A DNA stretch of 64,000 nucleotides from Bacteroidaceae bacterium (GTDB taxonomy: Bacteria > Bacteroidota > Bacteroidia > Bacteroidales > Bacteroidaceae). Location of the stretch: positions 32,882 to 96,881 of the forward strand of contig JAFUVE010000038.1 in assembly GCA_017483765.1 (NCBI GenBank), read 5' to 3'. Of this stretch, positions 1-64,000 are shown one piece after another (the stretch's first letter is position 1; each line of letters opens with the position of its first letter). A program made the position numbers and the translations under genes. Under the pieces are notes generated by a model. That model made no database searches and had not been told where the DNA came from. It saw only the letters and a list, made by a program, of their open reading frames with translations.

Positions 1-309
1 GTTGAGAATGTTGAGTTTCGTTGCGATGATTTCGATGTCGCCGGTCGGGATGTTTTTGTTCTTGCTGTATCGTTCGTTGACGGTACCTTCCACTTGGATG
101 ACGAACTCACGTCCGAGCTTGTTGGCAGCCGCGCAGAGTTCGGCGTTGGTTTCCTCGTTGAACACGAGCTGTGTGATGCCATAGCGGTCGCGCAGGTCGA
201 CAAAGGTCATGGCACCCATCTTGCGTACTCGCTGCACCCATCCCGCCAGCGTAACGCTTTCGCCGGCGTTGGTCAGTCGCAGTTCTCCGCATGTTTTCGT
301 TCTGTACAT
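1..309 (-). CDS. aspS: Aspartate--tRNA ligase, N-terminal part (runs off the left edge)
   Basis: Charges tRNA-Asp with aspartate in the cytoplasm. Only the first 103 codons are inside the window. The protein begins [17 protein letters not shown] and continues with [20 protein letters not shown] and [11 protein letters not shown], the typical start and OB-fold anticodon-binding domain of bacterial AspRS. The ATG at 309 was chosen because it matches the family start and lies about 37 bp downstream of a TAACTTTG box on the minus strand. Catalytic motifs 1-3 lie outside the window. The plus-strand reading frames over this stretch are shadows. Confidence 0.93.
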
Positions 310-345
310 ATATTCTTATTTATTGATAGTTTATGATATTTTCCG

Positions 346-353
346 CAAAGTTA
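346..353 (-). promoter_or_regulatory. -7 box of the aspS promoter
   Basis: On the minus strand this reads TAACTTTG, matching the Bacteroidota -7 consensus TAnnTTTG. Transcription would start near 340 and give a leader of about 30 nt. The -33 region falls in the 7-bp repeat at 363-390. Confidence 0.7.
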
Positions 354-362
354 CGAAATTTA

Positions 363-390
363 AATGAAGAATGAAGAATGAAGAATGAAG
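363..390. repeat. 7-bp tandem repeat, four copies, upstream of aspS
   Basis: Four perfect copies of AATGAAG, followed by AATC. The tract begins about 10 bp upstream of the aspS -7 box, so it occupies the expected -33 element. A copy-number change would move or rebuild that element. Confidence 0.85.
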
Positions 391-424
391 AATCTTCAAA
401 AAGAAGAGAGAATAGTGCATGAAT

Positions 425-475
425 ATTCCCTAAAACATTTCTTTAGTGTATTCTGCATGTCCGTCTTTAGGGAAT
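425..475. repeat. Inverted repeat of 10 bp
   Basis: ATTCCCTAAA at 425-434 is perfectly complementary to TTTAGGGAAT at 466-475, with a 31-nt loop. No gene overlaps it. It could be a hairpin or protein site of unknown role. Confidence 0.5.
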
Positions 476-552
476 GTTTGCAATAGTTTATTCGAAGAGT
501 TGGTCGAGGCAAATTAATGAAAAATCCTTTGTTTAAGCAAGCTTTTTGTTGA

Positions 553-885
553 AAAATCAGCTAAAAGTGGTGAATTTTCATAGATTTAGCTGATTTTGTC
601 GGATGAAAATCAGCTAAAAGTGGTAAAAAATGATAGATTTGGCTGATTTTGCCGGACGAAAATCAGCTAAAAGTGGTAAAAAATATTAGATTTGGCTGAT
701 TTTGTCGGATGAAAATCAGCTAAAAGTGGTGAAAAATGATAGATTTGGCTGGTTTCGTCGGATGAAAATCAGCTAAAAGTGGTGAAAAATGATAGATTTG
801 GCTGATTTTGTCGGATGAAAATCAGCTAAAAGTGGTGAAAAATGATAGATTTGGCTGATTTTTGATGGATGAAAATCAGCTAAGT
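553..885. repeat. 53-bp tandem repeat array, seven near-identical copies
   Basis: Units start with AAAATCAGC at 553, 606, 659, 712, 765, 818 and 872. The period is 53 bp, except for a last step of 54. Each unit ends with the complement GCTGATTTT (one unit has a GGTTTC variant), so every boundary can fold as a 9-bp stem over the 8-nt loop GTCGGATG. The period is not a multiple of three and no frame stays open, so the array is not coding. The units are almost the same throughout, so it is not a repeat-spacer array. Confidence 0.93.
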
Positions 886-890
886 AATAT

Positions 891-994
891 TTAAATAACA
901 ACTTGCCTCAGTTTCTGTCCTATTGGAATGGCAGACATAGCAGAGTGTCGTCTTGTCTTCTCGTCTAAATAAAACGAGGCAACTAATTATTTTA
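891..994. mobile_element. Degraded small inverted-repeat (MITE-like) element
   Basis: The left end has AACTTGCCTCAGTTT and the right end has AAAACGAGGCAACTAATT, roughly complementary around the shared GAGGCAA core. The right end and its flank resemble the right end of the element at 38263-38515 (GAGGCAACT, a T-rich run, then TTACT). The internal 60 bp encode nothing visible. It is probably a decayed copy of the same family. Confidence 0.45.
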
Positions 995-1152
995 ACAGTT
1001 ACTGAATATTGCTTATCAAGAAATATAGGATTATAGAATTATTTTATTTATTAGTCAAATAATAAAGTTAGTACAATGTTAAGAATATATTATTAGTTTT
1101 TAAAGCATAAAACTAAAATTTACAATACTTAAGATATTTTTTCTGTTTTTTA

Positions 1153-1184
1153 TTTGCGAATTTAATATAAAGTGTTTATCTTTG
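1153..1184 (+). promoter_or_regulatory. Promoter of the structured RNA candidate
   Basis: TTTG at 1153-1156 is followed after 20 bp by TATCTTTG at 1177-1184. This matches the -33/-7 arrangement of the primary sigma factor in Bacteroidota. The predicted start, near 1190-1192, coincides with the first base of a long-range stem. Confidence 0.7.
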
Positions 1185-1189
1185 CAATG

Positions 1190-1575
1190 TCAGAGCCCAC
1201 GAAGGGACCTTTTTACAAATGGAAACAGGGAGGGTGATGACACGACATATTTAAAGACGTTTGCCAAACGTCTTGTCTTTGACATCTAAGAATCTAGCAA
1301 ATTCAAAAACGATATCGTCAAGGATCAAGACAACGGTAGATGCCTGGGATGTGATATATTTATCTACATCTGTTATATTAATTGTATGGACCTCGTCCCG
1401 ATATTAGTTTGAATAATATATTCATGAGTAGTATGGTGACAGGCTAAGTATAATTTATAATAAGGTGTAATACATATTCATATCTGCGTGGGCTCTACGT
1501 TGTTCGTTCTACGATATCGGGCAATGCTAGAGCCTTTAGGTGTGAGACGGACAACTGGTACTCACGCTTTTTTTG
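1190..1575 (+). ncRNA. Structured non-coding RNA candidate with own promoter and terminator
   Basis: About 385 nt without a usable reading frame, bounded by a promoter and an intrinsic terminator. AGAGCCCACG (1192-1201) pairs perfectly with CGTGGGCTCT (1487-1496). Inside are a 9-bp hairpin (1254-1274, stem AAGACGTTT) and a six-bp hairpin (GTAGAT 1336-1341 with ATCTAC 1362-1367). CCCGATAT (1397-1404) can pair with ATATCGGG (1514-1521), which crosses the closing stem as a pseudoknot. GGCTCTA (1491-1497) can instead pair with TAGAGCC (1528-1534), so two folds exclude each other. I see no tmRNA, RNase P, SRP or 6S signature, and no reverse transcriptase nearby. The family is unknown to me. It may be a trans-acting RNA or the leader of the LRR gene at 1797. 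Confidence 0.55.
1539..1575 (+). terminator. Intrinsic terminator of the RNA candidate
   Basis: GTGAG at 1542-1546 pairs with CTCAC at 1561-1565, extended by G-U pairs, and is followed by seven T residues. The next 190 bp up to the LRR gene hold only short imperfect inverted repeats and no clear promoter box. Confidence 0.65.
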
Positions 1576-1796
1576 TGCCGTTTTTTACCTTGGAATGGTA
1601 CTCTTTCAATAATCACAGATTATTAGCGTACTGACATGGTGGACAAGCCATAGTCTATGGGATAATACAAAGATTTTTCAATATATGTCCCAAAAACGAA
1701 AATAATTGAAGTTATAGGAGAAGTACTTAATTATATATTTACAGTGTAAAAAATGATTAGCATATGAACCGGGCATATAAGTCTTCTAATCTTAAA

Positions 1797-3272
1797 ATGA
1801 AAACAATGTTTTTGTTTTTTGTACTAACTTCTTTTGTTCAATCACTATACTCTCAAACATATTATGGGAAAGCAGGCGATTGTAGCTGGAAATATAGTAA
1901 TAGAACAAATGAGTTAATCATCACAGGAAATGGCTATATTGGAGAACTGAAAAATAATGTGGCTATTGGCGGATCTGGTGATGTTGAATTTCAATATCGC
2001 AATCAAGTGACATCTATTATAATAAACAATGGCCCGACCACAATAGGTAATTCTGTATTTGAGAATTTTACCAACTTAAAGTCTGTTGAGATTCCGGAAA
2101 GCGTCACATTAATAGAAGATAAAGCTTTTTGTGGATGTCGTCAATTGCCTATGGTCATCATTCCCCAAAATGTAACTTCCATTGGGAAATTCGCTTTTGA
2201 CAATTGTGGTTTGATTTCTGTTGAACTCCATGAAGGAATTACTGTAATTGATGAAAATGCATTTTCTAATACTAAATTAAAATCTGTGGCCATCCCAGAA
2301 AGTGTAACTACCATCGGTTACAGGGCTTTTTATGGTTGTCGTGATTTGAATGCTGTGTCTATTTCCAAAAGCGTTGTATCTATAGGAAATCAATCCTTTT
2401 TTGATTGTGGATTAACATCTCTTACTATACCTGGAAATGTAAAAACAATTGGTGAGTCTGCTTTTGGGTCCTGTAGCGAACTGTCAAACTTAGACATAAA
2501 AGAAGGTGTTGAAATCATAGGTGTTTCTGCTTTTACGAGATGTGACAATTTGATTACAGTGACAATCCCCATAAGTGTGGTTTCGTTTAATGAATCTTTC
2601 CAAAGTTGTAGCGGCTTGAATTCAGTAATTTTTGAAGATGGATTAGCTTCTGTATCAAAAGGCGCCTTTAAGAATTGTGATAACTTAAAATCTGTGTCGA
2701 TTCCGGAAAGCATCAAGAGAATTGGCGATGATTCTTTTTCTGGTTGTAAACAGTTGGAATCCGTCTCTATTCCAGAGAGTGTTGTCAGCATAGGCAGCTA
2801 TGCTTTTTCTGATTGCACAAGTTTATTGTCCATAAAGATACCGGAGAGCATCACAACTATTAACAGTAATGCTTTTAGTGGATGTTCTCATCTGAAATAT
2901 TTGTCCTTACCAAAGAATTTAACATACATCGAAAATTCTGCCTTTGCCAATTGCCCCAATATCCTAGACATTTATTGTTATGCTGAGTATGTACCAAAAC
3001 TTACAGGCAGTAATGTCTTCTATGGCTCAAACATAGAGTACTCCATTTTGCATGTGCCTCAGGATGCAGCAGAGTATTATTCAAGTGCTCCAATATGGAA
3101 AAACATTCATAGAATAGTTCCATTGAAAGAAGAAGATTACCAAGATTATAAAGATGGTAAAGTAGGAAGCCGGGCTTATATGAAACGTGTGTCAGACGTA
3201 AATGAGGATGGTAATGTTGACATTTCAGACATTGTCCTAATTATAAATGTGATAGCGAATTTCTCCAATTGA
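1797..3272 (+). CDS. BspA-type leucine-rich repeat surface protein with C-terminal dockerin repeat
   Basis: A likely exported adhesin or carbohydrate-associated surface protein. The start at 1797 (MKTMFLFFVLTSFVQSLYSQ) gives a clean signal peptide. An in-frame ATG at 1764 would add 11 polar residues. After about 60 residues, roughly 14 repeats of 22-24 residues follow, with the LRR_5 pattern (IPESVTTIGYRAFYGC, IPESVVSIGSYAFSDC). This is the Treponema pallidum/BspA class. A linker leads to one calcium-loop-like dockerin repeat near the end (DVNEDGNVDISDIVLIIN). Codons are A/T-rich compared with the kinase genes downstream. It ends about 60 bp before the FHA gene. The ligand is unknown. A second LRR-dockerin protein lies at 18863. 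Confidence 0.88.
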   Translation: MKTMFLFFVLTSFVQSLYSQTYYGKAGDCSWKYSNRTNELIITGNGYIGELKNNVAIGGSGDVEFQYRNQVTSIIINNGPTTIGNSVFENFTNLKSVEIPESVTLIEDKAFCGCRQLPMVIIPQNVTSIGKFAFDNCGLISVELHEGITVIDENAFSNTKLKSVAIPESVTTIGYRAFYGCRDLNAVSISKSVVSIGNQSFFDCGLTSLTIPGNVKTIGESAFGSCSELSNLDIKEGVEIIGVSAFTRCDNLITVTIPISVVSFNESFQSCSGLNSVIFEDGLASVSKGAFKNCDNLKSVSIPESIKRIGDDSFSGCKQLESVSIPESVVSIGSYAFSDCTSLLSIKIPESITTINSNAFSGCSHLKYLSLPKNLTYIENSAFANCPNILDIYCYAEYVPKLTGSNVFYGSNIEYSILHVPQDAAEYYSSAPIWKNIHRIVPLKEEDYQDYKDGKVGSRAYMKRVSDVNEDGNVDISDIVLIINVIANFSN

Positions 3273-3331
3273 TATTTCTGCGCGAGTCTAATCAGACTAT
3301 TATAAAACTATATATTAAAAAACCGACAAGT

Positions 3332-4159
3332 ATGAGATGTAAAAACTGCGGATGGCCCAATAAGGCCGGATTAACCCAATGTACGAAATGTGGTGCTCCC
3401 CTCGACATGGAAAATTCCAACTCTTCTGGAGGTGGCTATTCACCCACTGTGAATGAGAACAACATAGGTGTTCGCCCTGGTCAGAGCCAATATGGTGGTG
3501 ATGATTCAGGCTTGAAAAAGACAATTTTGGAGAATGACGTGTTTGGTCCCCAGCAACCTTCAAATTCCTCGTCAGCTCCTGTGCAATCGTTAAGACAGTG
3601 TCCTAAGTGTGGGTATCCTCTGCGTGATGGCTCAGCAAAGTGTCCGAATTGCAACTATATTCCTAATGGTGTTTCCGAGGAATCACATGGTATGGTACAG
3701 CAACAGACTGGTCCGATTCAGCGGCGTCCAACCAGAAGGGATGTAGATGAAGAAGGTTCAGAATTACAATCCTCAACACAGCCTCAACAAAGAGAAGTAA
3801 GACATCATGCCGGATCTGCAAAGTTCAGCGGTACTATCAATCCTTATATGATGAATATGGAGATGGAACCTGTTTTCACTTTGAAACCATTGCAACGGGA
3901 GAATGAGAGAACGAAACCGGCAATTGTTGAGTTGGAAGGAAAGGAAGTGGTTTTGAACCGCGACAATACAGAGCCTAATAATCCCAGTATCACGTCAAAG
4001 GAACAGGCGGTTGTGAAATGCGAGAATGGCAAGTGGACAATCACGGACTTGTCGGAACAACACACGACATTTGTTTGTCCAAAACTTCCCGTTGAGTTGA
4101 AGGACGGCGACATTATTTTATTAGGAAACAGGCTGTTTGAGTTTCATATTCAAGATTAG
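3332..4159 (+). CDS. Double zinc-ribbon protein with C-terminal FHA-like domain
   Basis: A predicted soluble cytoplasmic adaptor of 275 residues. Zinc ribbons: C3/C6/C17/C20 (CKNCG and CTKCG) and C90/C93/C104/C107 (CPKCG and CPNCN). Residues 110-180 are a polar Gln/Arg-rich linker. Residues 195-272 have the strand pattern of an FHA domain, but the usual SRxH phosphothreonine motif is changed to SKEQ, so binding may be weak or altered. The segment LKKTILEND (61-69) resembles a threonine substrate site for FHA-linked kinases; this is inference. The ATG at 3332 was chosen because upstream in-frame sequence overlaps the LRR gene and would start with TTG. It is the first gene of the phospho-signalling run; the kinase gene follows after 27 bp. 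Confidence 0.8.
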   Translation: MRCKNCGWPNKAGLTQCTKCGAPLDMENSNSSGGGYSPTVNENNIGVRPGQSQYGGDDSGLKKTILENDVFGPQQPSNSSSAPVQSLRQCPKCGYPLRDGSAKCPNCNYIPNGVSEESHGMVQQQTGPIQRRPTRRDVDEEGSELQSSTQPQQREVRHHAGSAKFSGTINPYMMNMEMEPVFTLKPLQRENERTKPAIVELEGKEVVLNRDNTEPNNPSITSKEQAVVKCENGKWTITDLSEQHTTFVCPKLPVELKDGDIILLGNRLFEFHIQD

Positions 4160-4186
4160 TTGAGAGTGTTAAATTAAAATACCGTC

Positions 4187-5497
4187 ATGATAGAGCATAT
4201 AGAACGTTGCAACTTTTCTTCTGGCGACCTCATCGATAACACATATACTGTTGTGAAATTGCTGGGCGAGGGAACGTTTGGTGTCGTTTACAAAGTCGCA
4301 GACTTTAAAGGAAATCTCTACGCATTGAAACTGTTGCGATTATGGGAGGTACATCCGACAATTCGAGAAGGTCTGGTTCGCCGCTTTGATATGGAGTATG
4401 AAACAGGAAGGATTGACTCTCCTTACCTTGTTCATTCTATCAGCCATGGTTTCGTATGTGGCAACCCCTATATAGTCATGGAACTATGTACGGGTGGTGA
4501 CTTGGTTACTCAAAGCGAGACAAGAGAATTAGATTTGCCCGTTGTTGCCCGTCACGTGTTGTTAGGCCTAAAGGCATTGCATAGTTGCGGAAAGGTACAC
4601 CGTGACTTAAAACCAGAGAATGTACTTCTGAAAAGCGACGGAATATATGCCTTGACTGATTTTGGTATCTCAGGTGACCGCAATAAGCGGATGACCGAGA
4701 GTAATATTCTTGGAAGACCGAAACAAATATTCGGAACATATGCTTATATACCGCCAGAACAGGTGAAACCAAGGGGGCGTGATTCGACAGTACTTCCTAC
4801 AACAGATATATTCTCATTCGGTGTGATGATGTATCAGCTGCTTACCAATGAACTTCCATTTGGGCCTCTTGACGACGAGGGTGATTTGCCGGAATATCTC
4901 CGTAACGGAAGAAATGGAAATTGGAATAGGGTAGTGTTGAGGCGAAGAGAAGACTGGCAACAATGGAATGCATTAATAACTGGCTGTCTGCGACCAGACT
5001 TTCAGCAGCGTATCCAGTCTGTGGATGAGGCATTGGATTTAGTTCCGCTGCCTCCTAATGAGAATCATCCAGTTGAAGAAAGTCATGAAGACCAGAATCT
5101 GGGTTATCAAGTGAGAATAGTGAATGGAGTGTTGTTGCGTGTTATGCAAGGAGAGGACTACGGGAAGGTGTTTTGGCTTGACAATCTGATAAGTGATGAC
5201 AGAAGCATTCTGACCATGGGGCGCAGTGATTACGGAGTGAATAACGACATCAATCTGCATGAAACCGATAGCACATATGTTTCCCGTCACCATTGCACAC
5301 TTGAGCTAGACTATAGCATAGGTTCCTGGGTGATTAGGGATGGACAATGGGTTATGTTCGCAGGAAGAGGTGAGTGGCGAAATTCCACCAATGGTACGTT
5401 TGTCAACTCGTCTCAAGTGAATTCTAACGGCATGGTTTTTAACCCTGGTGATATTATTTCCATAGGTGAGGTGAAACTTAGAGCAGAAGCTTATTGA
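4187..5497 (+). CDS. Soluble Ser/Thr protein kinase with C-terminal FHA domain
   Basis: A Hanks-type kinase predicted to phosphorylate Ser/Thr on cytoplasmic partners. Kinase domain about 20-290: Gly-rich loop GEGTFG (27-32), ATP lysine K48 (ALK), alpha-C Glu near 70, catalytic HRDLKPEN (138-145), DFG (158-160), then GTYAYIPPEQ. The FHA domain, about 328-430, keeps TMGRSD, SRHHC and NGTFVN, all canonical phosphothreonine-binding positions. There is no membrane segment. It is the only RD-type kinase of the three in this island, so it can be activated by loop phosphorylation. It lies 33 bp before the FHA-protease gene and is probably in the same operon. Confidence 0.93.
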   Translation: MIEHIERCNFSSGDLIDNTYTVVKLLGEGTFGVVYKVADFKGNLYALKLLRLWEVHPTIREGLVRRFDMEYETGRIDSPYLVHSISHGFVCGNPYIVMELCTGGDLVTQSETRELDLPVVARHVLLGLKALHSCGKVHRDLKPENVLLKSDGIYALTDFGISGDRNKRMTESNILGRPKQIFGTYAYIPPEQVKPRGRDSTVLPTTDIFSFGVMMYQLLTNELPFGPLDDEGDLPEYLRNGRNGNWNRVVLRRREDWQQWNALITGCLRPDFQQRIQSVDEALDLVPLPPNENHPVEESHEDQNLGYQVRIVNGVLLRVMQGEDYGKVFWLDNLISDDRSILTMGRSDYGVNNDINLHETDSTYVSRHHCTLELDYSIGSWVIRDGQWVMFAGRGEWRNSTNGTFVNSSQVNSNGMVFNPGDIISIGEVKLRAEAY

Positions 5498-5530
5498 TAG
5501 CAGTATAAGATATAAATTTAACTTATCGTT

Positions 5531-7162
5531 ATGGCACAACCAAACAAAACTTATCGACAGACGCTGAGTGGCTCTATAGGAGCGGGAATGAGTTCTGTTT
5601 TCAAACCAAACAGTCGGCGTTATTATATTCTGGAACATAAGGTGACCAGCAAGTATCATAGGGCAGGTGAGGCACAGGAGATTATCGTTGATCAGATAGA
5701 ACTTGGCCGTGACTCGCATTGCCAGGTGAGGTTCGACGATCATTTCAGCACGGTGTCGCGCCATCATGCTGCCATTGTGAAGGATGGTGACGGGTGGAAA
5801 CTGGTGCAGGTCTCTAAAACGAATACAACCTTGCTCAATGGCCATCCTGTGAGAACGGAGTGGTATCTTCAGAACGGCGATGAAATACAACTGTCTATTA
5901 ACGGTCCGAAACTTGGGTTTATTATTCCTACTGGCAACAAAGCAACTGTTGGGTCCATCGGACTAACCAGAAGGTTGTCACTATTCAGGCAGCAGGCATT
6001 GAGACCTTATAAGAAGGCTATCATGTCGATGGCAGCCTTACTTGTGTTGGCATTGGGAATAGGTGGCTTTGTGATTTACAAGCAGGACCAACAGATTAAG
6101 GATAATTCAAAATTGTTGGCAGAGGCCAAGGAGGCTAATGCGAATAATGAGAAGCTGATAGAAGCCCAGAAAACAATTCTTGAGAATCAGAACGCAGAAA
6201 TAGATAGTATAAAAAAAATAAAACCCAGAGAAATAATAAGAGAAAAAACGGTTACTGTAACAGTTCCATCCCCTCCACAAAAAACAATTGTTGTACAAGG
6301 TGGTGGTCATGGAGGTGGAACAACAAAACAAACTGAAGAAAGGGGGAGGAATTCCAGTCCTGATCCTCTATCTACTATTTCGAAATGTTATCCATCTATT
6401 TATCATATTACAGCAATTCCTTACCTCAAAGGAAATGACGAACCTCTTAAAGATTTAGCATGGACTGGCACGGGATTTCTTCTAAGTGATGGCAAGTTCG
6501 TAACTGCTAGACACGTAACATCTCCGTATTATTCAAACGATTTTAGGGTAATAGATGGAATCATACATGTCAGTCCTAATGCAAATGACGGTTTAGTTCT
6601 TGCACAAATATTATATAATGTAGCAGCCCAATCAGGACATGCTCTTATAAAATTCCATTGTGTCAATGGCAGTGGACATTCCATTGATTTTACATCAGAT
6701 CAGGTCCAAGATGTTGGAACTCATGATGATATTCAAACGTTAGCAAAAACTATTCCATTAGACGAAGGAATGGAAATTCCAGCTGGAACAAAAATTCGTC
6801 ATGGAGCAACAGGCGCTTATGATTATTCTTACGTTCAGATTGGAGGAGGGGGTCTTAGGGCAAACAGAAATCTATCCACAAATCTCAAACAAGGCACAAA
6901 GTTATATGTGTTAGGATATCCACATAGTATCGGCAAAGGTCAGGAACCAGTCCTTTCGGAAGCTATATGTGCCCAAAATGGACTAAGTAAGGAGAAAGGT
7001 TCGCTTTCTGGTACGATAATGGCCTCAAATGACAATACAGAATCTGGAAATTCTGGAGGCCCTATTCTTGTATATGATAATGGTAATTGGGAGGTTGTTG
7101 CAATTGTATCAGGTGGTACTTATCAGAAAGGCCGTTTTGTTCCTATAAGTATGATTCCATAA
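5531..7162 (+). CDS. FHA domain - transmembrane - trypsin-like serine protease fusion
   Basis: A predicted inner-membrane protein. A cytoplasmic FHA domain (about 52-130, with LGRDSHC, SRHHA and LLNG) is joined through one membrane helix (about 163-183) and a coiled coil (185-235) to a periplasmic trypsin-fold protease (about 285-543). Catalytic triad candidates are H328 (TARHVT), D431 (YDYSYV) and S508 in GNSGGP. The Gly/His-rich linker near 256-263 is unusual. Codon use changes in mid-gene: the part up to about 6200 resembles the neighbouring kinases and the rest is clearly A/T-richer, which suggests that the protease domain was exchanged or acquired. Binding of a phosphorylated protein inside the cell could control proteolysis outside the membrane; that coupling is inference. 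Confidence 0.88.
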   Translation: MAQPNKTYRQTLSGSIGAGMSSVFKPNSRRYYILEHKVTSKYHRAGEAQEIIVDQIELGRDSHCQVRFDDHFSTVSRHHAAIVKDGDGWKLVQVSKTNTTLLNGHPVRTEWYLQNGDEIQLSINGPKLGFIIPTGNKATVGSIGLTRRLSLFRQQALRPYKKAIMSMAALLVLALGIGGFVIYKQDQQIKDNSKLLAEAKEANANNEKLIEAQKTILENQNAEIDSIKKIKPREIIREKTVTVTVPSPPQKTIVVQGGGHGGGTTKQTEERGRNSSPDPLSTISKCYPSIYHITAIPYLKGNDEPLKDLAWTGTGFLLSDGKFVTARHVTSPYYSNDFRVIDGIIHVSPNANDGLVLAQILYNVAAQSGHALIKFHCVNGSGHSIDFTSDQVQDVGTHDDIQTLAKTIPLDEGMEIPAGTKIRHGATGAYDYSYVQIGGGGLRANRNLSTNLKQGTKLYVLGYPHSIGKGQEPVLSEAICAQNGLSKEKGSLSGTIMASNDNTESGNSGGPILVYDNGNWEVVAIVSGGTYQKGRFVPISMIP

Positions 7163-7192
7163 TGAAACGATAAAATTGATTACTTTTATAAA

Positions 7193-8122
7193 ATGTTTTG
7201 TATGAAACGTGTATGTATATTTATATTTTGTGTAATTGGAACTATTAGTCTTCCAGCACAAAGGATTATAAAGTCTCTTGGACAGGAAATCACAGAGAAT
7301 GCAATCTCTGGCAGTGTTGTTCTTGTTCGCCAGTCGTATTATCTTGTTGACAAGACAACCGGTGAAGCATACGGACGTGATAACCGTGACGAATTTGGGT
7401 CAAACGTCTCGTTGGGTGTACTCACCACAGCTGGTGTTTTGCTGACAAACGAAGCTGCTAATCCTTGGAATTATGAGAAGGACTTTGACTTTAAACAATA
7501 CGAAAAGGATTATGCTCCTGAAATTATAAAGACAGAGATTAAGAATGTAGATGATGATCGCTCCTCCTTTTCCGTGCAATCGTCTGCCATGAAGCCAGAG
7601 GAGATGAATGGTGTGTTGCTGGGAAAAATAGAGATTTGCAATTCCTCAAAAATGGAAATCGACGCTGAGCCAGGTAAGAAAGATGGCTGGATTGTATGGT
7701 TTCTTAACGACGGAAGTTCTGATGATATTGAGAGCCAGCATATTTCCATGGAGTCTTATACCGCAAGTCTGGATATCACAAAGAAGAAAGACGTGTATGA
7801 AATCAACCAGCCCATAGATTCAGCGAGGGTTGTCGGTGGTATATACCTCAATCTGCAGTTTCTGGGCGGCGGGCACGTTGTCTACAAACTAGCTGGATAT
7901 ATGATCCGTCAGGATGGGAAGTGGGCAGTGAGGAAAATGCCGTTGATAAATAAGGAAAAAGAAATCAAGCCGGATGAGGGGGCCTTGCTGGACATAACCG
8001 ATGGCGGAACTGGTGGAGACACAATATTTACCCCTGTGAGAAAGCCGAAGGATGATGCACAGGATGTGGCGGAACCGTCAAAGATTTCACCAAAAGACAA
8101 ACCCAAGAAAAAACGTAAATAA
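7193..8122 (+). CDS. Secreted protein of unknown function in the kinase operon
   Basis: I do not recognise the family. The N-terminus MKRVCIFIFCVIGTISLPAQ (start at 7202; ATG 7193 adds three residues) is a Sec signal. The mature part is about 285 residues, mostly predicted beta strands, with a central acidic region (DVDDDRSS) and a highly charged Pro/Lys tail ending KPKKKRK. There are no Cys pairs and no membrane helix. Its stop codon directly abuts the ATG of the phosphatase gene (8122/8123), so the two are almost certainly co-translated. It may be a periplasmic partner or substrate of the protease or the LysM phosphatase. Confidence 0.7.
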   Translation: MFCMKRVCIFIFCVIGTISLPAQRIIKSLGQEITENAISGSVVLVRQSYYLVDKTTGEAYGRDNRDEFGSNVSLGVLTTAGVLLTNEAANPWNYEKDFDFKQYEKDYAPEIIKTEIKNVDDDRSSFSVQSSAMKPEEMNGVLLGKIEICNSSKMEIDAEPGKKDGWIVWFLNDGSSDDIESQHISMESYTASLDITKKKDVYEINQPIDSARVVGGIYLNLQFLGGGHVVYKLAGYMIRQDGKWAVRKMPLINKEKEIKPDEGALLDITDGGTGGDTIFTPVRKPKDDAQDVAEPSKISPKDKPKKKRK

Positions 8123-9892
8123 ATGGCAGACATACTGTTTAGGATGGCGGCGAAGACCGATGTTGGTCTGGTCCGCACGAATAATGAGGATAATTTTCAG
8201 GCTTCGGCTGACTTGTCGCAGTCGCCGATGCGGTGGGTGAACAACCAGCAGTATTCGTTGGGACCGAAAGGTGCGCTGTTGGTAGTGGCTGACGGCATGG
8301 GCGGCATGAACGCAGGTGAGGTGGCTTCTGAAATTGCCATCAACACGGTGATAGACATGTTCGCCCCTGAGAACATCACAGACGAGGTGGCCCGGTCGCG
8401 TCAGAGCATAGAGAAGTTCATGAAAGGCGTAGTAGTGGAGGCTGACACGCGTATCAAACAGCATGCCAAAGAGTTTCCAGAAAGCCGTGGTATGGGTACC
8501 ACAATTGTGATTGCATGGATGTTTGATGGACAAACTTATGTGACTTGGTGTGGCGACAGTCGGGCGTATATTTACAATCCGGCTACTGGGTTATTCCAAA
8601 TCAGCAAGGATCACAGCTATGTCCAGACCTTAATTGATGATGGCAAACTCACGAAAGAAGAAGCCTTCGACTTCCCTGACTCCAATATCATCACCCGCTC
8701 ACTATGCGACGGTGGTCCGAAAGCACAGCCGGAGTGCCTGACTATTCCGCAGCCTTTATGCAACGGAGATATCATTTTGCTCTGCTCCGACGGCTTGAAC
8801 GGGATGATTCGTGATGAGGAAATCGAGAAGATTATCACACACGAGCAGAATGACTTGAGCCTGCTGGTGGACCAGTTAATCAGCGCAGCTAAGGAAGCGG
8901 GGGGTGCAGACAATGTTACAGTGGCTCTGGCGCAGGTCACCTCTGGAGGAGAGAAATCCCAGCCCGGCAGGATTCCTTTCCAGAAGCGGACACGCCAGAA
9001 GAAGACATCCATGACCATTGACGATAACGGCACATCTTGCCTCAATGCCGATGACAGTGATGGGAAGTCTCATAAAGGACTGATCATTACGTTTGTATCT
9101 CTTTTGCTGCTCGCTTTGGCTGCACTGGCTGTCTGGAGATTCTGCCCTGACATCTTTGGAGGTAAGAATGATGGGACATCCATTACAAACAAAGATTCTC
9201 TTTATGTTACTCCACAGGACAACACGGAACCGGATGAGGCAGGGTCCGATGTGGAAGGCGAGAATGAACTCCCTGAGGATACAAAAGAAGAAAACGATGG
9301 CGAAGCCCGTGACGAAACCTCCACACAGCCGGCCGCGCCGTCCTCTCCAAAAATAAGTTTGCCGGTAAAGAAGTTGGATATTCCTGAAAAACTGAGACCG
9401 CAACAAAGAAATGTGAAGGACGAGGCGGCTGCCGGAGGGAAAAACTCGGTGACGCCCGATAATTCCCCCAAGAGACAAACGCCAGTTCAAAATCCCCAAA
9501 TAAAGGAAAAGCAAAATCCCCGGAGTGGCGAGGATTCCCCCTCTAAGCCTGTGTCTGAAACCGAAAGCACTTCGCCTCCCACGCGTCAGCTGCCTCCAGG
9601 GTTCACTCCCATTAACAAGGACGGACAGCCGGATGGGAAACCTGAAAAAACACCTAAGCCAGATGAAAGCTCCAAACCAAAAGGTGGTGATAATACCTTT
9701 ACACCGATTCCACGTAAGGGAGGTGAAAGTTCTGAGATGATAGAGCACGTTGTGAAAGAAGGAGAAACATTGTCGTCCATTCTGAACACTAATGACAAAA
9801 AAGTCATCAATGAGGTGGCTCGCTTGAATAAAATCAATCCAGACCATCTCGTTCCTGGCAGACATATTTTTATCTTAAAAAGAAAAAAATGA
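8123..9892 (+). CDS. PP2C-type protein phosphatase with membrane span and periplasmic LysM domain
   Basis: Predicted to remove phosphate from Ser/Thr residues made by the neighbouring kinases. PP2C domain 5-272 with metal-site motifs VADGMGG (55-61), GDSR (144-147), CSDG (221-224) and ADNVT (262-266), as in Stp/PrpC phosphatases. A membrane helix at about 319-337 is followed by some 200 residues rich in Pro, Glu, Lys and Ser, a likely periplasmic spacer. A C-terminal LysM domain (about 540-586, HVVKEGETLSSI to VPGRHIFIL) should bind peptidoglycan. Bacterial PP2Cs are usually soluble; one tethered to the wall this way is uncommon. The gene overlaps the next one by ATGA. Confidence 0.92.
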   Translation: MADILFRMAAKTDVGLVRTNNEDNFQASADLSQSPMRWVNNQQYSLGPKGALLVVADGMGGMNAGEVASEIAINTVIDMFAPENITDEVARSRQSIEKFMKGVVVEADTRIKQHAKEFPESRGMGTTIVIAWMFDGQTYVTWCGDSRAYIYNPATGLFQISKDHSYVQTLIDDGKLTKEEAFDFPDSNIITRSLCDGGPKAQPECLTIPQPLCNGDIILLCSDGLNGMIRDEEIEKIITHEQNDLSLLVDQLISAAKEAGGADNVTVALAQVTSGGEKSQPGRIPFQKRTRQKKTSMTIDDNGTSCLNADDSDGKSHKGLIITFVSLLLLALAALAVWRFCPDIFGGKNDGTSITNKDSLYVTPQDNTEPDEAGSDVEGENELPEDTKEENDGEARDETSTQPAAPSSPKISLPVKKLDIPEKLRPQQRNVKDEAAAGGKNSVTPDNSPKRQTPVQNPQIKEKQNPRSGEDSPSKPVSETESTSPPTRQLPPGFTPINKDGQPDGKPEKTPKPDESSKPKGGDNTFTPIPRKGGESSEMIEHVVKEGETLSSILNTNDKKVINEVARLNKINPDHLVPGRHIFILKRKK

Positions 9893-10728
9893 TGAATATA
9901 ACAATTGGAAGAAATCCGAAGAGCACTATCTCCGTGAGTGACAGTTATGACACGGTGAGTTATGACCATGCCGAGATATACATGGATGGAGTGAACATCA
10001 TGTTTATTGACCACAGCAGCAATGGCACAGTCATTAATGATCAGAAGATTCAGAATCTCACGGTGAGCATCTACCGCGGTGATGTAATCAAGCTGGCAGG
10101 CCGGTATCTGCTCAGCTGGGATGTGATAGAGCAGTATGTGGGGATACCCGGGCGGCCGACAGTCACGCGTAACAGCCATGGCGAGATAGCTTCTCCAGTC
10201 TCACCTGACAGAAACGGACGTGTCACGTGGAACAAAAATGAGGTAGTGACTCCTGGTCAGCGGTTAGCCGGCATCCCGTCGTATAACGATTATGAAAGAC
10301 GTGAGCCTGAGAGAAATGCGTGGGCTTCGCGTGAAGAGAACGACGGCCGGTTGTCTCCCTCCGAGGAGAAGGATATTGATGCTTGGAACTGGGGTGCATT
10401 CTTCTTCGGCTGGATTTGGGGTGTCTTCAACAAGGTTTACCTCTCGCTTGTTCAGCTTGTATGCAATGTTGTGATTTTTTTTGCCAATGCGAACGGCTTG
10501 TTGGCGATAGGCGCAGTCTTCCAGCTCGCCAGCCTCGGCGTTGCGATATGGATGGGCGTGAAAGGATCTCGTTTGGCTTGGAATCAGCATGCTTACGACT
10601 CGTTTGAGCATTTCAAGCGGGTGAGGCATGGCTGGAATATAGCTGCGCTGATCACCTTCTGTGTGCTGATACTCGTATCGATTCTCTCTCTCCTACTGTT
10701 TATGGATGTTATTTCCCGTCTGGTCTGA
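9889..10728 (+). CDS. FHA domain protein with C-terminal multi-pass membrane region
   Basis: An N-terminal FHA domain (about 1-85: IGRNPKSTISV, YDHAEIY, SSNGTVIND) reads phosphothreonine in the cytoplasm. SRxH is replaced by SYDHAE, so affinity is uncertain. A charged linker (85-155) leads to two or three hydrophobic helices beginning WNWGAFFFGWIWGVFNK, a pattern seen in DUF2628-like inner-membrane proteins. The start overlaps the stop of the phosphatase gene (ATGA at 9889; ATG 9892 is equally possible). It is probably a membrane anchor that collects phosphorylated partners; the exact role is unknown. Confidence 0.82.
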   Translation: MMNITIGRNPKSTISVSDSYDTVSYDHAEIYMDGVNIMFIDHSSNGTVINDQKIQNLTVSIYRGDVIKLAGRYLLSWDVIEQYVGIPGRPTVTRNSHGEIASPVSPDRNGRVTWNKNEVVTPGQRLAGIPSYNDYERREPERNAWASREENDGRLSPSEEKDIDAWNWGAFFFGWIWGVFNKVYLSLVQLVCNVVIFFANANGLLAIGAVFQLASLGVAIWMGVKGSRLAWNQHAYDSFEHFKRVRHGWNIAALITFCVLILVSILSLLLFMDVISRLV

Positions 10729-10744
10729 TAATAAGCTCCTCGTA

Positions 10745-13700
10745 ATGGAATTAAAAAAAGGCATACTGTTCGACAAACGCTATCTGCTGGTTAACCCGCT
10801 CGGGGAAGGAGCGTCGTCACAGGTGTGGCTTGCAAACGATACGCTTGCTGCCAACCTGCGTGTGGCAGTTAAGATTCTTTCCACCAAGGCGGGAATTGAC
10901 ACCTTTGGACTGCAGAACTTCCAACATGAGTTCACCAATGTGTTCAACCTCCAACATCAGAATCTGCTTACTCCAACTAATTATTCTTTGAGTGGTGACA
11001 CCCCCTATCTCATTTTGCCTTATTGTGAGAATGGTTCAGTTGAATCGATGGCAGGGCGTTGTAGTGAAGATGACATCTTACACATTATGCACGATGTGGC
11101 ATCTGCGCTGGAGCATCTCCATGCCCATAACATCATTCATCAGGACATTAAACCAGCCAATATCCTGGTGGATGATGACTGCAATTACCTCGTCACCGAC
11201 TTTGGCATCAGCACCGACAAGATGTCAAGCCACACAAAAGGTTACGGAGGCACCCGGGCATACATGGGGCCAGAGCGATTTGAAAGGGGCTCCACGCCTA
11301 TATTCATGAATGATATCTGGGCTTTGGGTGCATCTGTTTGTGAACTGATTAATGGAGAGCCTCCGTTTGGTGAGGAGGGCGGAGTGGGGCAATCTATAGA
11401 CCATTCTTTCCCTGCTCTTGACAAATCCTTTTCGCCAGAACTGAGAAAACTGATTCTTCAGTGTCTGGATCCAGAACCATGGAGGCGTCCTTCTGCCCGC
11501 CAAATCAAGGAATCGACAGCACTGAGGCTTAAGACAGGCAGCTGGAAAGAGAGGAATCCCAAGAGGGTCTATATGTTTGTGGCTGCGGCGGCGACAGGGC
11601 TGCTGGTACTCGCAGGCGTTTTGCTTTGGAACTATAACCGCACGAAGATTTATTATTATAAGGACTACTGCGAGGTATATGGAGTGCCTGAGGGCATCTG
11701 CCGGCTTTCCGGCAGTGAGCAGCGGCATCGGGCGCAGAGCTACCGCATGGAGTTCAGTAAGGGAAAGTTACGGAGAATGACATTGGTGAACGCTGAAGGC
11801 AATGCCGTTCCCCATAATGACACAGAGACCATGCACGACCGTCACAGCGACGTGAGCTATTACTATACGGACGAGGGAAAAATCGATTATAAGATTATTT
11901 CCGACCAGACAGGCAAAGTCCTTTACAAAATGGATTATGACGAGACCCTCTCAACGGTGACCTTCAAGCGTAACGACCAGTATGGAACAGAAATGTATCT
12001 GAAAGCGAATACTACGGCTCTGCACAACCAGAATGATAATGATGATGCCAAAAGCCACATCTCGCGTTATCTACTTTCCTGGAATAAGGAAGGACGACTA
12101 AGTCAGGTACTTTATGCGGGGCTGATGAATGTGCCCGCATTCGACGCCGACAATATCCACGGCATACGCTATTCCTATGATTCAAAGGGACGTAAAACGG
12201 AAGAACAGTTCCTTGGCATTGACGGAGAACCAACAAGTAATGGTATCGGTCTCAGTATTAAGAGGTTTGCTTATGATGAAGAAGACAACTGGATTGAAGT
12301 GAGATACCTCAATCAAGATGGTAAGGCTTCACATGATGGAAACAACAGCCCTCTTGTGGAAATCGAACATGACAAATATGGCAACCGCACAGCCGAATAC
12401 TATTACACCCTGGATCACAAACCATCTCTGCGCACTGATTATGGTGTTTTTGGATTCAAATATACCATAGACGACAGTGGCCACATGACATCTCAGACCT
12501 GTGTTGGAAAGGATCACCAACCATACTATTGTAACCAAGGATTCGTTAGTTTGACGTTTACATACGATGAACAGGGTTTTGTAAATTCACAATCGTATTA
12601 TGACATGAAAAAACGACGTACCAACAATATAGACAACGGTATTCAATACTCACGAATAAAAAGTATGAACAACCAGCATGGACTTCATACTTCCTTAGCC
12701 TTTTTTAATGTGGATAACCAGCCGTTGGAAGTGAACAATAAGTATCATGAGGAAAGAGTGGAATATGACAGTCTGGGAAATGCGGTTGTCTATAGTTATT
12801 ATACGTATGATGGAAAACGTGCGTTGCGTGAAGGGCTGTATCATAAGATAATTAACGAGTATGATCAAATGAACCGACTAGTCAAAGCTGAATATTATGG
12901 TGTGTCTGATTCTCTGACATCTATTGATAATGGTGTTTGTGTTATCAGGTGGTATTATGGGCAGAGTGGGGAATTGGAAAAAGTTTCTTTCTTTGACGAA
13001 CATGACAAACCACATTGTTGTAAGGAAGGAAATGCCTCTAAGAAGTATGAATACGACATTAGTAACGGGAATCTGAAGACCATTGAATATCATGACCAAA
13101 ACGACCGGTTGGCTCGAATGTCGGACGGCATAGCCCGGCAAGAGTTCGATTATGATAAAGAAACCAACAAAGTGAGCCGTCAGCGTGATTATGATATGAT
13201 GGGGAATTTGGTAGGGATGACTCTATTTGAGTATGACAGACGTGGAAATGTGACAAAAATGAGTGAATTGTCTGCATCAGGTGCACTGAAGCCCGGTACT
13301 GTGGTTCTCAATGCAGAGTATGACACCAACAATAAAATCATCAAGGTATGGTATACGAACTTGAAAAAAGAAGGAGTACCTGCACCGGGTACGTCCACCT
13401 ATAGCCTGACGAGAAAATATGATGCTGTAGGCAACCTGATTGAGGAAGCCTATTTGGGGATGGGAGGAGGTCTCGTTGTGCAGACAGACAACATGGGACT
13501 GAGCTATGCACGTAAACTGTCAAAATACAATGATTATGGAAACGAGAAGGAAGTGAAGTATTATGACAGTTCGAATAGGCATTTCCGTACCGACACATAT
13601 GCTTATAACGACCGTAACCGTGCAGTGGAACACGTTATCCTCAACGGCAAAGGCAAGGAAGATGACAGTTTCACCGGTTTCTCCCGGCAGACTATCATAT

Positions 13701-13828
13701 ACGACAAAGAAGGACTTGTGGTGCAGCGTATGGACTTTTTCGATTCGCGCAAACAAAAGCTTGGGTATAGAGTGTATGATGAGACCACAAAGGAATGGGG
13801 TGACTTTGTCGTTTCTTCAAAAGAATGA
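10745..13828 (+). CDS. Transmembrane Ser/Thr kinase with about 725-residue YD-repeat ectodomain
   Basis: A receptor-like kinase of 1027 residues. Kinase domain about 10-265: GEGASSQ (20-26), K43 (AVK), HQDIKPAN (132-139), DFG (152-154). The catalytic Arg of HRD is Gln, making it a non-RD kinase. A membrane helix near 280-300 precedes a long periplasmic part made of about 15 repeats of 40-50 residues with a YDxxGN core and a DG/N-x-P turn, resembling YD/RHS-type strand repeats but without a toxin tip. The ATG at 10745 is preferred to an upstream in-frame ATG at 10706, which lies inside the previous gene. The ectodomain may sense a polymer or surface contact. It is a paralogue of the kinase at 13847. 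Confidence 0.9.
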   Translation: MELKKGILFDKRYLLVNPLGEGASSQVWLANDTLAANLRVAVKILSTKAGIDTFGLQNFQHEFTNVFNLQHQNLLTPTNYSLSGDTPYLILPYCENGSVESMAGRCSEDDILHIMHDVASALEHLHAHNIIHQDIKPANILVDDDCNYLVTDFGISTDKMSSHTKGYGGTRAYMGPERFERGSTPIFMNDIWALGASVCELINGEPPFGEEGGVGQSIDHSFPALDKSFSPELRKLILQCLDPEPWRRPSARQIKESTALRLKTGSWKERNPKRVYMFVAAAATGLLVLAGVLLWNYNRTKIYYYKDYCEVYGVPEGICRLSGSEQRHRAQSYRMEFSKGKLRRMTLVNAEGNAVPHNDTETMHDRHSDVSYYYTDEGKIDYKIISDQTGKVLYKMDYDETLSTVTFKRNDQYGTEMYLKANTTALHNQNDNDDAKSHISRYLLSWNKEGRLSQVLYAGLMNVPAFDADNIHGIRYSYDSKGRKTEEQFLGIDGEPTSNGIGLSIKRFAYDEEDNWIEVRYLNQDGKASHDGNNSPLVEIEHDKYGNRTAEYYYTLDHKPSLRTDYGVFGFKYTIDDSGHMTSQTCVGKDHQPYYCNQGFVSLTFTYDEQGFVNSQSYYDMKKRRTNNIDNGIQYSRIKSMNNQHGLHTSLAFFNVDNQPLEVNNKYHEERVEYDSLGNAVVYSYYTYDGKRALREGLYHKIINEYDQMNRLVKAEYYGVSDSLTSIDNGVCVIRWYYGQSGELEKVSFFDEHDKPHCCKEGNASKKYEYDISNGNLKTIEYHDQNDRLARMSDGIARQEFDYDKETNKVSRQRDYDMMGNLVGMTLFEYDRRGNVTKMSELSASGALKPGTVVLNAEYDTNNKIIKVWYTNLKKEGVPAPGTSTYSLTRKYDAVGNLIEEAYLGMGGGLVVQTDNMGLSYARKLSKYNDYGNEKEVKYYDSSNRHFRTDTYAYNDRNRAVEHVILNGKGKEDDSFTGFSRQTIIYDKEGLVVQRMDFFDSRKQKLGYRVYDETTKEWGDFVVSSKE

Positions 13829-13846
13829 TACAATCAATAAGACAAG

Positions 13847-15277
13847 ATGTTAGAAATGAAAGGAAATAAACTGTTTGGAGAAAGGTATTTTCTGGAGCGG
13901 CTACTGGGAAGAGGTAATTTCTCGGAAGTTTGGCTGGCAAAAGACACTCGTACAGACATCGAGGTGGCGCTGAAAATCTATGCGCCAGCCACGGGGCTGG
14001 ACGACCACGGTCTTGACGTGCTGTCGAGGGAGTTCGCCATCGTGGTGAACGCCAATCACAAGAATTTGTTGAAGCCGCTTTATTATGAGGTGTATGAGCG
14101 TAAACCTTATCTCGTTCTCCCTTTCTGTGAGAAAGGCAGTATTCAGAGCGAGATTGGAAAGATGAGCGAGACTGATTGCTGGAGGATGCTGCGCGACGTG
14201 GCCGCCGGTCTTCACCACCTCCACCACATGACCCCCACCATCATTCATCAGGACATCAAGCCCGATAATATCATGAACGGCCCGACCGGTGACTACATGA
14301 TCACGGACTTCGGTGTGTCCACCCATGCCCGCAGCACATTGAGAAAAAGCATGAGCGAGGCATTCCAAAGTGCCGGAACCTGGGCTTATATGGGTCCGGA
14401 GCGTTTCTCACGTGAGAACATGCCTATCATGGCCAGTGATATATGGAGTCTGGGAGCAACAGCTTACGAGATGATGGCTGGGGATGTTCCTTTCGGTAAT
14501 GAAGGCGGCATGCTACAGAAAAGCGGTGCAGAAATTCCTGTCCTTCATGGTGTGTCGGTCGACTTGTCGAGGGTGATTGAGGCTTGTCTCGCCAAGGACA
14601 GCTGGGATCGTCCAACAGCTGAGCAACTTGTGGAGATGGCTGAGGACGGACTGAATGGAAACAAGGTGTATCTCCCGGGAGAATCTCGTCCGAACCCCAA
14701 CAAGAAAAGGAATATCGTCATTGCCTCTGTTGTTTCTGTCTTGCTTATTGTGGCTATTGTCGCCACGATTCTCTATCTGAACGCCCCAGAGCCGGTTGAT
14801 CCGTTTGCAGGAATGACACCGGTGGAACAATGTGTTGCATTGATGAAAGACCCTCAAACAGCAAAGGACGGATTCAAACGTCTTAATGAAGAGTCTCAAA
14901 AAGGGAACACTGAATGTACGTTTTTGCTCAGCCGGATATATTTCAAAAGCCTGTCGCCGCGTGACTTGGTTTCTGCGGAGGTGGGTGAGATAACGAACTG
15001 CCTGAATATCAAATCTGACAATAAAAAGGCACATGACTTGTTGCTTAAAGCCGTAAAGCAGGATAAAAACAACTACAAAGCCTTATATGAGCTGGGTTGC
15101 GATTTTCTGGGGGGCGATTCCCGTACAGAGGCAGTGGAGAGGGATATTAAAACTGCTGACAGCTATTTTCGTAACGCGATGAAGTTGGCAAAAAAAGCAA
15201 AGGATCAGTTCTACATAGACAAAATCCAAGGCGAGATAGATGTCTATAAGGATTACATGGAAGCTGTCGCTGAATGA
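13847..15277 (+). CDS. Transmembrane Ser/Thr kinase with Sel1/TPR-like periplasmic domain
   Basis: Kinase domain about 10-268: GRGNFSE (21-27), K43 (ALK), HQDIKPDN (134-141), DFG (154-156), GTWAYMGPERF. Like its neighbour at 10745 it is non-RD (Gln replaces Arg). The two share a closely similar kinase domain, so they arose by duplication, but their ectodomains differ. A membrane helix at about 289-311 is followed by some 160 residues of helical repeats of Sel1/TPR type (for example DPQTAKDGFKRLNEES and NYKALYELGCDFLGG). The start at 13847 lies 18 bp after the previous stop; ATG 13856 is possible. It probably senses a protein partner in the periplasm. Confidence 0.9.
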   Translation: MLEMKGNKLFGERYFLERLLGRGNFSEVWLAKDTRTDIEVALKIYAPATGLDDHGLDVLSREFAIVVNANHKNLLKPLYYEVYERKPYLVLPFCEKGSIQSEIGKMSETDCWRMLRDVAAGLHHLHHMTPTIIHQDIKPDNIMNGPTGDYMITDFGVSTHARSTLRKSMSEAFQSAGTWAYMGPERFSRENMPIMASDIWSLGATAYEMMAGDVPFGNEGGMLQKSGAEIPVLHGVSVDLSRVIEACLAKDSWDRPTAEQLVEMAEDGLNGNKVYLPGESRPNPNKKRNIVIASVVSVLLIVAIVATILYLNAPEPVDPFAGMTPVEQCVALMKDPQTAKDGFKRLNEESQKGNTECTFLLSRIYFKSLSPRDLVSAEVGEITNCLNIKSDNKKAHDLLLKAVKQDKNNYKALYELGCDFLGGDSRTEAVERDIKTADSYFRNAMKLAKKAKDQFYIDKIQGEIDVYKDYMEAVAE

Positions 15278-15292
15278 TTTATAAAAACAGAG

Positions 15293-16993
15293 ATGAACAT
15301 GAAAAAGAAATTCATACTCAACGTCTTTCTGCTCATATCCTGTGGTTTGAGTTTGCATGCACAGACAGTGAAGTGGGCTGTCAGCCCATCCATGCAATAC
15401 CAAAAAGCAGAGGGGAATGTGATGAAAGGGAAAAATTCAGCAGGGAAAACCATGCTTATGTCTAGCAATGGAAAACTGCTCATCAACGAAACTTATGACA
15501 GTATCACTGATTTCTATAACGGATTTGCCCTTGCATTAAGCAGAGAGATTGACCGTTATAGGATTAAGGCCATTATCAATCAGCGGGATATGGAAGTTGA
15601 GACTGTGTCGGAAACTGTCTATGCTTCTCGCTTTCCCTATTTTTCTGAGGGAAAGATGCCAGTGGAAGGAGAAGAAGGATGGGGCTATCTGGGTACAGAC
15701 GGCAATATGGCTATACCATGCAGTTTCCAGAAAGCATATCCCTTCAGCAAGGGACTGGCCGTTGTAAGGCTGAAGGAAAAAGAATATTATATCAACTCTG
15801 ATGTCGACTATTTGAGTGTCAACACCAGTTATCCGCTAGTTCATGCATCCACTTTTAACGGTGATGAGGCATTGGTGATAACAGACAAGATGGTCTGTTA
15901 TTATATCAACCGTCAAGGTCGTGCCACAAAAGCACGTGTGAAAGCTTCCGACGTGGTAAGAAACTCCGACCATACAGTGGGTGAGCCGCTTCAACTCCCG
16001 CAATGTGAGAAAATTGAGGAGTTGCCACCTGTCGACCCTTCCTATCAGCTTTTTCAGGAGGGTGAATACTGGGGTTACCGTAAAGACGGGGACATTGTGG
16101 CTCCTGCTCAGTTTGACAAGGCAGAAGAAGTGCGTGGTGGCTATGCGTCAGTAGTATATAACGGCCAACCTGCCAGCATTTGTTTTGTCAATGGGAGCGT
16201 ATCTGCCAGCCTGCTCACCCCATCTGCCGATGTGAAAACCGATGGTTCACTTAGCAATCCACTGAGGTTTCAGGTGTTGCATCCATCATCGTTCCAAGAT
16301 TCCGACGTGCGATTGTATCTGATAGGCAGAAATGGAGATTTGCTTAAGACGGAACAGCAGAGCAAGACAAACAGCACGAGAACTTACATAGCCACAATAC
16401 CTGGATTGAAAGCAGGCTCTGATGAAAACGTATTGATGGTGGTTCTTTCTGACGGACTTATTCTGTGGAACGGGGTTGAGACATTACATGTCAATGCTGT
16501 AAAGTCGGGAAAGCCTGCCCCTAAACCAACCCCGTCAAGACAGACTCCCTCGAAGCCGAGTCCTAAGAAACCTTCTGTGGAAACACCTGAAAAAAAGCCC
16601 GTTAGGCAACTGGACAAAAACGAAAAAGCTATTGTTATCAACAAAACCAAAGAAAATACTCCGATAGTCCAGACACCTGTGAAAAAACCGGCAGACTTTG
16701 TGCTTTCACCTCCACGTGGAACGAACAAAAATAACAAGGCAAACCCGAAGGATGAGTTTCTAGTGAGTGTGAATGTCAGGAATATAGGAGAGGTTAAAGG
16801 AAATGTAGATGTCTATCTGACTGTCAATTCAAGTAGTTACGGAAAGAAAAACATCAGTGTTGGTCCAGGCAAGAATGCCGTGGCTATTTTCAAGATTCCA
16901 AATGTGAAAAAAGAGATGATGGCAAATGGTACGGCAAAGCTCTCGAACGGGAAGACAAGCTCCGGGAAACTTCATCTGCTGCCTTTCTGGTAA
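15293..16993 (+). CDS. Secreted WG-repeat protein
   Basis: A signal peptide (MKKKFILNVFLLISCGLSLHAQ; ATG 15299, or 15293 with two more residues) is followed by WG/KWG-type repeats in the first 300 residues (GWGYLGTDGNMAIPC, YWGYRKDGDIVAPAQFD), a beta-propeller-like fold found in exported Bacteroidota proteins. Residues about 400-460 form a Pro/Lys linker, and the last 100 residues look like an immunoglobulin-like CARDB-type domain (NVRNIGEVKGNVDVYLTV). It begins 15 bp after the Sel1-like kinase gene and is likely co-transcribed with it. It may be a periplasmic ligand for the kinase ectodomains; no enzyme motif is visible. Confidence 0.8.
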   Translation: MNMKKKFILNVFLLISCGLSLHAQTVKWAVSPSMQYQKAEGNVMKGKNSAGKTMLMSSNGKLLINETYDSITDFYNGFALALSREIDRYRIKAIINQRDMEVETVSETVYASRFPYFSEGKMPVEGEEGWGYLGTDGNMAIPCSFQKAYPFSKGLAVVRLKEKEYYINSDVDYLSVNTSYPLVHASTFNGDEALVITDKMVCYYINRQGRATKARVKASDVVRNSDHTVGEPLQLPQCEKIEELPPVDPSYQLFQEGEYWGYRKDGDIVAPAQFDKAEEVRGGYASVVYNGQPASICFVNGSVSASLLTPSADVKTDGSLSNPLRFQVLHPSSFQDSDVRLYLIGRNGDLLKTEQQSKTNSTRTYIATIPGLKAGSDENVLMVVLSDGLILWNGVETLHVNAVKSGKPAPKPTPSRQTPSKPSPKKPSVETPEKKPVRQLDKNEKAIVINKTKENTPIVQTPVKKPADFVLSPPRGTNKNNKANPKDEFLVSVNVRNIGEVKGNVDVYLTVNSSSYGKKNISVGPGKNAVAIFKIPNVKKEMMANGTAKLSNGKTSSGKLHLLPFW

Positions 16994-17045
16994 TCATGTA
17001 TTTAATTAGCTTAATTCATATTTGTTTAACTAAAATTCAAATTCA

Positions 17046-17687
17046 ATGAGAAAACTTTTGTTTCTTATGGTCATGCTGATGTCAGCAATGACCGTTTTTG
17101 CCCAAGACGATGACTTAGGCGGCATTCAGGACAAACGTTCCAACCTGGTGCAAATCGGTGTGAAGGCGGGAGCCAATTTCACAACCATGAGTAAGTATAA
17201 GGTTGTTGACCTCAACCAAAAGAGCGGCTTCGGCTATGAGGTGGGCGCAGTGATGACAGCTCACTTAGGAAAACGTCTCGGTGGTGATGCTGGTTCTGGT
17301 AGATGGGCAGTACAAATTGAGCCTACCTATGCCTATCACACCATCGGAACGGATTTCGATGACATCAAGCTGAGTTTTTTTGAACTGCCAATACTTGGCA
17401 AGTATTACATTCTGCCAACCGTCAACGTGGAGGCGGGGGTCAACCTTTGTGGCACGCTGAGCGCCAAACCGGAAATGCTGAGTGCGCAGGTCACTAATGT
17501 TGCCATTGGTGATATTAAGGGTTTTGATGTGAGACCTTTCATTGGTGTGAGCTATGAGGTGGATAAAAAGTTGTACGCCAGTCTTCGCTACAGCCTCGGA
17601 ACCTCTGACCTTGCAGGAAATTTCCCATGCAAGCTCAACACTTTGAACCTTACTGTCGGCTATCGTTTTGACATCTTTAAATTCTAA
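17046..17687 (+). CDS. Small outer-membrane beta-barrel protein (PorT/OmpW-like fold)
   Basis: 213 residues with a signal peptide (MRKLLFLMVMLMSAMTVFAQ). The alternating hydrophobic strands include VQIGVKAGANFTTMS, RWAVQIEPTYAYHTIG and KLYASLRYSLGTSDLAG. The C-terminus ends in Phe (YRFDIFKF), typical of barrels assembled by the BAM machinery. The pattern fits the outer-membrane beta-barrel family OMP_b-brl_2, which includes PorT-like proteins. It is co-directional with the kinase run, 52 bp downstream of the WG protein and 29 bp upstream of the lipoprotein gene. It could provide the outer-membrane end of the signalling chain. Confidence 0.78.
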   Translation: MRKLLFLMVMLMSAMTVFAQDDDLGGIQDKRSNLVQIGVKAGANFTTMSKYKVVDLNQKSGFGYEVGAVMTAHLGKRLGGDAGSGRWAVQIEPTYAYHTIGTDFDDIKLSFFELPILGKYYILPTVNVEAGVNLCGTLSAKPEMLSAQVTNVAIGDIKGFDVRPFIGVSYEVDKKLYASLRYSLGTSDLAGNFPCKLNTLNLTVGYRFDIFKF

Positions 17688-17716
17688 TTATTTACTCAAA
17701 AATATTCTATATAGCT

Positions 17717-18736
17717 ATGAAGAAGATTTATATAATGACGTTGGCCATGTTCGGCCTGCTCCTGTCGTCATGCGAGAATGACGACATCATGATTTCAAGC
17801 ACCATCAATTTTACGGTTGACCCGTCGAATCTGGCCTCCACTTTGGCTGAGGCTGAGGTGAATCCTGGTGAGTTGGAAGTACTGGACAGTGACTGCCGTC
17901 TTGTTGTGGATCTTTTGATTTACAACGACAACGGTGAGTTGGTGGAAAGTGCCACCGAGAAATTCAGCAATTATGATGTGAGAATGAAATATGCAGCCAA
18001 AAAGGTGACAGAGGGAAATTACTCTGTTCTGGCCATTTCTCATATTGAGAATCTCTCTGACAAAATATCCTACTGGGAAATCAAAAACACGCAGAAGTTG
18101 GAGGGTCTTCAGGTGGTTGATGCTGGCTATATCGGCGGTGAGAACAATATTTTTGGTATGGCATTCCAGAATGTGACCTTTGGTGGGGCTTCTCAAGACA
18201 TACAGCTGAATCTTACTCCTGTCGGGTCGATTCTCCGTGTAGAATTCTATAATGTTCACTTTGGCTGGACGATTGCAGATAATCCAGTGACAAGTTATGA
18301 GCTTGTGACCAACAAGGTTTCCGACTCGTTTATGTTCAGCCGGACAGGACAGACTAATGTGCAGGCTGACAGCAGAGACGACTACAATTGGAGACTGTGT
18401 TTGCTGGATGATTTGGACGATCATACTTATGACAATATCTATGCTTACGAATATGTCTTGCCAATGAACAATGTAAGAGTGGTGTTCAGAGGATATAACG
18501 ATGACGGTCAACACGACGAGTTCGGAAGCCAGTACACCTATAACTTCCAGTCGGGAAACAACTACTATGCCGCCTTGGACATCGCCAGCGATGAATCGGA
18601 ATTTGGAAAAATCACTCCTTCATCCGCTTCGCCACGTAAAGGACGACAGGTCAGAGTTAACCAGCCAAGAAGACTTCGCTCCTTGCCTACTTACTATAGT
18701 TTGAAGGATCTGAAAGAGGCCGCTCATCTGAAGTAA
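17717..18736 (+). CDS. Fimbrillin-like (FimB/Mfa2-type) lipoprotein, tentative
   Basis: A lipoprotein signal peptide with lipobox LLSSC (Cys at about residue 19) is followed by an acidic start (ENDD), a common surface-export mark in Bacteroidota. The mature 320 residues are beta-rich, with a segment of the type LVVDLLIYNDNGELVESAT and a later strand pair (LRVEFYNVHFGWTIAD), resembling the FimB/Mfa2 anchor-subunit fold. No conserved cleavage site for fimbrial polymerisation is clear. It is the last gene before a strong hairpin at 18791-18824. Identity as a fimbrial anchor is a guess from fold pattern; lipoprotein status is firm. Confidence 0.6.
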   Translation: MKKIYIMTLAMFGLLLSSCENDDIMISSTINFTVDPSNLASTLAEAEVNPGELEVLDSDCRLVVDLLIYNDNGELVESATEKFSNYDVRMKYAAKKVTEGNYSVLAISHIENLSDKISYWEIKNTQKLEGLQVVDAGYIGGENNIFGMAFQNVTFGGASQDIQLNLTPVGSILRVEFYNVHFGWTIADNPVTSYELVTNKVSDSFMFSRTGQTNVQADSRDDYNWRLCLLDDLDDHTYDNIYAYEYVLPMNNVRVVFRGYNDDGQHDEFGSQYTYNFQSGNNYYAALDIASDESEFGKITPSSASPRKGRQVRVNQPRRLRSLPTYYSLKDLKEAAHLK

Positions 18737-18790
18737 TGTGAGATTTCATGTTGGGCACGAAAGTGTTCTGACCGAGATAACTGCCAATCA

Positions 18791-18824
18791 CTTGAATCCG
18801 CACTATTTTAGGTGCGGATTCAAG
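18791..18824 (+). terminator. Perfect 13-bp hairpin after the lipoprotein gene
   Basis: CTTGAATCCGCAC (18791-18803) and its exact complement (18812-18824) flank the 8-nt loop TATTTTAG. There is no T tract after it, so it may end transcription weakly or protect the mRNA 3' end. It separates the signalling block from the second LRR gene. Confidence 0.65.
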
Positions 18825-18862
18825 AATTATCATCAATTCATCAACTAAGGATTCTTAACATT

Positions 18863-21109
18863 ATGAGAGAATTTTACAAAAAACTGTTTACGTTTGTCAT
18901 ATTTCTTCTGTTATCTTCATTTCATGCAAGAGCTTATGATTGTGTTGTTGACGGAATTTACTATAATCTTCATAGTGACTCCTATTATGAACAATATTTA
19001 GGTTCCGATGGAGTATTAAGGGGGAGAAATGTGAAATCTTTATGGGCAGAAGTTGTTTCTGGTAATTATTCTGGCTATGTCACTATTCCTGATAGTATTA
19101 TTTATAATGAGGATGTCTATCTTGTGAAAAGTATACATGATAGTGCGTTCTTTGCTTGTACTGATTTATATTCCATTGATATTTCCGATAATGTCACAAG
19201 CATTGGTCAAAGCGCTTTTCGGGGGTGTACAAGTCTGTCTACTGTCACAATTCCTAAAAATGTTCCCTTTATAAATCGATATCTTTTTGAAGGATGTTCA
19301 AGTTTGTCTTCTGTAAATATACCAAATGGTGTTGTTTGGATTTATGATTGTGCTTTTGAGAATTGTTCTGCTTTGTCGTCTGTCATAATTCCTGCAAGTG
19401 TCAATCACATAGGATGTGCATTTAAAAATTGTTCTGCTTTAACTTCCATTTCTATTCCTGATGGTGTTTTAACAATAGGTCCTGAAACTTTTAGAGGTTG
19501 TGTGAGTCTTGCTTCTATTGATATTCCTGGAAGTATTCAAAATATAGATAGTAGGGCCTTCCAAGAATGTTCATCCTTGATGGCTGTCACTATTCCAGAT
19601 GGAATAATAAGAATAAGTGAATATACATTTTTCAAATGTTCCAGTTTGACTTCCGTCATGATTCCAGATGGAGTGACAATGATTGACGAAGCAGCTTTCA
19701 GCAAATGCGAAAGCCTTACTTCTATTGTGATTCCAGGCACAGTGAAAACGATTGGTCGGGGCGCATTCAGCGTTTGTTCCAATCTAAGTGACGTCCAGAT
19801 TTCAAATGGTGTGGAAAACTTGGAATATGGTGCTTTTAATAAATGCTACAGCCTTTCGTCTCTTGTCATCCCTAATAGCGTGAAGAGCATCGGGGAATAT
19901 GCTTTCAACGGTTGCAGATGTTCAATTATCTGCCTTAATGAAACACCGCCTTCAGCAGAAAACTCTTCATTCAATTACAATATGACTGCTTATGTGCCTG
20001 CTTCTGCAATTGAATCTTACCGAAATGCAGACGGTTGGAAAGAGATGGAGATAAAGGAGGTTACTGCGGAAATGATAGGAGCACCGGAAATGAATGTTAC
20101 GGCTACGGCTGGACCTTCACATCTGTTTGTGACTGGCGGATATGGCAACACTAGCATAACGGTAACAGAGTTTGGTTTTGAAGGTTATGTACCGTTTGAG
20201 GATGAGATTGAGGTTTACGGACTCGACCCGGAGACAGAATATGCTTTTACTTTCTATATTGACACAAAAGAGGCTGGACGGATAAAAAAAGAATGTACGT
20301 TCAGAACAAGTGAGCTGACAATAAACACAACAGATCCGAAGGTCGTGAGTGTTGAAAATGGCCGCAGTAATGTGATTGTGTCAGTTCAGACCAATTTGGA
20401 CGACAATGAAAAAAACGTTGGGTTTGAATGGCGCAGGGAAGACGCCCCCGAGGCCCTTCGTTGGAATAGTTCCAAAATTCCTCTTTATGACGGCATGATG
20501 GAGGGATATATCCGTAATGTGCAGGCTGATAAATTTTGGTGGGTACGCCCATATTATCAGTCTGACTCTGGCAATTATTACTATGGTGAACAAGTTATGT
20601 GGGATGCAAACGATATATCCTATTGTGAGCCAGTAGTTCACACATCGAAGAAAGTGAAAATATCAAAGAACATCGCCACGGTTGAGGGCTATGCGCTCAG
20701 TGGAACAGAAAATATCTCTTCCCAAGGTATGAAATATTGGAAAGCGACGAAAGAAGGCGGTGAAGCCAGTGAAAAGCAGAGAGACGATGCCGCAGAGGTG
20801 AAGGCTTCGGGATACAGCGAGGTGATGACGGTGGATATAAAAGGTTTGGAATATGATGCCACCTACAATTACGTGGCATTCGTGATGACAGCCGACGGCA
20901 AAACCTACTATGGTGAGACACGTGTGTTCACCACAGAGCCAAGTCCTGCGGATGTGAACGTTGACGGCATTGTGGACATCAGTGACATTGTGGCGGTGAT
21001 AAACCATATCGCCGGAACCAACGACTATAGGCGTGCGGATGTCAATGCGGATGGGTTGGTTGACATATCCGACATTGTGGCGATTATCAATGCTATAGCG
21101 TCTATGTGA
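18863..21109 (+). CDS. BspA-type LRR surface protein with Fn3-like middle and two dockerin repeats
   Basis: The start at 18863 gives a signal peptide (MREFYKKLFTFVIFLLL to ARAYD). The upstream in-frame GTG at 18812 lies in the terminator stem and is rejected. Residues about 70-380 contain some 12 LRR_5 repeats (for example IPDGVLTIGPETFRGC). Residues 410-690 hold two or three beta-sandwich segments of fibronectin III type (ESEYAFTFYIDTKE-like strands). The C-terminus has two dockerin-type calcium loops (VDGIVDISDIVAVIN and ADGLVDISDIVAIIN). The LRR part is A/T-rich; the Fn3 and dockerin parts are richer in G/C, pointing to a mosaic origin. It is probably surface-exposed. Confidence 0.87.
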   Translation: MREFYKKLFTFVIFLLLSSFHARAYDCVVDGIYYNLHSDSYYEQYLGSDGVLRGRNVKSLWAEVVSGNYSGYVTIPDSIIYNEDVYLVKSIHDSAFFACTDLYSIDISDNVTSIGQSAFRGCTSLSTVTIPKNVPFINRYLFEGCSSLSSVNIPNGVVWIYDCAFENCSALSSVIIPASVNHIGCAFKNCSALTSISIPDGVLTIGPETFRGCVSLASIDIPGSIQNIDSRAFQECSSLMAVTIPDGIIRISEYTFFKCSSLTSVMIPDGVTMIDEAAFSKCESLTSIVIPGTVKTIGRGAFSVCSNLSDVQISNGVENLEYGAFNKCYSLSSLVIPNSVKSIGEYAFNGCRCSIICLNETPPSAENSSFNYNMTAYVPASAIESYRNADGWKEMEIKEVTAEMIGAPEMNVTATAGPSHLFVTGGYGNTSITVTEFGFEGYVPFEDEIEVYGLDPETEYAFTFYIDTKEAGRIKKECTFRTSELTINTTDPKVVSVENGRSNVIVSVQTNLDDNEKNVGFEWRREDAPEALRWNSSKIPLYDGMMEGYIRNVQADKFWWVRPYYQSDSGNYYYGEQVMWDANDISYCEPVVHTSKKVKISKNIATVEGYALSGTENISSQGMKYWKATKEGGEASEKQRDDAAEVKASGYSEVMTVDIKGLEYDATYNYVAFVMTADGKTYYGETRVFTTEPSPADVNVDGIVDISDIVAVINHIAGTNDYRRADVNADGLVDISDIVAIINAIASM

Positions 21110-21173
21110 ACAACTAGTTAGAACATGGTGTGTTCTAACATTATTAAGACAATAACTTAAAAAACTCAATCAA

Positions 21174-21644
21174 ATGAAAAAAATGTTTCTTTTGTTATTG
21201 ATGAACTTAATTGTGTCATCAATGAGTGCTCAGAGCACTGTTCATGTTTTCGCACATTCACTCAGTAATGTGGAAGTGAAGATGATGAAAAATGGTGAGT
21301 ATGTGTTTGATATGAGAGGTGAGTTGAGAAAAACGTTGAAACCCACCAGTAGTGTGAAATATCCTCTTTACACTTATTCTCCTGCTTACAGGAAATGCAC
21401 ATTTAAGGAAGATGGTAAAGTTCTGTTGTCTATAGACGTGGAACACACAAACTGTACAACGGGAGATGTCACACATTATGCAGATGAGATTCAGTTAAAT
21501 CTCTCTCCCGGATCAACGCATTATGTGTATCTTACCAACAAAGGGCTTTTCAATCTCCAGTTAAAGGAAATTACGGAGAAGGAGGCAAACAAACTATTGA
21601 AAGACAAGAAGATGGTTGTGCTTGACGAATACGTGGAGCCATAA
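21174..21644 (+). CDS. Small secreted protein of unknown function
   Basis: 156 residues: signal peptide MKKMFLLLLMNLIVSSMSAQ, then a single beta-rich domain without Cys pairs or known motif. Segments such as NVEVKMMKNGEYVFDMRG and STHYVYLTNKGLFNLQL suggest a small beta sandwich, similar in appearance to DUF2846-like periplasmic proteins; this is not firm. It lies between the LRR-dockerin gene (64 bp upstream) and the MORN gene (47 bp downstream) on the same strand. Confidence 0.65.
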   Translation: MKKMFLLLLMNLIVSSMSAQSTVHVFAHSLSNVEVKMMKNGEYVFDMRGELRKTLKPTSSVKYPLYTYSPAYRKCTFKEDGKVLLSIDVEHTNCTTGDVTHYADEIQLNLSPGSTHYVYLTNKGLFNLQLKEITEKEANKLLKDKKMVVLDEYVEP

Positions 21645-21691
21645 GGATTATACGTCAATCATCATGATGAACAATAAAAACATGGACAGAT

Positions 21692-22771
21692 ATGGCAGAT
21701 AAAACGAAAACGCTCGCTTTGCTGTTTCTTTCAATGTTGATACTCTCCACGCTCTCAGCCCAAAATTTTGATTTCCGTACTTTGTTTGCCAATGCCATGC
21801 AGACACACAACGAAAAAGTGGGTAAGGCACTGTTCAAGGGGCAGATATTGAAAGGAAAACGTAATGGGATGGGGATAATGGCGTATAAAAACGGCGATTA
21901 TTACATTGGTGACTTCTGCCGCGATAAAATCACCGGCTTTGGGATGTTTCTTTCTGATGTTGGAAGGATTGATAAGTGCGACGGATGTTATGTGTATGTG
22001 GGCAACTGGAAAGACGGTAAGAAATCCGGCATGGGACGTTGCTACGATAACCAAGGTCAGCTGATTTATTCAGGACGGTTCAGCGATGACGCTCCGTCGG
22101 AACAATATCCGACAGCGGATGTTGATAATTCCAAATCGTTTACTGTGTCGATAAGCGAAAAAAAGAATTGCTACGTGGGAGAGACGGAAGGAGGTGTGTT
22201 GAACGGCTATGGTGTGTTTGTATTCAACGACGGTAACATCTGGATAACCCAAATGAAGGATGACAGTCAGACCGGTGTCGGTTTGCTGGTATATGCGAAT
22301 GGTGAGTGGGCAACGGTAAATTATAAGAACGATGAACTTACAATCATCAGTACATCAGAATATTACAGAACAGTGGATGATAAACGTAAGGCGATAACAA
22401 GAGCGGCAATCAAGGGTGCTCTCACGGAATTCTCACATGCAGTCAATACTGCTTCTACTTTGGTAAGAGGAGGTACTGATATTTCTAGTGACAGACAAGA
22501 TGTTGCCGAAGTTGACGAGAATGACGTGTCATCGGTGGGCGCTGGTTCGTCATCCAAAAAGCGTTGTTCTGAATGTGGGGGTACCGGAAAATGCTCTGGG
22601 TCACATGGATGCCGTGGCACAAGGAACTGCTACTGGTGTCAAGGTGATGGCTTTACAAAGATAGTGGCAGGTGAAAAAGTGAAATGCGCCAAGTGTGGTG
22701 GTACCGGTAGTTGTCAGTATTGCCATGCAACGGGTAAATGCAGGAAATGTAATGGCACAGGTGTTCTCTGA
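21692..22771 (+). CDS. Secreted MORN-repeat protein with C-terminal DnaJ-type cysteine-rich zinc finger
   Basis: A signal peptide (MADKTKTLALLFLSMLILSTLSAQ) precedes at least four MORN-like repeats in residues 45-210 (KGKRNGMGIMAYKNGDYYIG, NGYGVFVFNDGNIW, TGVGLLVYANGEW). The last 75 residues hold four or more CxxCxGxG-type clusters (CSECGGTG, CYWCQGDG, CAKCGGTG, CRKCNGTG), as in the zinc domain of DnaJ. An exported protein with a DnaJ-like zinc finger is unusual; it may act on unfolded or reduced proteins in the periplasm. It ends the plus-strand block, only 2 bp from a converging ATPase remnant. Confidence 0.82.
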   Translation: MADKTKTLALLFLSMLILSTLSAQNFDFRTLFANAMQTHNEKVGKALFKGQILKGKRNGMGIMAYKNGDYYIGDFCRDKITGFGMFLSDVGRIDKCDGCYVYVGNWKDGKKSGMGRCYDNQGQLIYSGRFSDDAPSEQYPTADVDNSKSFTVSISEKKNCYVGETEGGVLNGYGVFVFNDGNIWITQMKDDSQTGVGLLVYANGEWATVNYKNDELTIISTSEYYRTVDDKRKAITRAAIKGALTEFSHAVNTASTLVRGGTDISSDRQDVAEVDENDVSSVGAGSSSKKRCSECGGTGKCSGSHGCRGTRNCYWCQGDGFTKIVAGEKVKCAKCGGTGSCQYCHATGKCRKCNGTGVL

Positions 22772-22773
22772 CT

Positions 22774-22914
22774 TCAATCATATTCTTCTACAATGGTGGA
22801 CTTGCCTACTCGTCGGGCACCTTTGACCAGAAGTGCCGTTTTTCCGTCACGCTCCTGCTTCCATTGGCGCATACGGTCATAAATCTTTCGCTTGAAAATT
22901 ATTATATCGGGCAT
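22774..22914 (-). pseudogene. N-terminal remnant of an AAA ATPase (DUF4143 family)
   Basis: Reading from ATG 22914 gives 46 residues including IIIFKRKIYDRMRQWKQ and the Walker A segment LLVKGARRVGKST, then IVEEYD and a stop. Intact members of the family, such as those at 36878 and 47235, run 380-440 residues. The remnant stops directly after Walker A and 2 bp from the MORN stop codon, so the rest was deleted. The upstream iterons are still present. Confidence 0.8.
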
Positions 22915-22950
22915 CTTTTACCAGTGTTTTGGATGAAAATTAAGTAAAAA

Positions 22951-23035
22951 TTCCAGAATCCCCAAATTTAATTAGGTAAAATGTTCCAGAATCCCCAAAT
23001 TTTTATATCTAGATAGTTCCAAAATCCCCAAATTT
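22951..23035. repeat. Three iterons at exact 33-bp spacing upstream of the ATPase remnant
   Basis: Near-identical copies of TTCCAGAATCCCCAAATTT start at 22951, 22984 and 23017 (the third has TTCCAAAATCCCC). The 33-bp period is close to three helical turns, which puts all copies on one DNA face. This looks like an operator array for a DNA-binding protein rather than random repeats. Read from the remnant gene, they lie 37-121 bp upstream of its start codon. Confidence 0.75.
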
Positions 23036-23376
23036 TCATCAAAAGAAGGGTACTTCAGGAATATGTGTGGAAGAAGATCCTATATCATAGTTTGACCGTG
23101 CTTCGCCGGTCAGATGTGCGGGCGAGACGCCCACTATCCCAGCCGATGTCCTGTCGGAATGAAAAAAGGGACAGCAGATGACAATAAAATTAATCACCAC
23201 ACGAAATCCTGAATAACCAAAAGAAGTACTGCTTGCTTTCAGTAGACTGTACTGCTTGCTTTCAGAGCGAGTTTTGTTTGCAAAGATATGTTTTTCTTGT
23301 GAATTGGACAAGGTAAGGGTTGTTTTTTGCCGAAATTCTCAATGGTCAAGAGCTTGAAAATGCCGAAATCCTCATT
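23036..23376. other. Intergenic stretch without a convincing gene
   Basis: A 90-codon minus-strand frame exists (23039-23311), but it has no start context, no domain and an odd composition, so it is not called. TACTGCTTGCTTTCAG occurs twice at 22-bp spacing near 23227-23265. The segment around 23100-23160, rich in GCC/GGC, has the look of dispersed repeat debris. Confidence 0.5.
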
Positions 23377-23407
23377 GAAAAAAGCCCTGCCGGGAATGGC
23401 AGGGCTA
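23377..23407 (-). terminator. Intrinsic terminator of the CE12 operon
   Basis: Read on the minus strand, AGCCCTGCC and GGCAGGGCT form a 9-bp stem over a 6-nt loop, followed by a T run. It lies about 30 bp after the esterase stop codon. Confidence 0.85.
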
Positions 23408-23437
23408 TTGTGTGATGAAGATTTCGCTTTATTTTGT

Positions 23438-24775
23438 TTAGTTTCCGTCTGGCTTTACGGCATCGGTGAAAGGTCCTTTCACCCAGTGGAACTGCTCGAA
23501 GCTGTCGGGCTGGGCGGGATTGAACGGCTGGAAGGACGGCTTGATATGAGAGACGATGGGCAGGTTGAGATCCTTGATTCCCATGACCACCATCTTGGAG
23601 ATTTCGTATGCGCCGTAGGGGTTGAAGTGGGTGTTGTCCTCGAAAGCTTTCATCTGTCCCGGGTAGGTGTGAGCCGGATAGTGGACGAGTGAGCGCTTGG
23701 AGTTCTCCACGCCGAGCGTCTCGAAGAACGTGCGTGTCATGTCGTGCAGTTCGATGACCGGCACCCCTTCCCGTTTTGCCACGGCACGCATGGCGTCGGG
23801 GTAGTCGCCGTGAGTCTCGCGTATGCGGGCGTTGTTGTCGAAATTGCGTCGCTGTGTCGGGGTGACGAAAACGATGGTGGCTTTCTTAGCGCGGGCCTCG
23901 TCGATGAAGATCTTGAGGTTGCGCGAGAAGTCGTACCATGCACCGGAACCAGGCTGCTTGGCTTTCTGGTCGTTATGCCCGAACTCCACGAAGATGTAGT
24001 CGCCCTCCTTTGCGAGTGACAGGATTTTCTTGAGGCGGTTCTGCGCGATGAAGCTGCCGGCTGACTCTCCGCTCTCGGCATAGTTTGCCACAGCAGCCTG
24101 GTCGTCGAGCCAGTTGGTGAAGATCTGCCCCCAGCTGGTCCATGGTTCGCAGTCCTGGTCCACGACGGTGGAGTTTCCACAGAGGAAGAGGGTGGGGATG
24201 TCGGTGCTTGCCGGCTCGATCTTGATGGACGAGCATGCAGGCTGCTCACCGGTCACTTCGATGGTGAGTTTGTCGTCCCAGTTGAGCTTCGACTTCTCGC
24301 GGTCTTTGATTTTCACGCGGTCCACCACTTTCGTCTCGCCGTTCTTGTCTGTGTCCCAGATGTCGGTGTTGCGCTTGTTGACGATGAAAGATACGGTCTT
24401 GTACTCGCCTTTCTTCGTCTGCAGGTCCTCCACGAAGAGTCTGCGTGACTCGGCGCGTACGACGGTGTTGCCGGCCTGCTTCTTGTTGCCGAGCGTGACA
24501 GTCACTTTATAGTTGCCGTCTGGTACGTTGACCGACAGGAAGAAAGGAACTGTGGCAGAAGTGCCTCTATCCTCTTTCTTGAATTTCGAGTCGATGAGTG
24601 TGGACTCCTTGAGGATTTTGACAAAGTCGAATCCGTAGCCTTTTTCCTTGGTGTAGATGTCGTTGGCCGTAAGGGCCTGTGCTTCCTTCTCGCGGCCGTC
24701 GAGTGAGAAGTTGTAGGTCTGCGCCTGGGCAGAGAGAGCTACGGCTGCGATAAGAGTTGTCAGCAGTGGTTTCAT
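23438..24775 (-). CDS. Rhamnogalacturonan acetylesterase-like SGNH hydrolase (CE12 type)
   Basis: Predicted to remove acetyl groups from pectin, most likely rhamnogalacturonan. Signal peptide 1-19, a beta-rich galactose-binding/malectin-like domain about 20-180, then an SGNH domain 193-430: block I GNSTVVD with nucleophile S202, GESAGS (236-241), GHND (266-269) with N268, and DNTHFNP with D380 and H383. These match family CE12. The DNTHF position places the catalytic His as usual. It lies downstream of a GH2-like gene and in the same direction as a GH105 gene, which supports the pectin role. Deacetylation would allow lyases and hydrolases to reach the backbone. Confidence 0.9.
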   Translation of the reverse strand: MKPLLTTLIAAVALSAQAQTYNFSLDGREKEAQALTANDIYTKEKGYGFDFVKILKESTLIDSKFKKEDRGTSATVPFFLSVNVPDGNYKVTVTLGNKKQAGNTVVRAESRRLFVEDLQTKKGEYKTVSFIVNKRNTDIWDTDKNGETKVVDRVKIKDREKSKLNWDDKLTIEVTGEQPACSSIKIEPASTDIPTLFLCGNSTVVDQDCEPWTSWGQIFTNWLDDQAAVANYAESGESAGSFIAQNRLKKILSLAKEGDYIFVEFGHNDQKAKQPGSGAWYDFSRNLKIFIDEARAKKATIVFVTPTQRRNFDNNARIRETHGDYPDAMRAVAKREGVPVIELHDMTRTFFETLGVENSKRSLVHYPAHTYPGQMKAFEDNTHFNPYGAYEISKMVVMGIKDLNLPIVSHIKPSFQPFNPAQPDSFEQFHWVKGPFTDAVKPDGN

Positions 24776-24784
24776 TGTGTTTAG

Positions 24785-24869
24785 TTTAGAGTTGTTTAGA
24801 GTTGTTTATAGTTGAGGACGGGGCAGACTGGTCTGACGGGTCGGACAGGTCTGACAAGTCTGAGAAATT
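24785..24869. repeat. Short tandem repeats between the GH2 and CE12 genes
   Basis: Next to the CE12 start are three 10-bp units (TTTAGAGTTG, last variant TTTATAGTTG). Further from it are five 9-bp units at 24825-24869 (AGACTGGTC, TGACGGGTC, GGACAGGTC, TGACAAGTC, TGAGAAATT). The 9-bp phase is exact. The GH2 stop codon lies about 20 bp away. Confidence 0.8.
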
Positions 24870-24887
24870 CTTGGCTTGAATCGAAAC

Positions 24888-27800
24888 TTATTTGAGTTTA
24901 GGCTTGAGCTCGTCGGGTGAGTCTTTTGTGAACATATCGATCTTCGGAGCCGTCTTGTTGAAGAGGTTGGAGATGGCTTGCTGGCTGATGCTCATCCTTG
25001 GCTGGAACTGGTCGGAGTTCATGTAGTTGAGGATGGACGCACGCATCTGGCGGGCCGCGATTCGGCGGTCGAGATCGGTGGTGATGTCCATAGTGGTCAT
25101 CATCAATTTTCCGTTGAGCACGTTGGCCTCGAAGAGCATGCCGATTTTCCGGGAGAGGAACCAAGTGTCGATGCTCTGTACGATGGGCTGGAAGCTGTCG
25201 GGGAATTCATCGAACTGCATGACCGGCGTCTTGTCGGTGAGCTCCCACCACTGCAGGTCGGAGTAGTAGTCGGTAGGGAAGTCGGCGAGTGCCGGGTGTG
25301 TGTTGTCGATGTACAGTCCTGTGGTATGCGGCGGCCTCATCTTGAACCATGACGTGTTCCAGAAGACAGGAAGAAACTGCTGAACGATGTCGTTGCCGTA
25401 TTTCACGTTTTTGCCGGCGCAGATGAGGACTTTCCCTCCGTTCTGTAGTGTGGTTATTGCTTTTGCGTCGAGCTGGTCGGTGATGAGGATGCCGTTCTCA
25501 GCTGTCTCCACCTTTTGCGGGTATACCCAGAAGTCCCAGTGGTTCTCGATGTCCGTCCCCTTGATTTCCACGTTCAGCCTGAGGTGGGCCGGGGCAGTGA
25601 TGTCGGAGAGCGGGATGTCGATATTGCCCACGGTCTGCACATCTCCCACGGGGAAGGACTTCTTCGCCACTGTTCCTTCTTTGATGTTCTCGTAGTCTGT
25701 CCGCTGGCCAACACTGGGGAATTGCTCTCCCGACAGAGTCTGCAGCGTGTATCTCACCTCCGCGTTGTCCAGCGCAGCCTCTCCGAACTGGTTGAGCAGG
25801 ATTTCCGCCTTGAAGTGCTCGTCGTTGGCATAGGTGAATTTCGGGATGCGCGCCAGCAGCACGACGGGGGCGCAGAACTGCCTCCATTCGTCAGAGTCGA
25901 TGTAGTCCTTCTGGTCGAAGAAGACGTCGGTGACACCCACGAGCGCCGATCCCTGTCCTGAGTAGTCGTTGAGTCCGAGCAGCTGGAACCCTGCATAGTC
26001 CGGCGTGCGCATCGTGCGCTCAATCTCATATTTATAGCACAGTGCCTGCAGTTTTCCGCTGGCGAGGAAGAACTTGCGTGCCATGGAGCCCATCTTGTGG
26101 TCGTTGAGGATGTCCTGGAACACCTCGAAATTCCTGGCCTTGTTCACGCCCGTGTATTTCTTTGTCTCTTCGAAGTTGGGGAAGACGCACCATTGCCCGG
26201 TCTCATGGCTGACGTAGGGCTCATGAATGTCCGTCTCCATGTCCTTCGCTTTGTAGTGGGTGATCTTCTGCGTGTAGTCGTCCATGGCCTGTGGCGCGCG
26301 GCTTGCCCAGTCAAGTCCTCTCGCACCCGCCTTCACGTGGTACTGGCTCTTGGGCTGCCATGCCCATCCACCTCCGACGGAAGCCCCGGTATAGACACGT
26401 CGGCTGTCCGTCTGTTTCCAGTAGTCCACGAACTTGCTGACCCATTCCACCCAACGCCCGGCGGGCTCGTTTCCGCACGCCAGCATGCAGAAAGAAGGGT
26501 GGTTACCGTAGACTTTGCTGATTCGCTGTGTCTCTTCCATGAGGAAGGTGTCGATATCCTGTCCGTATCCCAGCTTCACGCCGTGGTTAGGCCAGCTGGG
26601 TCCCTCCGGCTGGATGTAGAATCCCGTCATGTCGGCTGCGAGGAACGCTGCCTCCGGGGGGCAGTAGGAGTGGAACCGCATGTGGTTGAGTCCATATCGT
26701 TTGCATGCCCTGAATACATTCATCCACTCATCCACGCCCATCGGCGCGTAGCCTGTGAGGGGGAAGTCGCAGTTCTCCACGGTTCCGCGCAGCTGGGTCT
26801 CCCGTCCGTTAATGAAGAACATCCGTCCTTTGATTTCAAACTTGCGCATACCGAACACCGTCTCGAAGGCATAGCTCTGCTTGAGCAGGCTGACGAACTG
26901 GTCGGACTGGAAGTCGAGCTTGTCCTTGAGCAGCGCCTTTGCGCTCTTGTCGGTTGCGTCCACAACGGTGGCGTAGAGGCGGTAGAGGTTGGGGTGGAAC
27001 TCGTCCCACAGCTGCATGTTCTCGCCGAGGTTGAAGTCCGTCTCGATGGTTTTTCCTTCGTCTTCCTTCTCTAAGTTGACGGACTTCAAGGCCGTATGCA
27101 CGTATTTTCCGTTGAAGCTTTTTGCGAGCAGCAGCAGCCGTGCTTTCTTGGTGATGGGGCCTTGCAGCGCCACTTTCACATGTGCCTGCTTGCTGTCCAC
27201 GTCGGGGAACACCTGCACGTCGGCCACGCTGAGTGCCGGGATCTCCCTGAGTTCCATGCGCCCTACGATTCCGTTCCAGTCGCCCTGTGTCTGGTCGGTG
27301 ACGGAGTGGGAGTCCTGGCCCACGCCAACGGTCTCGATGCGGTTGTCGATGCGGACAGCGATGGTGTTGTCGCCTTTCTTCAGAAACCGTGTCACGTCGA
27401 ACTCATGAGGCACGCAGAGGCTGCGGTCGGTCCCCGCCTCCTGCCCGTTGACGAAGACGGTGGACTGGATGTGCGGCCGTTCAAGGTAGAGCACGTAGCG
27501 CTTCTTCTCCGTGTCGATTTTCGGCAGGCTGACAGTCTTGCGATACCATGCCGTGCCGGCGAAGTGCTTGTCGGGCGTGAGGAAGAAGGTGAGCTTCATG
27601 TTGCCTGGCTGGCGGTATTTCTTGAGGTATGGATTATAGAAATACGAGCTGTCGTAGAGTGAGCCGACCCACTTGGTGTCGACGGAGATGTCGTCTCCTT
27701 TGAGCCGTTGCGGCATGGAGGCGGGGAGTATGATGTTGTCGGCCAGTTTTCGGTTTTGCCAGTTTTCGGACTTACCGGTGTCGTTGCGATCGATTTCGAA

Positions 27801-27890
27801 CTCCCAGGAGCCTGAGAGGTCGGTCACGTTCTGTGCTGTGCATAGGCAGGTTGCTGCGATGCAGAGTGCCAGGGAGAGGATTTTTTTCAT
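24888..27890 (-). CDS. Secreted GH2-family glycoside hydrolase
   Basis: 1000 residues with signal peptide MKKILSLALCIAATCLCTAQ. Residues 25-220 form the sugar-binding jelly roll (LSGSWEFEID, AGTAWYRKTV, FVNGQEAGT), followed by an Ig-like domain and a TIM barrel from about 345. CGNEP (472-476) puts the acid/base at E475. HETGQW (562-567) offers E563 as nucleophile. The C-terminal 350 residues are further beta and Rossmann-like segments. Clan GH-A architecture is clear; the exact substrate (beta-galactoside, glucuronide or other pectin side chain) is not. Its neighbours GH105 and CE12 suggest rhamnogalacturonan. The start codon sits at the end of a 10-bp repeat tract. Confidence 0.85.
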   Translation of the reverse strand: MKKILSLALCIAATCLCTAQNVTDLSGSWEFEIDRNDTGKSENWQNRKLADNIILPASMPQRLKGDDISVDTKWVGSLYDSSYFYNPYLKKYRQPGNMKLTFFLTPDKHFAGTAWYRKTVSLPKIDTEKKRYVLYLERPHIQSTVFVNGQEAGTDRSLCVPHEFDVTRFLKKGDNTIAVRIDNRIETVGVGQDSHSVTDQTQGDWNGIVGRMELREIPALSVADVQVFPDVDSKQAHVKVALQGPITKKARLLLLAKSFNGKYVHTALKSVNLEKEDEGKTIETDFNLGENMQLWDEFHPNLYRLYATVVDATDKSAKALLKDKLDFQSDQFVSLLKQSYAFETVFGMRKFEIKGRMFFINGRETQLRGTVENCDFPLTGYAPMGVDEWMNVFRACKRYGLNHMRFHSYCPPEAAFLAADMTGFYIQPEGPSWPNHGVKLGYGQDIDTFLMEETQRISKVYGNHPSFCMLACGNEPAGRWVEWVSKFVDYWKQTDSRRVYTGASVGGGWAWQPKSQYHVKAGARGLDWASRAPQAMDDYTQKITHYKAKDMETDIHEPYVSHETGQWCVFPNFEETKKYTGVNKARNFEVFQDILNDHKMGSMARKFFLASGKLQALCYKYEIERTMRTPDYAGFQLLGLNDYSGQGSALVGVTDVFFDQKDYIDSDEWRQFCAPVVLLARIPKFTYANDEHFKAEILLNQFGEAALDNAEVRYTLQTLSGEQFPSVGQRTDYENIKEGTVAKKSFPVGDVQTVGNIDIPLSDITAPAHLRLNVEIKGTDIENHWDFWVYPQKVETAENGILITDQLDAKAITTLQNGGKVLICAGKNVKYGNDIVQQFLPVFWNTSWFKMRPPHTTGLYIDNTHPALADFPTDYYSDLQWWELTDKTPVMQFDEFPDSFQPIVQSIDTWFLSRKIGMLFEANVLNGKLMMTTMDITTDLDRRIAARQMRASILNYMNSDQFQPRMSISQQAISNLFNKTAPKIDMFTKDSPDELKPKLK

Positions 27891-27972
27891 GGGAGTTTAT
27901 GGGAGTTAATGGGAGTTAATGGGAGTTATGGGAATTTATGGGAATTATGGGAGTTATGGGAATTTATGGGCT
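27891..27972. repeat. 10-bp tandem repeat in the 5' leader of the GH2 gene
   Basis: About eight units of the type GGGAGTTAAT, GGGAGTTATG and GGAATTTATG run directly up to the start codon. On the coding strand each unit contains CCCAT, and the real start (CCCATG) is in register with the array, so the start codon itself sits in a repeat-like context. Confidence 0.88.
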
Positions 27973-28132
27973 CAATGGGTGAACCTGGTGCAAAGTTATG
28001 AAAATAAGGGGACAGTGCGTCAGCACAACTGTCCGATTATGTGGTTGATTGTTCGTATGACGGGTTTTCGGCGTGATATCAGGCAGCCGGAGGAGCAGGG
28101 AAGGGGCGTTTCGGGGTGTTATTCGCAAGGTG

Positions 28133-29143
28133 TTATTTCGTGGCTGTCTGCTTGAGGATTTTGAGCGTCCTGAGTCCGGCTTCCAGCAGGTGGATTTGCT
28201 TTTTCTTCTGCTTGTTGGGGAGGTAGACGAACCCTTCCGTGACGATGATACGCTGGTTGGCGCTGTCGAGTTGGACGAATGAGACGAAGGGTCCTCCCAT
28301 GGCGTCGTTCTTCATGTCCCATAATCCGTGTACCTCCATGACGTAGGATCCGTTGATCATGCGGTCGCGCACGGAGACGGTGGATGTGTCGGTCTCCATG
28401 TGCTGTCCCCATTCCTCGCCCTCGATGTTGAAGTACATGGCTGAGTCTCGCTTATGGCAGAAGTAGCGTTTTGTGAAGGTCTCGTTGGACTCCCATGGGT
28501 AGGCGTACATGCATGCGTTGAAGGTGTTGTCGGGTGAAGAAGCCCAGAAGAAGTCCTCTCCCGGCTTGATAAGCGTGATTTGCGACGGCATATGCCACGT
28601 GCATCCGAACATCTTTCGTGCGTGTTTGTCGACAATGCCGCTGTAGTCTTTCTTCAGCAGTGACAGGCTGCGTGACATCTCGTTGTCGACAAGGAGGTCG
28701 AGTACTCGCTGTCCCTGTGTCTCGACGAGATGGTCAATGCCTTTTGAGTCCGGTGCGTTGAACGTGACGACCACCTGCGGTCGTGCATATTGGTTGCGTG
28801 CGATGAGAACCTCCTCCTCTTGATATTCCTTTCCGATGTTGACGAAGATAATGCATCCGAAAGTGGAGAATGTCTTGGAGAATCCCTCGTGGTTGATGCA
28901 AATGACCTTGAACACGGGCTCATCTTGCGGCATCCCTTGCATGAGCGTGTTGGCGAAATTCCGGAACTGCTCGCCCGGTCCACTGCCGTACCATGCCTTG
29001 TCGCAGACGACGAGGAGCTCATAGGGTGCGGACTGCACGAGCCCCACTTTCTTTTTCCGTTTGCCCTGCTTCACCTCCTCTTCGCACGCAGCTGTGCTAA
29101 AGAGTAAGAGAGCGGCAAGCACAATGTAGATAATCCGTTGCAT
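28133..29143 (-). CDS. DUF4837 family lipoprotein
   Basis: 336 residues with lipoprotein signal MQRIIYIVLAALLLFSTAAC (lipobox TAAC, Cys20), then an acidic and basic stretch (EEEVKQGKRKKK). The body matches the DUF4837 pattern found across Bacteroidales (PYELLVVCDKAWYGS, LLKKDYSGIVDKHARKMFGC, NGSYVMEVHGLWDMKNDAMGGPFVS). The function is not known; it is an envelope protein. It starts 11 bp after the stop of the GH105 gene, so the two are likely co-transcribed, though DUF4837 is widespread outside pectin loci and may be a housekeeping gene. Confidence 0.85.
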   Translation of the reverse strand: MQRIIYIVLAALLLFSTAACEEEVKQGKRKKKVGLVQSAPYELLVVCDKAWYGSGPGEQFRNFANTLMQGMPQDEPVFKVICINHEGFSKTFSTFGCIIFVNIGKEYQEEEVLIARNQYARPQVVVTFNAPDSKGIDHLVETQGQRVLDLLVDNEMSRSLSLLKKDYSGIVDKHARKMFGCTWHMPSQITLIKPGEDFFWASSPDNTFNACMYAYPWESNETFTKRYFCHKRDSAMYFNIEGEEWGQHMETDTSTVSVRDRMINGSYVMEVHGLWDMKNDAMGGPFVSFVQLDSANQRIIVTEGFVYLPNKQKKKQIHLLEAGLRTLKILKQTATK

Positions 29144-29154
29144 TTTTTTCTATT

Positions 29155-30414
29155 TTACTGCTTCTCACTCAGTCTGTAGACCTCGGCTCCGCAGAGGAGG
29201 AAGCATCCGAGACCGTAGTCGTCGAAGTCGGGCTCGATGTCGTAGCCGACGGGCTGTGAGTCTTTAGGCTCCTTTCCGGTTCCCTGCACGTAGCCGAGGA
29301 ATCCGTTGGGGTGGAGGCATTCCTTGACCATGGCGTTCCATGACTTGATGATGATGGGCTTGAACATCTTCTTTGGCAGGATACCGTGGCGCACTCCCCA
29401 TGCCATTCCGTAGATGAAGAGGGCGGTTCCGGTCAGTTCCTTCCCTCCGTAGTTGGCCTCGTTGTGCAGGCTGACGTTCCAGAATCCGTCTTTGCGCATG
29501 CATTTGACGAGAGCGTAGCTCATCTTCTCGAAGTCTTTCTGATAGTTGTCGAAATGCTTCTCGTAGTCCTGCACCGTCCATTTGTACTCGCCTCGTGGCT
29601 CGAGGTTTCCCTGCCCGGAGTGCTTGGCAATCATGGCGTTGTCCATGGCGCGGACAAGAGCCGCATAGACCCATCCGTTGCCGCGGCTCCAATAGCAGTT
29701 TGCGCCGTTTGACTCCTTGTATGGCGGCACGAAGTCCTTATCTCTCCACCACAGCCCCTCGTTCGTGTTGAAAAGTCCTCCAGCGAGGGTGTTGCGAGTC
29801 CATTCGTACATCTTCCATCCCTGCTCGGCATATCTTCCGCAGTTGATGTCGCCGTCGAGATGTTTCACGCGTGCCAGGCGTGTGAGCACAGGCAGTCCCA
29901 TCTGAATGGCGTCGATCCATGTCCAGTCTTCCACGCTGTTGTCAGTCCATTTGCTGTTCTTTGGCGGTGCCACGGGGTTGAGCAGATTGTTCATGCATAC
30001 GATGGTTGGCTCAATCATGGAGTTGTCCTTCTCTCCAGTCTTTTGGAATTTCCGCTCATAGAGATAGATATATCCCTGGCAGCAGCAGTAGTCGTCGGCA
30101 TCGCGTGTGGTGACTCCGTTGCGCGGCATGAAGCGGTGGGCGGTGGCCCATCGGGTCATGTAGTCGAGGTCGCGGTTCTGTCCGTCTATGGCAATGAGTT
30201 CAGCCAGTCCCTCGTAGTAGACGCCGCGTGTCCAGAGGTTGCTTGGCCGCTCTTTCTTGACGAAGGTGGGTGCGCCCGGATCTGGGTATTTGTTCATGAA
30301 GTAGTCGTTTGCCCTGTGCATGGCTGCAAGGACGTCGGCTTGCTTGGGGTATTTGGCCGCAGATGCGGAAATGGCTGCCATGACGGTCAGCAGGGTGAGA
30401 AGTAGTTTTTTCAT
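29155..30414 (-). CDS. Unsaturated rhamnogalacturonyl hydrolase (GH105/GH88 fold)
   Basis: Predicted to hydrolyse the unsaturated galacturonyl residue left by rhamnogalacturonan lyases. Signal peptide 1-19, then an alpha/alpha-six barrel of about 400 residues. Family segments visible: YPKQADVLAAMHRANDYFMN, NLWTRGVYYEGLAELIA, WTWIDAIQMGLPVLTRLA, YWSRGNGWVYAALVRAMD and GTALFIYGMAWGVRHGIL. The Asp in WIDAIQM and the RGNGW motif are the usual substrate and catalytic region of YteR/YesR-like enzymes. The predicted export implies periplasmic action. It forms a pectin set with the GH2 and CE12 genes downstream. No SusC/SusD pair is present in the window. Confidence 0.92.
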   Translation of the reverse strand: MKKLLLTLLTVMAAISASAAKYPKQADVLAAMHRANDYFMNKYPDPGAPTFVKKERPSNLWTRGVYYEGLAELIAIDGQNRDLDYMTRWATAHRFMPRNGVTTRDADDYCCCQGYIYLYERKFQKTGEKDNSMIEPTIVCMNNLLNPVAPPKNSKWTDNSVEDWTWIDAIQMGLPVLTRLARVKHLDGDINCGRYAEQGWKMYEWTRNTLAGGLFNTNEGLWWRDKDFVPPYKESNGANCYWSRGNGWVYAALVRAMDNAMIAKHSGQGNLEPRGEYKWTVQDYEKHFDNYQKDFEKMSYALVKCMRKDGFWNVSLHNEANYGGKELTGTALFIYGMAWGVRHGILPKKMFKPIIIKSWNAMVKECLHPNGFLGYVQGTGKEPKDSQPVGYDIEPDFDDYGLGCFLLCGAEVYRLSEKQ

Positions 30415-30420
30415 ATTTTT

Positions 30421-30498
30421 AGTTTTTAGTTTTCAGAGAAATTAGTTTTCAGTTTTCAGTGAAATTAGTTATCAGTTATCAGTTATCAGTTTTCAGTG
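30421..30498. repeat. 7-bp tandem repeat upstream of the GH105 gene
   Basis: The clearest part is three AGTTATC units and one AGTTTTC at 30467-30494. The rest is the related AGTTTTCAGT/AGTTTTTAGT up to the start codon. On the coding strand this makes an A-rich leader (AACTAAAAACTAAAAATATG). Confidence 0.75.
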
Positions 30499-30525
30499 AA
30501 GTTTGATATTCTAGTGGGGGAAGAC

Positions 30526-30570
30526 TTACTAGATGTTCTGGATGTTCTAGATGCTCTAGATATTTTAGAT
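30526..30570. repeat. 9-bp tandem repeat directly after the cdaA stop codon
   Basis: Five units: TTACTAGAT, GTTCTGGAT, GTTCTAGAT, GCTCTAGAT and ATTTTAGAT. The tract starts 3 bp past the stop codon. CTAG is rare in most bacterial genomes, yet it is the core of these units. Confidence 0.88.
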
Positions 30571-30573
30571 GGG

Positions 30574-31347
30574 TTATTCTGTTTGCATGATGCTGGTGAG
30601 GTAGCTCTCGAGCTCCTCTTGGTTGGCTCCTTGCTTGACGAACTTGCCACGTTGTGCGATGGTGATGAGTCCTGTCTCCTCAGAGACGGCGATGGCAACG
30701 GCGTCGCTCTGCTGTGTGATACCGAGCGCGGCGCGGTGTCGCAGACCATAGTCCTTGGAGATGTCTGTGTTGTGTGATACAGGCAGGATACATGCTGCAG
30801 CGCTGATCCGGTTGTTTCTGATGACCATGGCACCGTCGTGGAGTGGGGAGTTCTTGAAGAATATGTTCTTGATGAGTTGCGCGTTGATGTTTGCGTCGAG
30901 TACCTCACCCCTGTGTACGATGTCGGACAGCGACATGTTCTGCTCGATGATGATGAGAGCTCCAATATTGTTCTTGCTCATGAATCCGCACGCACGTACA
31001 ATCTGCATGATGGCCGGGTTCTCCTCCGACTTGGTCTTCTTCTTGGAGAATATTTTTCTGAAAACTCCGAACTGATTGTTTGATCCCAGCGTGAGGAAGA
31101 ACCGCCTGATGTCCTCTTGGAAAAGAATGATGAGAGCCAGCACACCGACGCTGACGAGCTTGTCGAATATTGTACCCATGAGTTTCATCTCGAGAATGGG
31201 CGAAACGATAATCCAGAGTACGACGAAAATGAGGATTCCGTAGAATGTGTGTAGCGATCCGGAGTCCTTCATCAGTTTGTAGAAATAGTATAGCAGAAAT
31301 GCCACTGCAATGATGTCGATGGCATCTTTTATTCCGAAGTCAATCAT
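30574..31347 (-). CDS. cdaA: Membrane diadenylate cyclase (c-di-AMP synthase)
   Basis: Makes the second messenger c-di-AMP from two ATP. 257 residues: three N-terminal membrane helices (IDIIAVAFLLYYFYKLM, TFYGILIFVVLWIIVSP, LVSVGVLALIILFQEDI), then a DAC domain with the two catalytic signatures DGAMVI and RHRAAL and the C-terminal SEETGLITIAQRGKF. The ATG at 31347 was chosen because the family starts MIDFGIKDAID. An upstream frame extension of 50 residues is made of translated repeats and folP overlap. The gene lies 95 bp after folP, the same gene order seen in other Bacteroidales. c-di-AMP controls osmolyte and wall homeostasis in many bacteria. Confidence 0.95.
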   Translation of the reverse strand: MIDFGIKDAIDIIAVAFLLYYFYKLMKDSGSLHTFYGILIFVVLWIIVSPILEMKLMGTIFDKLVSVGVLALIILFQEDIRRFFLTLGSNNQFGVFRKIFSKKKTKSEENPAIMQIVRACGFMSKNNIGALIIIEQNMSLSDIVHRGEVLDANINAQLIKNIFFKNSPLHDGAMVIRNNRISAAACILPVSHNTDISKDYGLRHRAALGITQQSDAVAIAVSEETGLITIAQRGKFVKQGANQEELESYLTSIMQTE

Positions 31348-31408
31348 ACTTTTAGTTGAGAGTTTGGGGTTGGGGGGGGACGTTTTCTTTTGGCTGGGGG
31401 ATTTTTCC

Positions 31409-31453
31409 AGATGCTCTAGATATTCTAGACTTTCTAGATATTCTAGGCTTTCT
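31409..31453. repeat. 9-bp tandem repeat running into the folP stop codon
   Basis: Five units on the plus strand: AGATGCTCT, AGATATTCT, AGACTTTCT, AGATATTCT and AGGCTTTCT. The folP stop codon (TAG, 31443-31445) and its last codons fall inside the final two units. The consensus AGNNNNTCT is the same as at 57623-57694. Confidence 0.9.
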
Positions 31454-32363
31454 GGTTTTGTTGGAGAATTTTTTCTGTGATGGTGACGGCCTCGCATGCG
31501 GGTCGGACGTCGTGTACGCGGAGGATGTTGCAGGCTTGCTGCAGGAGGCAGGTGGTGTGGATGATGGTGGAGCCGTTGAGCGCCTTGTCGGGAGTGGTTT
31601 TCAGCAGCTTGTAGATCATGCTTTTGCGCGATACTCCGATGAGGATGGGCAGGTCGAACTGTTTCAGCATGCTGATATTAGCCAGCAGCCGGTAGTTCTC
31701 GTCAAGAGTCTTTCCGAAACCGAATCCCGGGTCGATGATGATGTCCTTATGTCCGAGGTCGCGCAGCAGCTGCACTTTCTCCGCAAAGAACCGCATCACG
31801 GACTCTACGATGTCGCCGTCGGTTTCTTCCTGCTTGACAGGGTTGGCTGTGGCTGACGTCAGGCAGGCGGATCCGAATAGGTTCTTGCTGTCTTCTTTGG
31901 CCGCTTCCGGCTGTGGGCATCCATGCGTGAGCACATATGGGACTCCTAATTTGGCCACGATCGGAATCATTGTCGGGTCGAATGCTCCTGCGCTGACGTC
32001 GTTGACGATGGCAACTCCGAACTCCTCCACCGCCATACGTGCGATGCCCGCCCTGAAGGTGTCCACGGAAATGATGGTGTCAGGAGCGATATCCCGTACG
32101 GCCTTCAATGCGTCCCTCAGCCGTTCATACTCCTGCATCTCGTCTACGCTCCTGGCTCCTGGCCTGGTGGAGCAAGCCCCGATGTCGATGATGTCGGCCC
32201 CTTCGCTGAGCATCTGAATGGTCCTTGCCACGATGTCGTCCCTGCGATTGCATCTGCTTCCTTCAAAGAAGGAGTCTTCGGTGACGTTCAGTATGCCCAT
32301 CACCCTTACCTTGCCTAAATCCAGTAGTCGTCCGTTGATGTTGATTGTATAGTTCAATGCCAT
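31443..32363 (-). CDS. folP: Dihydropteroate synthase
   Basis: Condenses p-aminobenzoate with hydroxymethyl-dihydropterin pyrophosphate in folate synthesis. Motifs: GILNVTEDSFFEGSR near residue 23, ADIIDIGACSTRPGA, NDVSAG, DPGFGFGKT and LIGVSRKSMI. Two features differ from the usual form: Pro in NVTPDSF is Glu, and the stretch after YVLTHGCPQ carries an extra, poorly conserved segment of about 25 residues. The length of 306 is slightly above the usual 270-290 because of it. The ATG at 32363 lies only 3 bp from the end of a dispersed repeat element, so its promoter must lie in or beyond that element. The C-terminus ends within 9-bp repeats. Confidence 0.95.
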   Translation of the reverse strand: MALNYTININGRLLDLGKVRVMGILNVTEDSFFEGSRCNRRDDIVARTIQMLSEGADIIDIGACSTRPGARSVDEMQEYERLRDALKAVRDIAPDTIISVDTFRAGIARMAVEEFGVAIVNDVSAGAFDPTMIPIVAKLGVPYVLTHGCPQPEAAKEDSKNLFGSACLTSATANPVKQEETDGDIVESVMRFFAEKVQLLRDLGHKDIIIDPGFGFGKTLDENYRLLANISMLKQFDLPILIGVSRKSMIYKLLKTTPDKALNGSTIIHTTCLLQQACNILRVHDVRPACEAVTITEKILQQNQKA

Positions 32364-32365
32364 TT

Positions 32366-32557
32366 GGGATGTTCTAAAAATTCTGATTTTGGAATGCTCC
32401 TACAAAATGGAAATTTCAGTTCGGTTGCTTTTGTTTTTTTGTGGTGTCTTTTTGTCATCATTTGAGGTTACATAGCTCGCTATGCGCCCTCAATAGCTAA
32501 CAAAAATCCACTCACATAAAATCCAAAATCAATCCGACATAATTTATAGAACACCCC
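32366..32557. mobile_element. Dispersed inverted-repeat element (type A), upstream of folP
   Basis: The ends are GGGATGTTCTAAAAATT on the left and the approximate complement of GGGGTGTTCTATAAATT on the right. The interior contains CATAGCTCGCTATGCG and no transposase. The left 130 bp closely match the copy at 63866-64000. A cousin with the same ends lies at 41424-41599. Non-autonomous MITE-like or REP-like status is inferred. The element fills most of the folP leader. Confidence 0.78.
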
Positions 32558-32651
32558 ATTATTTATCGTCTGTGGCCGTTGTCAGCCTTCAATTCTTTTG
32601 CAAAAATAAAGAATATTGTTGAATTTTTCACGTAGTTTCGTGATTTTGTGC

Positions 32652-32659
32652 TATATTTG
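32652..32659 (+). promoter_or_regulatory. -7 box of the murF promoter
   Basis: TATATTTG, a perfect TAnnTTTG match, 45 bp upstream of the murF start codon. The leader is A/T-rich with no Shine-Dalgarno site. Confidence 0.8.
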
Positions 32660-32704
32660 CATGATTTTTTAATTAAAATTCGCAAAAATCAACAGTTATT
32701 CAGA

Positions 32705-33988
32705 ATGGAAATACATCAACTTTATGAAATCTTCAGGCAACATCCCGTGGTGACGACCGACAGCCGCGACTGTCCTGAAGGTTCATTGTTCTTTGCGTTG
32801 AAGGGCGAGACCTTCAACGGCAACGCTTATGCCCACGCCGCCTTGGAGCAGGGCAGTGCCTATGCTGTGGTGGATGAGGCTGAATACGCCGGCGACCCCC
32901 GTGTGATTGTGGTGGATGACGTGCTGCAGACACTTCAGCAGCTGGCGAACTACCATCGCCGTCAGCTCGGCACCCCGATAGTCGGCGTGACGGGCACGAA
33001 CGGCAAGACTACGACCAAGGAGCTGATATCTACGGTTTTATCAAAGAAATACAACACCCACTATACAAAAGGCAACTTCAACAACCATATCGGCGTGCCA
33101 AAGACGCTGCTTCAGCTGACGGCAGACCATGAGATGGCTGTCATAGAGATGGGTGCTAACCACCCCGGCGAGATCCAGACGCTGGTGAATATCGTTGAGC
33201 CCGACTACGGCATCATCACGAACGTAGGCAAGGCCCATCTGCTGGGTTTCGGCTCGTTCGAGGGTGTGATCAAGACGAAAGGCGAGCTCTATGACTTCCT
33301 GCGCGAGCATGGTGGCAAGATCTTCCTGAACAACGACAACCCACACCTGAAAGGCATCGCCGGCGGACTGGAAGCCATCACCTACGGCCAGCAGGAGGCC
33401 GAGGGTCTCAGCGTGAAGGGAGAGCTGCTTGACTGCAGCCCGTTCCTGCATTTCAAGTGGAACGGCCATGATGTCCAGACCCACTTGATTGGCTCCTATA
33501 ACATTGACAACGCGCTTGCCGCCGCCACCATCGGACAGTATTTCGGCGTGCCCGCCGACGACATCTCTCAGGCCATTGCCGACTACGTGCCGTCGAACAA
33601 CCGGTCTCAGCTGGAAAAGACGGCCGACAACACCATCATCATCGATGCTTACAATGCCAATCCCACTTCGATGGCCGCCGCTCTCGAGAATTTCAAGCTG
33701 ATGAAGGCAGACCACAAGATGTGCATCCTGGGCCATATGGGCGAGCTGGGCGAGGTGAGTGGCGAAGAGCACCGCAAGATTGTGGCCTTGCTGCAGGAGG
33801 CGGGCTTTGAGAAGGTGTGGCTCGTTGGCGAGGAGTTCGTGAAGACACCATGCCCCGGCAACTTCGTCTTGTTCAATAATGTCGACGAAGTGAAGCAGGT
33901 GCTGGCCGCCGAGAAGCCGAAAGGAATGACGGTGCTGGTGAAGGGCTCGAACAGCACGCGTATGTTTGAACTGCCGGCATACCTTTAA
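32705..33988 (+). CDS. murF: UDP-N-acetylmuramoyl-tripeptide--D-alanyl-D-alanine ligase
   Basis: Adds D-Ala-D-Ala to the peptidoglycan precursor in the cytoplasm, using ATP. 427 residues: N-terminal substrate domain with TDSRDCPEGSLFFALKGE, ATP loop GVTGTNGKTTTKE, central EMGANHPGEI and TNVGKAHL, and C-terminal IIDAYNANPTSM, all typical of MurF. The ATG at 32705 follows the TATATTTG promoter and matches the family start (MEIHQLYEIF). An upstream in-frame TTG would add 19 residues lying over the promoter and is rejected. It is followed by the YfhO gene after 81 bp. Confidence 0.96.
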   Translation: MEIHQLYEIFRQHPVVTTDSRDCPEGSLFFALKGETFNGNAYAHAALEQGSAYAVVDEAEYAGDPRVIVVDDVLQTLQQLANYHRRQLGTPIVGVTGTNGKTTTKELISTVLSKKYNTHYTKGNFNNHIGVPKTLLQLTADHEMAVIEMGANHPGEIQTLVNIVEPDYGIITNVGKAHLLGFGSFEGVIKTKGELYDFLREHGGKIFLNNDNPHLKGIAGGLEAITYGQQEAEGLSVKGELLDCSPFLHFKWNGHDVQTHLIGSYNIDNALAAATIGQYFGVPADDISQAIADYVPSNNRSQLEKTADNTIIIDAYNANPTSMAAALENFKLMKADHKMCILGHMGELGEVSGEEHRKIVALLQEAGFEKVWLVGEEFVKTPCPGNFVLFNNVDEVKQVLAAEKPKGMTVLVKGSNSTRMFELPAYL

Positions 33989-34069
33989 GATAAAGGACCG
34001 AAAACTTTAATAATCGAAGGATTGAAGAATCATAAAGAATCACTCTCAACTTTAAACATTATAAAACTA

Positions 34070-36685
34070 ATGAAATTGAAACTGAAACCGATACTGATGG
34101 ATGTGGCTTGCGTGCTGTTCTTTGCCGTGATAGCGTCCGTCTATTTCTACCCGGCATTCAAGGGCTGGCGTCTGACCGGCGAGGACAACTCCGCCAACGA
34201 CGGTCTGAAGATAGAAATCAACCAGTACCGCGAGAGCCATGACGGTGAGACTCCCCGCTGGATCAACTCCATCTTCTCCGGAATGCCCACCTATCAGATT
34301 GCGCCGAGTTACGACTCAGCGAAGCCGATGTCGCTTGTTGAAAAGATTTACCATCTGGGCCTGCCCGACTACGTGTGGTATGTGTTCGTGTCGATGCTGG
34401 GCTTCTACATCCTGCTCCGCGCGTTCGACTTCCGCCGCTGGATGGCTGCGCTCGGTGCGATCGTTTGGGCGTTCTCCAGCTATTTCTTCATCATCATCGC
34501 CGCCGGCCACCTCTGGAAGGCCATCACCCTGGCTTATATCCCTCCGACGATAGCCGGAGTAGTGATGTGCTTCAAAGGCAAATACCTGTGGGGTTTCGTT
34601 GTCACCGCCCTGTTTGCCACGCTTCAGATCAACGGCAACCACGTGCAGATGACGTATTACTTCCTGATACCAGAGCTGCTGATGTTCGCTGCATTCGCCA
34701 TTCAGTGCCTTCGTAAGGGCAAAGCCGGCCATCTGCTGAAAGCCACCGCCGCCATCGCCATCGCCGCGGTAATAGCAATCGGCCTGAACGCATCGAACCT
34801 CTATCACACATATAAGTATTCCGAGGACACGATGCGCGGCAAGAGCGAGTTGGTGAAGGAAGGAAAGGAGCACGACCAGACCGACAGCGGCCTGGAGCGC
34901 AGCTATATCACTCAGTGGAGCTACGGCATCTCTGAGACGTTCACCCTGCTAATCCCTAATGCGAAAGGCGGTGCCACCGTGCCGCTGGCAGCCAACGAGA
35001 CCGCGATGAGGAAGGCCAAGCCCGACCTCACGAGTGCTGGTATCTACCAGCAACTGCCTCAGTATTTCGGCGAGCAGCCCGGCACCAGCGGACCGGTGTA
35101 TGTGGGAGCGCTCATCTGTATGCTCTTTGTGCTCGCCCTGTTCGTCGTGCCCAACCGCAATCCGCTGAAATGGGTTCTGCTTGTCGCCACCATCCTCTCG
35201 TTCCTCCTCTCATGGGGAAAGAACTTCCAGGGATTCACCGATTTCTTTATCGACCATATTCCGCTATACTCGAAATTCCGCACCGTCTCGTCCATCCTCG
35301 TGGTGGCAGAGTTCACGATTCCGCTGCTGGCCATGATAGGCTTGAAGCAGTTCGTGGAGAACATGCGTGATGCCAACCTCCGTCCGAAGATGTTCCGGAG
35401 TCTGGTGATAAGCACAGTCATCGCCGGAGGCATCTGCTTGCTGTTCGCCCTTGTGCCGACTATCGGCGGGCAGTGTGTGGCCTCGATGGAGGAAAGCTCC
35501 ATCCGCCAGCAGCTGGATCCTACTTCTGCCAACATGATTCTCTCAAGTATAGCGGAGATGCGTGCTGCGATGGTGAAGTCCGACGCCTGGCGCTCGCTGC
35601 TCATCATCCTGCTTGGAGCCGCCCTCCTTTATTGCTATTATAACACGGCGATGAAGAACAAGGGCCAGGTGGCATGGAGCACTCAGGCAGCCATCGGCGG
35701 CCTGATTATCGTGGTGTGCCTTGCCGACATGTGGCAGGTGAACAAGCGCTATATGAACAACGACCTTTTCAAGGAGCCTGCAGTCCAGACGGCGCGCGAG
35801 AAGACTCCTGTCGACGAATATATCCTGCAGAAGAGTGGCGACAAGCGCGACTACCGCGTTTTCAACGCTACGGTGAGCACGTTCAACGACAACACCACCT
35901 CTTTCTTCTATAACAGCGTGGGCGGCTATCATCCAGCCAAGCTCCGCCGCTATCAGGAGCTGATAGAGAGCCATATCGTTGAGGAATTCCCGAAGGCGCT
36001 GGGTATGTTCTCTCAGGACCGTCTGAACACCGACGCCATGCTGGCCGACGACAACCTGAAATTCCCGGTCTACAATCTCTCCGGCCTCAATGCCGACTCC
36101 ATCTGCCCTGTGCTGAACATGCTGAACACCCGCTGGTTCATCTACGGCGACCAGAACAACGTGTTCCCGCTTGAGAACACGACTGCCTACGGCAACGCCT
36201 GGTTTGTGGACAAGCTGAAAGTGGTGGACAACGCCAACCAGGAACTGGACGCGCTGCATGAGGTGTCGCCACGCCATAACGCCATCGTGGACAAGGAGTT
36301 TGCGAAGGTGCTGGGCGATGCGGCTGCCGTGGACTCGGCGGCCTATGTGAAACTGACCGCCCAGACATCCACTACCTCCACCTATGAGGCAGAGAGCCAG
36401 AATGGGGGTGTGGCTGTATTCTCCGAGATATACTATCCCGGTTGGGAAGCCACGATCGACGGCAAGCCGGCTGAGATCGCCCGTGCCAACTATGTGCTGC
36501 GTGCGATGAAGATTCCTGCCGGCAAGCACAAGATCGAGATGACTTTCGATCCCCAGTCCGTCCACAAGACCGAGACCGTGGCATACGCCAGCCTCGCTGT
36601 GCTCGTGCTCGCCACGCTGCTTGCCGCTTTCCTGTCGTGGAGGCGTAAAGACGGCGCGCACTCAGAACCGGCCGCAAGCAAGTAG
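34070..36685 (+). CDS. YfhO family multi-pass membrane protein
   Basis: 871 residues with about 12 membrane helices, a large periplasmic middle and C-terminal part, and a last helix near 845-865 (AYASLAVLVLATLLAAFL). The sequence follows YfhO: VYFYPAFKGWRLTGEDNS, SIFSGMPTYQI, a GT-C-type topology and a C-terminal beta domain (EIYYPGWEATIDGKPAEI). YfhO-type proteins are thought to glycosylate lipoteichoic acid or other envelope glycans from a lipid-linked donor; the Bacteroidota substrate is unknown. The ATG at 34070 is preferred to a TTG at 34022. It ends just before a strong terminator, so it is likely co-transcribed with murF. Confidence 0.9.
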   Translation: MKLKLKPILMDVACVLFFAVIASVYFYPAFKGWRLTGEDNSANDGLKIEINQYRESHDGETPRWINSIFSGMPTYQIAPSYDSAKPMSLVEKIYHLGLPDYVWYVFVSMLGFYILLRAFDFRRWMAALGAIVWAFSSYFFIIIAAGHLWKAITLAYIPPTIAGVVMCFKGKYLWGFVVTALFATLQINGNHVQMTYYFLIPELLMFAAFAIQCLRKGKAGHLLKATAAIAIAAVIAIGLNASNLYHTYKYSEDTMRGKSELVKEGKEHDQTDSGLERSYITQWSYGISETFTLLIPNAKGGATVPLAANETAMRKAKPDLTSAGIYQQLPQYFGEQPGTSGPVYVGALICMLFVLALFVVPNRNPLKWVLLVATILSFLLSWGKNFQGFTDFFIDHIPLYSKFRTVSSILVVAEFTIPLLAMIGLKQFVENMRDANLRPKMFRSLVISTVIAGGICLLFALVPTIGGQCVASMEESSIRQQLDPTSANMILSSIAEMRAAMVKSDAWRSLLIILLGAALLYCYYNTAMKNKGQVAWSTQAAIGGLIIVVCLADMWQVNKRYMNNDLFKEPAVQTAREKTPVDEYILQKSGDKRDYRVFNATVSTFNDNTTSFFYNSVGGYHPAKLRRYQELIESHIVEEFPKALGMFSQDRLNTDAMLADDNLKFPVYNLSGLNADSICPVLNMLNTRWFIYGDQNNVFPLENTTAYGNAWFVDKLKVVDNANQELDALHEVSPRHNAIVDKEFAKVLGDAAAVDSAAYVKLTAQTSTTSTYEAESQNGGVAVFSEIYYPGWEATIDGKPAEIARANYVLRAMKIPAGKHKIEMTFDPQSVHKTETVAYASLAVLVLATLLAAFLSWRRKDGAHSEPAASK

Positions 36686-36704
36686 GCTGCGGTTCTGGGC
36701 TCAT

Positions 36705-36752
36705 AAAAAAACAACCGGCTGTGTTCCTTGGAATGCAGCCGGTTGTTTTTTA
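36705..36752 (+). terminator. Bidirectional intrinsic terminator after YfhO
   Basis: The stem AACAACCGGCTG and its complement CAGCCGGTTGTT flank a 14-nt loop, with an A run on the left and a T run on the right. Confidence 0.93.
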
Positions 36753-36804
36753 TGTGCGTATTTGAAATTTTTGTGCATGATAAATTTGGAGAAATGAAAT
36801 AATA

Positions 36805-36862
36805 ATCCTAAATTTGCACAAAATAATAGAGAAAAGTGTTGTATGACCACACTTTTCTACAC
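36805..36862 (+). promoter_or_regulatory. Promoter and leader hairpin of an AAA ATPase gene (copy 1)
   Basis: A -7 box TAAATTTG (36809-36816) is followed by GAAAAGTG (36831-36838) and CACTTTTC (36850-36857), an 8-bp stem with TTGTATG in the loop, then CTACA. The same arrangement, with one compensatory pair change, occurs at 45078-45137. Confidence 0.75.
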
Positions 36863-36877
36863 AATTTAGTGTAATAT

Positions 36878-38212
36878 ATGGAGATAAGAAGAGATATTAT
36901 AGATCTGTTCAAGTCGTGGAAAAACTCATCTTCCCGCAAGCCCTTATTGTTAAAAGGTGCTCGTCAGATAGGCAAGACATGGGTGATGGAGGCCTTTGGC
37001 AAGGAGTATTATGATTATTATGTCCGTTTCGATTTCGACCGACATCCTGAGCTGAAGTCGATATTTCAAGTAACAAAGTCACCTGAGCGGTTATTGAAAG
37101 AATTAGCTCTTCATTGCGACTGCCCCCTTCTTCCTGAAAAGACTCTGATTATTTTTGACGAAATACAGGAATGTGAAGAGGCGCTCAACAGTCTTAAGTA
37201 TTTTTGTGAGGATGCCCCGGAGTATCATGTAATGGCGGCAGGCTCATTGTTAGGGGTGGCGGTAAGGAACCGAAGAATGACGGTCCCCGTTGGCAAGGTG
37301 AATGTCGTCAGGATGTTTCCACTGACATTCAGGGAATTCCTAAGGGCAAGCGATTTCCGTACCTTTACCTACGTTGATTCTTTGGATGAGATTCATCATC
37401 TCCCGGAAATCATCATGAATAAGCTTCAGACAGAATATCGACGTTATCAGGTCTGTGGAGGAATGCCTGATGCCGTTGTCACGTTGTTGGAGAACAAAGG
37501 AATGGCGTCTGTTGAAATGGTATTGCAGGATATTCTCGACTTGTATGAGTTGGATTTTGCTAAGTATGCTGCTCCCAATGAAATTCCACGCATACACTCT
37601 TTGTGGCATTCACTCCCTGCCCAATTATCGAAAGAGAACCGTAAGTTCATTTATAAGGTGGTCCGTCCTGGGGCTCGTTCTAAGGATTATGAGGATGCCC
37701 TCATGTGGCTGGAGGAAGCTGGTATGATTTACCGTGTTTATGATATCAGCAAGCCGGGAATTCCACTGTCCGCATACCAGGAATTTAATGCTTTTAAAGT
37801 TTATGCCTGCGACTGTGGGCTTTTGCGAAGGCTTGCCCATTTGTCTGCGGAAGTGGTTACGGACCCTCTTGCGATATATTCGGAGTTCAAAGGTGCAATG
37901 GCGGAAAATACAGTGCTGCAGTCGGTTGTTCCGTTACTTGACGGCGGCCCGTTGTGTTATTGGACATCTGGTCGGATGGCTGAGGTCGAGTTTGTTATTC
38001 AGTGGGGAGCAAATATTGTGCCGATTGAGGTAAAGGCAGCCGGTAACATCAATGGCAACAGTCTTTCAGAGTACTTTAAAAAATATAATCCGCCTTATCG
38101 GATTCGTTTTTCCATGTTGAACCTTCAGTATAATGGCGGACTGCTCAGCGCTCCGTCTCCTTTGGCCGGATGGCTCGACCATTTGTTCAGTTTGATGAGA
38201 AGTAAAAGATGA
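36878..38212 (+). CDS. AAA ATPase with DUF4143 domain
   Basis: 444 residues: N-terminal AAA_14 ATPase with Walker A LLLKGARQIGKTW (24-36), Walker B LIIFDEIQE with sensor segment VMAAGSLLGV, then a DUF4143 C-terminal part with a PD-(D/E)XK-nuclease-like core (AEVEFVIQWGANIVPIEVKAAG). Such proteins are abundant in Bacteroidota and of unknown role; DNA mobility, defence or regulation have been suggested. The E-x-K motif (VEFVIQ, IEVKA) is intact. It has its own promoter with a leader hairpin. The downstream terminator (38581-38626) is separated from it by an inserted element. Similar genes occur at 46096 and, as a remnant, at 22774. Confidence 0.9.
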   Translation: MEIRRDIIDLFKSWKNSSSRKPLLLKGARQIGKTWVMEAFGKEYYDYYVRFDFDRHPELKSIFQVTKSPERLLKELALHCDCPLLPEKTLIIFDEIQECEEALNSLKYFCEDAPEYHVMAAGSLLGVAVRNRRMTVPVGKVNVVRMFPLTFREFLRASDFRTFTYVDSLDEIHHLPEIIMNKLQTEYRRYQVCGGMPDAVVTLLENKGMASVEMVLQDILDLYELDFAKYAAPNEIPRIHSLWHSLPAQLSKENRKFIYKVVRPGARSKDYEDALMWLEEAGMIYRVYDISKPGIPLSAYQEFNAFKVYACDCGLLRRLAHLSAEVVTDPLAIYSEFKGAMAENTVLQSVVPLLDGGPLCYWTSGRMAEVEFVIQWGANIVPIEVKAAGNINGNSLSEYFKKYNPPYRIRFSMLNLQYNGGLLSAPSPLAGWLDHLFSLMRSKR

Positions 38213-38262
38213 ATAGCCCGACGGTGAGACGAGCTATTTTATTATCTTACTTAGTAAGAGTA

Positions 38263-38515
38263 AAAAAATAAGTTGCCTCATTTTTTAGTATCATTCAATA
38301 GTGTCTTGACCCATTTCTTGAGTCATTTCACGTACTTGAGAATAATGATAAAACTAAGCAAAAAATTACAAAATATTGATAAAAATGTTTATCAGACAAA
38401 AAGGAAGATTAATCAGTCATATGAAAAAAGAGTGGAAAAGCAAGTGGTTTTTGCTCCCAGACTAGGAAAATGGAACTATCTTATTAAACCCGCAGAATGA
38501 GGCAACTTATTTTTT
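38263..38515. mobile_element. Small inverted-repeat (MITE-like) element, type B
   Basis: The ends are AAAAAATAAGTTGCCTCATT (38263-38282) and its perfect 20-bp complement (38496-38515). The 253-bp element contains a short open frame (from ATG 38346, 51 residues, Lys-rich) that ends inside the right repeat; I do not call it a gene. A degraded relative lies at 891-994. Confidence 0.8.
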
Positions 38516-38580
38516 AAACATTACTTAACTAATCAAAAATGTGTGGATAAGTAGGAATTTGTATAGATTTTTCGTATAAA

Positions 38581-38626
38581 AGTGTGGAGTTTTGTGTGTT
38601 TTTACAAATCTCCACACTGTTTTTTT
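38581..38626 (+). terminator. Strong intrinsic terminator, probably of the ATPase gene
   Basis: A 15-bp stem with one mismatch (AGTGTGGAGTTTTGT against ACAAATCTCCACACT) is followed by GTTTTTTT. No gene lies between it and the type B element, so it probably belonged to the ATPase gene before the element entered. Confidence 0.88.
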
Positions 38627-38746
38627 AATTTTTTATTGGCATTTTTGTTAAATTCGCAATGTCAAAGGGAATAATCGACAAATGATTTTCGGCTTTGATT
38701 TTTAGTGTCAAACTAAATCATGTTAAACAAATCACTTTTTGTAAAA

Positions 38747-39598
38747 ATGAAAAGAATGTTCATGATGGCATTGTCGGTCGTGATACTGGCTGCTTGCACA
38801 GGGTCAAGCAAGACTGACGGTGACAGTTCTTCGAAACCCTCAGCTCTTTCTTTGGATTCCATTGCAGATTCTGTATGTTTCAAAGTGAAAGGTCAGGATG
38901 TGTGTGTGAAAGCCAATGTCGTGGTTCCATCCAACAATGAAAACGTCAAAAAAGGTGTGACAGAGATTTTTCGAGAGTTAGGCCAGGATGACGATTTCAC
39001 TGGTTATCCTGACTCGCTGAAAGTGGATACGAACGATGTCCGCTCATTGGTGAGGTTTCTGCTTGAAAGCAAAGCTGCATGGCTCAAGAGCGACGCCGAG
39101 GACCTGACAGGAGACCTGGAGACACCCCTGTCCTATACCCTTGACATGTACCAGCTGGAGGAGACAGGCAATCATGTGACATTTGCCTTTACCGAGGAGA
39201 GTATGTTCAGCGGCCCCCATCCATATTATTCCTGCCTTGGCGTCAGCTATCTCATGCCATCAGGCCGGAAATTGACCATCGCGGACCTCTCATCCGACAA
39301 GACGGATGAAATCAGGAAAGAGGTCCAGTCCGTCGTCAAACGCAACCTCACGGAGCTCTCGAAAGGAGAAGACGTGGATATCGATGCCGCCTTGAATCTT
39401 AAAAATGAAGATGGCAGCGACCGCCTGCTTGAGTTGCCCGAAAACGGCTTCTATCTCCTGGGCGACAGCATGGTGTTCACCTACCAGACCGATGAGATCT
39501 GCTCCTATGCCTTTGGTATGCCTGAGGCAAAGATTCCTCTGAAGCAGATGAAGGAGAAGGGATGGCTGGGAAAGGAATTGTCAGACCTTGTGAAATAA
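38747..39598 (+). CDS. Lipoprotein with DUF3298/RsiV-like domain
   Basis: A lipoprotein signal MKRMFMMALSVVILAAC (lipobox LAAC) is followed by a Ser/Asp-rich linker and about 230 residues with the DUF3298 pattern (HVTFAFTEESMFSGPHPYYS, GVSYLMPSGRKLTIADL, YLLGDSMVFTYQTDEICSYAFGM). In RsiV this fold binds lysozyme; in Bacteroidota the ligand is unknown. The start at 38747 fits the signal; ATG 38720 adds nine residues. It is first in a run of small exported proteins on the plus strand (to 44961). Confidence 0.82.
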   Translation: MKRMFMMALSVVILAACTGSSKTDGDSSSKPSALSLDSIADSVCFKVKGQDVCVKANVVVPSNNENVKKGVTEIFRELGQDDDFTGYPDSLKVDTNDVRSLVRFLLESKAAWLKSDAEDLTGDLETPLSYTLDMYQLEETGNHVTFAFTEESMFSGPHPYYSCLGVSYLMPSGRKLTIADLSSDKTDEIRKEVQSVVKRNLTELSKGEDVDIDAALNLKNEDGSDRLLELPENGFYLLGDSMVFTYQTDEICSYAFGMPEAKIPLKQMKEKGWLGKELSDLVK

Positions 39599-39616
39599 AC
39601 TGAAAATACAGATATT

Positions 39617-40129
39617 ATGAAAAAAATTATTCTATTCCTGGCTATTTTGTTTGCCAGCAGCATCACTTGCAGTGCTCAGTTGCTGAGCGGTGTTGTGAAT
39701 GACCCAGACGGATATACGAATATCCGTACCAAACCAACGACGAGCGCTCCGGTTCTCTTCAGATACGACTCGGGCGACCTCATCTTCTACTCACCCATGA
39801 AAAACGGCTGGAGCAAAGTCTATGAGCAGGACGACGTGTCCACATTCCTGGGCTATATGAGCACAAGCCGTATCAAGCGAATCAACATCAGCGAAATGTC
39901 AGATCCTCCAACGGAAGCACGTCCCACATATCGTCGCGGTGTGATCGTGGATCCCGTGGACTCCTACGTGAATATCCGCAAGGGTCCTGGCACCAATTAT
40001 GCCATCGACGGGAGGCTGGATGTCGGTGAAAAGGTGTTGTACATACCTGTAAATAGCAATTGGGTGAAGATTTACAATCAGTACAATAAAGAGTTTATTG
40101 GCTATGTGGCCAGAAGCAGAATTAGATAA
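39617..40129 (+). CDS. Secreted protein with two bacterial SH3 domains
   Basis: 170 residues: signal peptide (MKKIILFLAILFASSITCSAQ), then two SH3b domains at about 25-88 and 110-170 (DPDGYTNIRTKPTTSAPVLF and DPVDSYVNIRKGPGTNYAI; each closes with GYM/GYV). SH3b domains usually bind peptidoglycan or proteins in the envelope. There is no catalytic domain, so it may be a wall-binding adaptor. It starts 18 bp after the DUF3298 gene and is likely co-transcribed. Confidence 0.85.
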   Translation: MKKIILFLAILFASSITCSAQLLSGVVNDPDGYTNIRTKPTTSAPVLFRYDSGDLIFYSPMKNGWSKVYEQDDVSTFLGYMSTSRIKRINISEMSDPPTEARPTYRRGVIVDPVDSYVNIRKGPGTNYAIDGRLDVGEKVLYIPVNSNWVKIYNQYNKEFIGYVARSRIR

Positions 40130-40174
40130 ATAAAAGGCTTCGTGAATTACTAAACCATTAATAACTATAAGATT

Positions 40175-40726
40175 ATGAAAAAGATAGCTTCTTTTATATC
40201 CCTGTTTTTACTGACTGTGTCAACCTTGTCGGCACAGTCTATCTATGGCACCTGGCGCGGCATGCGCGAGGCCGACGAGGAGATGTCCACCTGGATGTAT
40301 ATTGCATTCATTGAGGAGGACAACTCCTTTGCGATGATTTCCCAGAACACGTTTGCCAATGAGGATTTGTCTTTTGAGGCCAATATCCGCGGTTATGGCT
40401 TATTCAGTTTCGATGGTGAGCGCCTCAACATGATGCTTGACGGAAGCAAGACTACCGCCTCGCTGGAAGAAATAGTTTTCAGTGACGAGATGCAGAAATT
40501 GTTCAGAAAGGACCGTACGCTAAAAGCCAAGATGCAGTCAGAAGTTCAGAAAACGTTCAGTGGAACCAAGAGGGGCCTTCAGAACGCCTTGAATGAGAAA
40601 GCCGAGCAGTTCCGCCATTGTAAGGTGGTGGGTCTCACTCCTACCAAGCTTATCATCCAGTTCGGACTGGACGACGACGACCCTGTGGAGATATTCGAGC
40701 GTGACGACGACTATGCGTTGGAGTAA
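40175..40726 (+). CDS. Secreted protein with lipocalin-like start, unknown function
   Basis: 183 residues, signal peptide MKKIASFISLFLLTVSTLSAQ. The mature protein begins SIYGTWRGMREADEEMSTWM, where GTW and the following strands look like a lipocalin-type barrel. A helical middle (KMQSEVQKTFSGTKRGLQ) and a last strand (TKLIIQFGLDDDDPVEIFER) do not fit a plain lipocalin. I cannot assign a function. It lies 45 bp after the SH3 gene, with the same direction and similar codon use. Confidence 0.62.
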   Translation: MKKIASFISLFLLTVSTLSAQSIYGTWRGMREADEEMSTWMYIAFIEEDNSFAMISQNTFANEDLSFEANIRGYGLFSFDGERLNMMLDGSKTTASLEEIVFSDEMQKLFRKDRTLKAKMQSEVQKTFSGTKRGLQNALNEKAEQFRHCKVVGLTPTKLIIQFGLDDDDPVEIFERDDDYALE

Positions 40727-40761
40727 TTCTTATTAAATGAAATGATAAAAGGCGAATGATT

Positions 40762-41355
40762 ATGAAGAAATTGCATTTGTTGCTTGTCGCTTTTTGCGTG
40801 ATTCTGCCATTCTGTTCTTGTGACTCAAATGCTACGAAGACCAGCGATAAAACGGACAGTGCGGAGGACGCTTGCCCGTCGACTCATAGTGGCGATAAGG
40901 CCATTGAAAGTCCCGACCTTACGCTGTTCGGGCTCAAAGGCAATGTGAAGTCCGTGACCGACGAAATCGGCGGAGTCTATAATTTCACGAATGACGGCAA
41001 GCTGGATTTGGCTGAGTCTCAGGTGCAACGTGACGACAAGGGCCGGATTGTCTCTTACACGATTGACGAGCTGACGACAGACGTAGTCTGGGATAAGGAC
41101 GGCCATGTTGCTCAGCAGAAAGTGCCAGGTCAGACCACAAGCTACACCTATGATGACCGCGGTCTGCTTCTTACTTCCTATACCGAAGTTGACACTTGGG
41201 AGCTCAGCATTTACAAGTACTTGAAATTTGATGAGCAAGGTAACTGGGTGGAGCGTGAGCGTTCATGGCTTGGATACAGTGCAGGTGTGGAAGAAGGTGA
41301 AGACCCTATCTACAGGAACAAAGAAGTAGAGAAACGTACAATCAGCTATTATTAA
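40762..41355 (+). CDS. Lipoprotein with YD-type strand repeats
   Basis: A lipoprotein signal (MKKLHLLLVAFCVILPFCSC; ATG 40762, or 40756 with two more residues) is followed by a Thr/Asp-rich linker and about 130 residues of short strand repeats: GLKGNVKSVTDEIGG, RDDKGRIVSYTID, YDDRGLLLTSYTE and FDEQGNWVERERSWLG. The last motif resembles YDEEDNWIEVRYLN in the ectodomain of the kinase at 10745, so both may use the same fold. No enzyme motif is seen. It may bind the same kind of ligand in the envelope. Confidence 0.72.
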   Translation: MKKLHLLLVAFCVILPFCSCDSNATKTSDKTDSAEDACPSTHSGDKAIESPDLTLFGLKGNVKSVTDEIGGVYNFTNDGKLDLAESQVQRDDKGRIVSYTIDELTTDVVWDKDGHVAQQKVPGQTTSYTYDDRGLLLTSYTEVDTWELSIYKYLKFDEQGNWVERERSWLGYSAGVEEGEDPIYRNKEVEKRTISYY

Positions 41356-41423
41356 TCATCCAGGAATAATCGCATTTTGTTGATGAACGTACATTCAGGT
41401 TGTCTTTACGGGCTATCTTATAA

Positions 41424-41599
41424 GGCATGTTCTAATAATTAATAAATCCAAAAGAATTATCTTTGCCTGTGTTTGTCTCTTTTTGGCATCTTTGTCCTTA
41501 ACCTCTTGAACCGTAGCTCGCTACGCTTCTGCGAGTTTGCGGGCAAATCTGCTCAAAAATAGTCTAAACACAGCCTAAAGCTAATTTTTAGAACCTGCC
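41424..41599. mobile_element. Dispersed inverted-repeat element (type A cousin)
   Basis: The ends are GGCATGTTCTAATAATT and the near-complement of GGCAGGTTCTAAAAATT. The interior contains CGTAGCTCGCTACGC, parallel to the TAGCTCGCTA core of the copies at 32366 and 63866, but the remaining sequence differs. There is no coding content. It occupies the gap between two small secreted-protein genes. Confidence 0.65.
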
Positions 41600-41643
41600 A
41601 TAATAGGAACATTAAAATATCAGCAGAACTCCATTATAGTAAA

Positions 41644-41683
41644 TAATTATCAATTGTTTTAACTAATTATCAATTGTTTTAAC
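41644..41683. repeat. 20-bp direct repeat, two copies
   Basis: TAATTATCAATTGTTTTAAC occurs twice in tandem, about 34 bp before the gene at 41717. Each copy carries the palindrome CAATTG, so it could be an operator or part of the promoter. No clear TAnnTTTG box is present. Confidence 0.75.
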
Positions 41684-41716
41684 ATAAAATAATACACAGA
41701 CAAAAATCAATTAATA

Positions 41717-42394
41717 ATGAAAAAATGTTTATTTTTGTTGCTCACATTGGTAACTACCGGGCTGTACGCTCAACAAAAATTTAATAATCCACCATGTGCA
41801 CGTAATGCACAGGGATTAATTACATTGGAAGACTGTCCGACAGAACATCCGCAGTTGTCTGTGAAGATGAACGACGAATGCAACCATGTTACCATCTATC
41901 TTAATGGTCAAGTGATGCAAGAGCTGAAAAGTGAAGAAGAATTTGTTTCACCTTCTGATGATAAATCTGTTCATTTTTTAGATGCTAATTTTGATGGTCA
42001 TTGTGACATTTTCATAGGTCCCGGATGCTCTCGCACCTATAGTTCGCTTTTTCTCTGGAATCCTAAGAACGGAAAGTTTGAATGTGCTGTTGGAGAAAAC
42101 AACAATCCTCATCTTCAGAACTTCATGATTGACCCTGCAAGCAAGTTGGTTTATGACGGTGGAAGTTCAAGTTTCTGCGAAGAGGATGCTTATAAAATGA
42201 AATGGAACGGCAACTGTCTGGTGACATTGGAAGAACTGAAGGTGATTACCGACCCGAAAGAATACCGCGCAAATGGTGTGAAATATCATTATACCGTAAA
42301 AAATGCGAAGACTGATAAACTCATCAAAGCCACTAACTACAGGCAAAACCTACATTTATCCTGGCAAAAGTATGTCAAGACAATGGATTGGTAG
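41717..42394 (+). CDS. Secreted protein, XAC2610-like
   Basis: 225 residues: signal peptide MKKCLFLLLTLVTTGLYAQ, then a domain with FLDANFDGHCDIFIGPGCSR and SSLFLWNPKNGKFECAV. This is the pattern of XAC2610/VCGC-type repeat proteins, with a calcium-loop-like DANFDGHCD. Such proteins are secreted and sometimes inhibit lysozyme or bind glycans; activity here is unknown. Four Cys residues could form disulphides. The A/T-rich leader has two copies of a 20-bp repeat. The next lipoprotein gene begins 39 bp downstream. Confidence 0.65.
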   Translation: MKKCLFLLLTLVTTGLYAQQKFNNPPCARNAQGLITLEDCPTEHPQLSVKMNDECNHVTIYLNGQVMQELKSEEEFVSPSDDKSVHFLDANFDGHCDIFIGPGCSRTYSSLFLWNPKNGKFECAVGENNNPHLQNFMIDPASKLVYDGGSSSFCEEDAYKMKWNGNCLVTLEELKVITDPKEYRANGVKYHYTVKNAKTDKLIKATNYRQNLHLSWQKYVKTMDW

Positions 42395-42433
42395 GCTTTA
42401 GTGTTTAATAATATAACCAATATCAAATTAATC

Positions 42434-43069
42434 ATGAAAAGAAATAGTATATTAGTCGTTTTGTTTGCGACTGTGGTGGCAGTTTGTCTGTCATCCTGTA
42501 AAAATGGTACGTCATCCGACAAATCTGATGAGAAAGCCAATGTTGAGGCGAGCACATCTGAAAACGGAGCAAACCAGGAAGCTGGTGCCCCTCTGCTAAA
42601 CGCAACCGACCTGATGGCCGTTTATGACAATCTGGAAGACACCACCTACTTCAAGAAAAACTTAGCTTCCAAAGGTTTCAAACCGCTGCTGTTGCAGCCT
42701 CAGCTAAACGAAGAAGGCGTTAAGGTGGGTGATTGGTTCACCGAGATCTGGGGATACAATTTCACGTTGGATCCAAAAAACGAGTCGTATGAGTTGGGAT
42801 TGACAGCGGAGACCGACGACGCCATGGCAGTCATTGTACAACACATGGACGATGCCACAGCAACCATCTATTTCAAAAATCCAGCCTATATGGAAGTGTA
42901 TCAGAAACAGCTGGAGGACATGGGACTCAAGCACTACACTGCCGACGAATATGACGCATGGGCAAGAGAAGGCTATAAGCCCGGAGAGGATGTCGAGAAA
43001 GTGTTCTATCTGAGGAAAGACCCGTATAACGACAAGCTATATTCTCTCACCTACTCTTACGATGTGTAA
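42434..43069 (+). CDS. Lipoprotein of unknown function
   Basis: 211 residues with lipoprotein signal MKRNSILVVLFATVVAVCLSSC and an acidic Ser-rich linker. The mature domain (TDLMAVYDNLEDTTYFKKNL, WGYNFTLDPKNESYELGLTA, YLRKDPYNDKLYSLTYSY) is mixed alpha/beta; I do not recognise it. An upstream GTG (42401) is in frame but would put 11 residues before the signal, so ATG 42434 is preferred. Its TAA stop is followed in the same frame by 89 open codons that encode a dockerin-like segment (see the next entry). Confidence 0.7.
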   Translation: MKRNSILVVLFATVVAVCLSSCKNGTSSDKSDEKANVEASTSENGANQEAGAPLLNATDLMAVYDNLEDTTYFKKNLASKGFKPLLLQPQLNEEGVKVGDWFTEIWGYNFTLDPKNESYELGLTAETDDAMAVIVQHMDDATATIYFKNPAYMEVYQKQLEDMGLKHYTADEYDAWAREGYKPGEDVEKVFYLRKDPYNDKLYSLTYSYDV

Positions 43070-43336
43070 ATTATCAGACTGATTCCCTCCGGCACTTCGG
43101 TTCCCTTCAATAGGGTTGAGAAAAAACACAAGAAAGGCGATGTGAACAACGACGGATTTGTGGATATCTCTGATATTGTGGCTGTCATCAACCATATTAC
43201 CATTACTTCCTATTGGTCATCGATACTTAAAACCATCGATTATGCTGAATGCTTAACTATATATGGTTCAGGAAATTCAGATTGGGGCGGCGACTATCGA
43301 ACTATAGGCAGGTGTGTCCGGCCAGTGGCTAAATAA
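43070..43336 (+). pseudogene. Dockerin-containing C-terminal remnant of a surface protein
   Basis: An open frame starts immediately after the TAA of the preceding lipoprotein, in the same frame: IIRLIPSGTSVPFNRVEKK, then the dockerin loop NNDGFVDISDIVAVINHI, then about 40 unrelated residues. A GTG at 43142 could start a 64-residue peptide without signal. It most likely is the 3' end of a deleted LRR/dockerin gene like those at 1797 and 18863; readthrough of the TAA would instead give a lipoprotein-dockerin fusion. Confidence 0.7.
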
Positions 43337-43381
43337 AAACCATTTTTTTATTATACATTTCCTTTCAAAAAATCTAAGAGT

Positions 43382-44179
43382 ATGTGTCTATGTAAAAAAG
43401 TTTTATTGCCTTTGTTGCTGCTCTCCGTTTCTGCGGTTTCCAATGCTCAGAACGGAACCATAAGGACATTTGATGTCAAAGGACAGAAATTCAATATGGT
43501 TGAGATTGAAGGCGGCACCTTTACAATGGGTGGTACAAAAGAACAGGGCAACGATGCCGATGCTGACGAACAGCCGGTCCACAGTGTGACTCTCTCGGCC
43601 TTCTGTATGAGTCAGACAGAGGTGACGCAGGAGTTGTGGGAGGCTGTGATGGGCAATAATCCCTCCATCTATAAGGGAAAGAAGCACCCAGTTGAGAACA
43701 TCATGCATTCCGACGCCCTGCAATTCATAGAGAAGCTGAACAATCTGACGGGTAAGACGTTCCGTCTTCCTACCGAGGCGGAATGGGAATTTGCTGCACG
43801 TGGCGGCACTTTGAGCCAAGGCTATAAATATGCCGGCAGTGATGATATCAATGCGGTGGCATGGTATGGCGCAAATTCTTATGACGGCAAGGAGGAGACC
43901 GACCCTGGCTATGGTTACCATGATGTAGCCACCAAGGCACCCAATGAGCTTGGTCTTTACGACATGTCGGGCAATGTGTGGGAGTTTTGTCAGGACTGGT
44001 ATGGCGACTATTCGGATAAAGCCCAAACCAACCCAAACGGTCCTGCTGAAGGCACCGACTATGTGGAGCGGGGAGGCAGCTGGACATGTGTAACCGAATA
44101 TTGCCGTGTGTCGCATCGTAACTACGAGAATCCGTTCGGACATGGCGACACGGGAATCAGACTGGTGCTGGGACGATAG
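43382..44179 (+). CDS. Secreted SUMF1/FGE-fold protein
   Basis: 265 residues: signal peptide (ending VSNAQ), then the formylglycine-generating-enzyme/SUMF1 fold: FNMVEIEGGTFTMGG, FCMSQTEVTQELWEAVMG, FRLPTEAEWEFAARGG, YDMSGNVWEFCQDWYG and GDTGIRLVLGR. Many SUMF1-fold proteins in Bacteroidota bind sugars or are gliding/lipoprotein components and lack enzyme activity. Cysteines occur near the end (WTCVTEYCRVSHRNY), but the arrangement does not prove the FGE copper site, and no sulfatase is present in the window. I therefore call the fold only. Confidence 0.85.
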   Translation: MCLCKKVLLPLLLLSVSAVSNAQNGTIRTFDVKGQKFNMVEIEGGTFTMGGTKEQGNDADADEQPVHSVTLSAFCMSQTEVTQELWEAVMGNNPSIYKGKKHPVENIMHSDALQFIEKLNNLTGKTFRLPTEAEWEFAARGGTLSQGYKYAGSDDINAVAWYGANSYDGKEETDPGYGYHDVATKAPNELGLYDMSGNVWEFCQDWYGDYSDKAQTNPNGPAEGTDYVERGGSWTCVTEYCRVSHRNYENPFGHGDTGIRLVLGR

Positions 44180-44334
44180 TTTTTTTTGCACGACAAGGCT
44201 GATTTTCTGTTCCAACATAACGGTTTTCTTTTTTTTAGCTAATGTTGCTGCAGAAAACAAAAATATCCAGATGATGCCTACAAGCATGGTTTTAAAAAAT
44301 CAGAATTTTATCATTACTTAATAACATTATTTAT

Positions 44335-44961
44335 ATGAAAAAGATTGCGATTATTGGAATGCTGGCTGCAGTGCTGCTGTTTGCCCAGTGCAAGAACGAA
44401 CAGAAGAGCGAGCCGAAGAGTGGCGAAGCTCAGGTGGAGAACCAGGACAAGGCTGCCGCTGAAGGCGATGCGGTGGCAGAGAACGTGGCTGAGCCGGAGT
44501 CTGACGGAGAAGGCGAGGAAGGTGGTGCTGATATCCAAATGCCATTGTCTTTCAGTGGTGACCAGCCTACGGTGAAAGATGTGGTCGCCGCCCTCCCCGG
44601 TCAGTTCAGTCCGGAAGTGCTTGGCGAAGAAGCCGAGATGGAGAATCCCGGGTCGACCTACGAGGCCATGGCAGCTGCGGTGAAGTCCGGCAAAGGCGCT
44701 GAAGGTGAGGAAGTTAAAATCGACGAGGAGAAAGGAACCGTATGGTTCAAGCAGACGTATGGTGAGGAAGCCACGGTGATCGGTGTGAAACTGGCTGGCG
44801 ATAAAGCGGTAGTAGATTTCAGGCATCTTATGAACGGCAAGTTGAGTCCTGCCCAGTTTGACGGCATAGAGGTTTACAAGGTTGACACAGCCAACAAGAA
44901 GCTGATATATGAGAGCCAGGAAGGCGAGGCCCTGATTGACGACAAAGGAAACCTGAAATAA
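44335..44961 (+). CDS. Very acidic lipoprotein of unknown function
   Basis: 208 residues: signal MKKIAIIGMLAAVLLFAQC with lipobox FAQC. Residues 20-65 are almost entirely Glu, Lys, Ala, Gly and Asp (SEPKSGEAQVENQDKAAAEG), a flexible acidic linker. The remaining domain (DVVAALPGQFSPEVLGEEAE, VIGVKLAGDKAVVDFRHLMN) is alpha/beta without known motif. It is the last gene of the small exported set and is followed by a strong terminator 50 bp downstream. Codon use is more G/C-rich than in the genes before it. Confidence 0.68.
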   Translation: MKKIAIIGMLAAVLLFAQCKNEQKSEPKSGEAQVENQDKAAAEGDAVAENVAEPESDGEGEEGGADIQMPLSFSGDQPTVKDVVAALPGQFSPEVLGEEAEMENPGSTYEAMAAAVKSGKGAEGEEVKIDEEKGTVWFKQTYGEEATVIGVKLAGDKAVVDFRHLMNGKLSPAQFDGIEVYKVDTANKKLIYESQEGEALIDDKGNLK

Positions 44962-45010
44962 AGAGGAAACTTAGATGTTTATCCACTAATATTGTAGTTC
45001 TATTCGGTAG

Positions 45011-45051
45011 GGCGGCGATGGACTTTTCTGAGCCATCGCCCCCTTTTTTTT
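45011..45051 (+). terminator. Intrinsic terminator after the acidic lipoprotein gene
   Basis: GGCGATGG (45014-45021) pairs with CCATCGCC (45033-45040), followed by CCC and eight T residues. Confidence 0.93.
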
Positions 45052-45077
45052 GTGATTCTTTTGCGGATAGGAATAAA

Positions 45078-45137
45078 AATCCTAAATTTGCACCAAATAA
45101 TGTGGAAAAATGTTGTATGCGCTTCATTTTTCTACAT
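45078..45137 (+). promoter_or_regulatory. Promoter and leader hairpin of the radical SAM gene (copy 2)
   Basis: A -7 box TAAATTTG (45083-45090) is followed by GAAAAATG (45105-45112) and CATTTTTC (45125-45132) around a TTGTATG loop, then CTACAT. Compared with copy 1 at 36805, a G-C pair became A-T, preserving the stem. Confidence 0.78.
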
Positions 45138-45163
45138 GTTTTAATTTTTTATGAATAGAAAAA

Positions 45164-46087
45164 ATGAATGTGCAAGACCGTTATCGTAAGTTTGGAGACT
45201 GGCTGACTGATTGGGCTGGCGAGAAGGTGCAAAAGATCTCGGTGAATGCCGGTTTCACCTGCCCAAACCGTGACGGCAGGGTAGGGACGGGTGGTTGCAC
45301 CTACTGCAACAACCAGACGTTCAACCCCGCCTATTGCGCGACGGAGCGGACAATCACGGAGCAGCTGGAGGAGGGCAAGGCGTTCTTTGGACGGAAATAC
45401 CCGCAGATGCGGTATCTGGCCTATTTCCAGGCGTACACGAACACCTATGGCGACACGGCTTCGCTGATGGCGAAATACGAGGAGGCACTGCGTGTGGACG
45501 GTGTGGTGGGACTGGTGATTGGCACTCGTCCCGACTGTATGCCCGATGGCTTGCTGGATGAGTTGGCAGATCTGAACCGCCGTTGCCTGCTGCTGGTGGA
45601 ATATGGCATAGAGAGCACGGATGACGGAATCCTGCGGAGTGTGAACCGCGGTCATGACTTCGCTTGTGTTCGTGATGCCGTGGAACGGACTGCGGGACGT
45701 GGCATCGCGGTGGGCGGACATATCATACTGGGCCTGCCAGGCAGCGACCGTCCCGACTATGTGGAGACGGAGGCTCGGCGCCTGTCGGCATTGCCCTTGA
45801 CCACCTTGAAAATCCATCAGCTGCAGCTGATCAGGCACACACGTATGGCAGAAGAATATCGTCAACACCCAGAGCGTTTCCGCCTCTATGGTGTTGACGA
45901 GTATATAGACTTGGTGATAGACTTTCTGGAGTATTCACGTGAGTCGCTGGTGTTCGAGCGGTTCGTGTCGCAGTCGCCACCCGAGTTGCTGGCCGTTCCC
46001 GGCTGGGGACTGAAAAACCATGAGTTCACAGCCAAGCTTCAGAAGCGGATGGCCGAACGTGACGCATGGCAGGGACGGCGGCTATAG
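45164..46087 (+). CDS. TIGR01212-type radical SAM protein (YhcC-like)
   Basis: 307 residues. The 4Fe-4S-binding cluster is CPNRDGRVGTGGCTYCNNQ (CX13CX2C near residues 29-45), as in the YhcC/TIGR01212 family, with YLAYFQAYTNTYG, GTRPDCMPDGLLDELA and GGHIILGLPG following. The chemical reaction is unknown; a role in RNA modification or in envelope-linked chemistry has been proposed for relatives. The ATG at 45164 starts MNVQDRYRKFGDWL, the usual family start. It has its own promoter and leader hairpin. It converges with the ATPase gene, with 8 bp between the stop codons. Confidence 0.92.
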   Translation: MNVQDRYRKFGDWLTDWAGEKVQKISVNAGFTCPNRDGRVGTGGCTYCNNQTFNPAYCATERTITEQLEEGKAFFGRKYPQMRYLAYFQAYTNTYGDTASLMAKYEEALRVDGVVGLVIGTRPDCMPDGLLDELADLNRRCLLLVEYGIESTDDGILRSVNRGHDFACVRDAVERTAGRGIAVGGHIILGLPGSDRPDYVETEARRLSALPLTTLKIHQLQLIRHTRMAEEYRQHPERFRLYGVDEYIDLVIDFLEYSRESLVFERFVSQSPPELLAVPGWGLKNHEFTAKLQKRMAERDAWQGRRL

Positions 46088-46095
46088 GATGAACT

Positions 46096-47235
46096 TTAGA
46101 ATATGCCTCCATCCCAAAGCGTCTTTAGAAAGTCGAGTACATAGACGAGCTCAATGTTTGCAGATTTTCGCGTGATGGGATCAAGAGAAACGAGCATCAA
46201 TCTGCATTCGGGATGCTCTTCGTGGAAAGCCTTGAGTCCTTTTTGATGTCTGTTCTCCACATGTTCGGTCGACTTGATTTCAATCGCCACATTGGCGTCG
46301 CCGATAATGACATCAACTTCCTTCTGGTCATAAGTGTGCCAGTATGAGATCCTGTCACGTTTTTCGTTGTATCCTTTAAATGCAATGATTTCTTGAATGA
46401 CATAGTGTTCAAAAGCGTGCCCGTAATCGTCTGTGCCCCGCTTCAGTGCGTGACGCCCCATTAGGAAGTTTGCTATGCCAACGTCAAAAAAGTAGAATCT
46501 GGGTGCCTGAATAATTTTCCGTTTGATTTCTTTCCTGTATGCCGGAATTTCATATCCGATAAGTGTGTCGTAAAGAATCTGGAAATAGGATTTGACCGTT
46601 TTTGCAGATACTCCGCAATCAGCGGCAATATTGGAATAATTCAGCATTTCTCCGTCAGAAATGGCAGCAACCTCTAAAAAACGCTCAAATGCATTGAGTT
46701 CCCTCACTTCTCCTTCTTCCCTGATTTCTTCGTCCAAATATACTTTCACATAGCCTGAAATTCGCTTGGTTGCATCCTCTACCATATAATGACGTGGAAT
46801 CATGCCATTTTGCACAGCTTTGTCAATTTGGAAGTCTGTGACCTCCGGCCATACAAGTGGAAAAAGTGTTTCCGGGATGGCTCTTCCACCAAGTGTGTTG
46901 GCTCCAGATCGCTTGAGCTTTCTGGCGCTGGACCCGCTGAGAATGAAGAAGAGCCCTCTTTCCACCATGAGAGAATGCACCACGTCCAGCAACTCAGGTA
47001 CTTTTTGGATTTCGTCCACAATCACAAGCGTGCCACTCGGTTTGTCCTGAAGGGCTTCCCAAAGGGAGTTTGGGTTTCTTTTGAATGCCGTTCTTACTCT
47101 TGGATTGAGCAGGTCGAAGTAAATAGCCCCTTTAAAATGTTCTTTCAAAAGAGTGGATTTGCCTGTTTGACGTGCGCCAAACAGGAACATCCCTTCGTCC
47201 AGTTTGTTCTCGATGTCGAATATTCGCTTGTACAT
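46096..47235 (-). CDS. AAA ATPase with DUF4143 domain
   Basis: 379 residues from ATG 47235 (MYKRIFDIENKLDEGM). Walker A FLFGARQTGKSTLL, Walker B TLVIVDEIQKV, sensor LSGSSARKL, a winged-helix-like middle (NIAADCGVSAKTVKSYFQIL), then the DUF4143 nuclease-like core (EVDVIIGDANVAIEIKS). An alternative ATG at 47274 would add 13 residues, but it lies exactly in the centre of a palindrome (47260-47289) and is less likely. Such genes are common, often single, and of unknown function. It belongs to the same broad family as the gene at 36878 but is only distantly similar. Confidence 0.88.
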   Translation of the reverse strand: MYKRIFDIENKLDEGMFLFGARQTGKSTLLKEHFKGAIYFDLLNPRVRTAFKRNPNSLWEALQDKPSGTLVIVDEIQKVPELLDVVHSLMVERGLFFILSGSSARKLKRSGANTLGGRAIPETLFPLVWPEVTDFQIDKAVQNGMIPRHYMVEDATKRISGYVKVYLDEEIREEGEVRELNAFERFLEVAAISDGEMLNYSNIAADCGVSAKTVKSYFQILYDTLIGYEIPAYRKEIKRKIIQAPRFYFFDVGIANFLMGRHALKRGTDDYGHAFEHYVIQEIIAFKGYNEKRDRISYWHTYDQKEVDVIIGDANVAIEIKSTEHVENRHQKGLKAFHEEHPECRLMLVSLDPITRKSANIELVYVLDFLKTLWDGGIF

Positions 47236-47259
47236 AATACCCCTGAAATTTGTAGTCAT

Positions 47260-47289
47260 ACTCCCGAATTTCATATGAAAATCGGGAGT
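47260..47289. promoter_or_regulatory. 30-bp near-perfect palindrome in the ATPase leader
   Basis: Arms ACTCCCGAATTT and AAAATCGGGAGT around the centre CATATG; only one symmetric pair is broken. It lies between the -7 box (47323-47330) and the likely start codon, so it could be an operator for autoregulation or a leader hairpin that hides the alternative ATG at 47274. Confidence 0.75.
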
Positions 47290-47322
47290 GTAGTCCTGAT
47301 TTTTATATGTTTTTTAGGAGTG

Positions 47323-47330
47323 CAAATATA
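47323..47330 (-). promoter_or_regulatory. -7 box of the ATPase promoter
   Basis: TATATTTG on the minus strand, preceded by an A/T-rich stretch. The leader is about 80 nt. Confidence 0.75.
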
Positions 47331-47368
47331 GCTAATTTTTTTATAATTAGCAACTTTTGTAAAAAATA

Positions 47369-47469
47369 TTTGTAAAACAGCTAAAAAAATAATGCATGAG
47401 CATGCCAATTGAAATTATAACCGAGAGCATAAAATTTGTAAAACAGCTAAAAAATAATGCATGAGCATG
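47369..47469. repeat. Direct repeat of 35-36 bp, two copies
   Basis: Copies at 47369-47404 and 47435-47469, 66 bp apart, differ by one A. The core is AACAGCTAAAAAATAATGCA, followed by TGAGCATG. They lie between two divergently used gene ends, upstream of the ATPase promoter. Confidence 0.85.
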
Positions 47470-47497
47470 GAGTTAGCATCTGCAATGGGGCTTATGG

Positions 47498-49168
47498 TTA
47501 GAAGTTGACGGCCGCTCCGACGAGTACGGATGTGCCGATGGCACGGTAGCCGTAATAGCAGTCGTATTTCTGGTTGAGCAGGTTGTCGGCCTTGCAGTAG
47601 AGTGAGAGGTTGAGCGGTATGAAGTCGCGCGGAATCTTATAGGAGATGGAAGCCCCGAGATTTGTTGTTGTCGGTCGCTCATAAGCTACGTAGTCGTCCT
47701 TCTCGAAAGTCTGTAGGAGGAAGTCGAGACCGATGCGCAGTCCTGTGACAGGCTGGAGTGTGATGTCGGCATCGAGCTCGAATACCGGTCTCCATGCCGG
47801 CGTGCTGAAATAATATCCGTTGTTTTTCTTGATGCTCCATCCGTTGAAGCGTCCTTTTGCCTCTGCCACGAAGAAGTCTTTGTAGCTGTATTTCGTCTCT
47901 GCGTCGAAGTGGACGAGGCTTCCGTTGGCCGTGAACATGTCGTTGCGACAGAGCGCTCCTTCGGGCACGGCCATTTCCATGCGGTCCTTGGAATAGTCGT
48001 ATCCGGCGTGGAACTTGGCGAACCATCCCTCCTTGATTTTCCATTTCACACCTGCGTCGGCCTCAATCTGGTTGAACTGCGCCTGCTGTTGGGAGAAAGG
48101 CAGGTTCCAGTAGGGGGTGAGGGAGTTCATCATGAAGAAATCGTTGAAATAGAGTCCTCCTCCGGCAGTGGCGAAGAGGTCGATCTGCGGGTTGAGGTGG
48201 TAGTTGACGGAAGCTTCCGGTGCCACATGGAATTTTCTTCTGAGCCCGGTCTCAAAGATGAGTTTTGCACCGAGCCGGAGGTCGAGCTGTTCGTTGCGGT
48301 AGGCGTAATGAGGTTTGATTTCGTATTTTGCCTGACTCTTGTACGACAGCAGGTCGTAGGTGGCGTAGTCCACGGCGAAGTCAAGACCTGCGGCATTCTG
48401 GTCGTTGATGTCGTAGTTGGAGTTGACCTCAGCGTTGAGACGCATCATGTTGTTCGTCTCGTCGCCCATCTGTATGCCCCCCTCGTATTCGTTGTTGAGA
48501 CGGTTTTTCCGCGAGAATCCTTTGAATCCTACTTTGCCGCTGAGCGTCCATTGGTCGAGACGGACGGGCGTGATTCCCGCCTGTGCATACCCGATGTAGT
48601 TGTGCTGCTTGTCGGTGGTGGGTGCGGGGAGGATGTGCTGGTAGTTATAGACCTGGCTAATGGCGTTCGCGTCGACGAATATTGAGGCCGGGATATTGAG
48701 CTTGTGCTCGTAGTTCAGTCCGAGGTCCGTCTGATAGAACCGTTGCTTCCACTGCTGGTTCTTGTCGAGGAAATAGTCCACTTTCCTGTTGTGTCCGCGC
48801 AGTGCGAGGTCGATGTTGAGGAGGTCGCGGTCGGTGATTTCCCATCCGTAGGCGCCGCGTGCCAGGATGTTGCCACCGTTTCCTCCGGCGAGAGTGGCGA
48901 ATCCTTTCGGGTCGCCTTTCTCCGCGATGTCGCTCGTGGCCGCCTTGGCCGGCTGGAAGACGTAGTCTTGTACAGGCTTTGCTCCGGTTGCGTACTGCAC
49001 GTCGTAGTGCTTCACGCTGGTGGGCTCGGTCTGCGGCAGCACGTTGATCTTATTGGCGTCGCGTACGGTGGGCTTGTAGGTGCTCTCCACCTCCACCACG
49101 TTGTCCATCTGGGCAGATGCGGTGGAGAAAGCGGTGAGTGCTATGATGGGGAAAAGAAATTTTTTCAT
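47498..49168 (-). CDS. Outer-membrane beta-barrel protein, TonB-receptor-like without plug
   Basis: 556 residues: signal peptide (MKKFLFPIIALTAFSTASAQ), a short N-terminal segment (VVEVESTYKPTVRDANKINV), then a long series of amphipathic strands. The C-terminus ends in Phe (LVGAAVNF), as in BAM substrates. The barrel pattern resembles TonB-dependent receptors, but no plug domain or carboxypeptidase-like domain precedes it. It is transcribed after the TPR gene, about 110 bp away. Gene pairs of a TPR protein and such a barrel suggest an assembly or transport complex; this is inference. No partner ligand is known. Confidence 0.82.
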   Translation of the reverse strand: MKKFLFPIIALTAFSTASAQMDNVVEVESTYKPTVRDANKINVLPQTEPTSVKHYDVQYATGAKPVQDYVFQPAKAATSDIAEKGDPKGFATLAGGNGGNILARGAYGWEITDRDLLNIDLALRGHNRKVDYFLDKNQQWKQRFYQTDLGLNYEHKLNIPASIFVDANAISQVYNYQHILPAPTTDKQHNYIGYAQAGITPVRLDQWTLSGKVGFKGFSRKNRLNNEYEGGIQMGDETNNMMRLNAEVNSNYDINDQNAAGLDFAVDYATYDLLSYKSQAKYEIKPHYAYRNEQLDLRLGAKLIFETGLRRKFHVAPEASVNYHLNPQIDLFATAGGGLYFNDFFMMNSLTPYWNLPFSQQQAQFNQIEADAGVKWKIKEGWFAKFHAGYDYSKDRMEMAVPEGALCRNDMFTANGSLVHFDAETKYSYKDFFVAEAKGRFNGWSIKKNNGYYFSTPAWRPVFELDADITLQPVTGLRIGLDFLLQTFEKDDYVAYERPTTTNLGASISYKIPRDFIPLNLSLYCKADNLLNQKYDCYYGYRAIGTSVLVGAAVNF

Positions 49169-49183
49169 TGATGTATTTTTAGG

Positions 49184-49275
49184 GTTGAGAGTTTAGGGTT
49201 GAGAGTTTACAGGGGGAGATATTTTTTTATAGATGTTCTAGATATTCTATATTTTCCAGATTATCTTGCTATTCT
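49184..49275. repeat. Tandem repeats between the TPR and barrel genes
   Basis: Two copies of a 14-bp unit (AGGGTTGAGAGTTT) lie next to the barrel start. 9-bp units AGATGTTCT, AGATATTCT, ATATTTTCC and AGATTATCT run from 49231 towards the TPR stop codon. This is the same AGNNNNTCT class as at 31409 and 57623. Confidence 0.82.
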
Positions 49276-49279
49276 TTAT

Positions 49280-52012
49280 TCATTCTTTCTTGAGTCGCTC
49301 CTCGATCATCTGGTTGATTTCGGCGTTTTCGGAGTAGTTGCTCTTGAGTGAGAGGAGGTATTCGTGGGCTTCGATGTCGCGTCCGGTCTTGCTGTAGACG
49401 TCGGAGAGGAGGATGAATGCCCTTGCGAGCCAGTAAGGGTAGGGTGTTCCGTTGTCGATGAAGGTGTCGAGCCTGGACTCAGCCTCCTGGTATTGCTGTG
49501 TGTCGTAGAGATACTGTGCCAGTTCCACGGTTCCCTGTGCTCCGTAGACGGTGACGTTGTCGTTGGCCAGTTCCTTGTAGTCCTGGAGTGCCGGGTCGAT
49601 GTAGCCGTTGGCCATGTAGTTTTGTGCACGGATAAGTCTTGCCTGCGACACCTTGTCGGGCGAGATTTTGCTGGTTCCGTCGAGGATTTTTGATGCGAAC
49701 TCCAGCTCCGCCTCCTTGTTTCCGGCTTTTCCCGCCAGCTCGAGCCCGTTCTGCAGTGCCTTGGCCTTCATGTCCTCAGAGAGGGTCTGCGCGTCGATTT
49801 GGCGGTAGAAGTCGAGTGCTTTGGCATATTCGCCGTTGGCAGTGGCGATGACGGCGGCGTTCTCTGTCATCTCGTCGAGTTCCTCGGGCGAGAGGCTCTT
49901 TCCTGCTCGCTGTGCTATGGCGGCGTATTCGTTCACCTTGCCCTGTGCGTTGTAGATCTGCTTGAGGCTCTCGAGTGCTGCTGCCGCTTCCTCTGTGTCC
50001 TTATGCTGGTCGATGAGTGTGGTGTACTGTTGGATGGCGAAGTCTGTCTGTCCGTTCTCCTGCAATATCATTCCGATTTCGTTCATGGCGCGCCTTGCGT
50101 TGGTGCTGTTCGGGTATTTGGCGATGAGCGAGCTGAAAGTGTCCTGCGCTTTCTGCCTGTCGCCGCTGAGCACGTATGCCCGTCCTTGCTCAAAGAGTGC
50201 GTTGTCGGCATATTCCGAGTTGTTGTAGGTGGTCTCCAGCTGGTTGAGCAGCTCCACCTTGTGCTGGTAGTTGCCTTTCAGTCCGCTTATCATGGCCATC
50301 TGCAGCAGTGAGTAGTCTCCGTGAGTCTTGTCGGTGAGCAGCGACGTTCCGTATGCCTGGTCCGCCTCGTCGAACTTGCGCTGGGTGAAGAGGCAGTCTC
50401 CGATGCGGTTGTATGCGTCGGCCTTGAGGTTTTTTCGGTCGGCGTTGGCCCCGTTGGGGCATCCGGTGAGGTAGTTGTTGAAGTTGGAGAGCGCTGCGGT
50501 GTATTTCTTGTTTTTGAAGTTGATATATCCGAGTCCGTAGTTGGCCAGTGCCTTGTTGCTGAGGTTTTTGCCGTTCTTGATGTAGGAGTTGTAGTCGCGT
50601 GCGGCTGCGGTGAGGTCGCCCAGCCGGTATTCTGACTCCCCTTTCCAGAAGATGGCCTCCGGGTTTGCGAGTGTGGCGTTGCTTTGGGTCATGAGTTCCT
50701 TGGCGCTGCGGTAGTCTCCGTTGGCGAATGCCTGTGTGCCCATGTTGTAGAGCACCTGCTGTTTGGCTGCGATGATGTCGGCCGAGGGCTTCTTGATTTT
50801 GTTGATGGACTTGAGTGCGGCAGGGTAGTTCTTCGTTGTGAAATAGACCTCTGTGAGGTGCTGTGCCACGCTGCTGGCATACTGTGAGTTGGGGTAGTTG
50901 TTGAGGAAGCGCTCAAATTCGGTGACCGACTCACCGAATCCCATCTCGGCACCCTGATGGAGAGTGAGCGCATAGTTGTATGCCGCCTCCTCCTTGGTGG
51001 CTGGGTCGGCGTTCATCTGTGCCGCCTGCTGGAAGGCGATGCTGGCCTGTCGCTTGTTCTGCGTGGAGATGTAGGCCTTACCTGCGTTGAGCCATGCGCT
51101 CTGGGCCATGGCGTCGGATGCCACTCCTGCGCTTTTGCTAAGCATCTTCGCTGCGTCGGCATACTGCTGGAGGTGGAACTGGCTCATACCGAGTTTGTAG
51201 AGGGCTGTGCGCTTGGGCTGCGCGGCTGAGGCTACGTAGGTCTGCAGTGTCTCTGCTGCTCCGGGGTAGCGTCCGAGGTCGTATTCCGCCTCTCCTGCGA
51301 TGCGCCGTGCCTCTGTCAGCATCTCGCTGTCACTTCCGTTTGAGGCAATCCATGTCCTTGCTTTGTCGAGCGCATCCTGTGGTTGTCCGCTTTGCAAGAG
51401 GCAGTCGGCGATATATACGGGTGCTTTCTTTCCGTATTCCTTCGACTGCTCCACGGCGGTGAAGTAGTTGGCGGCCTCCTTGTAGTTGCCTTTCACGTAC
51501 TGCGTGTAGCCGGCGTAGTAGTAGATGTCAGGCTGGTGGGTGGGGCTGTCCATGATTGAGGCAAGCTTGCGCTCTGCGGCGTTGTAGTCGCCAGTCTGGA
51601 GGCAGGCTATGGCACTGTAGAGGTTTGCCTCGGTCTGCTCTTTCTGCGGCAGGTTGCCGAACTCCTCGCTCGTGGCGTTGTCGTAGATTTGGGAGGCGGA
51701 TGCGTAGTCCTGGTTTTTCACCATGAGGTTGGCTTGCATCAGTTGGAGCCGTGTGCGGTCGGGGTGTATTGGGTTCTGCTGCAGCCACCTGCTGATGTTG
51801 TCGACCGTTCCTGGTGTGTTGAGGTAGTAGTCGTTGATGAGGCGTGTGGCCTGGCCTGAGGCGTTGAGGTTCTGCGAACCAAAGTAGAACTCCTCGTTGG
51901 TCAGCCGCTTTGCTTCCTCTTTCCGTAGGACGGCACTGTTGGGGTTGGCAAAGTGCTGGGCACTGGCGCTGAGCGCAAAGGCTGCTGCGATGATGGACAG
52001 GATGGGTTTCAT
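49280..52012 (-). CDS. Large secreted tetratricopeptide-repeat protein
   Basis: 910 residues with signal peptide MKPILSIIAAAFALSASAQ and about 18-20 TPR motifs along the whole length (for example AIACLQTGDYNAAERKLASI, YNRIGDCLFTQRKFDEADQA, FEQGRAYVLSGDRQKAQDTF). It is probably a periplasmic scaffold. YbgF/BamD-like repeat spacing is seen in the second half. Its gene lies between a Nudix gene (upstream) and the barrel gene (downstream) on the same strand, so it may assemble or support that barrel. There is no lipobox. Confidence 0.88.
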   Translation of the reverse strand: MKPILSIIAAAFALSASAQHFANPNSAVLRKEEAKRLTNEEFYFGSQNLNASGQATRLINDYYLNTPGTVDNISRWLQQNPIHPDRTRLQLMQANLMVKNQDYASASQIYDNATSEEFGNLPQKEQTEANLYSAIACLQTGDYNAAERKLASIMDSPTHQPDIYYYAGYTQYVKGNYKEAANYFTAVEQSKEYGKKAPVYIADCLLQSGQPQDALDKARTWIASNGSDSEMLTEARRIAGEAEYDLGRYPGAAETLQTYVASAAQPKRTALYKLGMSQFHLQQYADAAKMLSKSAGVASDAMAQSAWLNAGKAYISTQNKRQASIAFQQAAQMNADPATKEEAAYNYALTLHQGAEMGFGESVTEFERFLNNYPNSQYASSVAQHLTEVYFTTKNYPAALKSINKIKKPSADIIAAKQQVLYNMGTQAFANGDYRSAKELMTQSNATLANPEAIFWKGESEYRLGDLTAAARDYNSYIKNGKNLSNKALANYGLGYINFKNKKYTAALSNFNNYLTGCPNGANADRKNLKADAYNRIGDCLFTQRKFDEADQAYGTSLLTDKTHGDYSLLQMAMISGLKGNYQHKVELLNQLETTYNNSEYADNALFEQGRAYVLSGDRQKAQDTFSSLIAKYPNSTNARRAMNEIGMILQENGQTDFAIQQYTTLIDQHKDTEEAAAALESLKQIYNAQGKVNEYAAIAQRAGKSLSPEELDEMTENAAVIATANGEYAKALDFYRQIDAQTLSEDMKAKALQNGLELAGKAGNKEAELEFASKILDGTSKISPDKVSQARLIRAQNYMANGYIDPALQDYKELANDNVTVYGAQGTVELAQYLYDTQQYQEAESRLDTFIDNGTPYPYWLARAFILLSDVYSKTGRDIEAHEYLLSLKSNYSENAEINQMIEERLKKE

Positions 52013-52057
52013 TTATTTTTTAGTTTAGGGTTGAGGGTTTTTAGAGTTGAGAGTGGG

Positions 52058-52093
52058 AGTAATCAGAGTTCTCAGAGTAATCAGAGTCCTCAG
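52058..52093. repeat. 9-bp tandem repeat running into the Nudix stop codon
   Basis: Four units: AGTAATCAG, AGTTCTCAG, AGTAATCAG and AGTCCTCAG. The stop codon of the Nudix gene (52090-52092) is inside the last unit. The TPR side continues with GTTTAGGGTTGAGGG-like repeats up to the ATG. Confidence 0.88.
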
Positions 52094-52641
52094 AGTATTC
52101 CTATTTCCTTTAGGAATCGGCTGACAGTCTGCCTGATGGAGGTGAGACCGAAGCGGTCGGGGTGTATGTCGCTTGGTTGAGCCCAGAAGCATGATGCCAC
52201 GTCGTCGTGGGCCTGGACTGGTGTGTCTGCCGGGATGATGATGTGGTAGAAGGCGTCGCAGGAGTGGATGGTGATGCCGGAATAGAGGTATGTGCTGGGC
52301 AATGAGAAAAGGTATCTCATGCTGGCTTTTCCTTCTTTGATGAGACTGACGATGTCGATGCCCGTCTCTTCCTTCACTTCGCGACAGATGGCCTGGTCGG
52401 AGCTTTCGCCCGGGTCTACGAATCCTCCGATGAGGTCGAGCGTCCCTTTCTGCGGCTCTTCGGCCCTGACGGCCACGAGTAGCTCGTCCCGCTCGTTGGT
52501 GATGACGGCGGCACAAGCGGCGGCCGCGTTGAAGTAGAACGTGAAGCCGCAGTCGTCGCAGCGCCGCGACTTGAAGTCGTTGTCGCGGAAACGGCTGGAG
52601 CCGCAGACGGGACAGAACCGGAATTTGTCAAGATAGCCCAA
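52090..52641 (-). CDS. Nudix hydrolase with N-terminal zinc ribbon
   Basis: 183 residues. Zinc ribbon near 10-38 (CPVCGSSRF and CDDCGFTF), then a Nudix box GGFVDPGESSDQAICREV followed by KEETGID, matching GX5EX7REUXEEXGU. This resembles the C-terminal half of NADH pyrophosphatase NudC, but the family is shorter. The substrate is likely a dinucleotide or nucleoside diphosphate derivative; I cannot tell which. The start at 52641 begins MGYLDKFRFCPVCG. It is the first gene of a minus-strand block of three. Confidence 0.92.
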   Translation of the reverse strand: MGYLDKFRFCPVCGSSRFRDNDFKSRRCDDCGFTFYFNAAAACAAVITNERDELLVAVRAEEPQKGTLDLIGGFVDPGESSDQAICREVKEETGIDIVSLIKEGKASMRYLFSLPSTYLYSGITIHSCDAFYHIIIPADTPVQAHDDVASCFWAQPSDIHPDRFGLTSIRQTVSRFLKEIGIL

Positions 52642-53089
52642 GGTCGATATTCTTTTTGTTCGTTACAATCGTTTTTGGTGGAAGCCTCAAATAAAAAGCC
52701 TATATCCACAATGAATTGCAAATATAGGCATTTTCTTTTATATAAAAATGTTGTGCTTTCTTTTTTCGTAACTTTTAACTGTTGTTTATGATTTTGTAAC
52801 GGTTGGAGGGGGCGACAGTGAGTACGAAAAAGACTCTTTAAACTTCAAGACGATGCTGTCTGCACCCCTGACGTCTGCTGGTAGAGACGCGCCGTGGAGC
52901 GTCTTCATACTTTTATCAGCAGACGATTACGTTGTTTGATGATGTGGGAACATTTCAAGACGCCCCGCGGGGCGTCTCTACTTTGCGTTTTGGGAGAGCG
53001 GTATGTCGGAATGACGGATTGCTTCGTTTTAGGTAACATCTTGGAAAAAGCGTGAAACATGGAAAAAAATGATTGTTGGCGGTTTTCCG
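52642..53089. other. Non-coding stretch with two REP-like palindromes
   Basis: Two inverted copies of a palindromic motif: AGACGCGCCGTGGAGCGTCT (52885-52904) and the perfect palindrome AGACGCCCCGCGGGGCGTCT (52958-52977), with outward GTAGAGACGC/GCGTCTCTAC flanks. GTCTGCTG (52873-52880) and CAGCAGAC (52917-52924) enclose the first. No gene or RNA family is recognised here. Confidence 0.72.
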
Positions 53090-53097
53090 TAACTTTG
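53090..53097 (+). promoter_or_regulatory. -7 box of the surface-protein gene
   Basis: TAACTTTG with TTGTTGG about 22 bp upstream. The leader to ATG 53166 is about 62 nt. Confidence 0.78.
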
Positions 53098-53165
53098 CAC
53101 GTCGATTTCTAACACGATTTCTTTCAGATAAACATATTTTAAAAAAACAACTAAAAACTCAAGAC

Positions 53166-55274
53166 ATGAAAAAAATCTACTATGTCTGCATGTTGCTGCT
53201 GGCGAGCCTGCTTTTTGCTCCTTCAGCTCATGCGACCAAAACGTATGCCACGTTCGGAGCACCGGCCAATGAGGGCTCGTGGGACGCAGAGAACGGCATC
53301 TACACTTGGACGGCAGGATGGAGCAACCTGATGCCGATTTTCACGTTTGCCAATGGCGAGTTGGCACAGTACACGTCGCTGCACCTCACCACATCGGACT
53401 ACACTGACACTTACCGCGTCTGCTTTATGAACGGTTCCACCACAGTTGCCACAATCGCATTCTATTCTGCAGGACAGAAGGACCTGGTCTTCTCCGAGCG
53501 AAATGAGACCAAAGACCTTGACCTGTCTCAAATCACCCATATCAGTTTCGGCGGAGCCAGCGGTAGCGGCACCATCGGCCTGAGCAACGTATATCTTAGC
53601 AAGCCGTTCAAGCTGGAGTTCAATGAGGAGGGCAAGGCCTATATCGACCTGTCGGACCTGACAGCCTCCGGCGACAATCTCACTTACGACGACGCCACCG
53701 GCACGCTGGTGAGCACCGGCGGTGGCGGCTCCTTGTCCGTCACGTTCGACAAGGCTTACGACTTCACCAACGTGACGTCATGGAAAGTGACATCTACAGG
53801 CGACAATGTCTTCCAGCACTGGCAGATGGTTGGCGCGCTCAATAGCGACAACTCTCAGCTGGACATGTGGAGCGGCATGCTCGAGCGCAACATAGAAGCC
53901 ATGCAGGCAGGCAGGGACTTCTCTGCCGTGACGGGTATCACCCTGTTTGTTGGGGGCGCCGGCACGATCACCCTTACAGAACTGTGCCTGACCTCGAATG
54001 TCATCGTGGCCACCGACCCGCACGTGACGATGCTTACCTCTGAGATGTTTCAGAACTGGAGCGGTCCCGGCGCAGACGCCACGGTCGTAGGCAAGGCATA
54101 CCCCTCAAACCTTATTGGCAAGACAGCGGGTGCAGGTGCCACGGTTTATGGTGATGGAGGCGTTGGCTATCTGAACTATGCCGACCTGACGGGGTATGAC
54201 AAATTGTCGATCAAGGGGACTCCCGGACTTCCGATGCGTGTTCTGATGAACCGAATGACCGACGGAGGTGCGTTGACCGAAATTGCCAAAGCCATAGGCG
54301 AAGACGGACTGCTCGAAGTCGACCTCACGTCCTACGACTTTGCCCACCTGAATGCCATCAAGGTGAACTGGGGCAGCCCGGAAGGAGTCATATCGGAAAT
54401 CAGTCTCTATAAGGCCACTGTGGAAAGCGAATGCAGCTATAGGTTCACCGGCAGCGGTGTCCTCACTACCAGTGCGGTCAACGCCCTGGCTGACGAGGAA
54501 GCCACCATCATCGACGCCCGTGACATGAAAGGCAACGGGCTGCAGTTCTCTGCCGCCAATCCGAACTGCATCTTCATCGCCAAGGACGGGGTGCTTGCGA
54601 ACGCAAACAATGTTGCGGTCGATGGAGTGATTGAGCAGCTTGTGGTTTCAGACGGCTATCCGTTCGCCGTTCCTTCAGGTGTCAGCTCGGAGAGTGCTGA
54701 ATATACGAGAGCTATGTCAAATACCTACGGAACCATCTGCCTGCCTTTCGATGCAAAAGCTGATGCCGGCGTGAAGTTCTATGGCATCGAGCGGATTGAC
54801 GGCAACGAACTGGTGGTTACGGAGATGACCACTGTCCCGGCCGGCACCCCTGCCATCATAGAGAAGCAAAACGAGGCTGAGGAGCAGGTTGTCGTCACCG
54901 GTGATGGCAATATGCAGAAGGAGCAGACCGTTGAGACGGATGTCCTGTTCACTGGCTCTTACAATGCGCAGACCATCCTTGCGGCAGATTATGCCGAGAG
55001 TATCTTCGCCATCTCCAACGACCATTTCGTCAAGGCCCGCGTTCAGATCAACCTGCCCGGGTTCCGTGCTTTCTTTGCTGCCGACGCCGCCGACAACGTG
55101 AATATCCGTAAGGACGACGGGCTCGCCAGCGGCATAGAGCAGGCGGGAGTGGCAGCCCATGGCCGCGTTGTGAATGTGTTCACGCCTTCCGGAGCCATGT
55201 CCGGCAAGCTGGGCAGAGGAGTTAATTTCGTGAGAATGAGTGACGGCACAACGCTCAAGATCTTCGTGAAGTAA
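53166..55274 (+). CDS. Large secreted beta-rich protein with sorting-signal-like C-terminus
   Basis: 702 residues, signal peptide from ATG 53166 (MKKIYYVCMLLLASLLFAPS to HA). Three or more jelly-roll-like segments resembling carbohydrate-binding domains follow (SWKVTSTGDNVFQHWQMVG, ITLFVGGAGTITLTELCL, LNAIKVNWGSPEGVISEISL). The end reads GVNFVRMSDGTTLKIFVK, close to type IX secretion or Bacteroidales cell-surface sorting tails. There is no catalytic motif. An upstream in-frame ATG at 53073 would put 31 residues over the promoter and is rejected. Its neighbour is a small acidic protein gene 49 bp downstream. The function is unknown; glycan binding is a guess. Confidence 0.75.
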   Translation: MKKIYYVCMLLLASLLFAPSAHATKTYATFGAPANEGSWDAENGIYTWTAGWSNLMPIFTFANGELAQYTSLHLTTSDYTDTYRVCFMNGSTTVATIAFYSAGQKDLVFSERNETKDLDLSQITHISFGGASGSGTIGLSNVYLSKPFKLEFNEEGKAYIDLSDLTASGDNLTYDDATGTLVSTGGGGSLSVTFDKAYDFTNVTSWKVTSTGDNVFQHWQMVGALNSDNSQLDMWSGMLERNIEAMQAGRDFSAVTGITLFVGGAGTITLTELCLTSNVIVATDPHVTMLTSEMFQNWSGPGADATVVGKAYPSNLIGKTAGAGATVYGDGGVGYLNYADLTGYDKLSIKGTPGLPMRVLMNRMTDGGALTEIAKAIGEDGLLEVDLTSYDFAHLNAIKVNWGSPEGVISEISLYKATVESECSYRFTGSGVLTTSAVNALADEEATIIDARDMKGNGLQFSAANPNCIFIAKDGVLANANNVAVDGVIEQLVVSDGYPFAVPSGVSSESAEYTRAMSNTYGTICLPFDAKADAGVKFYGIERIDGNELVVTEMTTVPAGTPAIIEKQNEAEEQVVVTGDGNMQKEQTVETDVLFTGSYNAQTILAADYAESIFAISNDHFVKARVQINLPGFRAFFAADAADNVNIRKDDGLASGIEQAGVAAHGRVVNVFTPSGAMSGKLGRGVNFVRMSDGTTLKIFVK

Positions 55275-55323
55275 TTTGTGTGCCAATCATTTATTCAGCC
55301 AAAAAAAACGAAACAGAACTATT

Positions 55324-55530
55324 ATGAAAAGATATATCAAGCCAGAAATGAGCGAGACGGCCTGCGCTGACCTCCTCCGTGTCATCTGTATCAGCAGGGA
55401 GGAGGATGCCGACATCGTGGATGCTGAGAGCAAATTCAGATACGACTCCGATGAGGACTATCAGGACGACATGGAGTTCCTGCAGTTTTGCAGGGACAAT
55501 GAGATGTCGAAACCCAATTCGCTCTGGTGA
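55324..55530 (+). CDS. Small acidic protein, 68 residues, no signal peptide
   Basis: Begins MKRYIKPEMSETACADLL and continues RVICISREEDADIVDAESKF, with Asp/Glu dominating the second half (YDSDEDYQDDMEFLQFC). The start MKRYIKPEM resembles short Bacteroidales proteins that begin MKKYIKPEI and often sit beside secreted-protein genes; the meaning is unknown. ATG 55324 is preferred to an upstream GTG overlapping the previous gene. Three Cys residues are present. It may be a leader-like or regulatory peptide. It is followed by two hairpins. Confidence 0.6.
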   Translation: MKRYIKPEMSETACADLLRVICISREEDADIVDAESKFRYDSDEDYQDDMEFLQFCRDNEMSKPNSLW

Positions 55531-55549
55531 TTCTTGAAGGACTAGCCTT

Positions 55550-55640
55550 GCGGCATGAGGTTGCCGACCGCATGCCGCTGTGGCAGGTCCGTTCATGAAG
55601 AATGAGGCGCCGGTTTCCTGAAAGGGAGCCGGTGCCTCAT
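55550..55640 (+). terminator. Two hairpins after the small acidic protein gene
   Basis: GCGGCATG (55550-55557) pairs with CATGCCGC (55571-55578). ATGAGGC (55602-55608) pairs with GCCTCAT (55634-55640), extended by CCGG pairs. Neither is followed by a T run. Confidence 0.55.
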
Positions 55641-55679
55641 GCGCTTATGGGAGGAATATGCAGGATGTTGCGTGGTAGG

Positions 55680-56261
55680 TTATTCCATCGCAATGCTGAA
55701 AGAGGCAGATTCTTGGAGCTTGGGCGATGTGACGTTGATGTTGACGATGCCTTTCTCCTCTTGTGGTTGTATAATCAGGAGTGCCTGCCCGCGGAACGTG
55801 GTGGGTGAAAGCGAGCGGAAGGACTGCAGGTCGTAGGGATGTCCTGTCCCGGCAACGGCAAGATGGCGTGCGCCAGAGGTCTTGATCTGAAGGGGGATCT
55901 CTGCGGTGGGGCAGGGGTTTCCGTCCGCGTCCACCACCCTGAGGTAGACGTATGCGAGGTCGTTGTGAGATGTGGAAATGACGGTGGACTCAGCGGGTTG
56001 CAGGCTCTGACTGCCCTTTACTGGCAGGAACTGGATGGCGGCCGGGGCACCCGAGGTGCTGAAGGTCACCTCTGCGTGTTTGCCTTTCACGGTCTCGGCC
56101 TTCAGCGTACCGGGCTCGTAGGCCACTCGGAAGGTGGCTGTATAGTTCTTTGGATTGACATCCTGCTCCCCGATGACACGTCCGTTGACCGACAGACGGA
56201 CGCGGGGCTCACGTGTGTAGACATTCACCCGGAGTGAGTCGCTTCGTCTGTATAGTCGAGT
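55680..56261 (-). pseudogene. 3' fragment of a GH2-family glycoside hydrolase gene
   Basis: About 190 residues match only the C-terminal DUF4982/GH2 C-terminal Ig-like domains (NVYTREPRVRLSVNGRVIGE, STVISTSHNDLAYVYLRVVD, TTFRGQALLIIQPQE). Full GH2 enzymes need 700 or more residues. The open frame runs upstream to a TAA at 56262-56264, with no ATG or signal. It fuses directly to a fragment of a toxin gene, so the junction near 56237-56262 is a deletion or rearrangement breakpoint. Confidence 0.82.
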
Positions 56262-56269
56262 TTATACAT
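56237..56269 (-). pseudogene. N-terminal fragment of a YoeB-like toxin gene
   Basis: Five bp after the antitoxin stop codon, ATG 56269 starts MYKLDYTDEAT and then breaks into GH2 sequence, with a stop at 56225-56227. The eleven residues align with the start of the intact toxin at 63547 (YNIEFKEQAT): every aligned residue is identical or similar except one. The rest of this toxin is absent here. Confidence 0.65.
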
Positions 56270-56274
56270 AGTCT

Positions 56275-56526
56275 TTAAAGGCTACTGAGAAATTCGCTAA
56301 GCGCTTCTTTGGTTTCAATTCTGTGCACTTTTCCTGAGCGGGCTTGTTCTAATGACTTGTCCACCCGTGCATAAAACTCTTCCTTGCTCATCAGAGTCGG
56401 GTCTTCTTTCTTTCTCTGCGAGGCTAATTTTTTCACATATTTCAAAACCTTTGCCATCAGCGTGTCGTCATCTGCTATATCGCCTAATGAGCGGAACAAT
56501 TCCGCAGTAATCTGTGATGTTGCCAT
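56275..56526 (-). CDS. Antitoxin paralogue without its toxin
   Basis: 83 residues, near-identical over the first 45 to the antitoxin at 63306 (MATSQITAELFRSLGDIADD, then TLMAKVLKYVKKLA). The last 25 residues (SLEQARSGKVHRIETKEALS) differ, as expected if they once bound a different toxin. Its own promoter box TAACTTTG is at 56555-56562. The toxin gene that should follow is only an 11-codon stub. The gene may still repress its own promoter or neutralise a related toxin. Confidence 0.85.
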   Translation of the reverse strand: MATSQITAELFRSLGDIADDDTLMAKVLKYVKKLASQRKKEDPTLMSKEEFYARVDKSLEQARSGKVHRIETKEALSEFLSSL

Positions 56527-56554
56527 ATTTCAAATATATTATGTATGTTGGATG

Positions 56555-56562
56555 CAAAGTTA
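56555..56562 (-). promoter_or_regulatory. -7 box of the orphan antitoxin promoter
   Basis: TAACTTTG on the minus strand, 29 bp before the start codon. The leader around it closely resembles that of the paralogue at 63274. Confidence 0.8.
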
Positions 56563-56607
56563 CGAAAAAATATTTATAAATGATTCTGCGTTACAATTTT
56601 ATTTGTG

Positions 56608-57597
56608 TCATTGCTCCGAGAGCAGCTGCTTTGCCGTCCGGTAGCCGATGTCGATCATCCGGCGGATTTTGTCGGTCTGGAAGTCGAGGGCATCGTAGTC
56701 GAGCGTGGGATTGAAGTAGAGGTTGGCGGCCGCGACGTTGTCGTTGTATTTCTTCCAGTCGGGGCGTGAGACGACCCAGTCGATCAGTCCTCCGATTCCC
56801 CATGCCTCCTTGAGTGAGAAGTCGCGGCTTTCGTGCTTGTTCTGCGTGAGATCGATGGCGATGACGTATTCAGCTCCCATGTCTTTCACCACGTCGACGG
56901 GCAGGTTGTTCATCATGCCTCCGTCCACGAGGAGCATCCCTTTCATCCTGACGGGTTTGAACATGCCCGGGATGGCCATGCTGGCTCGCATGGCGAGTGG
57001 CAGGCTGCCGTTGCGGAGGATGGCCTCGTTCTGTGTCTTCACGTCCGTGGCCACGCACCTGAAAGGTATGGGCAACGAGTCGAACTCGACGGAGTCAGGC
57101 TGGTTTGTGAGGCTGTCGAAGAGGGCGATAATCTTGTCGCCGTTGTTAAGCCCGAATCCCTGGACGGGTGACTCCTCCCCAGACTTCTTCCTCTTCTTCT
57201 TTGCCTTGGCGGTGGTGTAGATGGGGAATCCGAAGGCATGGATGACACCGTCGTCGTTCTCCACCAGCTTGTTGGTTTCTTCCTTGCGGTCGGTCATCAG
57301 CGTAAGCCACGACTGCGACAGGAACATCTCCTCGAGTTGTGCTGCCCGGAACCCGCAGCTGTAGAGTGCACCGAGAATGCTGCCGATGCTCGTTCCGGCG
57401 ATATAGTCGAACTCCAGTCCTTCCTCCTCCAGGGCTTTGAGCACACCGATTTCGGCGGCGCCTTTCGCGCCGCCGCCACCCAGAACGAGCCCGATCTTAG
57501 GTCGGTCCGGTCCTTTGAGCCTGTCGAGGTTTACTTGTGCTTGCATCGGGAGGGTGAGGAACAGGGCTGTGATAATCGAAATGAAACGGGAAAACAT
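56608..57597 (-). CDS. Patatin-like phospholipase
   Basis: 329 residues: signal peptide (MFSRFISIITALFLTLPMQAQ), then a patatin domain with oxyanion loop GLVLGGGGAKG (36-46), nucleophile S70 in GTSIG (68-72) and the catalytic Asp in VDGGMMNN near 220. Members cleave acyl chains from phospholipids or other lipids. Export places it in the periplasm or outer membrane. A C-terminal barrel, as in larger FplA/PlpD proteins, is absent, so it is the short form. It lies upstream of the orphan antitoxin and downstream of a lipoprotein gene on the same strand. Confidence 0.93.
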   Translation of the reverse strand: MFSRFISIITALFLTLPMQAQVNLDRLKGPDRPKIGLVLGGGGAKGAAEIGVLKALEEEGLEFDYIAGTSIGSILGALYSCGFRAAQLEEMFLSQSWLTLMTDRKEETNKLVENDDGVIHAFGFPIYTTAKAKKKRKKSGEESPVQGFGLNNGDKIIALFDSLTNQPDSVEFDSLPIPFRCVATDVKTQNEAILRNGSLPLAMRASMAIPGMFKPVRMKGMLLVDGGMMNNLPVDVVKDMGAEYVIAIDLTQNKHESRDFSLKEAWGIGGLIDWVVSRPDWKKYNDNVAAANLYFNPTLDYDALDFQTDKIRRMIDIGYRTAKQLLSEQ

Positions 57598-57622
57598 TGG
57601 TTTTTTTGAATGAAAGATTACG

Positions 57623-57694
57623 GGAAACTCTAGACGTTCTAGATTTTCTAGGTGCTCTAGTTTATCTAGTTCCTCTAGTTTCTCTAGCTCTTCT
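57623..57694. repeat. 9-bp tandem repeat, eight units, upstream of the patatin gene
   Basis: Units: GGAAACTCT, AGACGTTCT, AGATTTTCT, AGGTGCTCT, AGTTTATCT, AGTTCCTCT, AGTTTCTCT and AGCTCTTCT. The phase is perfect; the TCT/AG positions are fixed and the middle four bases vary. It is the longest example of the AGNNNNTCT class in the window. Confidence 0.93.
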
Positions 57695-57738
57695 AAAGCA
57701 TATAGAGAGACAATGAGTTTGCGTTGTGGGGGACGTGA

Positions 57739-58089
57739 TTAGTGATTGATGATGTCGAAAAGTCCCTGCAGGATGCCGTTGACCTCGTTTCCGTAGCCTG
57801 TGATTTTTCCTTTCACGCCTTTGTAGACGTAGCCGGCGCACTTGCCTTCGAGCTCACCGATGTACTGTTTCTCTTGTGATGTGTAGTTGTACTTGTTGAT
57901 TTTCTTACGGATGCTGGTGAATTCGTCGGCTGCTTTCTCCCAGTCCTTGAAGGAATAGAATTCGCCGTTGTCACGCAGTTCGTAAGAGAAGCGTTCGAGC
58001 CGGCTGATGGCACTCTGTTTCGTGGAGCATGAGCTGGCAAACAACATGATTATGCCAACAAATAATAATGAAAAGATTGATTTTCTCAT
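57739..58089 (-). CDS. Small lipoprotein of unknown function
   Basis: 116 residues from ATG 58089: signal MRKSIFSLLFVGIIMLFASSC (lipobox ASSC), then a helical domain (ISRLERFSYELRDNGEFYS, WEKAADEFTSIRKKINKYNY, QKQYIGELEGKC-like) and a short tail. The pattern of a long helix pair resembles small Bacteroidales envelope lipoproteins that I cannot name. An upstream ATG (58140) would add 17 charged residues before the signal and is rejected. It is divergent from the Asn/Ser-rich protein gene at 58377. Confidence 0.75.
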   Translation of the reverse strand: MRKSIFSLLFVGIIMLFASSCSTKQSAISRLERFSYELRDNGEFYSFKDWEKAADEFTSIRKKINKYNYTSQEKQYIGELEGKCAGYVYKGVKGKITGYGNEVNGILQGLFDIINH

Positions 58090-58285
58090 AGTTCTAAGTT
58101 TTTGTTTGTTTAATTTGATTTTGTCGGCAAACTTACGCAAAATAATTCATTTATGCACTCTTTTTTTCTTAAAAATGATGAAATCGGGGATTTTCTCATC
58201 AAAATGGTGGGAAATCTCCCTAAAAAGTAGTAAATTTACCCATTCGAATTAGGGAAAACAATTCTGAGAGATGAAAAATTTTTCC

Positions 58286-58293
58286 CAACTTTG
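58286..58293 (+). promoter_or_regulatory. Probable -7 box of the Asn/Ser-rich protein gene
   Basis: CAACTTTG, one mismatch from TAnnTTTG, 84 bp before the start codon. Confidence 0.5.
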
Positions 58294-58376
58294 CAGCAGA
58301 TAAGAGAAAGCTCCCCCATGGGAACACTCTTACGAGAGAAACTAAAAAAAGTAAAAACCTATAAATTAAGATTGTT

Positions 58377-59630
58377 ATGAAGAAGTTTTATCTCATCCTG
58401 ATGATGCTGGCGGTGACCCTCTCCGCTTCAGCCTTGTCGAAATCCAAGTCGAAGAGGTACAGCCTCTACTTGTCCGACAAGATGGCCTACGAGCTTGACC
58501 TGACCGAAGACCAGTTCGAAGCCGTGTATCAAATCAACTACGACTATTTCCGCTCCATCTATACCCAGCTTGACATCGACATGTACTGGCCGGAGCGTGA
58601 CGAGAGCATGTACTATGTGCTCGACGACTACCAGTATGAGGTGTACACCTGCATCGACTACTTCTACGATCCCATAGAGCTGATCAGCAACTCGTGGTCG
58701 CTGCCGGTATATACTTACTATATCGACACGTCGCTCTACTACAGGCCACGTCCGTCCATCTACTACTCCTATCGCGGAGCATACATCTCCAACCCTAACT
58801 ACTATCGCACCCGCACCTACGTGCTGCCTCCTCATCACGAGAACATGCGCCCGTCGCACCGTCCGATTCCAGGCCAGGTGAACAACCGCGTGGGACGTCA
58901 TGGCAACACACCACGTCCGAACCGTCAGGGCAATGCCGGCGTGGGCCAGCCAATCCATAACAACGGCAACCATGGCAACACCGTGGGGCGGCCCAACAAC
59001 AACGGCCACAACGGCAATGTGTCCCGTCCGAACGTCAACAATAACAACAACGTGAGTCGTCCGAACGTCAACAATAACAACAATGCCCGCCCTGGCCGCG
59101 ACAACAACCGTCCGAACGTGAACAATAACAACAGCAACAGCAACAACAACAATAATAACCGCACTGTGGGACGTCCCGACCGCAACGGCCGTTCGGTCAG
59201 CCGCCCAACCAGCAACAACAATAACAATACGAGTCGTCCGACAACCGACAACAATCACAACACGAGCCGTCCGGACAACCATAATGGCAACGTGACCCGT
59301 CCGACTTCCAGCGGTAACAACAACGGCAACGTGACCCGTCCGACATCGAACGACAACACGAGCCGCCCGAGCGTGAATACAGGCAGGAACACCCGTCCGG
59401 CCTCGAGCAGCAGCTCCACCCGCACGTCCTCCTCTTCGAACGACAACAACCGGAGCACCCCCAGCCAGCGTACGGTTTCACGTCCTACCGTCGACCGCTC
59501 TTCTGTCTCCCGTCCGTCGAGCAGCTCGAGTTCCAGCAGCTCCAGCCGTCAGAGCGTGTCGAGGCCGACTTCCAGCTCCAGCAGTTCCAGTTCAGCACCT
59601 ACCGTAGGACGCCGTGGCGCAAGACGATAA
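58377..59630 (+). CDS. Secreted protein with Tyr-rich domain and Asn/Arg/Ser low-complexity tail
   Basis: 417 residues: signal peptide (MKKFYLILMMLAVTLSASA), a 120-residue Tyr-rich domain with a helix-turn pattern (LYLSDKMAYELDLTEDQFEA, then YEVYTCIDYFYDP), then about 270 residues of low complexity. The middle consists of VNNNNNVSRPN-type units rich in Asn and Arg-Pro, the end of SSSSS and SRPTS. SRP/GRP dipeptides recur every 8-15 residues. The N-terminal domain is a Spy/CpxP-like helical exporter-associated fold at best. The tail may be surface-exposed or bind anionic polymers. It is followed by a terminator. Confidence 0.72.
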   Translation: MKKFYLILMMLAVTLSASALSKSKSKRYSLYLSDKMAYELDLTEDQFEAVYQINYDYFRSIYTQLDIDMYWPERDESMYYVLDDYQYEVYTCIDYFYDPIELISNSWSLPVYTYYIDTSLYYRPRPSIYYSYRGAYISNPNYYRTRTYVLPPHHENMRPSHRPIPGQVNNRVGRHGNTPRPNRQGNAGVGQPIHNNGNHGNTVGRPNNNGHNGNVSRPNVNNNNNVSRPNVNNNNNARPGRDNNRPNVNNNNSNSNNNNNNRTVGRPDRNGRSVSRPTSNNNNNTSRPTTDNNHNTSRPDNHNGNVTRPTSSGNNNGNVTRPTSNDNTSRPSVNTGRNTRPASSSSSTRTSSSSNDNNRSTPSQRTVSRPTVDRSSVSRPSSSSSSSSSSRQSVSRPTSSSSSSSSAPTVGRRGARR

Positions 59631-59672
59631 GCTGAAACGCAGTCTGACATTCGATTTCATTCTTCTATACAG

Positions 59673-59705
59673 GCAGGGTGGAGGTAATCCATCCTGCTTT
59701 TTTCT
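59673..59705 (+). terminator. Intrinsic terminator after the Asn/Ser-rich gene
   Basis: GCAGGGTGGA pairs with TCCATCCTGC (one G-U) over a 5-nt loop, followed by six T residues. Confidence 0.9.
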
Positions 59706-59721
59706 GATTTACCGGGGAGAA

Positions 59722-59793
59722 CCCGGAAATTCCGGAAATCCTGGATTTTCCGGACAATCAGGAAAGCCCAGAAAATCCGGAAAGCCCGGACAA
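59722..59793. repeat. 9-bp tandem repeat, eight units, upstream of the DUF4450 gene
   Basis: CCCGGAAAT, TCCGGAAAT, CCTGGATTT, TCCGGACAA, TCAGGAAAG, CCCAGAAAA, TCCGGAAAG and CCCGGACAA. The phase is exactly 9 bp and two shifted units follow. The core is TCCGGA instead of TCTAGA, but the layout is the same as at 57623. Confidence 0.92.
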
Positions 59794-59850
59794 TTCCGGA
59801 GATCCTGGAAACTAAAAATCTGAGAGATTATTTTGACTGACTTCAAGCAA

Positions 59851-62800
59851 ATGCACCGATTATTCTTGTTTTTGATCTTAGCGGGATTGCTTACGGGCGT
59901 TCGTGCCCAGGAGCGGGTGATGCGCTATTTCCCCGACGGGCGTGACATTGTCTGTCTGAACGGGGAGAACCGCTATACGCGCGCATTGTATGGTTCTCCG
60001 ACCTTATTCCGACTGGAGACCAGCGACCGGCCCGTCTTCGCCACTTACGACAAAGACCGCAGCCGCAATATCAGCCTCAAACTCGTCTTGCCCGACGGCA
60101 CCTCGTACCCGCTCGACAGCACCGACTATTGCGAGTCACGCTTCCAAGGCGGACTCCGCGGCTATGTGCTGCGCGACCACCGCTGGGAGGCAGGCAGCGA
60201 ACTGCGTGTCAGCGTGATGTGCGCTTTCAATGAAGAGACCGTCGTCTGGCAGTTCCTGCCGAAAGGCTTTCCGAATGGCACGCGCCTTTGTGCCACTTCC
60301 TGCCGCATTGCCCAGACCAAGATGAAGCGGGGAGGTGACCTCGGCATTGACCCGCGCGGCAATTTCGAGGCAGACCCTCAACGCCGCTCTCTGCAGACCT
60401 GCCAGTGGGACGGAGACGAGGAGTCATATCTTTATTATGCCAATCCCGACACCCTGCAACCAGTTGCAAAAGAAGCAGGCCGACATTGCTTTGAGTCAAT
60501 TGAATCTGAACGCCAACGCCGGATGGGCCTCGTGGAGTTCTCGACCCCCGACCCGTTTGTCAACACACTCGGTACCGTGCTGATGCATGCCGCCGACGGC
60601 CTGTGGGACGGAGAGAGCTGGCTTCACGGCTGCATAGGCTGGCGCACCCAGCTGGCCGGATGGCGTGCTGCCTATGTGGGCGACGTGGTAGGGTGGGGCG
60701 ACCGCTCCCGCCGACATTTCGAGAACTATGCCGCCAGTATGGTGACAGACGTTCCGCCCACACGTCCGCATCCCACGCAGGACCCAGACAAGGGCATGGC
60801 CCGTGCACTGAAGGAGTGGGGCACGCAGATGTACTCCAACGGCTATATCTGCCGCAGTCCGAACAAAACGGACGTGATGCACCACTACGACATGAACCTC
60901 AACTACATCGACGAGCTGCTGTGGCATCTGCAGCACGATTGCGACACCGCCTTCATCCGGGCGTTCTGGCCCAAGATGAAACTCCATCTCGAGTGGGAGA
61001 AACGAAATTTCGACCCTGATGGCGACCATCTTTACGATGCCTACTGCTGCATCTGGGCCTCCGACGCCCTTTACTACAACAGCGGTGCGGTGACCCACAG
61101 CTCGGCATATAATTACCGTGCCAACCGGCTGGCGGCGCGGCTGGCGGAAATCCTTAACGAGGACCCCGAACCTTATGCCCGTGAGGCAGACCAAATCCTA
61201 CGGGCGATGAACAGCCGCCTCTGGATGGACGAAGAGGGACACTGGGCTGAATTCCAAGATTTCATGGGCAAGAAACGTCTCCATCGCAGTGCTGCGCTCT
61301 GGAGCATCTATACCCCCATCGACTGTGGCGCCTGCGACGGCCGTCAGGCCTTTCTCGCCACACGCTATGTGGACGAATGCCTGCCCCATATCCCCATAGA
61401 CTATGCCGTGGACACGGCAGCGCTGAGCAAGCTGGGACTGAGCGGCCGTCTGCCTGACTTCCAGCCACGTGGCTATTTCACGCTCAGCACCACCGACTGG
61501 ATGCCCTACGTGTGGAGCACGAACAACGTGGCACATGAGGAGGTGGCGAACATGGCGCTGGCTTATATGCTGGCCGGCCGACACGACATGGGATTCCGTC
61601 TGCTGAAGAGCGACCTGCTCGATGAGATGTACCTGGGACAGTCGCCAGGCAACTTCGGACAAATCAGCTATTACGACGCAGCCCGCCAGGAGGCTTACCG
61701 AGACTTTGGCGACAACGTGGGCATCACGGCCCGCGCCCTCATCAACGGGCTGTTCGGCATCCGGCCGCAGGCGCTCGACGGACTTTGCGTGCTGCAACCG
61801 GCCTTCCCCGACAGCTGGGAGGAGGCATCAGTGCGCACACCCTATCTTTCTTATCGTTTTCACCGCGAGGGCGGGGACGACGTCTATGAAGTGGAACAGC
61901 AATTCAGGAATCCGCTTAAGATTGTTGTGCGACAGAGCCTTGGGGGCGGAGAATGGACTGAAGCGACCGGCACGGCAGCCCGTCGGCAGACCATCCGCAT
62001 CCACCGTGGAGCAAAACCGGATACAGGCGACAGCAATATCCGTTATGCAGGCCGTCAGCAGATGGACGATCCCCAATTCATGCACTCTATGGGGCTGGAC
62101 GATATCACCCCCGACGCACAGCGACGTCACCACTATGTTTCGCTTGAGGGAAAATACAATTCGAATGTGTCAGACATCTTCGAACAGCAATACCTCACGC
62201 CGCGCTCGCCCTACACCACACTGGAAATCCCCACTCAGGGCATGGGCGATTGGTGTGTGCCCGGTCTGAAAGCAAAAATCAGTGACACGGGATTGCGAGG
62301 CGCCATCGGCACAGATGGCCTGTTCGACACACGCTGCGGACTTTGTTTCCTGCTGCCGAAAATCGGACATAACGTGATGTTCACCTCGCTTTGGGACAAC
62401 TACCCCGACTCCGCCTCCGTGCCCCTCTCCGGCCGCGCCTCTTACGCCTATCTGCTCATGGCCGGGACGACCAACAACATGCAGAGTCGGATTGACAACG
62501 GGCTGGTGGTTATGGAATATGTCGACGGAAGCTGCGACACGCTCCATCTGGAGAATCCCGTGAACTGGTGTCCCATCGAGCAGGACTACTATTACGACGA
62601 CTATGCTTTCCGGTCAGCCCCTCTCCATCCCTATCGTGTCCATCTCGGCTCCGGCTTCACCTCGCGCCATTTGAAAGCCGAACTGAACGTGGAGGACGAC
62701 GGGAGCGGCGTGCATACTTCCGACCTCACGGACGCCTCAACACCTATAGCCGCCGGGATGGGCATCCCTGATGGTGCTGCCCAGATCCTGAAGATGCCCC

Positions 62801-62892
62801 TTGACTCCAACAAGCCTCTCCGCTTGCTGAGACTGGTGTGTCTCTCCAACGACGTCGTCATCGGACTAATGGGAATCACGCTTGAAGAATAG
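59851..62892 (+). CDS. DUF4450 protein, probable secreted glycoside hydrolase with alpha/alpha barrel
   Basis: 1013 residues from ATG 59851 (MHRLFLFLILAGLLTGVRAQ). N-terminal beta-sandwich (about 20-230) as in DUF4450, then an alpha/alpha-barrel catalytic region (about 240-660: DGLWDGESWLHGCIGWRTQL, MNLNYIDELLWHLQHD, YDAYCCIWASDALYYNS, YFTLSTTDWMPYVWSTNN, GDNVGITARALINGLFGI) and a C-terminal beta domain. The barrel resembles clan GH-L/GH-G type enzymes. The Asp/Glu positions (DGESW, DELLW) could be catalytic, but I cannot name a CAZy family. A TTG at 59833 is in frame but the ATG fits the signal peptide. The substrate is unknown; pectin side chains are possible. Confidence 0.8.
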   Translation: MHRLFLFLILAGLLTGVRAQERVMRYFPDGRDIVCLNGENRYTRALYGSPTLFRLETSDRPVFATYDKDRSRNISLKLVLPDGTSYPLDSTDYCESRFQGGLRGYVLRDHRWEAGSELRVSVMCAFNEETVVWQFLPKGFPNGTRLCATSCRIAQTKMKRGGDLGIDPRGNFEADPQRRSLQTCQWDGDEESYLYYANPDTLQPVAKEAGRHCFESIESERQRRMGLVEFSTPDPFVNTLGTVLMHAADGLWDGESWLHGCIGWRTQLAGWRAAYVGDVVGWGDRSRRHFENYAASMVTDVPPTRPHPTQDPDKGMARALKEWGTQMYSNGYICRSPNKTDVMHHYDMNLNYIDELLWHLQHDCDTAFIRAFWPKMKLHLEWEKRNFDPDGDHLYDAYCCIWASDALYYNSGAVTHSSAYNYRANRLAARLAEILNEDPEPYAREADQILRAMNSRLWMDEEGHWAEFQDFMGKKRLHRSAALWSIYTPIDCGACDGRQAFLATRYVDECLPHIPIDYAVDTAALSKLGLSGRLPDFQPRGYFTLSTTDWMPYVWSTNNVAHEEVANMALAYMLAGRHDMGFRLLKSDLLDEMYLGQSPGNFGQISYYDAARQEAYRDFGDNVGITARALINGLFGIRPQALDGLCVLQPAFPDSWEEASVRTPYLSYRFHREGGDDVYEVEQQFRNPLKIVVRQSLGGGEWTEATGTAARRQTIRIHRGAKPDTGDSNIRYAGRQQMDDPQFMHSMGLDDITPDAQRRHHYVSLEGKYNSNVSDIFEQQYLTPRSPYTTLEIPTQGMGDWCVPGLKAKISDTGLRGAIGTDGLFDTRCGLCFLLPKIGHNVMFTSLWDNYPDSASVPLSGRASYAYLLMAGTTNNMQSRIDNGLVVMEYVDGSCDTLHLENPVNWCPIEQDYYYDDYAFRSAPLHPYRVHLGSGFTSRHLKAELNVEDDGSGVHTSDLTDASTPIAAGMGIPDGAAQILKMPLDSNKPLRLLRLVCLSNDVVIGLMGITLEE

Positions 62893-62970
62893 AAATGAGG
62901 TGCTTTCGGGAATTCGTATGAATTGCAAACCGCTTGCATTCAGTGATTTATCTACAATTTGGAATAAAAC

Positions 62971-63028
62971 GTGACCGCAGCGGACTGTGGAGCCGAAGGA
63001 TCACAAGAAAGCACCGGCTGATAGATGG
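62971..63028 (+). pseudogene. C-terminal fragment of a YoeB-like toxin gene
   Basis: Reads RSGLWSRRITRKHRLID before breaking off, against CSGQWSRRITKKHRLIYE in the intact toxin at 63547. It is plus strand, opposite to the N-terminal stub at 56237-56269. No antitoxin or start precedes it. The fragment ends within about 15 bp of an inverted-repeat segment (63044). Confidence 0.8.
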
Positions 63029-63043
63029 GTACTACTAGATTTG

Positions 63044-63203
63044 GTGTGGGTAGTTAGGGAACGTAGATAAAAAATAAAAAGGAAGAAAAAGAGAAATCGT
63101 CATGATTTAAAAAAAGGAATAAAAAGCCATACGGATGAGAAGGCGAAAAAGAAAATCGTGAGACGATTTTGGAAAAAAGAAGAAAAAATCATCCTACCCA
63201 CAC
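63044..63203. repeat. Inverted repeat with internal hairpin before the toxin-antitoxin operon
   Basis: GTGTGGGTAG (63044-63053) and CTACCCACAC (63194-63203) are perfect complements, and weaker pairing extends outwards. Between them AAAATCGT and ACGATTTT form a tight hairpin (about 63152-63171). The content is A/G-rich and non-coding. It could be a small insertion that separated the toxin fragment from the operon. Confidence 0.6.
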
Positions 63204-63273
63204 AATTTCTTGTAGAACCTAACTTATTAATACTTTTCTTATACCGAACTCACGTTAATTTATATTTTTTTTG

Positions 63274-63281
63274 TAACTTTG
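63274..63281 (+). promoter_or_regulatory. -7 box of the toxin-antitoxin operon
   Basis: TAACTTTG, 25 bp before the antitoxin start. Confidence 0.82.
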
Positions 63282-63305
63282 CAATCAATAAAATATATAT
63301 GAAAT

Positions 63306-63557
63306 ATGGCAACATCACAGATTACCGCGGAATTGTTCCGCTCATTAGGCGATATAGCAGATGACGACACGCTGATGGCAAAGGTTTTGAAATATGTGAA
63401 AAAATTAGCTACTCAAAGGAAGCAAGCCGACCCGACCCTGATGAGTAGGGAAGAGTTTTATGCACGGGTGGACAAGGCAAAAGAAGGTCCATCCTTTAAG
63501 ATGCTCCCAAATGAAGATTTAACAACTTTCTTAAGGCGGATTGGCCATGACGTATAA
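63306..63557 (+). CDS. Antitoxin of a YoeB-type toxin-antitoxin pair
   Basis: 83 residues. The first 60 (MATSQITAELFRSLGDIADD, KVLKYVKKLATQRKQADP) are probably the DNA-binding and dimer part; the last 25 (EGPSFKMLPNEDLTTFLRRI) would wrap the toxin. I do not place it in PHD/YefM with confidence, because the usual N-terminal pattern is not obvious. It overlaps the toxin gene by 11 bp, which favours translational coupling, and autoregulation by the complex is expected. Its paralogue at 56275 has nearly the same first half. Confidence 0.88.
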   Translation: MATSQITAELFRSLGDIADDDTLMAKVLKYVKKLATQRKQADPTLMSREEFYARVDKAKEGPSFKMLPNEDLTTFLRRIGHDV

Positions 63558-63822
63558 CATCGAATTTAAGGAACAAGCAACTCTCGACTTAGTGGCATTG
63601 GCCAAGAATGAACCAAAAGCATTCGTCAAGGCACAAGCTTTAATTCAAGAGCTGAAGGAGCATCCCCATACCGTTACGGGAAAACCCGAGCCATTGAAAG
63701 GTAACTGCAGCGGACAGTGGAGCCGAAGGATCACCAAAAAACATCGGCTGATATATGAAATCCACGATACGGAAGTCGTTGTGCTTGTGCTCACCGCATA
63801 CGGGCATTACGACGACAAATAG
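63547..63822 (+). CDS. YoeB/Txe-type ribosome-dependent mRNA endonuclease toxin
   Basis: 91 residues with the YoeB signature: HTVTGKPEPLKGNCSG, WSRRITKKHRLIYEI and LTAYGHYDDK. Glu in PEPLK, Arg in RRITKKHRL and the His in YGHYDDK correspond to the catalytic E46, R65 and H83 of Escherichia coli YoeB. The ATG at 63547 is chosen because it lies inside the antitoxin end (11-bp overlap). A TTG at 63541 adds two residues and is not needed. It cleaves mRNA at the ribosome when the antitoxin is lost. Confidence 0.93.
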   Translation: MTYNIEFKEQATLDLVALAKNEPKAFVKAQALIQELKEHPHTVTGKPEPLKGNCSGQWSRRITKKHRLIYEIHDTEVVVLVLTAYGHYDDK

Positions 63823-63862
63823 TGTTCCGCTTTTTGACAGGTTTCAAAAAAGGAACATATAA

Positions 63863-64000
63863 GGGGTGTTCTAAAAATTCTGATTTTGGAATGCACCTAC
63901 AAATGGATGTTTCATTTCGGTTGCTTTTGGTTTTCTGTGGTGCCTTTTTGTCATCATTCTCGGTTACATAGCTCGCTATGCGCCCTCAAATGCTAACAAA
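63863..64000. mobile_element. Dispersed inverted-repeat element (type A), cut by the window end
   Basis: Starts GGGGTGTTCTAAAAATT and continues with TCTGATTTTGGAATGC and the TAGCTCGCTATGCGCCCTC core, closely similar to 32366-32500 in the same orientation. The right end lies beyond the window. No coding content. Confidence 0.8.

Follow-up and report, generated by a model that had tools for sequence, protein, structure and literature searches.

What links Ser/Thr kinases, a PP2C phosphatase, FHA domains and a trypsin-like protease on a single strand of a Bacteroidales genome, and what might such a set do? The window, that is, the whole stretch of DNA analysed here, spans 64,000 nucleotides. A sequence-only reading had proposed that it holds three Hanks kinases, one PP2C phosphatase and four FHA or FHA-like domains, encoded by abutting or overlapping genes. 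The Pfam scan agreed: within 11.9 kb of the + strand (3335–15277) we found three Pkinase, one PP2C, four FHA and one Trypsin_2 domains above their cut-offs. Positions 8122 and 8123 adjoin directly, the gene starting at 9889 overlaps the one ending at 9892 by 4 bp, and the gene starting at 10706 overlaps the one ending at 10728 by 23 bp. No description of this gene set was found in the literature searched.

A conserved gene set surrounds the FHA-TM-trypsin gene

The gene for FHA, one transmembrane (TM) helix and a trypsin-like domain served as the anchor for every locus search. Short peptide patterns gave 223 loci, the best 80 of which are the named loci used here, so the locus counts describe closer relatives. 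Weak matches (L044, L046, L047, L049) were left out. Removal of L036/L037 (G393, with one TAA in the FHA-trypsin match) and of the duplicates L032 and L045 gave 89 loci plus the window. These 90 loci are not all independent: L053/L057, L066/L070 and L088/L128 each come as two per assembly, and L055/L061 are near-copies.

On the same strand as FHA-TM-trypsin, the 90 loci carry a zinc-ribbon protein with an FHA domain (ZR-FHA, 80/90), a kinase-FHA (85/90), an exported partner (77/90), a PP2C (87/90) and further kinases (75/90). The gene order is identical to that of the window in 62 of the 90. Recognised neighbour genes are separated by a median of 11 bp, and 86 of 423 gaps are zero or negative. 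This recurrent synteny supports the earlier idea that the genes act as one unit. A neighbourhood check suggested at that time, for kinase-TM, PP2C and FHA-TM-trypsin together in Bacteroidales genomes, finds the set again and again, and not the lack of co-occurrence expected of chance clustering.

Where a part is missing, the run touches a locus end in 7 of 10 loci for ZR-FHA, 3 of 5 for kinase-FHA, 3 of 3 for PP2C and 8 of 13 for the exported partner. The exported partner and the non-FHA kinase are not strictly required, because five and three loci, respectively, are without them in runs that do not touch a locus end. Five genes at 3335–9892 form a constant core, and 9889–18736 is a variable kinase and surface tail. 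The conserved unit excludes the LRR and MORN genes as far as 22771.

The core protease keeps its catalytic and reader residues

The protease, core gene 3 (5531..7162), has an FHA domain of 54.6 bits (Pfam cut-off 20.7), a TM helix at residues 162–185 and a Trypsin_2 domain. All TM segments in this study were called by hydropathy only; by this measure a TM segment is present in 90/90 FHA-trypsin proteins. The catalytic triad is kept almost throughout the alignment (H328 in 92/92 rows, D431 in 92/92, S508 in 90/92), and the serine is missing only in L128 and L129. The FHA residues that bind phospho-threonine (G59, R60, S76, H79, N98 and N103) are kept in 90/90. The trypsin-like domain is predicted from sequence to lie beyond the inner membrane, with the FHA domain in the cytoplasm.

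The kinases fall into two main classes

Core gene 2 (4187..5497) encodes a soluble RD (HRD) Ser/Thr kinase with a C-terminal FHA domain (50.1 bits, cut-off 20.7). Two putative receptor kinases follow in the variable tail, both non-RD with an HQD motif read in the sequence. One extends from a TM segment at residues 287–310 into a long repeat tail (10706..13828), and the other from a TM segment at 286–317 into a helical-repeat-like tail (13847..15277). The Pkinase domains of the three kinases, in gene order, score 123.3, 146.9 and 147.5 bits against a cut-off of 31.7.

Motifs were counted by regular expression, which gave no match in 9/192 kinases. HRD occurs in 81/85 kinase-FHA proteins, with no motif match in the remaining four, and 83/85 are without a TM segment. 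Among the non-FHA kinases 97/107 have a TM segment. HQD is present in 71 of the 99 that exceed 330 aa (97/99 with TM), or in 74/107 without the length filter. The control kinases, a set which takes in the divergent FHA-trypsin loci L163–L168, gave HQD in 0/36, six of them without a motif match. The HRD/HQD division is also seen in the deep-branching L160 and L161. The two-class rule is not strict, as 19/107 non-FHA kinases are HRD.

The kinase tails appear to be exchangeable plug-in parts with a putative sensing role. Among 98 tails, matches were to FGE-sulfatase (9), RHS_repeat (7), BACON (3), MORN (3) and Sel1 (2), with TPR models at four or fewer each. The profile of the tail at 10706..13828 matched 14 open frames in the locus set, and the tail type at 13847..15277 is also found in L052, L054 and L125. 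Four proteins of the window had been described as joined to exported modules. The protease and LysM modules hold up in Pfam; the 'YD-repeat' and 'Sel1-like' tails of the two kinases gave no Pfam match up to E 0.01, and these labels, which rest on resemblance to the tails of relatives, are weaker than stated.

The remaining core genes

Core gene 1 (3335..4159) encodes the zinc-ribbon protein, in which Zn_Ribbon_1 and FHA both exceed the Pfam cut-off (FHA 27.5 bits, cut-off 20.7). Its FHA domain is degenerate (NR, SxxQ), whereas the phospho-threonine reader residues (GR, SxxH, N) are intact in the proteins at 4187, 5531 and 9889. Across the ZR-FHA family, the FHA Arg is kept in 78/80 and the Ser in 75/80, the His of SxxH is replaced by Gln in 69/80, and the Asn is mostly gone.

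Core gene 4 (7193..8122) encodes the exported partner, with a signal-like N-terminal segment that is shared by 73/74 family members above 240 aa. Conservation within the family is weak, with a mean column identity of 18%. The window's member gave no match in Pfam, NCBIfam or PADLOC, and its one match among PDB sequences is at chance level (E 0.35) and tells nothing useful.

Core gene 5 (8123..9892) encodes a PP2C phosphatase (PP2C_2) with a TM segment at residues 316–346 and a LysM domain (26.3 bits, cut-off 20.9). A TM segment is found in 83/87 PP2C proteins, and three PP2C motifs are kept in 68, 73 and 82 of 84. The LysM phosphatase, which had been put forward as a feature of the unit, is real in the window, but only 7/83 PP2C tails carry LysM, the window's being one of the seven. 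Wall binding is therefore not a constant feature of the phosphatase.

Accessory and downstream genes vary between lineages

A frequent accessory gene (9889..10728) encodes an FHA protein (46.9 bits, cut-off 20.7) with three TM segments near its C-terminus. Pooled with other FHA proteins without a zinc ribbon, its class occurs in 32/90 loci. A lineage tail follows on the + strand. It comprises an exported WG-repeat protein (15293..16993; WG_beta_rep, clustering with genes of L052, L054 and L125), an outer-membrane beta-barrel protein (17046..17687; OMP_b-brl_2, family also in L054 and L125) and a lipoprotein-like exported protein (17717..18736; a lipobox-like Cys closing the leader, judged by eye, family also in L054 and L125). 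Further downstream on this strand are an LRR_5 gene whose end resembles dockerin, one small exported gene and a MORN gene. The secreted downstream genes noted before are present, but few loci share the WG, barrel and lipoprotein tail, and conservation does not extend to the LRR and MORN genes. In the locus set, BACON is found in 31/69 exported accessory genes.

Bacteroidetes promoters are unlike sigma-70 promoters, and for this reason the results of consensus scans were set aside. The scans returned 54 promoter-like sites, where shuffled sequence gave 36.7 (sd 5.9), and 18 terminator-like sites, where it gave 14.8 (sd 4.4).

The module is sporadic in gut and rumen Bacteroidales

Carriers are gut and rumen Bacteroidales; record titles name Bacteroides sp. 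519, Barnesiella sp. An22 and Palleniella intestinalis strain PINT. Clear full-length matches were found in 12/393 genomes of the order, the window's own included, and in 0/12 other genomes of the same genus. Two further genomes from the phylum carry kinase-TM, PP2C and FHA-TM-trypsin, minus the exported partner.

The segment is missing at the matching site of a close sister species. Near its left edge in the window lie tandem 53-bp repeats (553..883, unstranded; 6.2 copies, 92% matches), and copies of this repeat are found at the matching site of the sister genome G012. No exact 12-base direct repeats were shared between the flanks 390–1764 and 22771–23400. Carriage on phages or plasmids was considered and rejected, with FHA-trypsin, the sole query, unmatched in 50,697 phage and 72,556 plasmid records.

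An ExbBD-like pair accompanies some loci

In 15/93 loci we notice an ExbBD-like proton-channel pair. Its likeness to ExbBD, TolQR and MotAB lies in the MotA_ExbB domain of one member and in an invariant Asp within an N-terminal TM-like segment of the partner (7/7 rows). The pair differs in that this partner contains a coiled coil and gave no Pfam ExbD match. A search of the window's assembly (69.9% complete) found no ExbD-like partner, whereas the positive controls G076, G087 and G711 matched strongly. On our tree, a quick build with SH-aLRT support only, the spread of the proton-channel label takes no fewer than 12 changes, with which both ancestry followed by many losses and repeated exchange are compatible.

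A possible relay across the inner membrane

From the parts, motifs, gene order, predicted TM segments, conservation and plug-in tails that the sequences display, we propose a receptor-kinase relay that controls a membrane-anchored periplasmic protease, a self-contained Ser/Thr phospho-relay across the inner membrane. We put its probability at about 0.5. We infer its orientation, the direction of the signal, the phosphorylation sites, the protease substrate and all output. The membrane HQD kinases would sense a surface, wall or periplasmic cue through their exchangeable extracytoplasmic tails and, once activated, act on the soluble HRD kinase-FHA. The resulting phospho-threonines would be read by the FHA domains of this kinase, of the protease and of the TM-FHA protein, and the zinc-ribbon protein with its degenerate FHA may act as a scaffold. 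Recruitment or clustering that depends on phosphorylation and is mediated by the cytoplasmic FHA would switch the trypsin-like domain across the membrane, which would then process an exported client; the exported core partner and neighbouring WG, BACON, TPR and barrel proteins are candidates. The membrane PP2C would reset the relay. In some lineages the ExbBD-like proton channel may be coupled to it, and a type VI secretion system (T6SS) encoded nearby would be a likely client in a few. A role in sensing the wall or surface, or in surface display, is possible.

More tentatively, we speculate that the module is an inside-out proteolytic switch, in which cytoplasmic phospho-threonine acts through FHA and one helix on a trypsin-like domain at the outer side, with a plant-like pairing of non-RD and RD kinases; the proton channel would be optional, and the sensors and clients exchangeable. 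If true, this switch would stand as a class of its own within bacterial transmembrane signalling, and a protease gated from the cytoplasm would give bacteria a new route to act on their own envelope. The literature we found says little about Ser/Thr phospho-signalling in Bacteroidales. The syntenic set, with carriers named to strain, makes receptor kinase, reader and protease testable together, and a T6SS nearby in a few lineages offers a measurable output.

Comparison with known systems

In the part of PMC12607579 available to us, PpkA is a TM kinase that extends into the periplasm and has Fha as its target. With the PpkA-PppA-Fha pathway (and TagQRST), the module would share a TM kinase with cytoplasmic and periplasmic parts, a PP2C antagonist, an FHA reader and trans-envelope sensing. 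Both window membrane kinases have the kinase-TM-tail architecture, with a predicted orientation across the membrane and with PP2C and FHA partners in one operon. The module adds FHA-TM-trypsin, the membrane anchor of the PP2C, a soluble kinase-FHA, the zinc-ribbon FHA protein and the exported partner. In the known pathway, assembly is triggered when Fha or TssL is phosphorylated. The module might be a threonine-phosphorylation regulator of T6SS, acting remotely where no T6SS gene adjoins. Three of the four module genomes with TssC have T6SS genes on the same contig: kinase-FHA is ~8 kb from TssC in G305, the module is ~9 kb from TssC in G387, and in Palleniella intestinalis PINT ZR-FHA lies ~13 kb from ClpV and ~16 kb from TssC. 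The genome G025 has a divergent FHA-FHA-trypsin/PP2C/STK/ZR-FHA set, interleaved with TssC, TssD, VgrG and ClpV genes. However, G305 and G387 are sister rows in the tree, so independent linkages are few. TssC was not found in 27/31 module genomes searched (covering 16/80 named loci), the window's 69.9% complete assembly among them, and by raw counts 4/31 is not clearly more than 7/101 in relatives at large. As a general role T6SS control is out, and we regard even the regulator reading as quite unlikely.

A relay for wall or surface glycans in housekeeping envelope control, similar to PknB/Stp in Gram-positives and with the trypsin-like domain as a minor quality-control protease, would suit the LysM of the window's PP2C, the score of this PP2C near the Stp1_PP2C_phos cut-off (216.3 against 230 bits) and the BACON, FGE-sulfatase and repeat tails among relatives. 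We consider it unlikely. The sporadic spread described above makes a housekeeping role a poor fit, the kinases reach only 110.9–129.2 bits for PknB_PASTA_kin (cut-off 450) and gave no PASTA repeats in Pfam, and LysM is rare in PP2C tails. We judge it very unlikely that the module serves phage defence or conflict in the manner of KKP or MADS, where activated kinases bring about self-damage, with the protease as effector. Its patchy presence and the present/absent site would agree with this role, and a KKP operon likewise sets a PP2C against two kinases, of which one has FHA, as set out in the part of PMC11341870 available to us. That source defines KKP with a cold-shock-domain kinase (PfkA) beside kinase-FHA and PP2C; Pfam found no cold-shock domain in the module, which differs further in its membrane kinases, protease and surface proteins and in the absence of FHA-trypsin from the phage and plasmid records. 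The kinases resemble MAD6 and PD-T4-6 models, and the trypsin part weakly resembles RT-Protease_XI models, yet the kinase match is to the generic domain only, at 107.8–124.5 bits against a MAD6 cut-off of 460. The scanned tails and accessory genes match surface and repeat domains, not nucleases.

The vWA-linked kinase-PP2C-zinc-ribbon and peptidase conflict systems, in the part of eLife 52696 available to us, resemble the module in grouping, within one neighbourhood, a kinase with a zinc ribbon and a PP2C, or else trypsin-like peptidases. Pfam found no vWA domain, as expected of TerY-type systems, and no MoxR or STAND domain in the window genes; it also found no Trypco or EAD domains, of which it may not model all. 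The module protease resembles HtrA/DegP in its trypsin-like domain, which is predicted to sit outside the inner membrane and keeps the triad residues; at E 1e-4 the trypsin part matched only Deg proteases among PDB sequences, over short and weak alignments. Pfam found no PDZ domain in FHA-trypsin, and the module protease differs from HtrA/DegP in carrying a cytoplasmic FHA domain on the same chain.

A conserved phospho-signalling operon

The phospho-signalling operon is real and conserved. In the window, five genes on the + strand make up its core, namely a zinc-ribbon-FHA gene (3335–4159), a kinase-FHA gene (4187–5497), an FHA-TM-trypsin protease gene (5531–7162), a gene for an exported protein without known domain (7193–8122) and a PP2C-TM-LysM gene (8123–9892). 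An FHA-multi-TM gene (9889–10728) and two kinase-TM genes, one with a repeat tail (10706–13828) and the other with a helical tail (13847–15277), follow on the + strand. Apart from the exported protein, the domain assignments of these genes come from Pfam. After the kinases, the same strand carries in order WG, OMP barrel, lipoprotein-like, LRR_5/dockerin-like, small exported and MORN genes. The assembly has ten kinase matches, and three of the nine listed lie in the cluster, as do four of its six FHA matches. For the ten proteins of 3335–17687, every listed NCBIfam match falls below the curated cut-off, the closest model being Stp1_PP2C_phos (216.3 of 230 bits), and PADLOC matches are limited to the kinase domain and a weak trypsin domain. 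The module is bordered on both sides (1764–3272 and 18863–21109) by LRR proteins of the BspA type, each carrying a dockerin-like stretch at its C-terminus; that of the first protein scores below the Dockerin_1 cut-off.

Gene maps were drawn for 93 loci and the window. Removing two duplicates and two stretches of genome G393 left 90 loci, the window included, in which the protease gene is accompanied by PP2C (87), kinase-FHA (85), zinc-ribbon-FHA (80), the exported partner (77), a further kinase (75) and another FHA protein (32). The order zinc-ribbon-FHA, kinase-FHA, FHA-trypsin, exported protein, PP2C is exact in 62 of the 90 loci, and the second commonest order, found in 10, lacks the exported gene only. 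Where a part is missing, the run often touches the end of the locus (zinc-ribbon-FHA 7/10, kinase-FHA 3/5, PP2C 3/3, exported protein 8/13). The sequence-only reading had proposed that these genes form one unit; their co-occurrence in relatives bears this out, and the synteny over 90 loci refutes chance clustering. The parts of the operon and their linkage are shown by the sequences. The literature searched, including T6SS-specific topics, holds no recognisable description of the gene set (subscription journals and preprints lie outside this coverage), and as far as searched the operon is undescribed.

Four loci of distant phylum members (L164 in G644, L165 in G664, L167 and L168) carry divergent clusters of FHA-trypsin, PP2C and kinase, in which neither zinc-ribbon-FHA nor exported partner was recognised within the 20 kb examined. 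We notice a second type of FHA island in the own genome and relatives (L176 at G000:C78, L169–L171, L179). Its FHA genes are usually accompanied by PP2C or kinases and by a protein whose beginning resembles, by eye, a LytTR-type DNA-binding domain; a protease match is absent from these five loci.

Catalytic residues and the two kinase classes

In the protease, H328 and D431 of the triad are kept in 92/92 sequences and S508 in 90/92. Two relatives in loci both titled Tannerella (L128 and L129) lack the catalytic Ser although the rest of the site is conserved, and are possible pseudo-proteases. The FHA residues G, R, S, H, N and N of the protease are all invariant (90/90). The kinase-FHA protein keeps the FHA R in 82/85 and the H in 84/85, and the zinc-ribbon-FHA protein keeps R in 78/80 and S in 75/80, with His replaced by Gln in 69/80. 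Judged by this pattern of conservation and loss, three types of reader appear competent for phosphothreonine binding, and one type resembles a scaffold.

The HRD/HQD motif divides the kinases. It reads HRD in 81 of 85 kinase-FHA proteins, whereas among 107 non-FHA kinases, which are mostly membrane-bound and putative receptor kinases, it reads HQD in 74 and HRD in 19. For those longer than 330 aa, HQD occurs in 71/99 and a TM segment in 97/99. None of 36 comparison kinases, 30 from other islands and 6 from the rest of the own genome, has HQD; HRD is found in 14/30 and 2/6 of them, and a motif match is absent in 4 and 2. The HRD/HQD division of the module recurs in its two deep-branching loci, L160 and L161. 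Eukaryotic RD kinases are typically activated through activation-loop phosphorylation, and non-RD kinases are a mark of plant immune receptors. We propose that the signal passes as a relay from the receptor kinase to the soluble kinase. The operon is best explained as a receptor-kinase relay governing a membrane-anchored periplasmic protease, for which we infer the orientation, the direction of the signal, the substrates and the purpose.

Variable tails and accessory genes

In 98 tails from non-FHA kinases, the domains matched include FGE-sulfatase (9), RHS (7), BACON (3), MORN (3) and Sel1 (2), and several TPR models match up to 4 tails each. LysM is present in 7/83 PP2C tails. An exported accessory family of 70 genes recurs in 56/90 loci; it was grouped by single linkage, which also pulled in the MORN gene of the window. 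Scanning 69 members revealed BACON in 31, Sel1 in 10 and OMP_b-brl_2 in 6. The WG-OMP-lipoprotein tail of the window is shared by L054 and L125, and L052 has WG.

Distribution and the orthologous site

Relatives were sought with FHA-trypsin as the sole query. It matched in 6/101 genomes, counting the own genome and one weak match (G081), in 0/12 other same-genus genomes, and in 19/393 genomes of the order, 12 of which, including the own genome and G393, hold clear full-length relatives as read from the match table. In a profile search of 395 genomes of the phylum, G711 and G670 gave the two strong matches beyond the own genome; weak partial matches were numerous, and 63 genomes reached an E value of at most 0.001. 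A collection of 84,980 species yielded 223 confirmed relatives, of which the best 80 were retained; the titles of these 80 bear Bacteroidota names except for L076, a contig titled Clostridia bacterium. In the tree, the L076 module lies close to a Bacteroidales row (L104), with end branches of 0.09 and 0.17, and is likely misbinned or recently transferred.

In G012, a close sister species that shares 97% identity with the window in the flanking GH2 protein, window positions 1–389 and 23260–24793 align (96%) to 11110–11499 and 13641–15172 of L197 (G012:C132). About 22 kb (window 390–23260) is missing from this orthologous site, which holds instead another ATPase gene, recognised by eye, and copies of the window's 53-bp repeats. 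The simpler reading is a gain of the segment in the own lineage, with the caveat that the same-genus assemblies are only 56–89% complete. GC3 is 0.29–0.59 in the cluster versus 0.63–0.79 in five right-flank genes. Composition alone is a weak argument, because the contig has a second low-GC stretch (0.36) farther to the left. At window 22771–22917 on the - strand, we notice by eye an ATPase-gene remnant, a Walker-A-like stretch followed by a stop. A 33-bp tandem repeat (22938–23035) adjoins it, and the G012 ATPase gene likewise lies beside repeats.

Proton channel and T6SS as possible partners

A MotA/TolQ/ExbB protein, matched with E values of 2.3e-14 in L055 and 6.4e-11 in L161, and its partner occur in 15/93 loci and in both deep loci, L160 and L161. 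The partner has an invariant SFLDLL segment close to its N-terminus. In Bacteroidales loci the pair lies mostly directly upstream of FHA-trypsin; 14 and 13 loci, respectively, have the two genes within the same-strand run. The partner profile is strong in G076, G087 and G711 and has no match in the own assembly, and placing the proton-channel label on the tree requires at least 12 changes.

The T6SS marker TssC (PF17541) was found in 7/101 genomes of one set and in 4/30 of a second, 16 of which represent 16 of 80 named loci. We defined 31 module-bearing genomes as 27 of these 30 (minus G303, G644 and G664) plus G055, G076, G086 and G087. TssC is present in 4/31, and in three of the four it is close to the module on the same contig. 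In G305, TssC ends at 58041 and the kinase-FHA gene starts at 66349; in G387, its sister row in the tree, kinase-FHA ends at 15518 and TssC starts at 24853. In Palleniella intestinalis PINT, TssC ends at 67152, ClpV ends at 69931 and zinc-ribbon-FHA starts at 82860, as measured from two contig stretches whose overlap was verified. In the fourth carrier, G842 (L055), TssC lies on a 642-kb contig and the module on a different one. Therefore, the T6SS is at most a client in some lineages, and for the window no such role can be seen.

G025, a genome of the same family, has a divergent set of FHA-FHA-trypsin, PP2C, kinase-FHA and zinc-ribbon-FHA genes interleaved with TssC, TssD, VgrG and ClpV. This T6SS locus (L162/L163, G025:C1:326000–365999) also encodes a DUF4280 protein with a C-terminal Ntox46 match.
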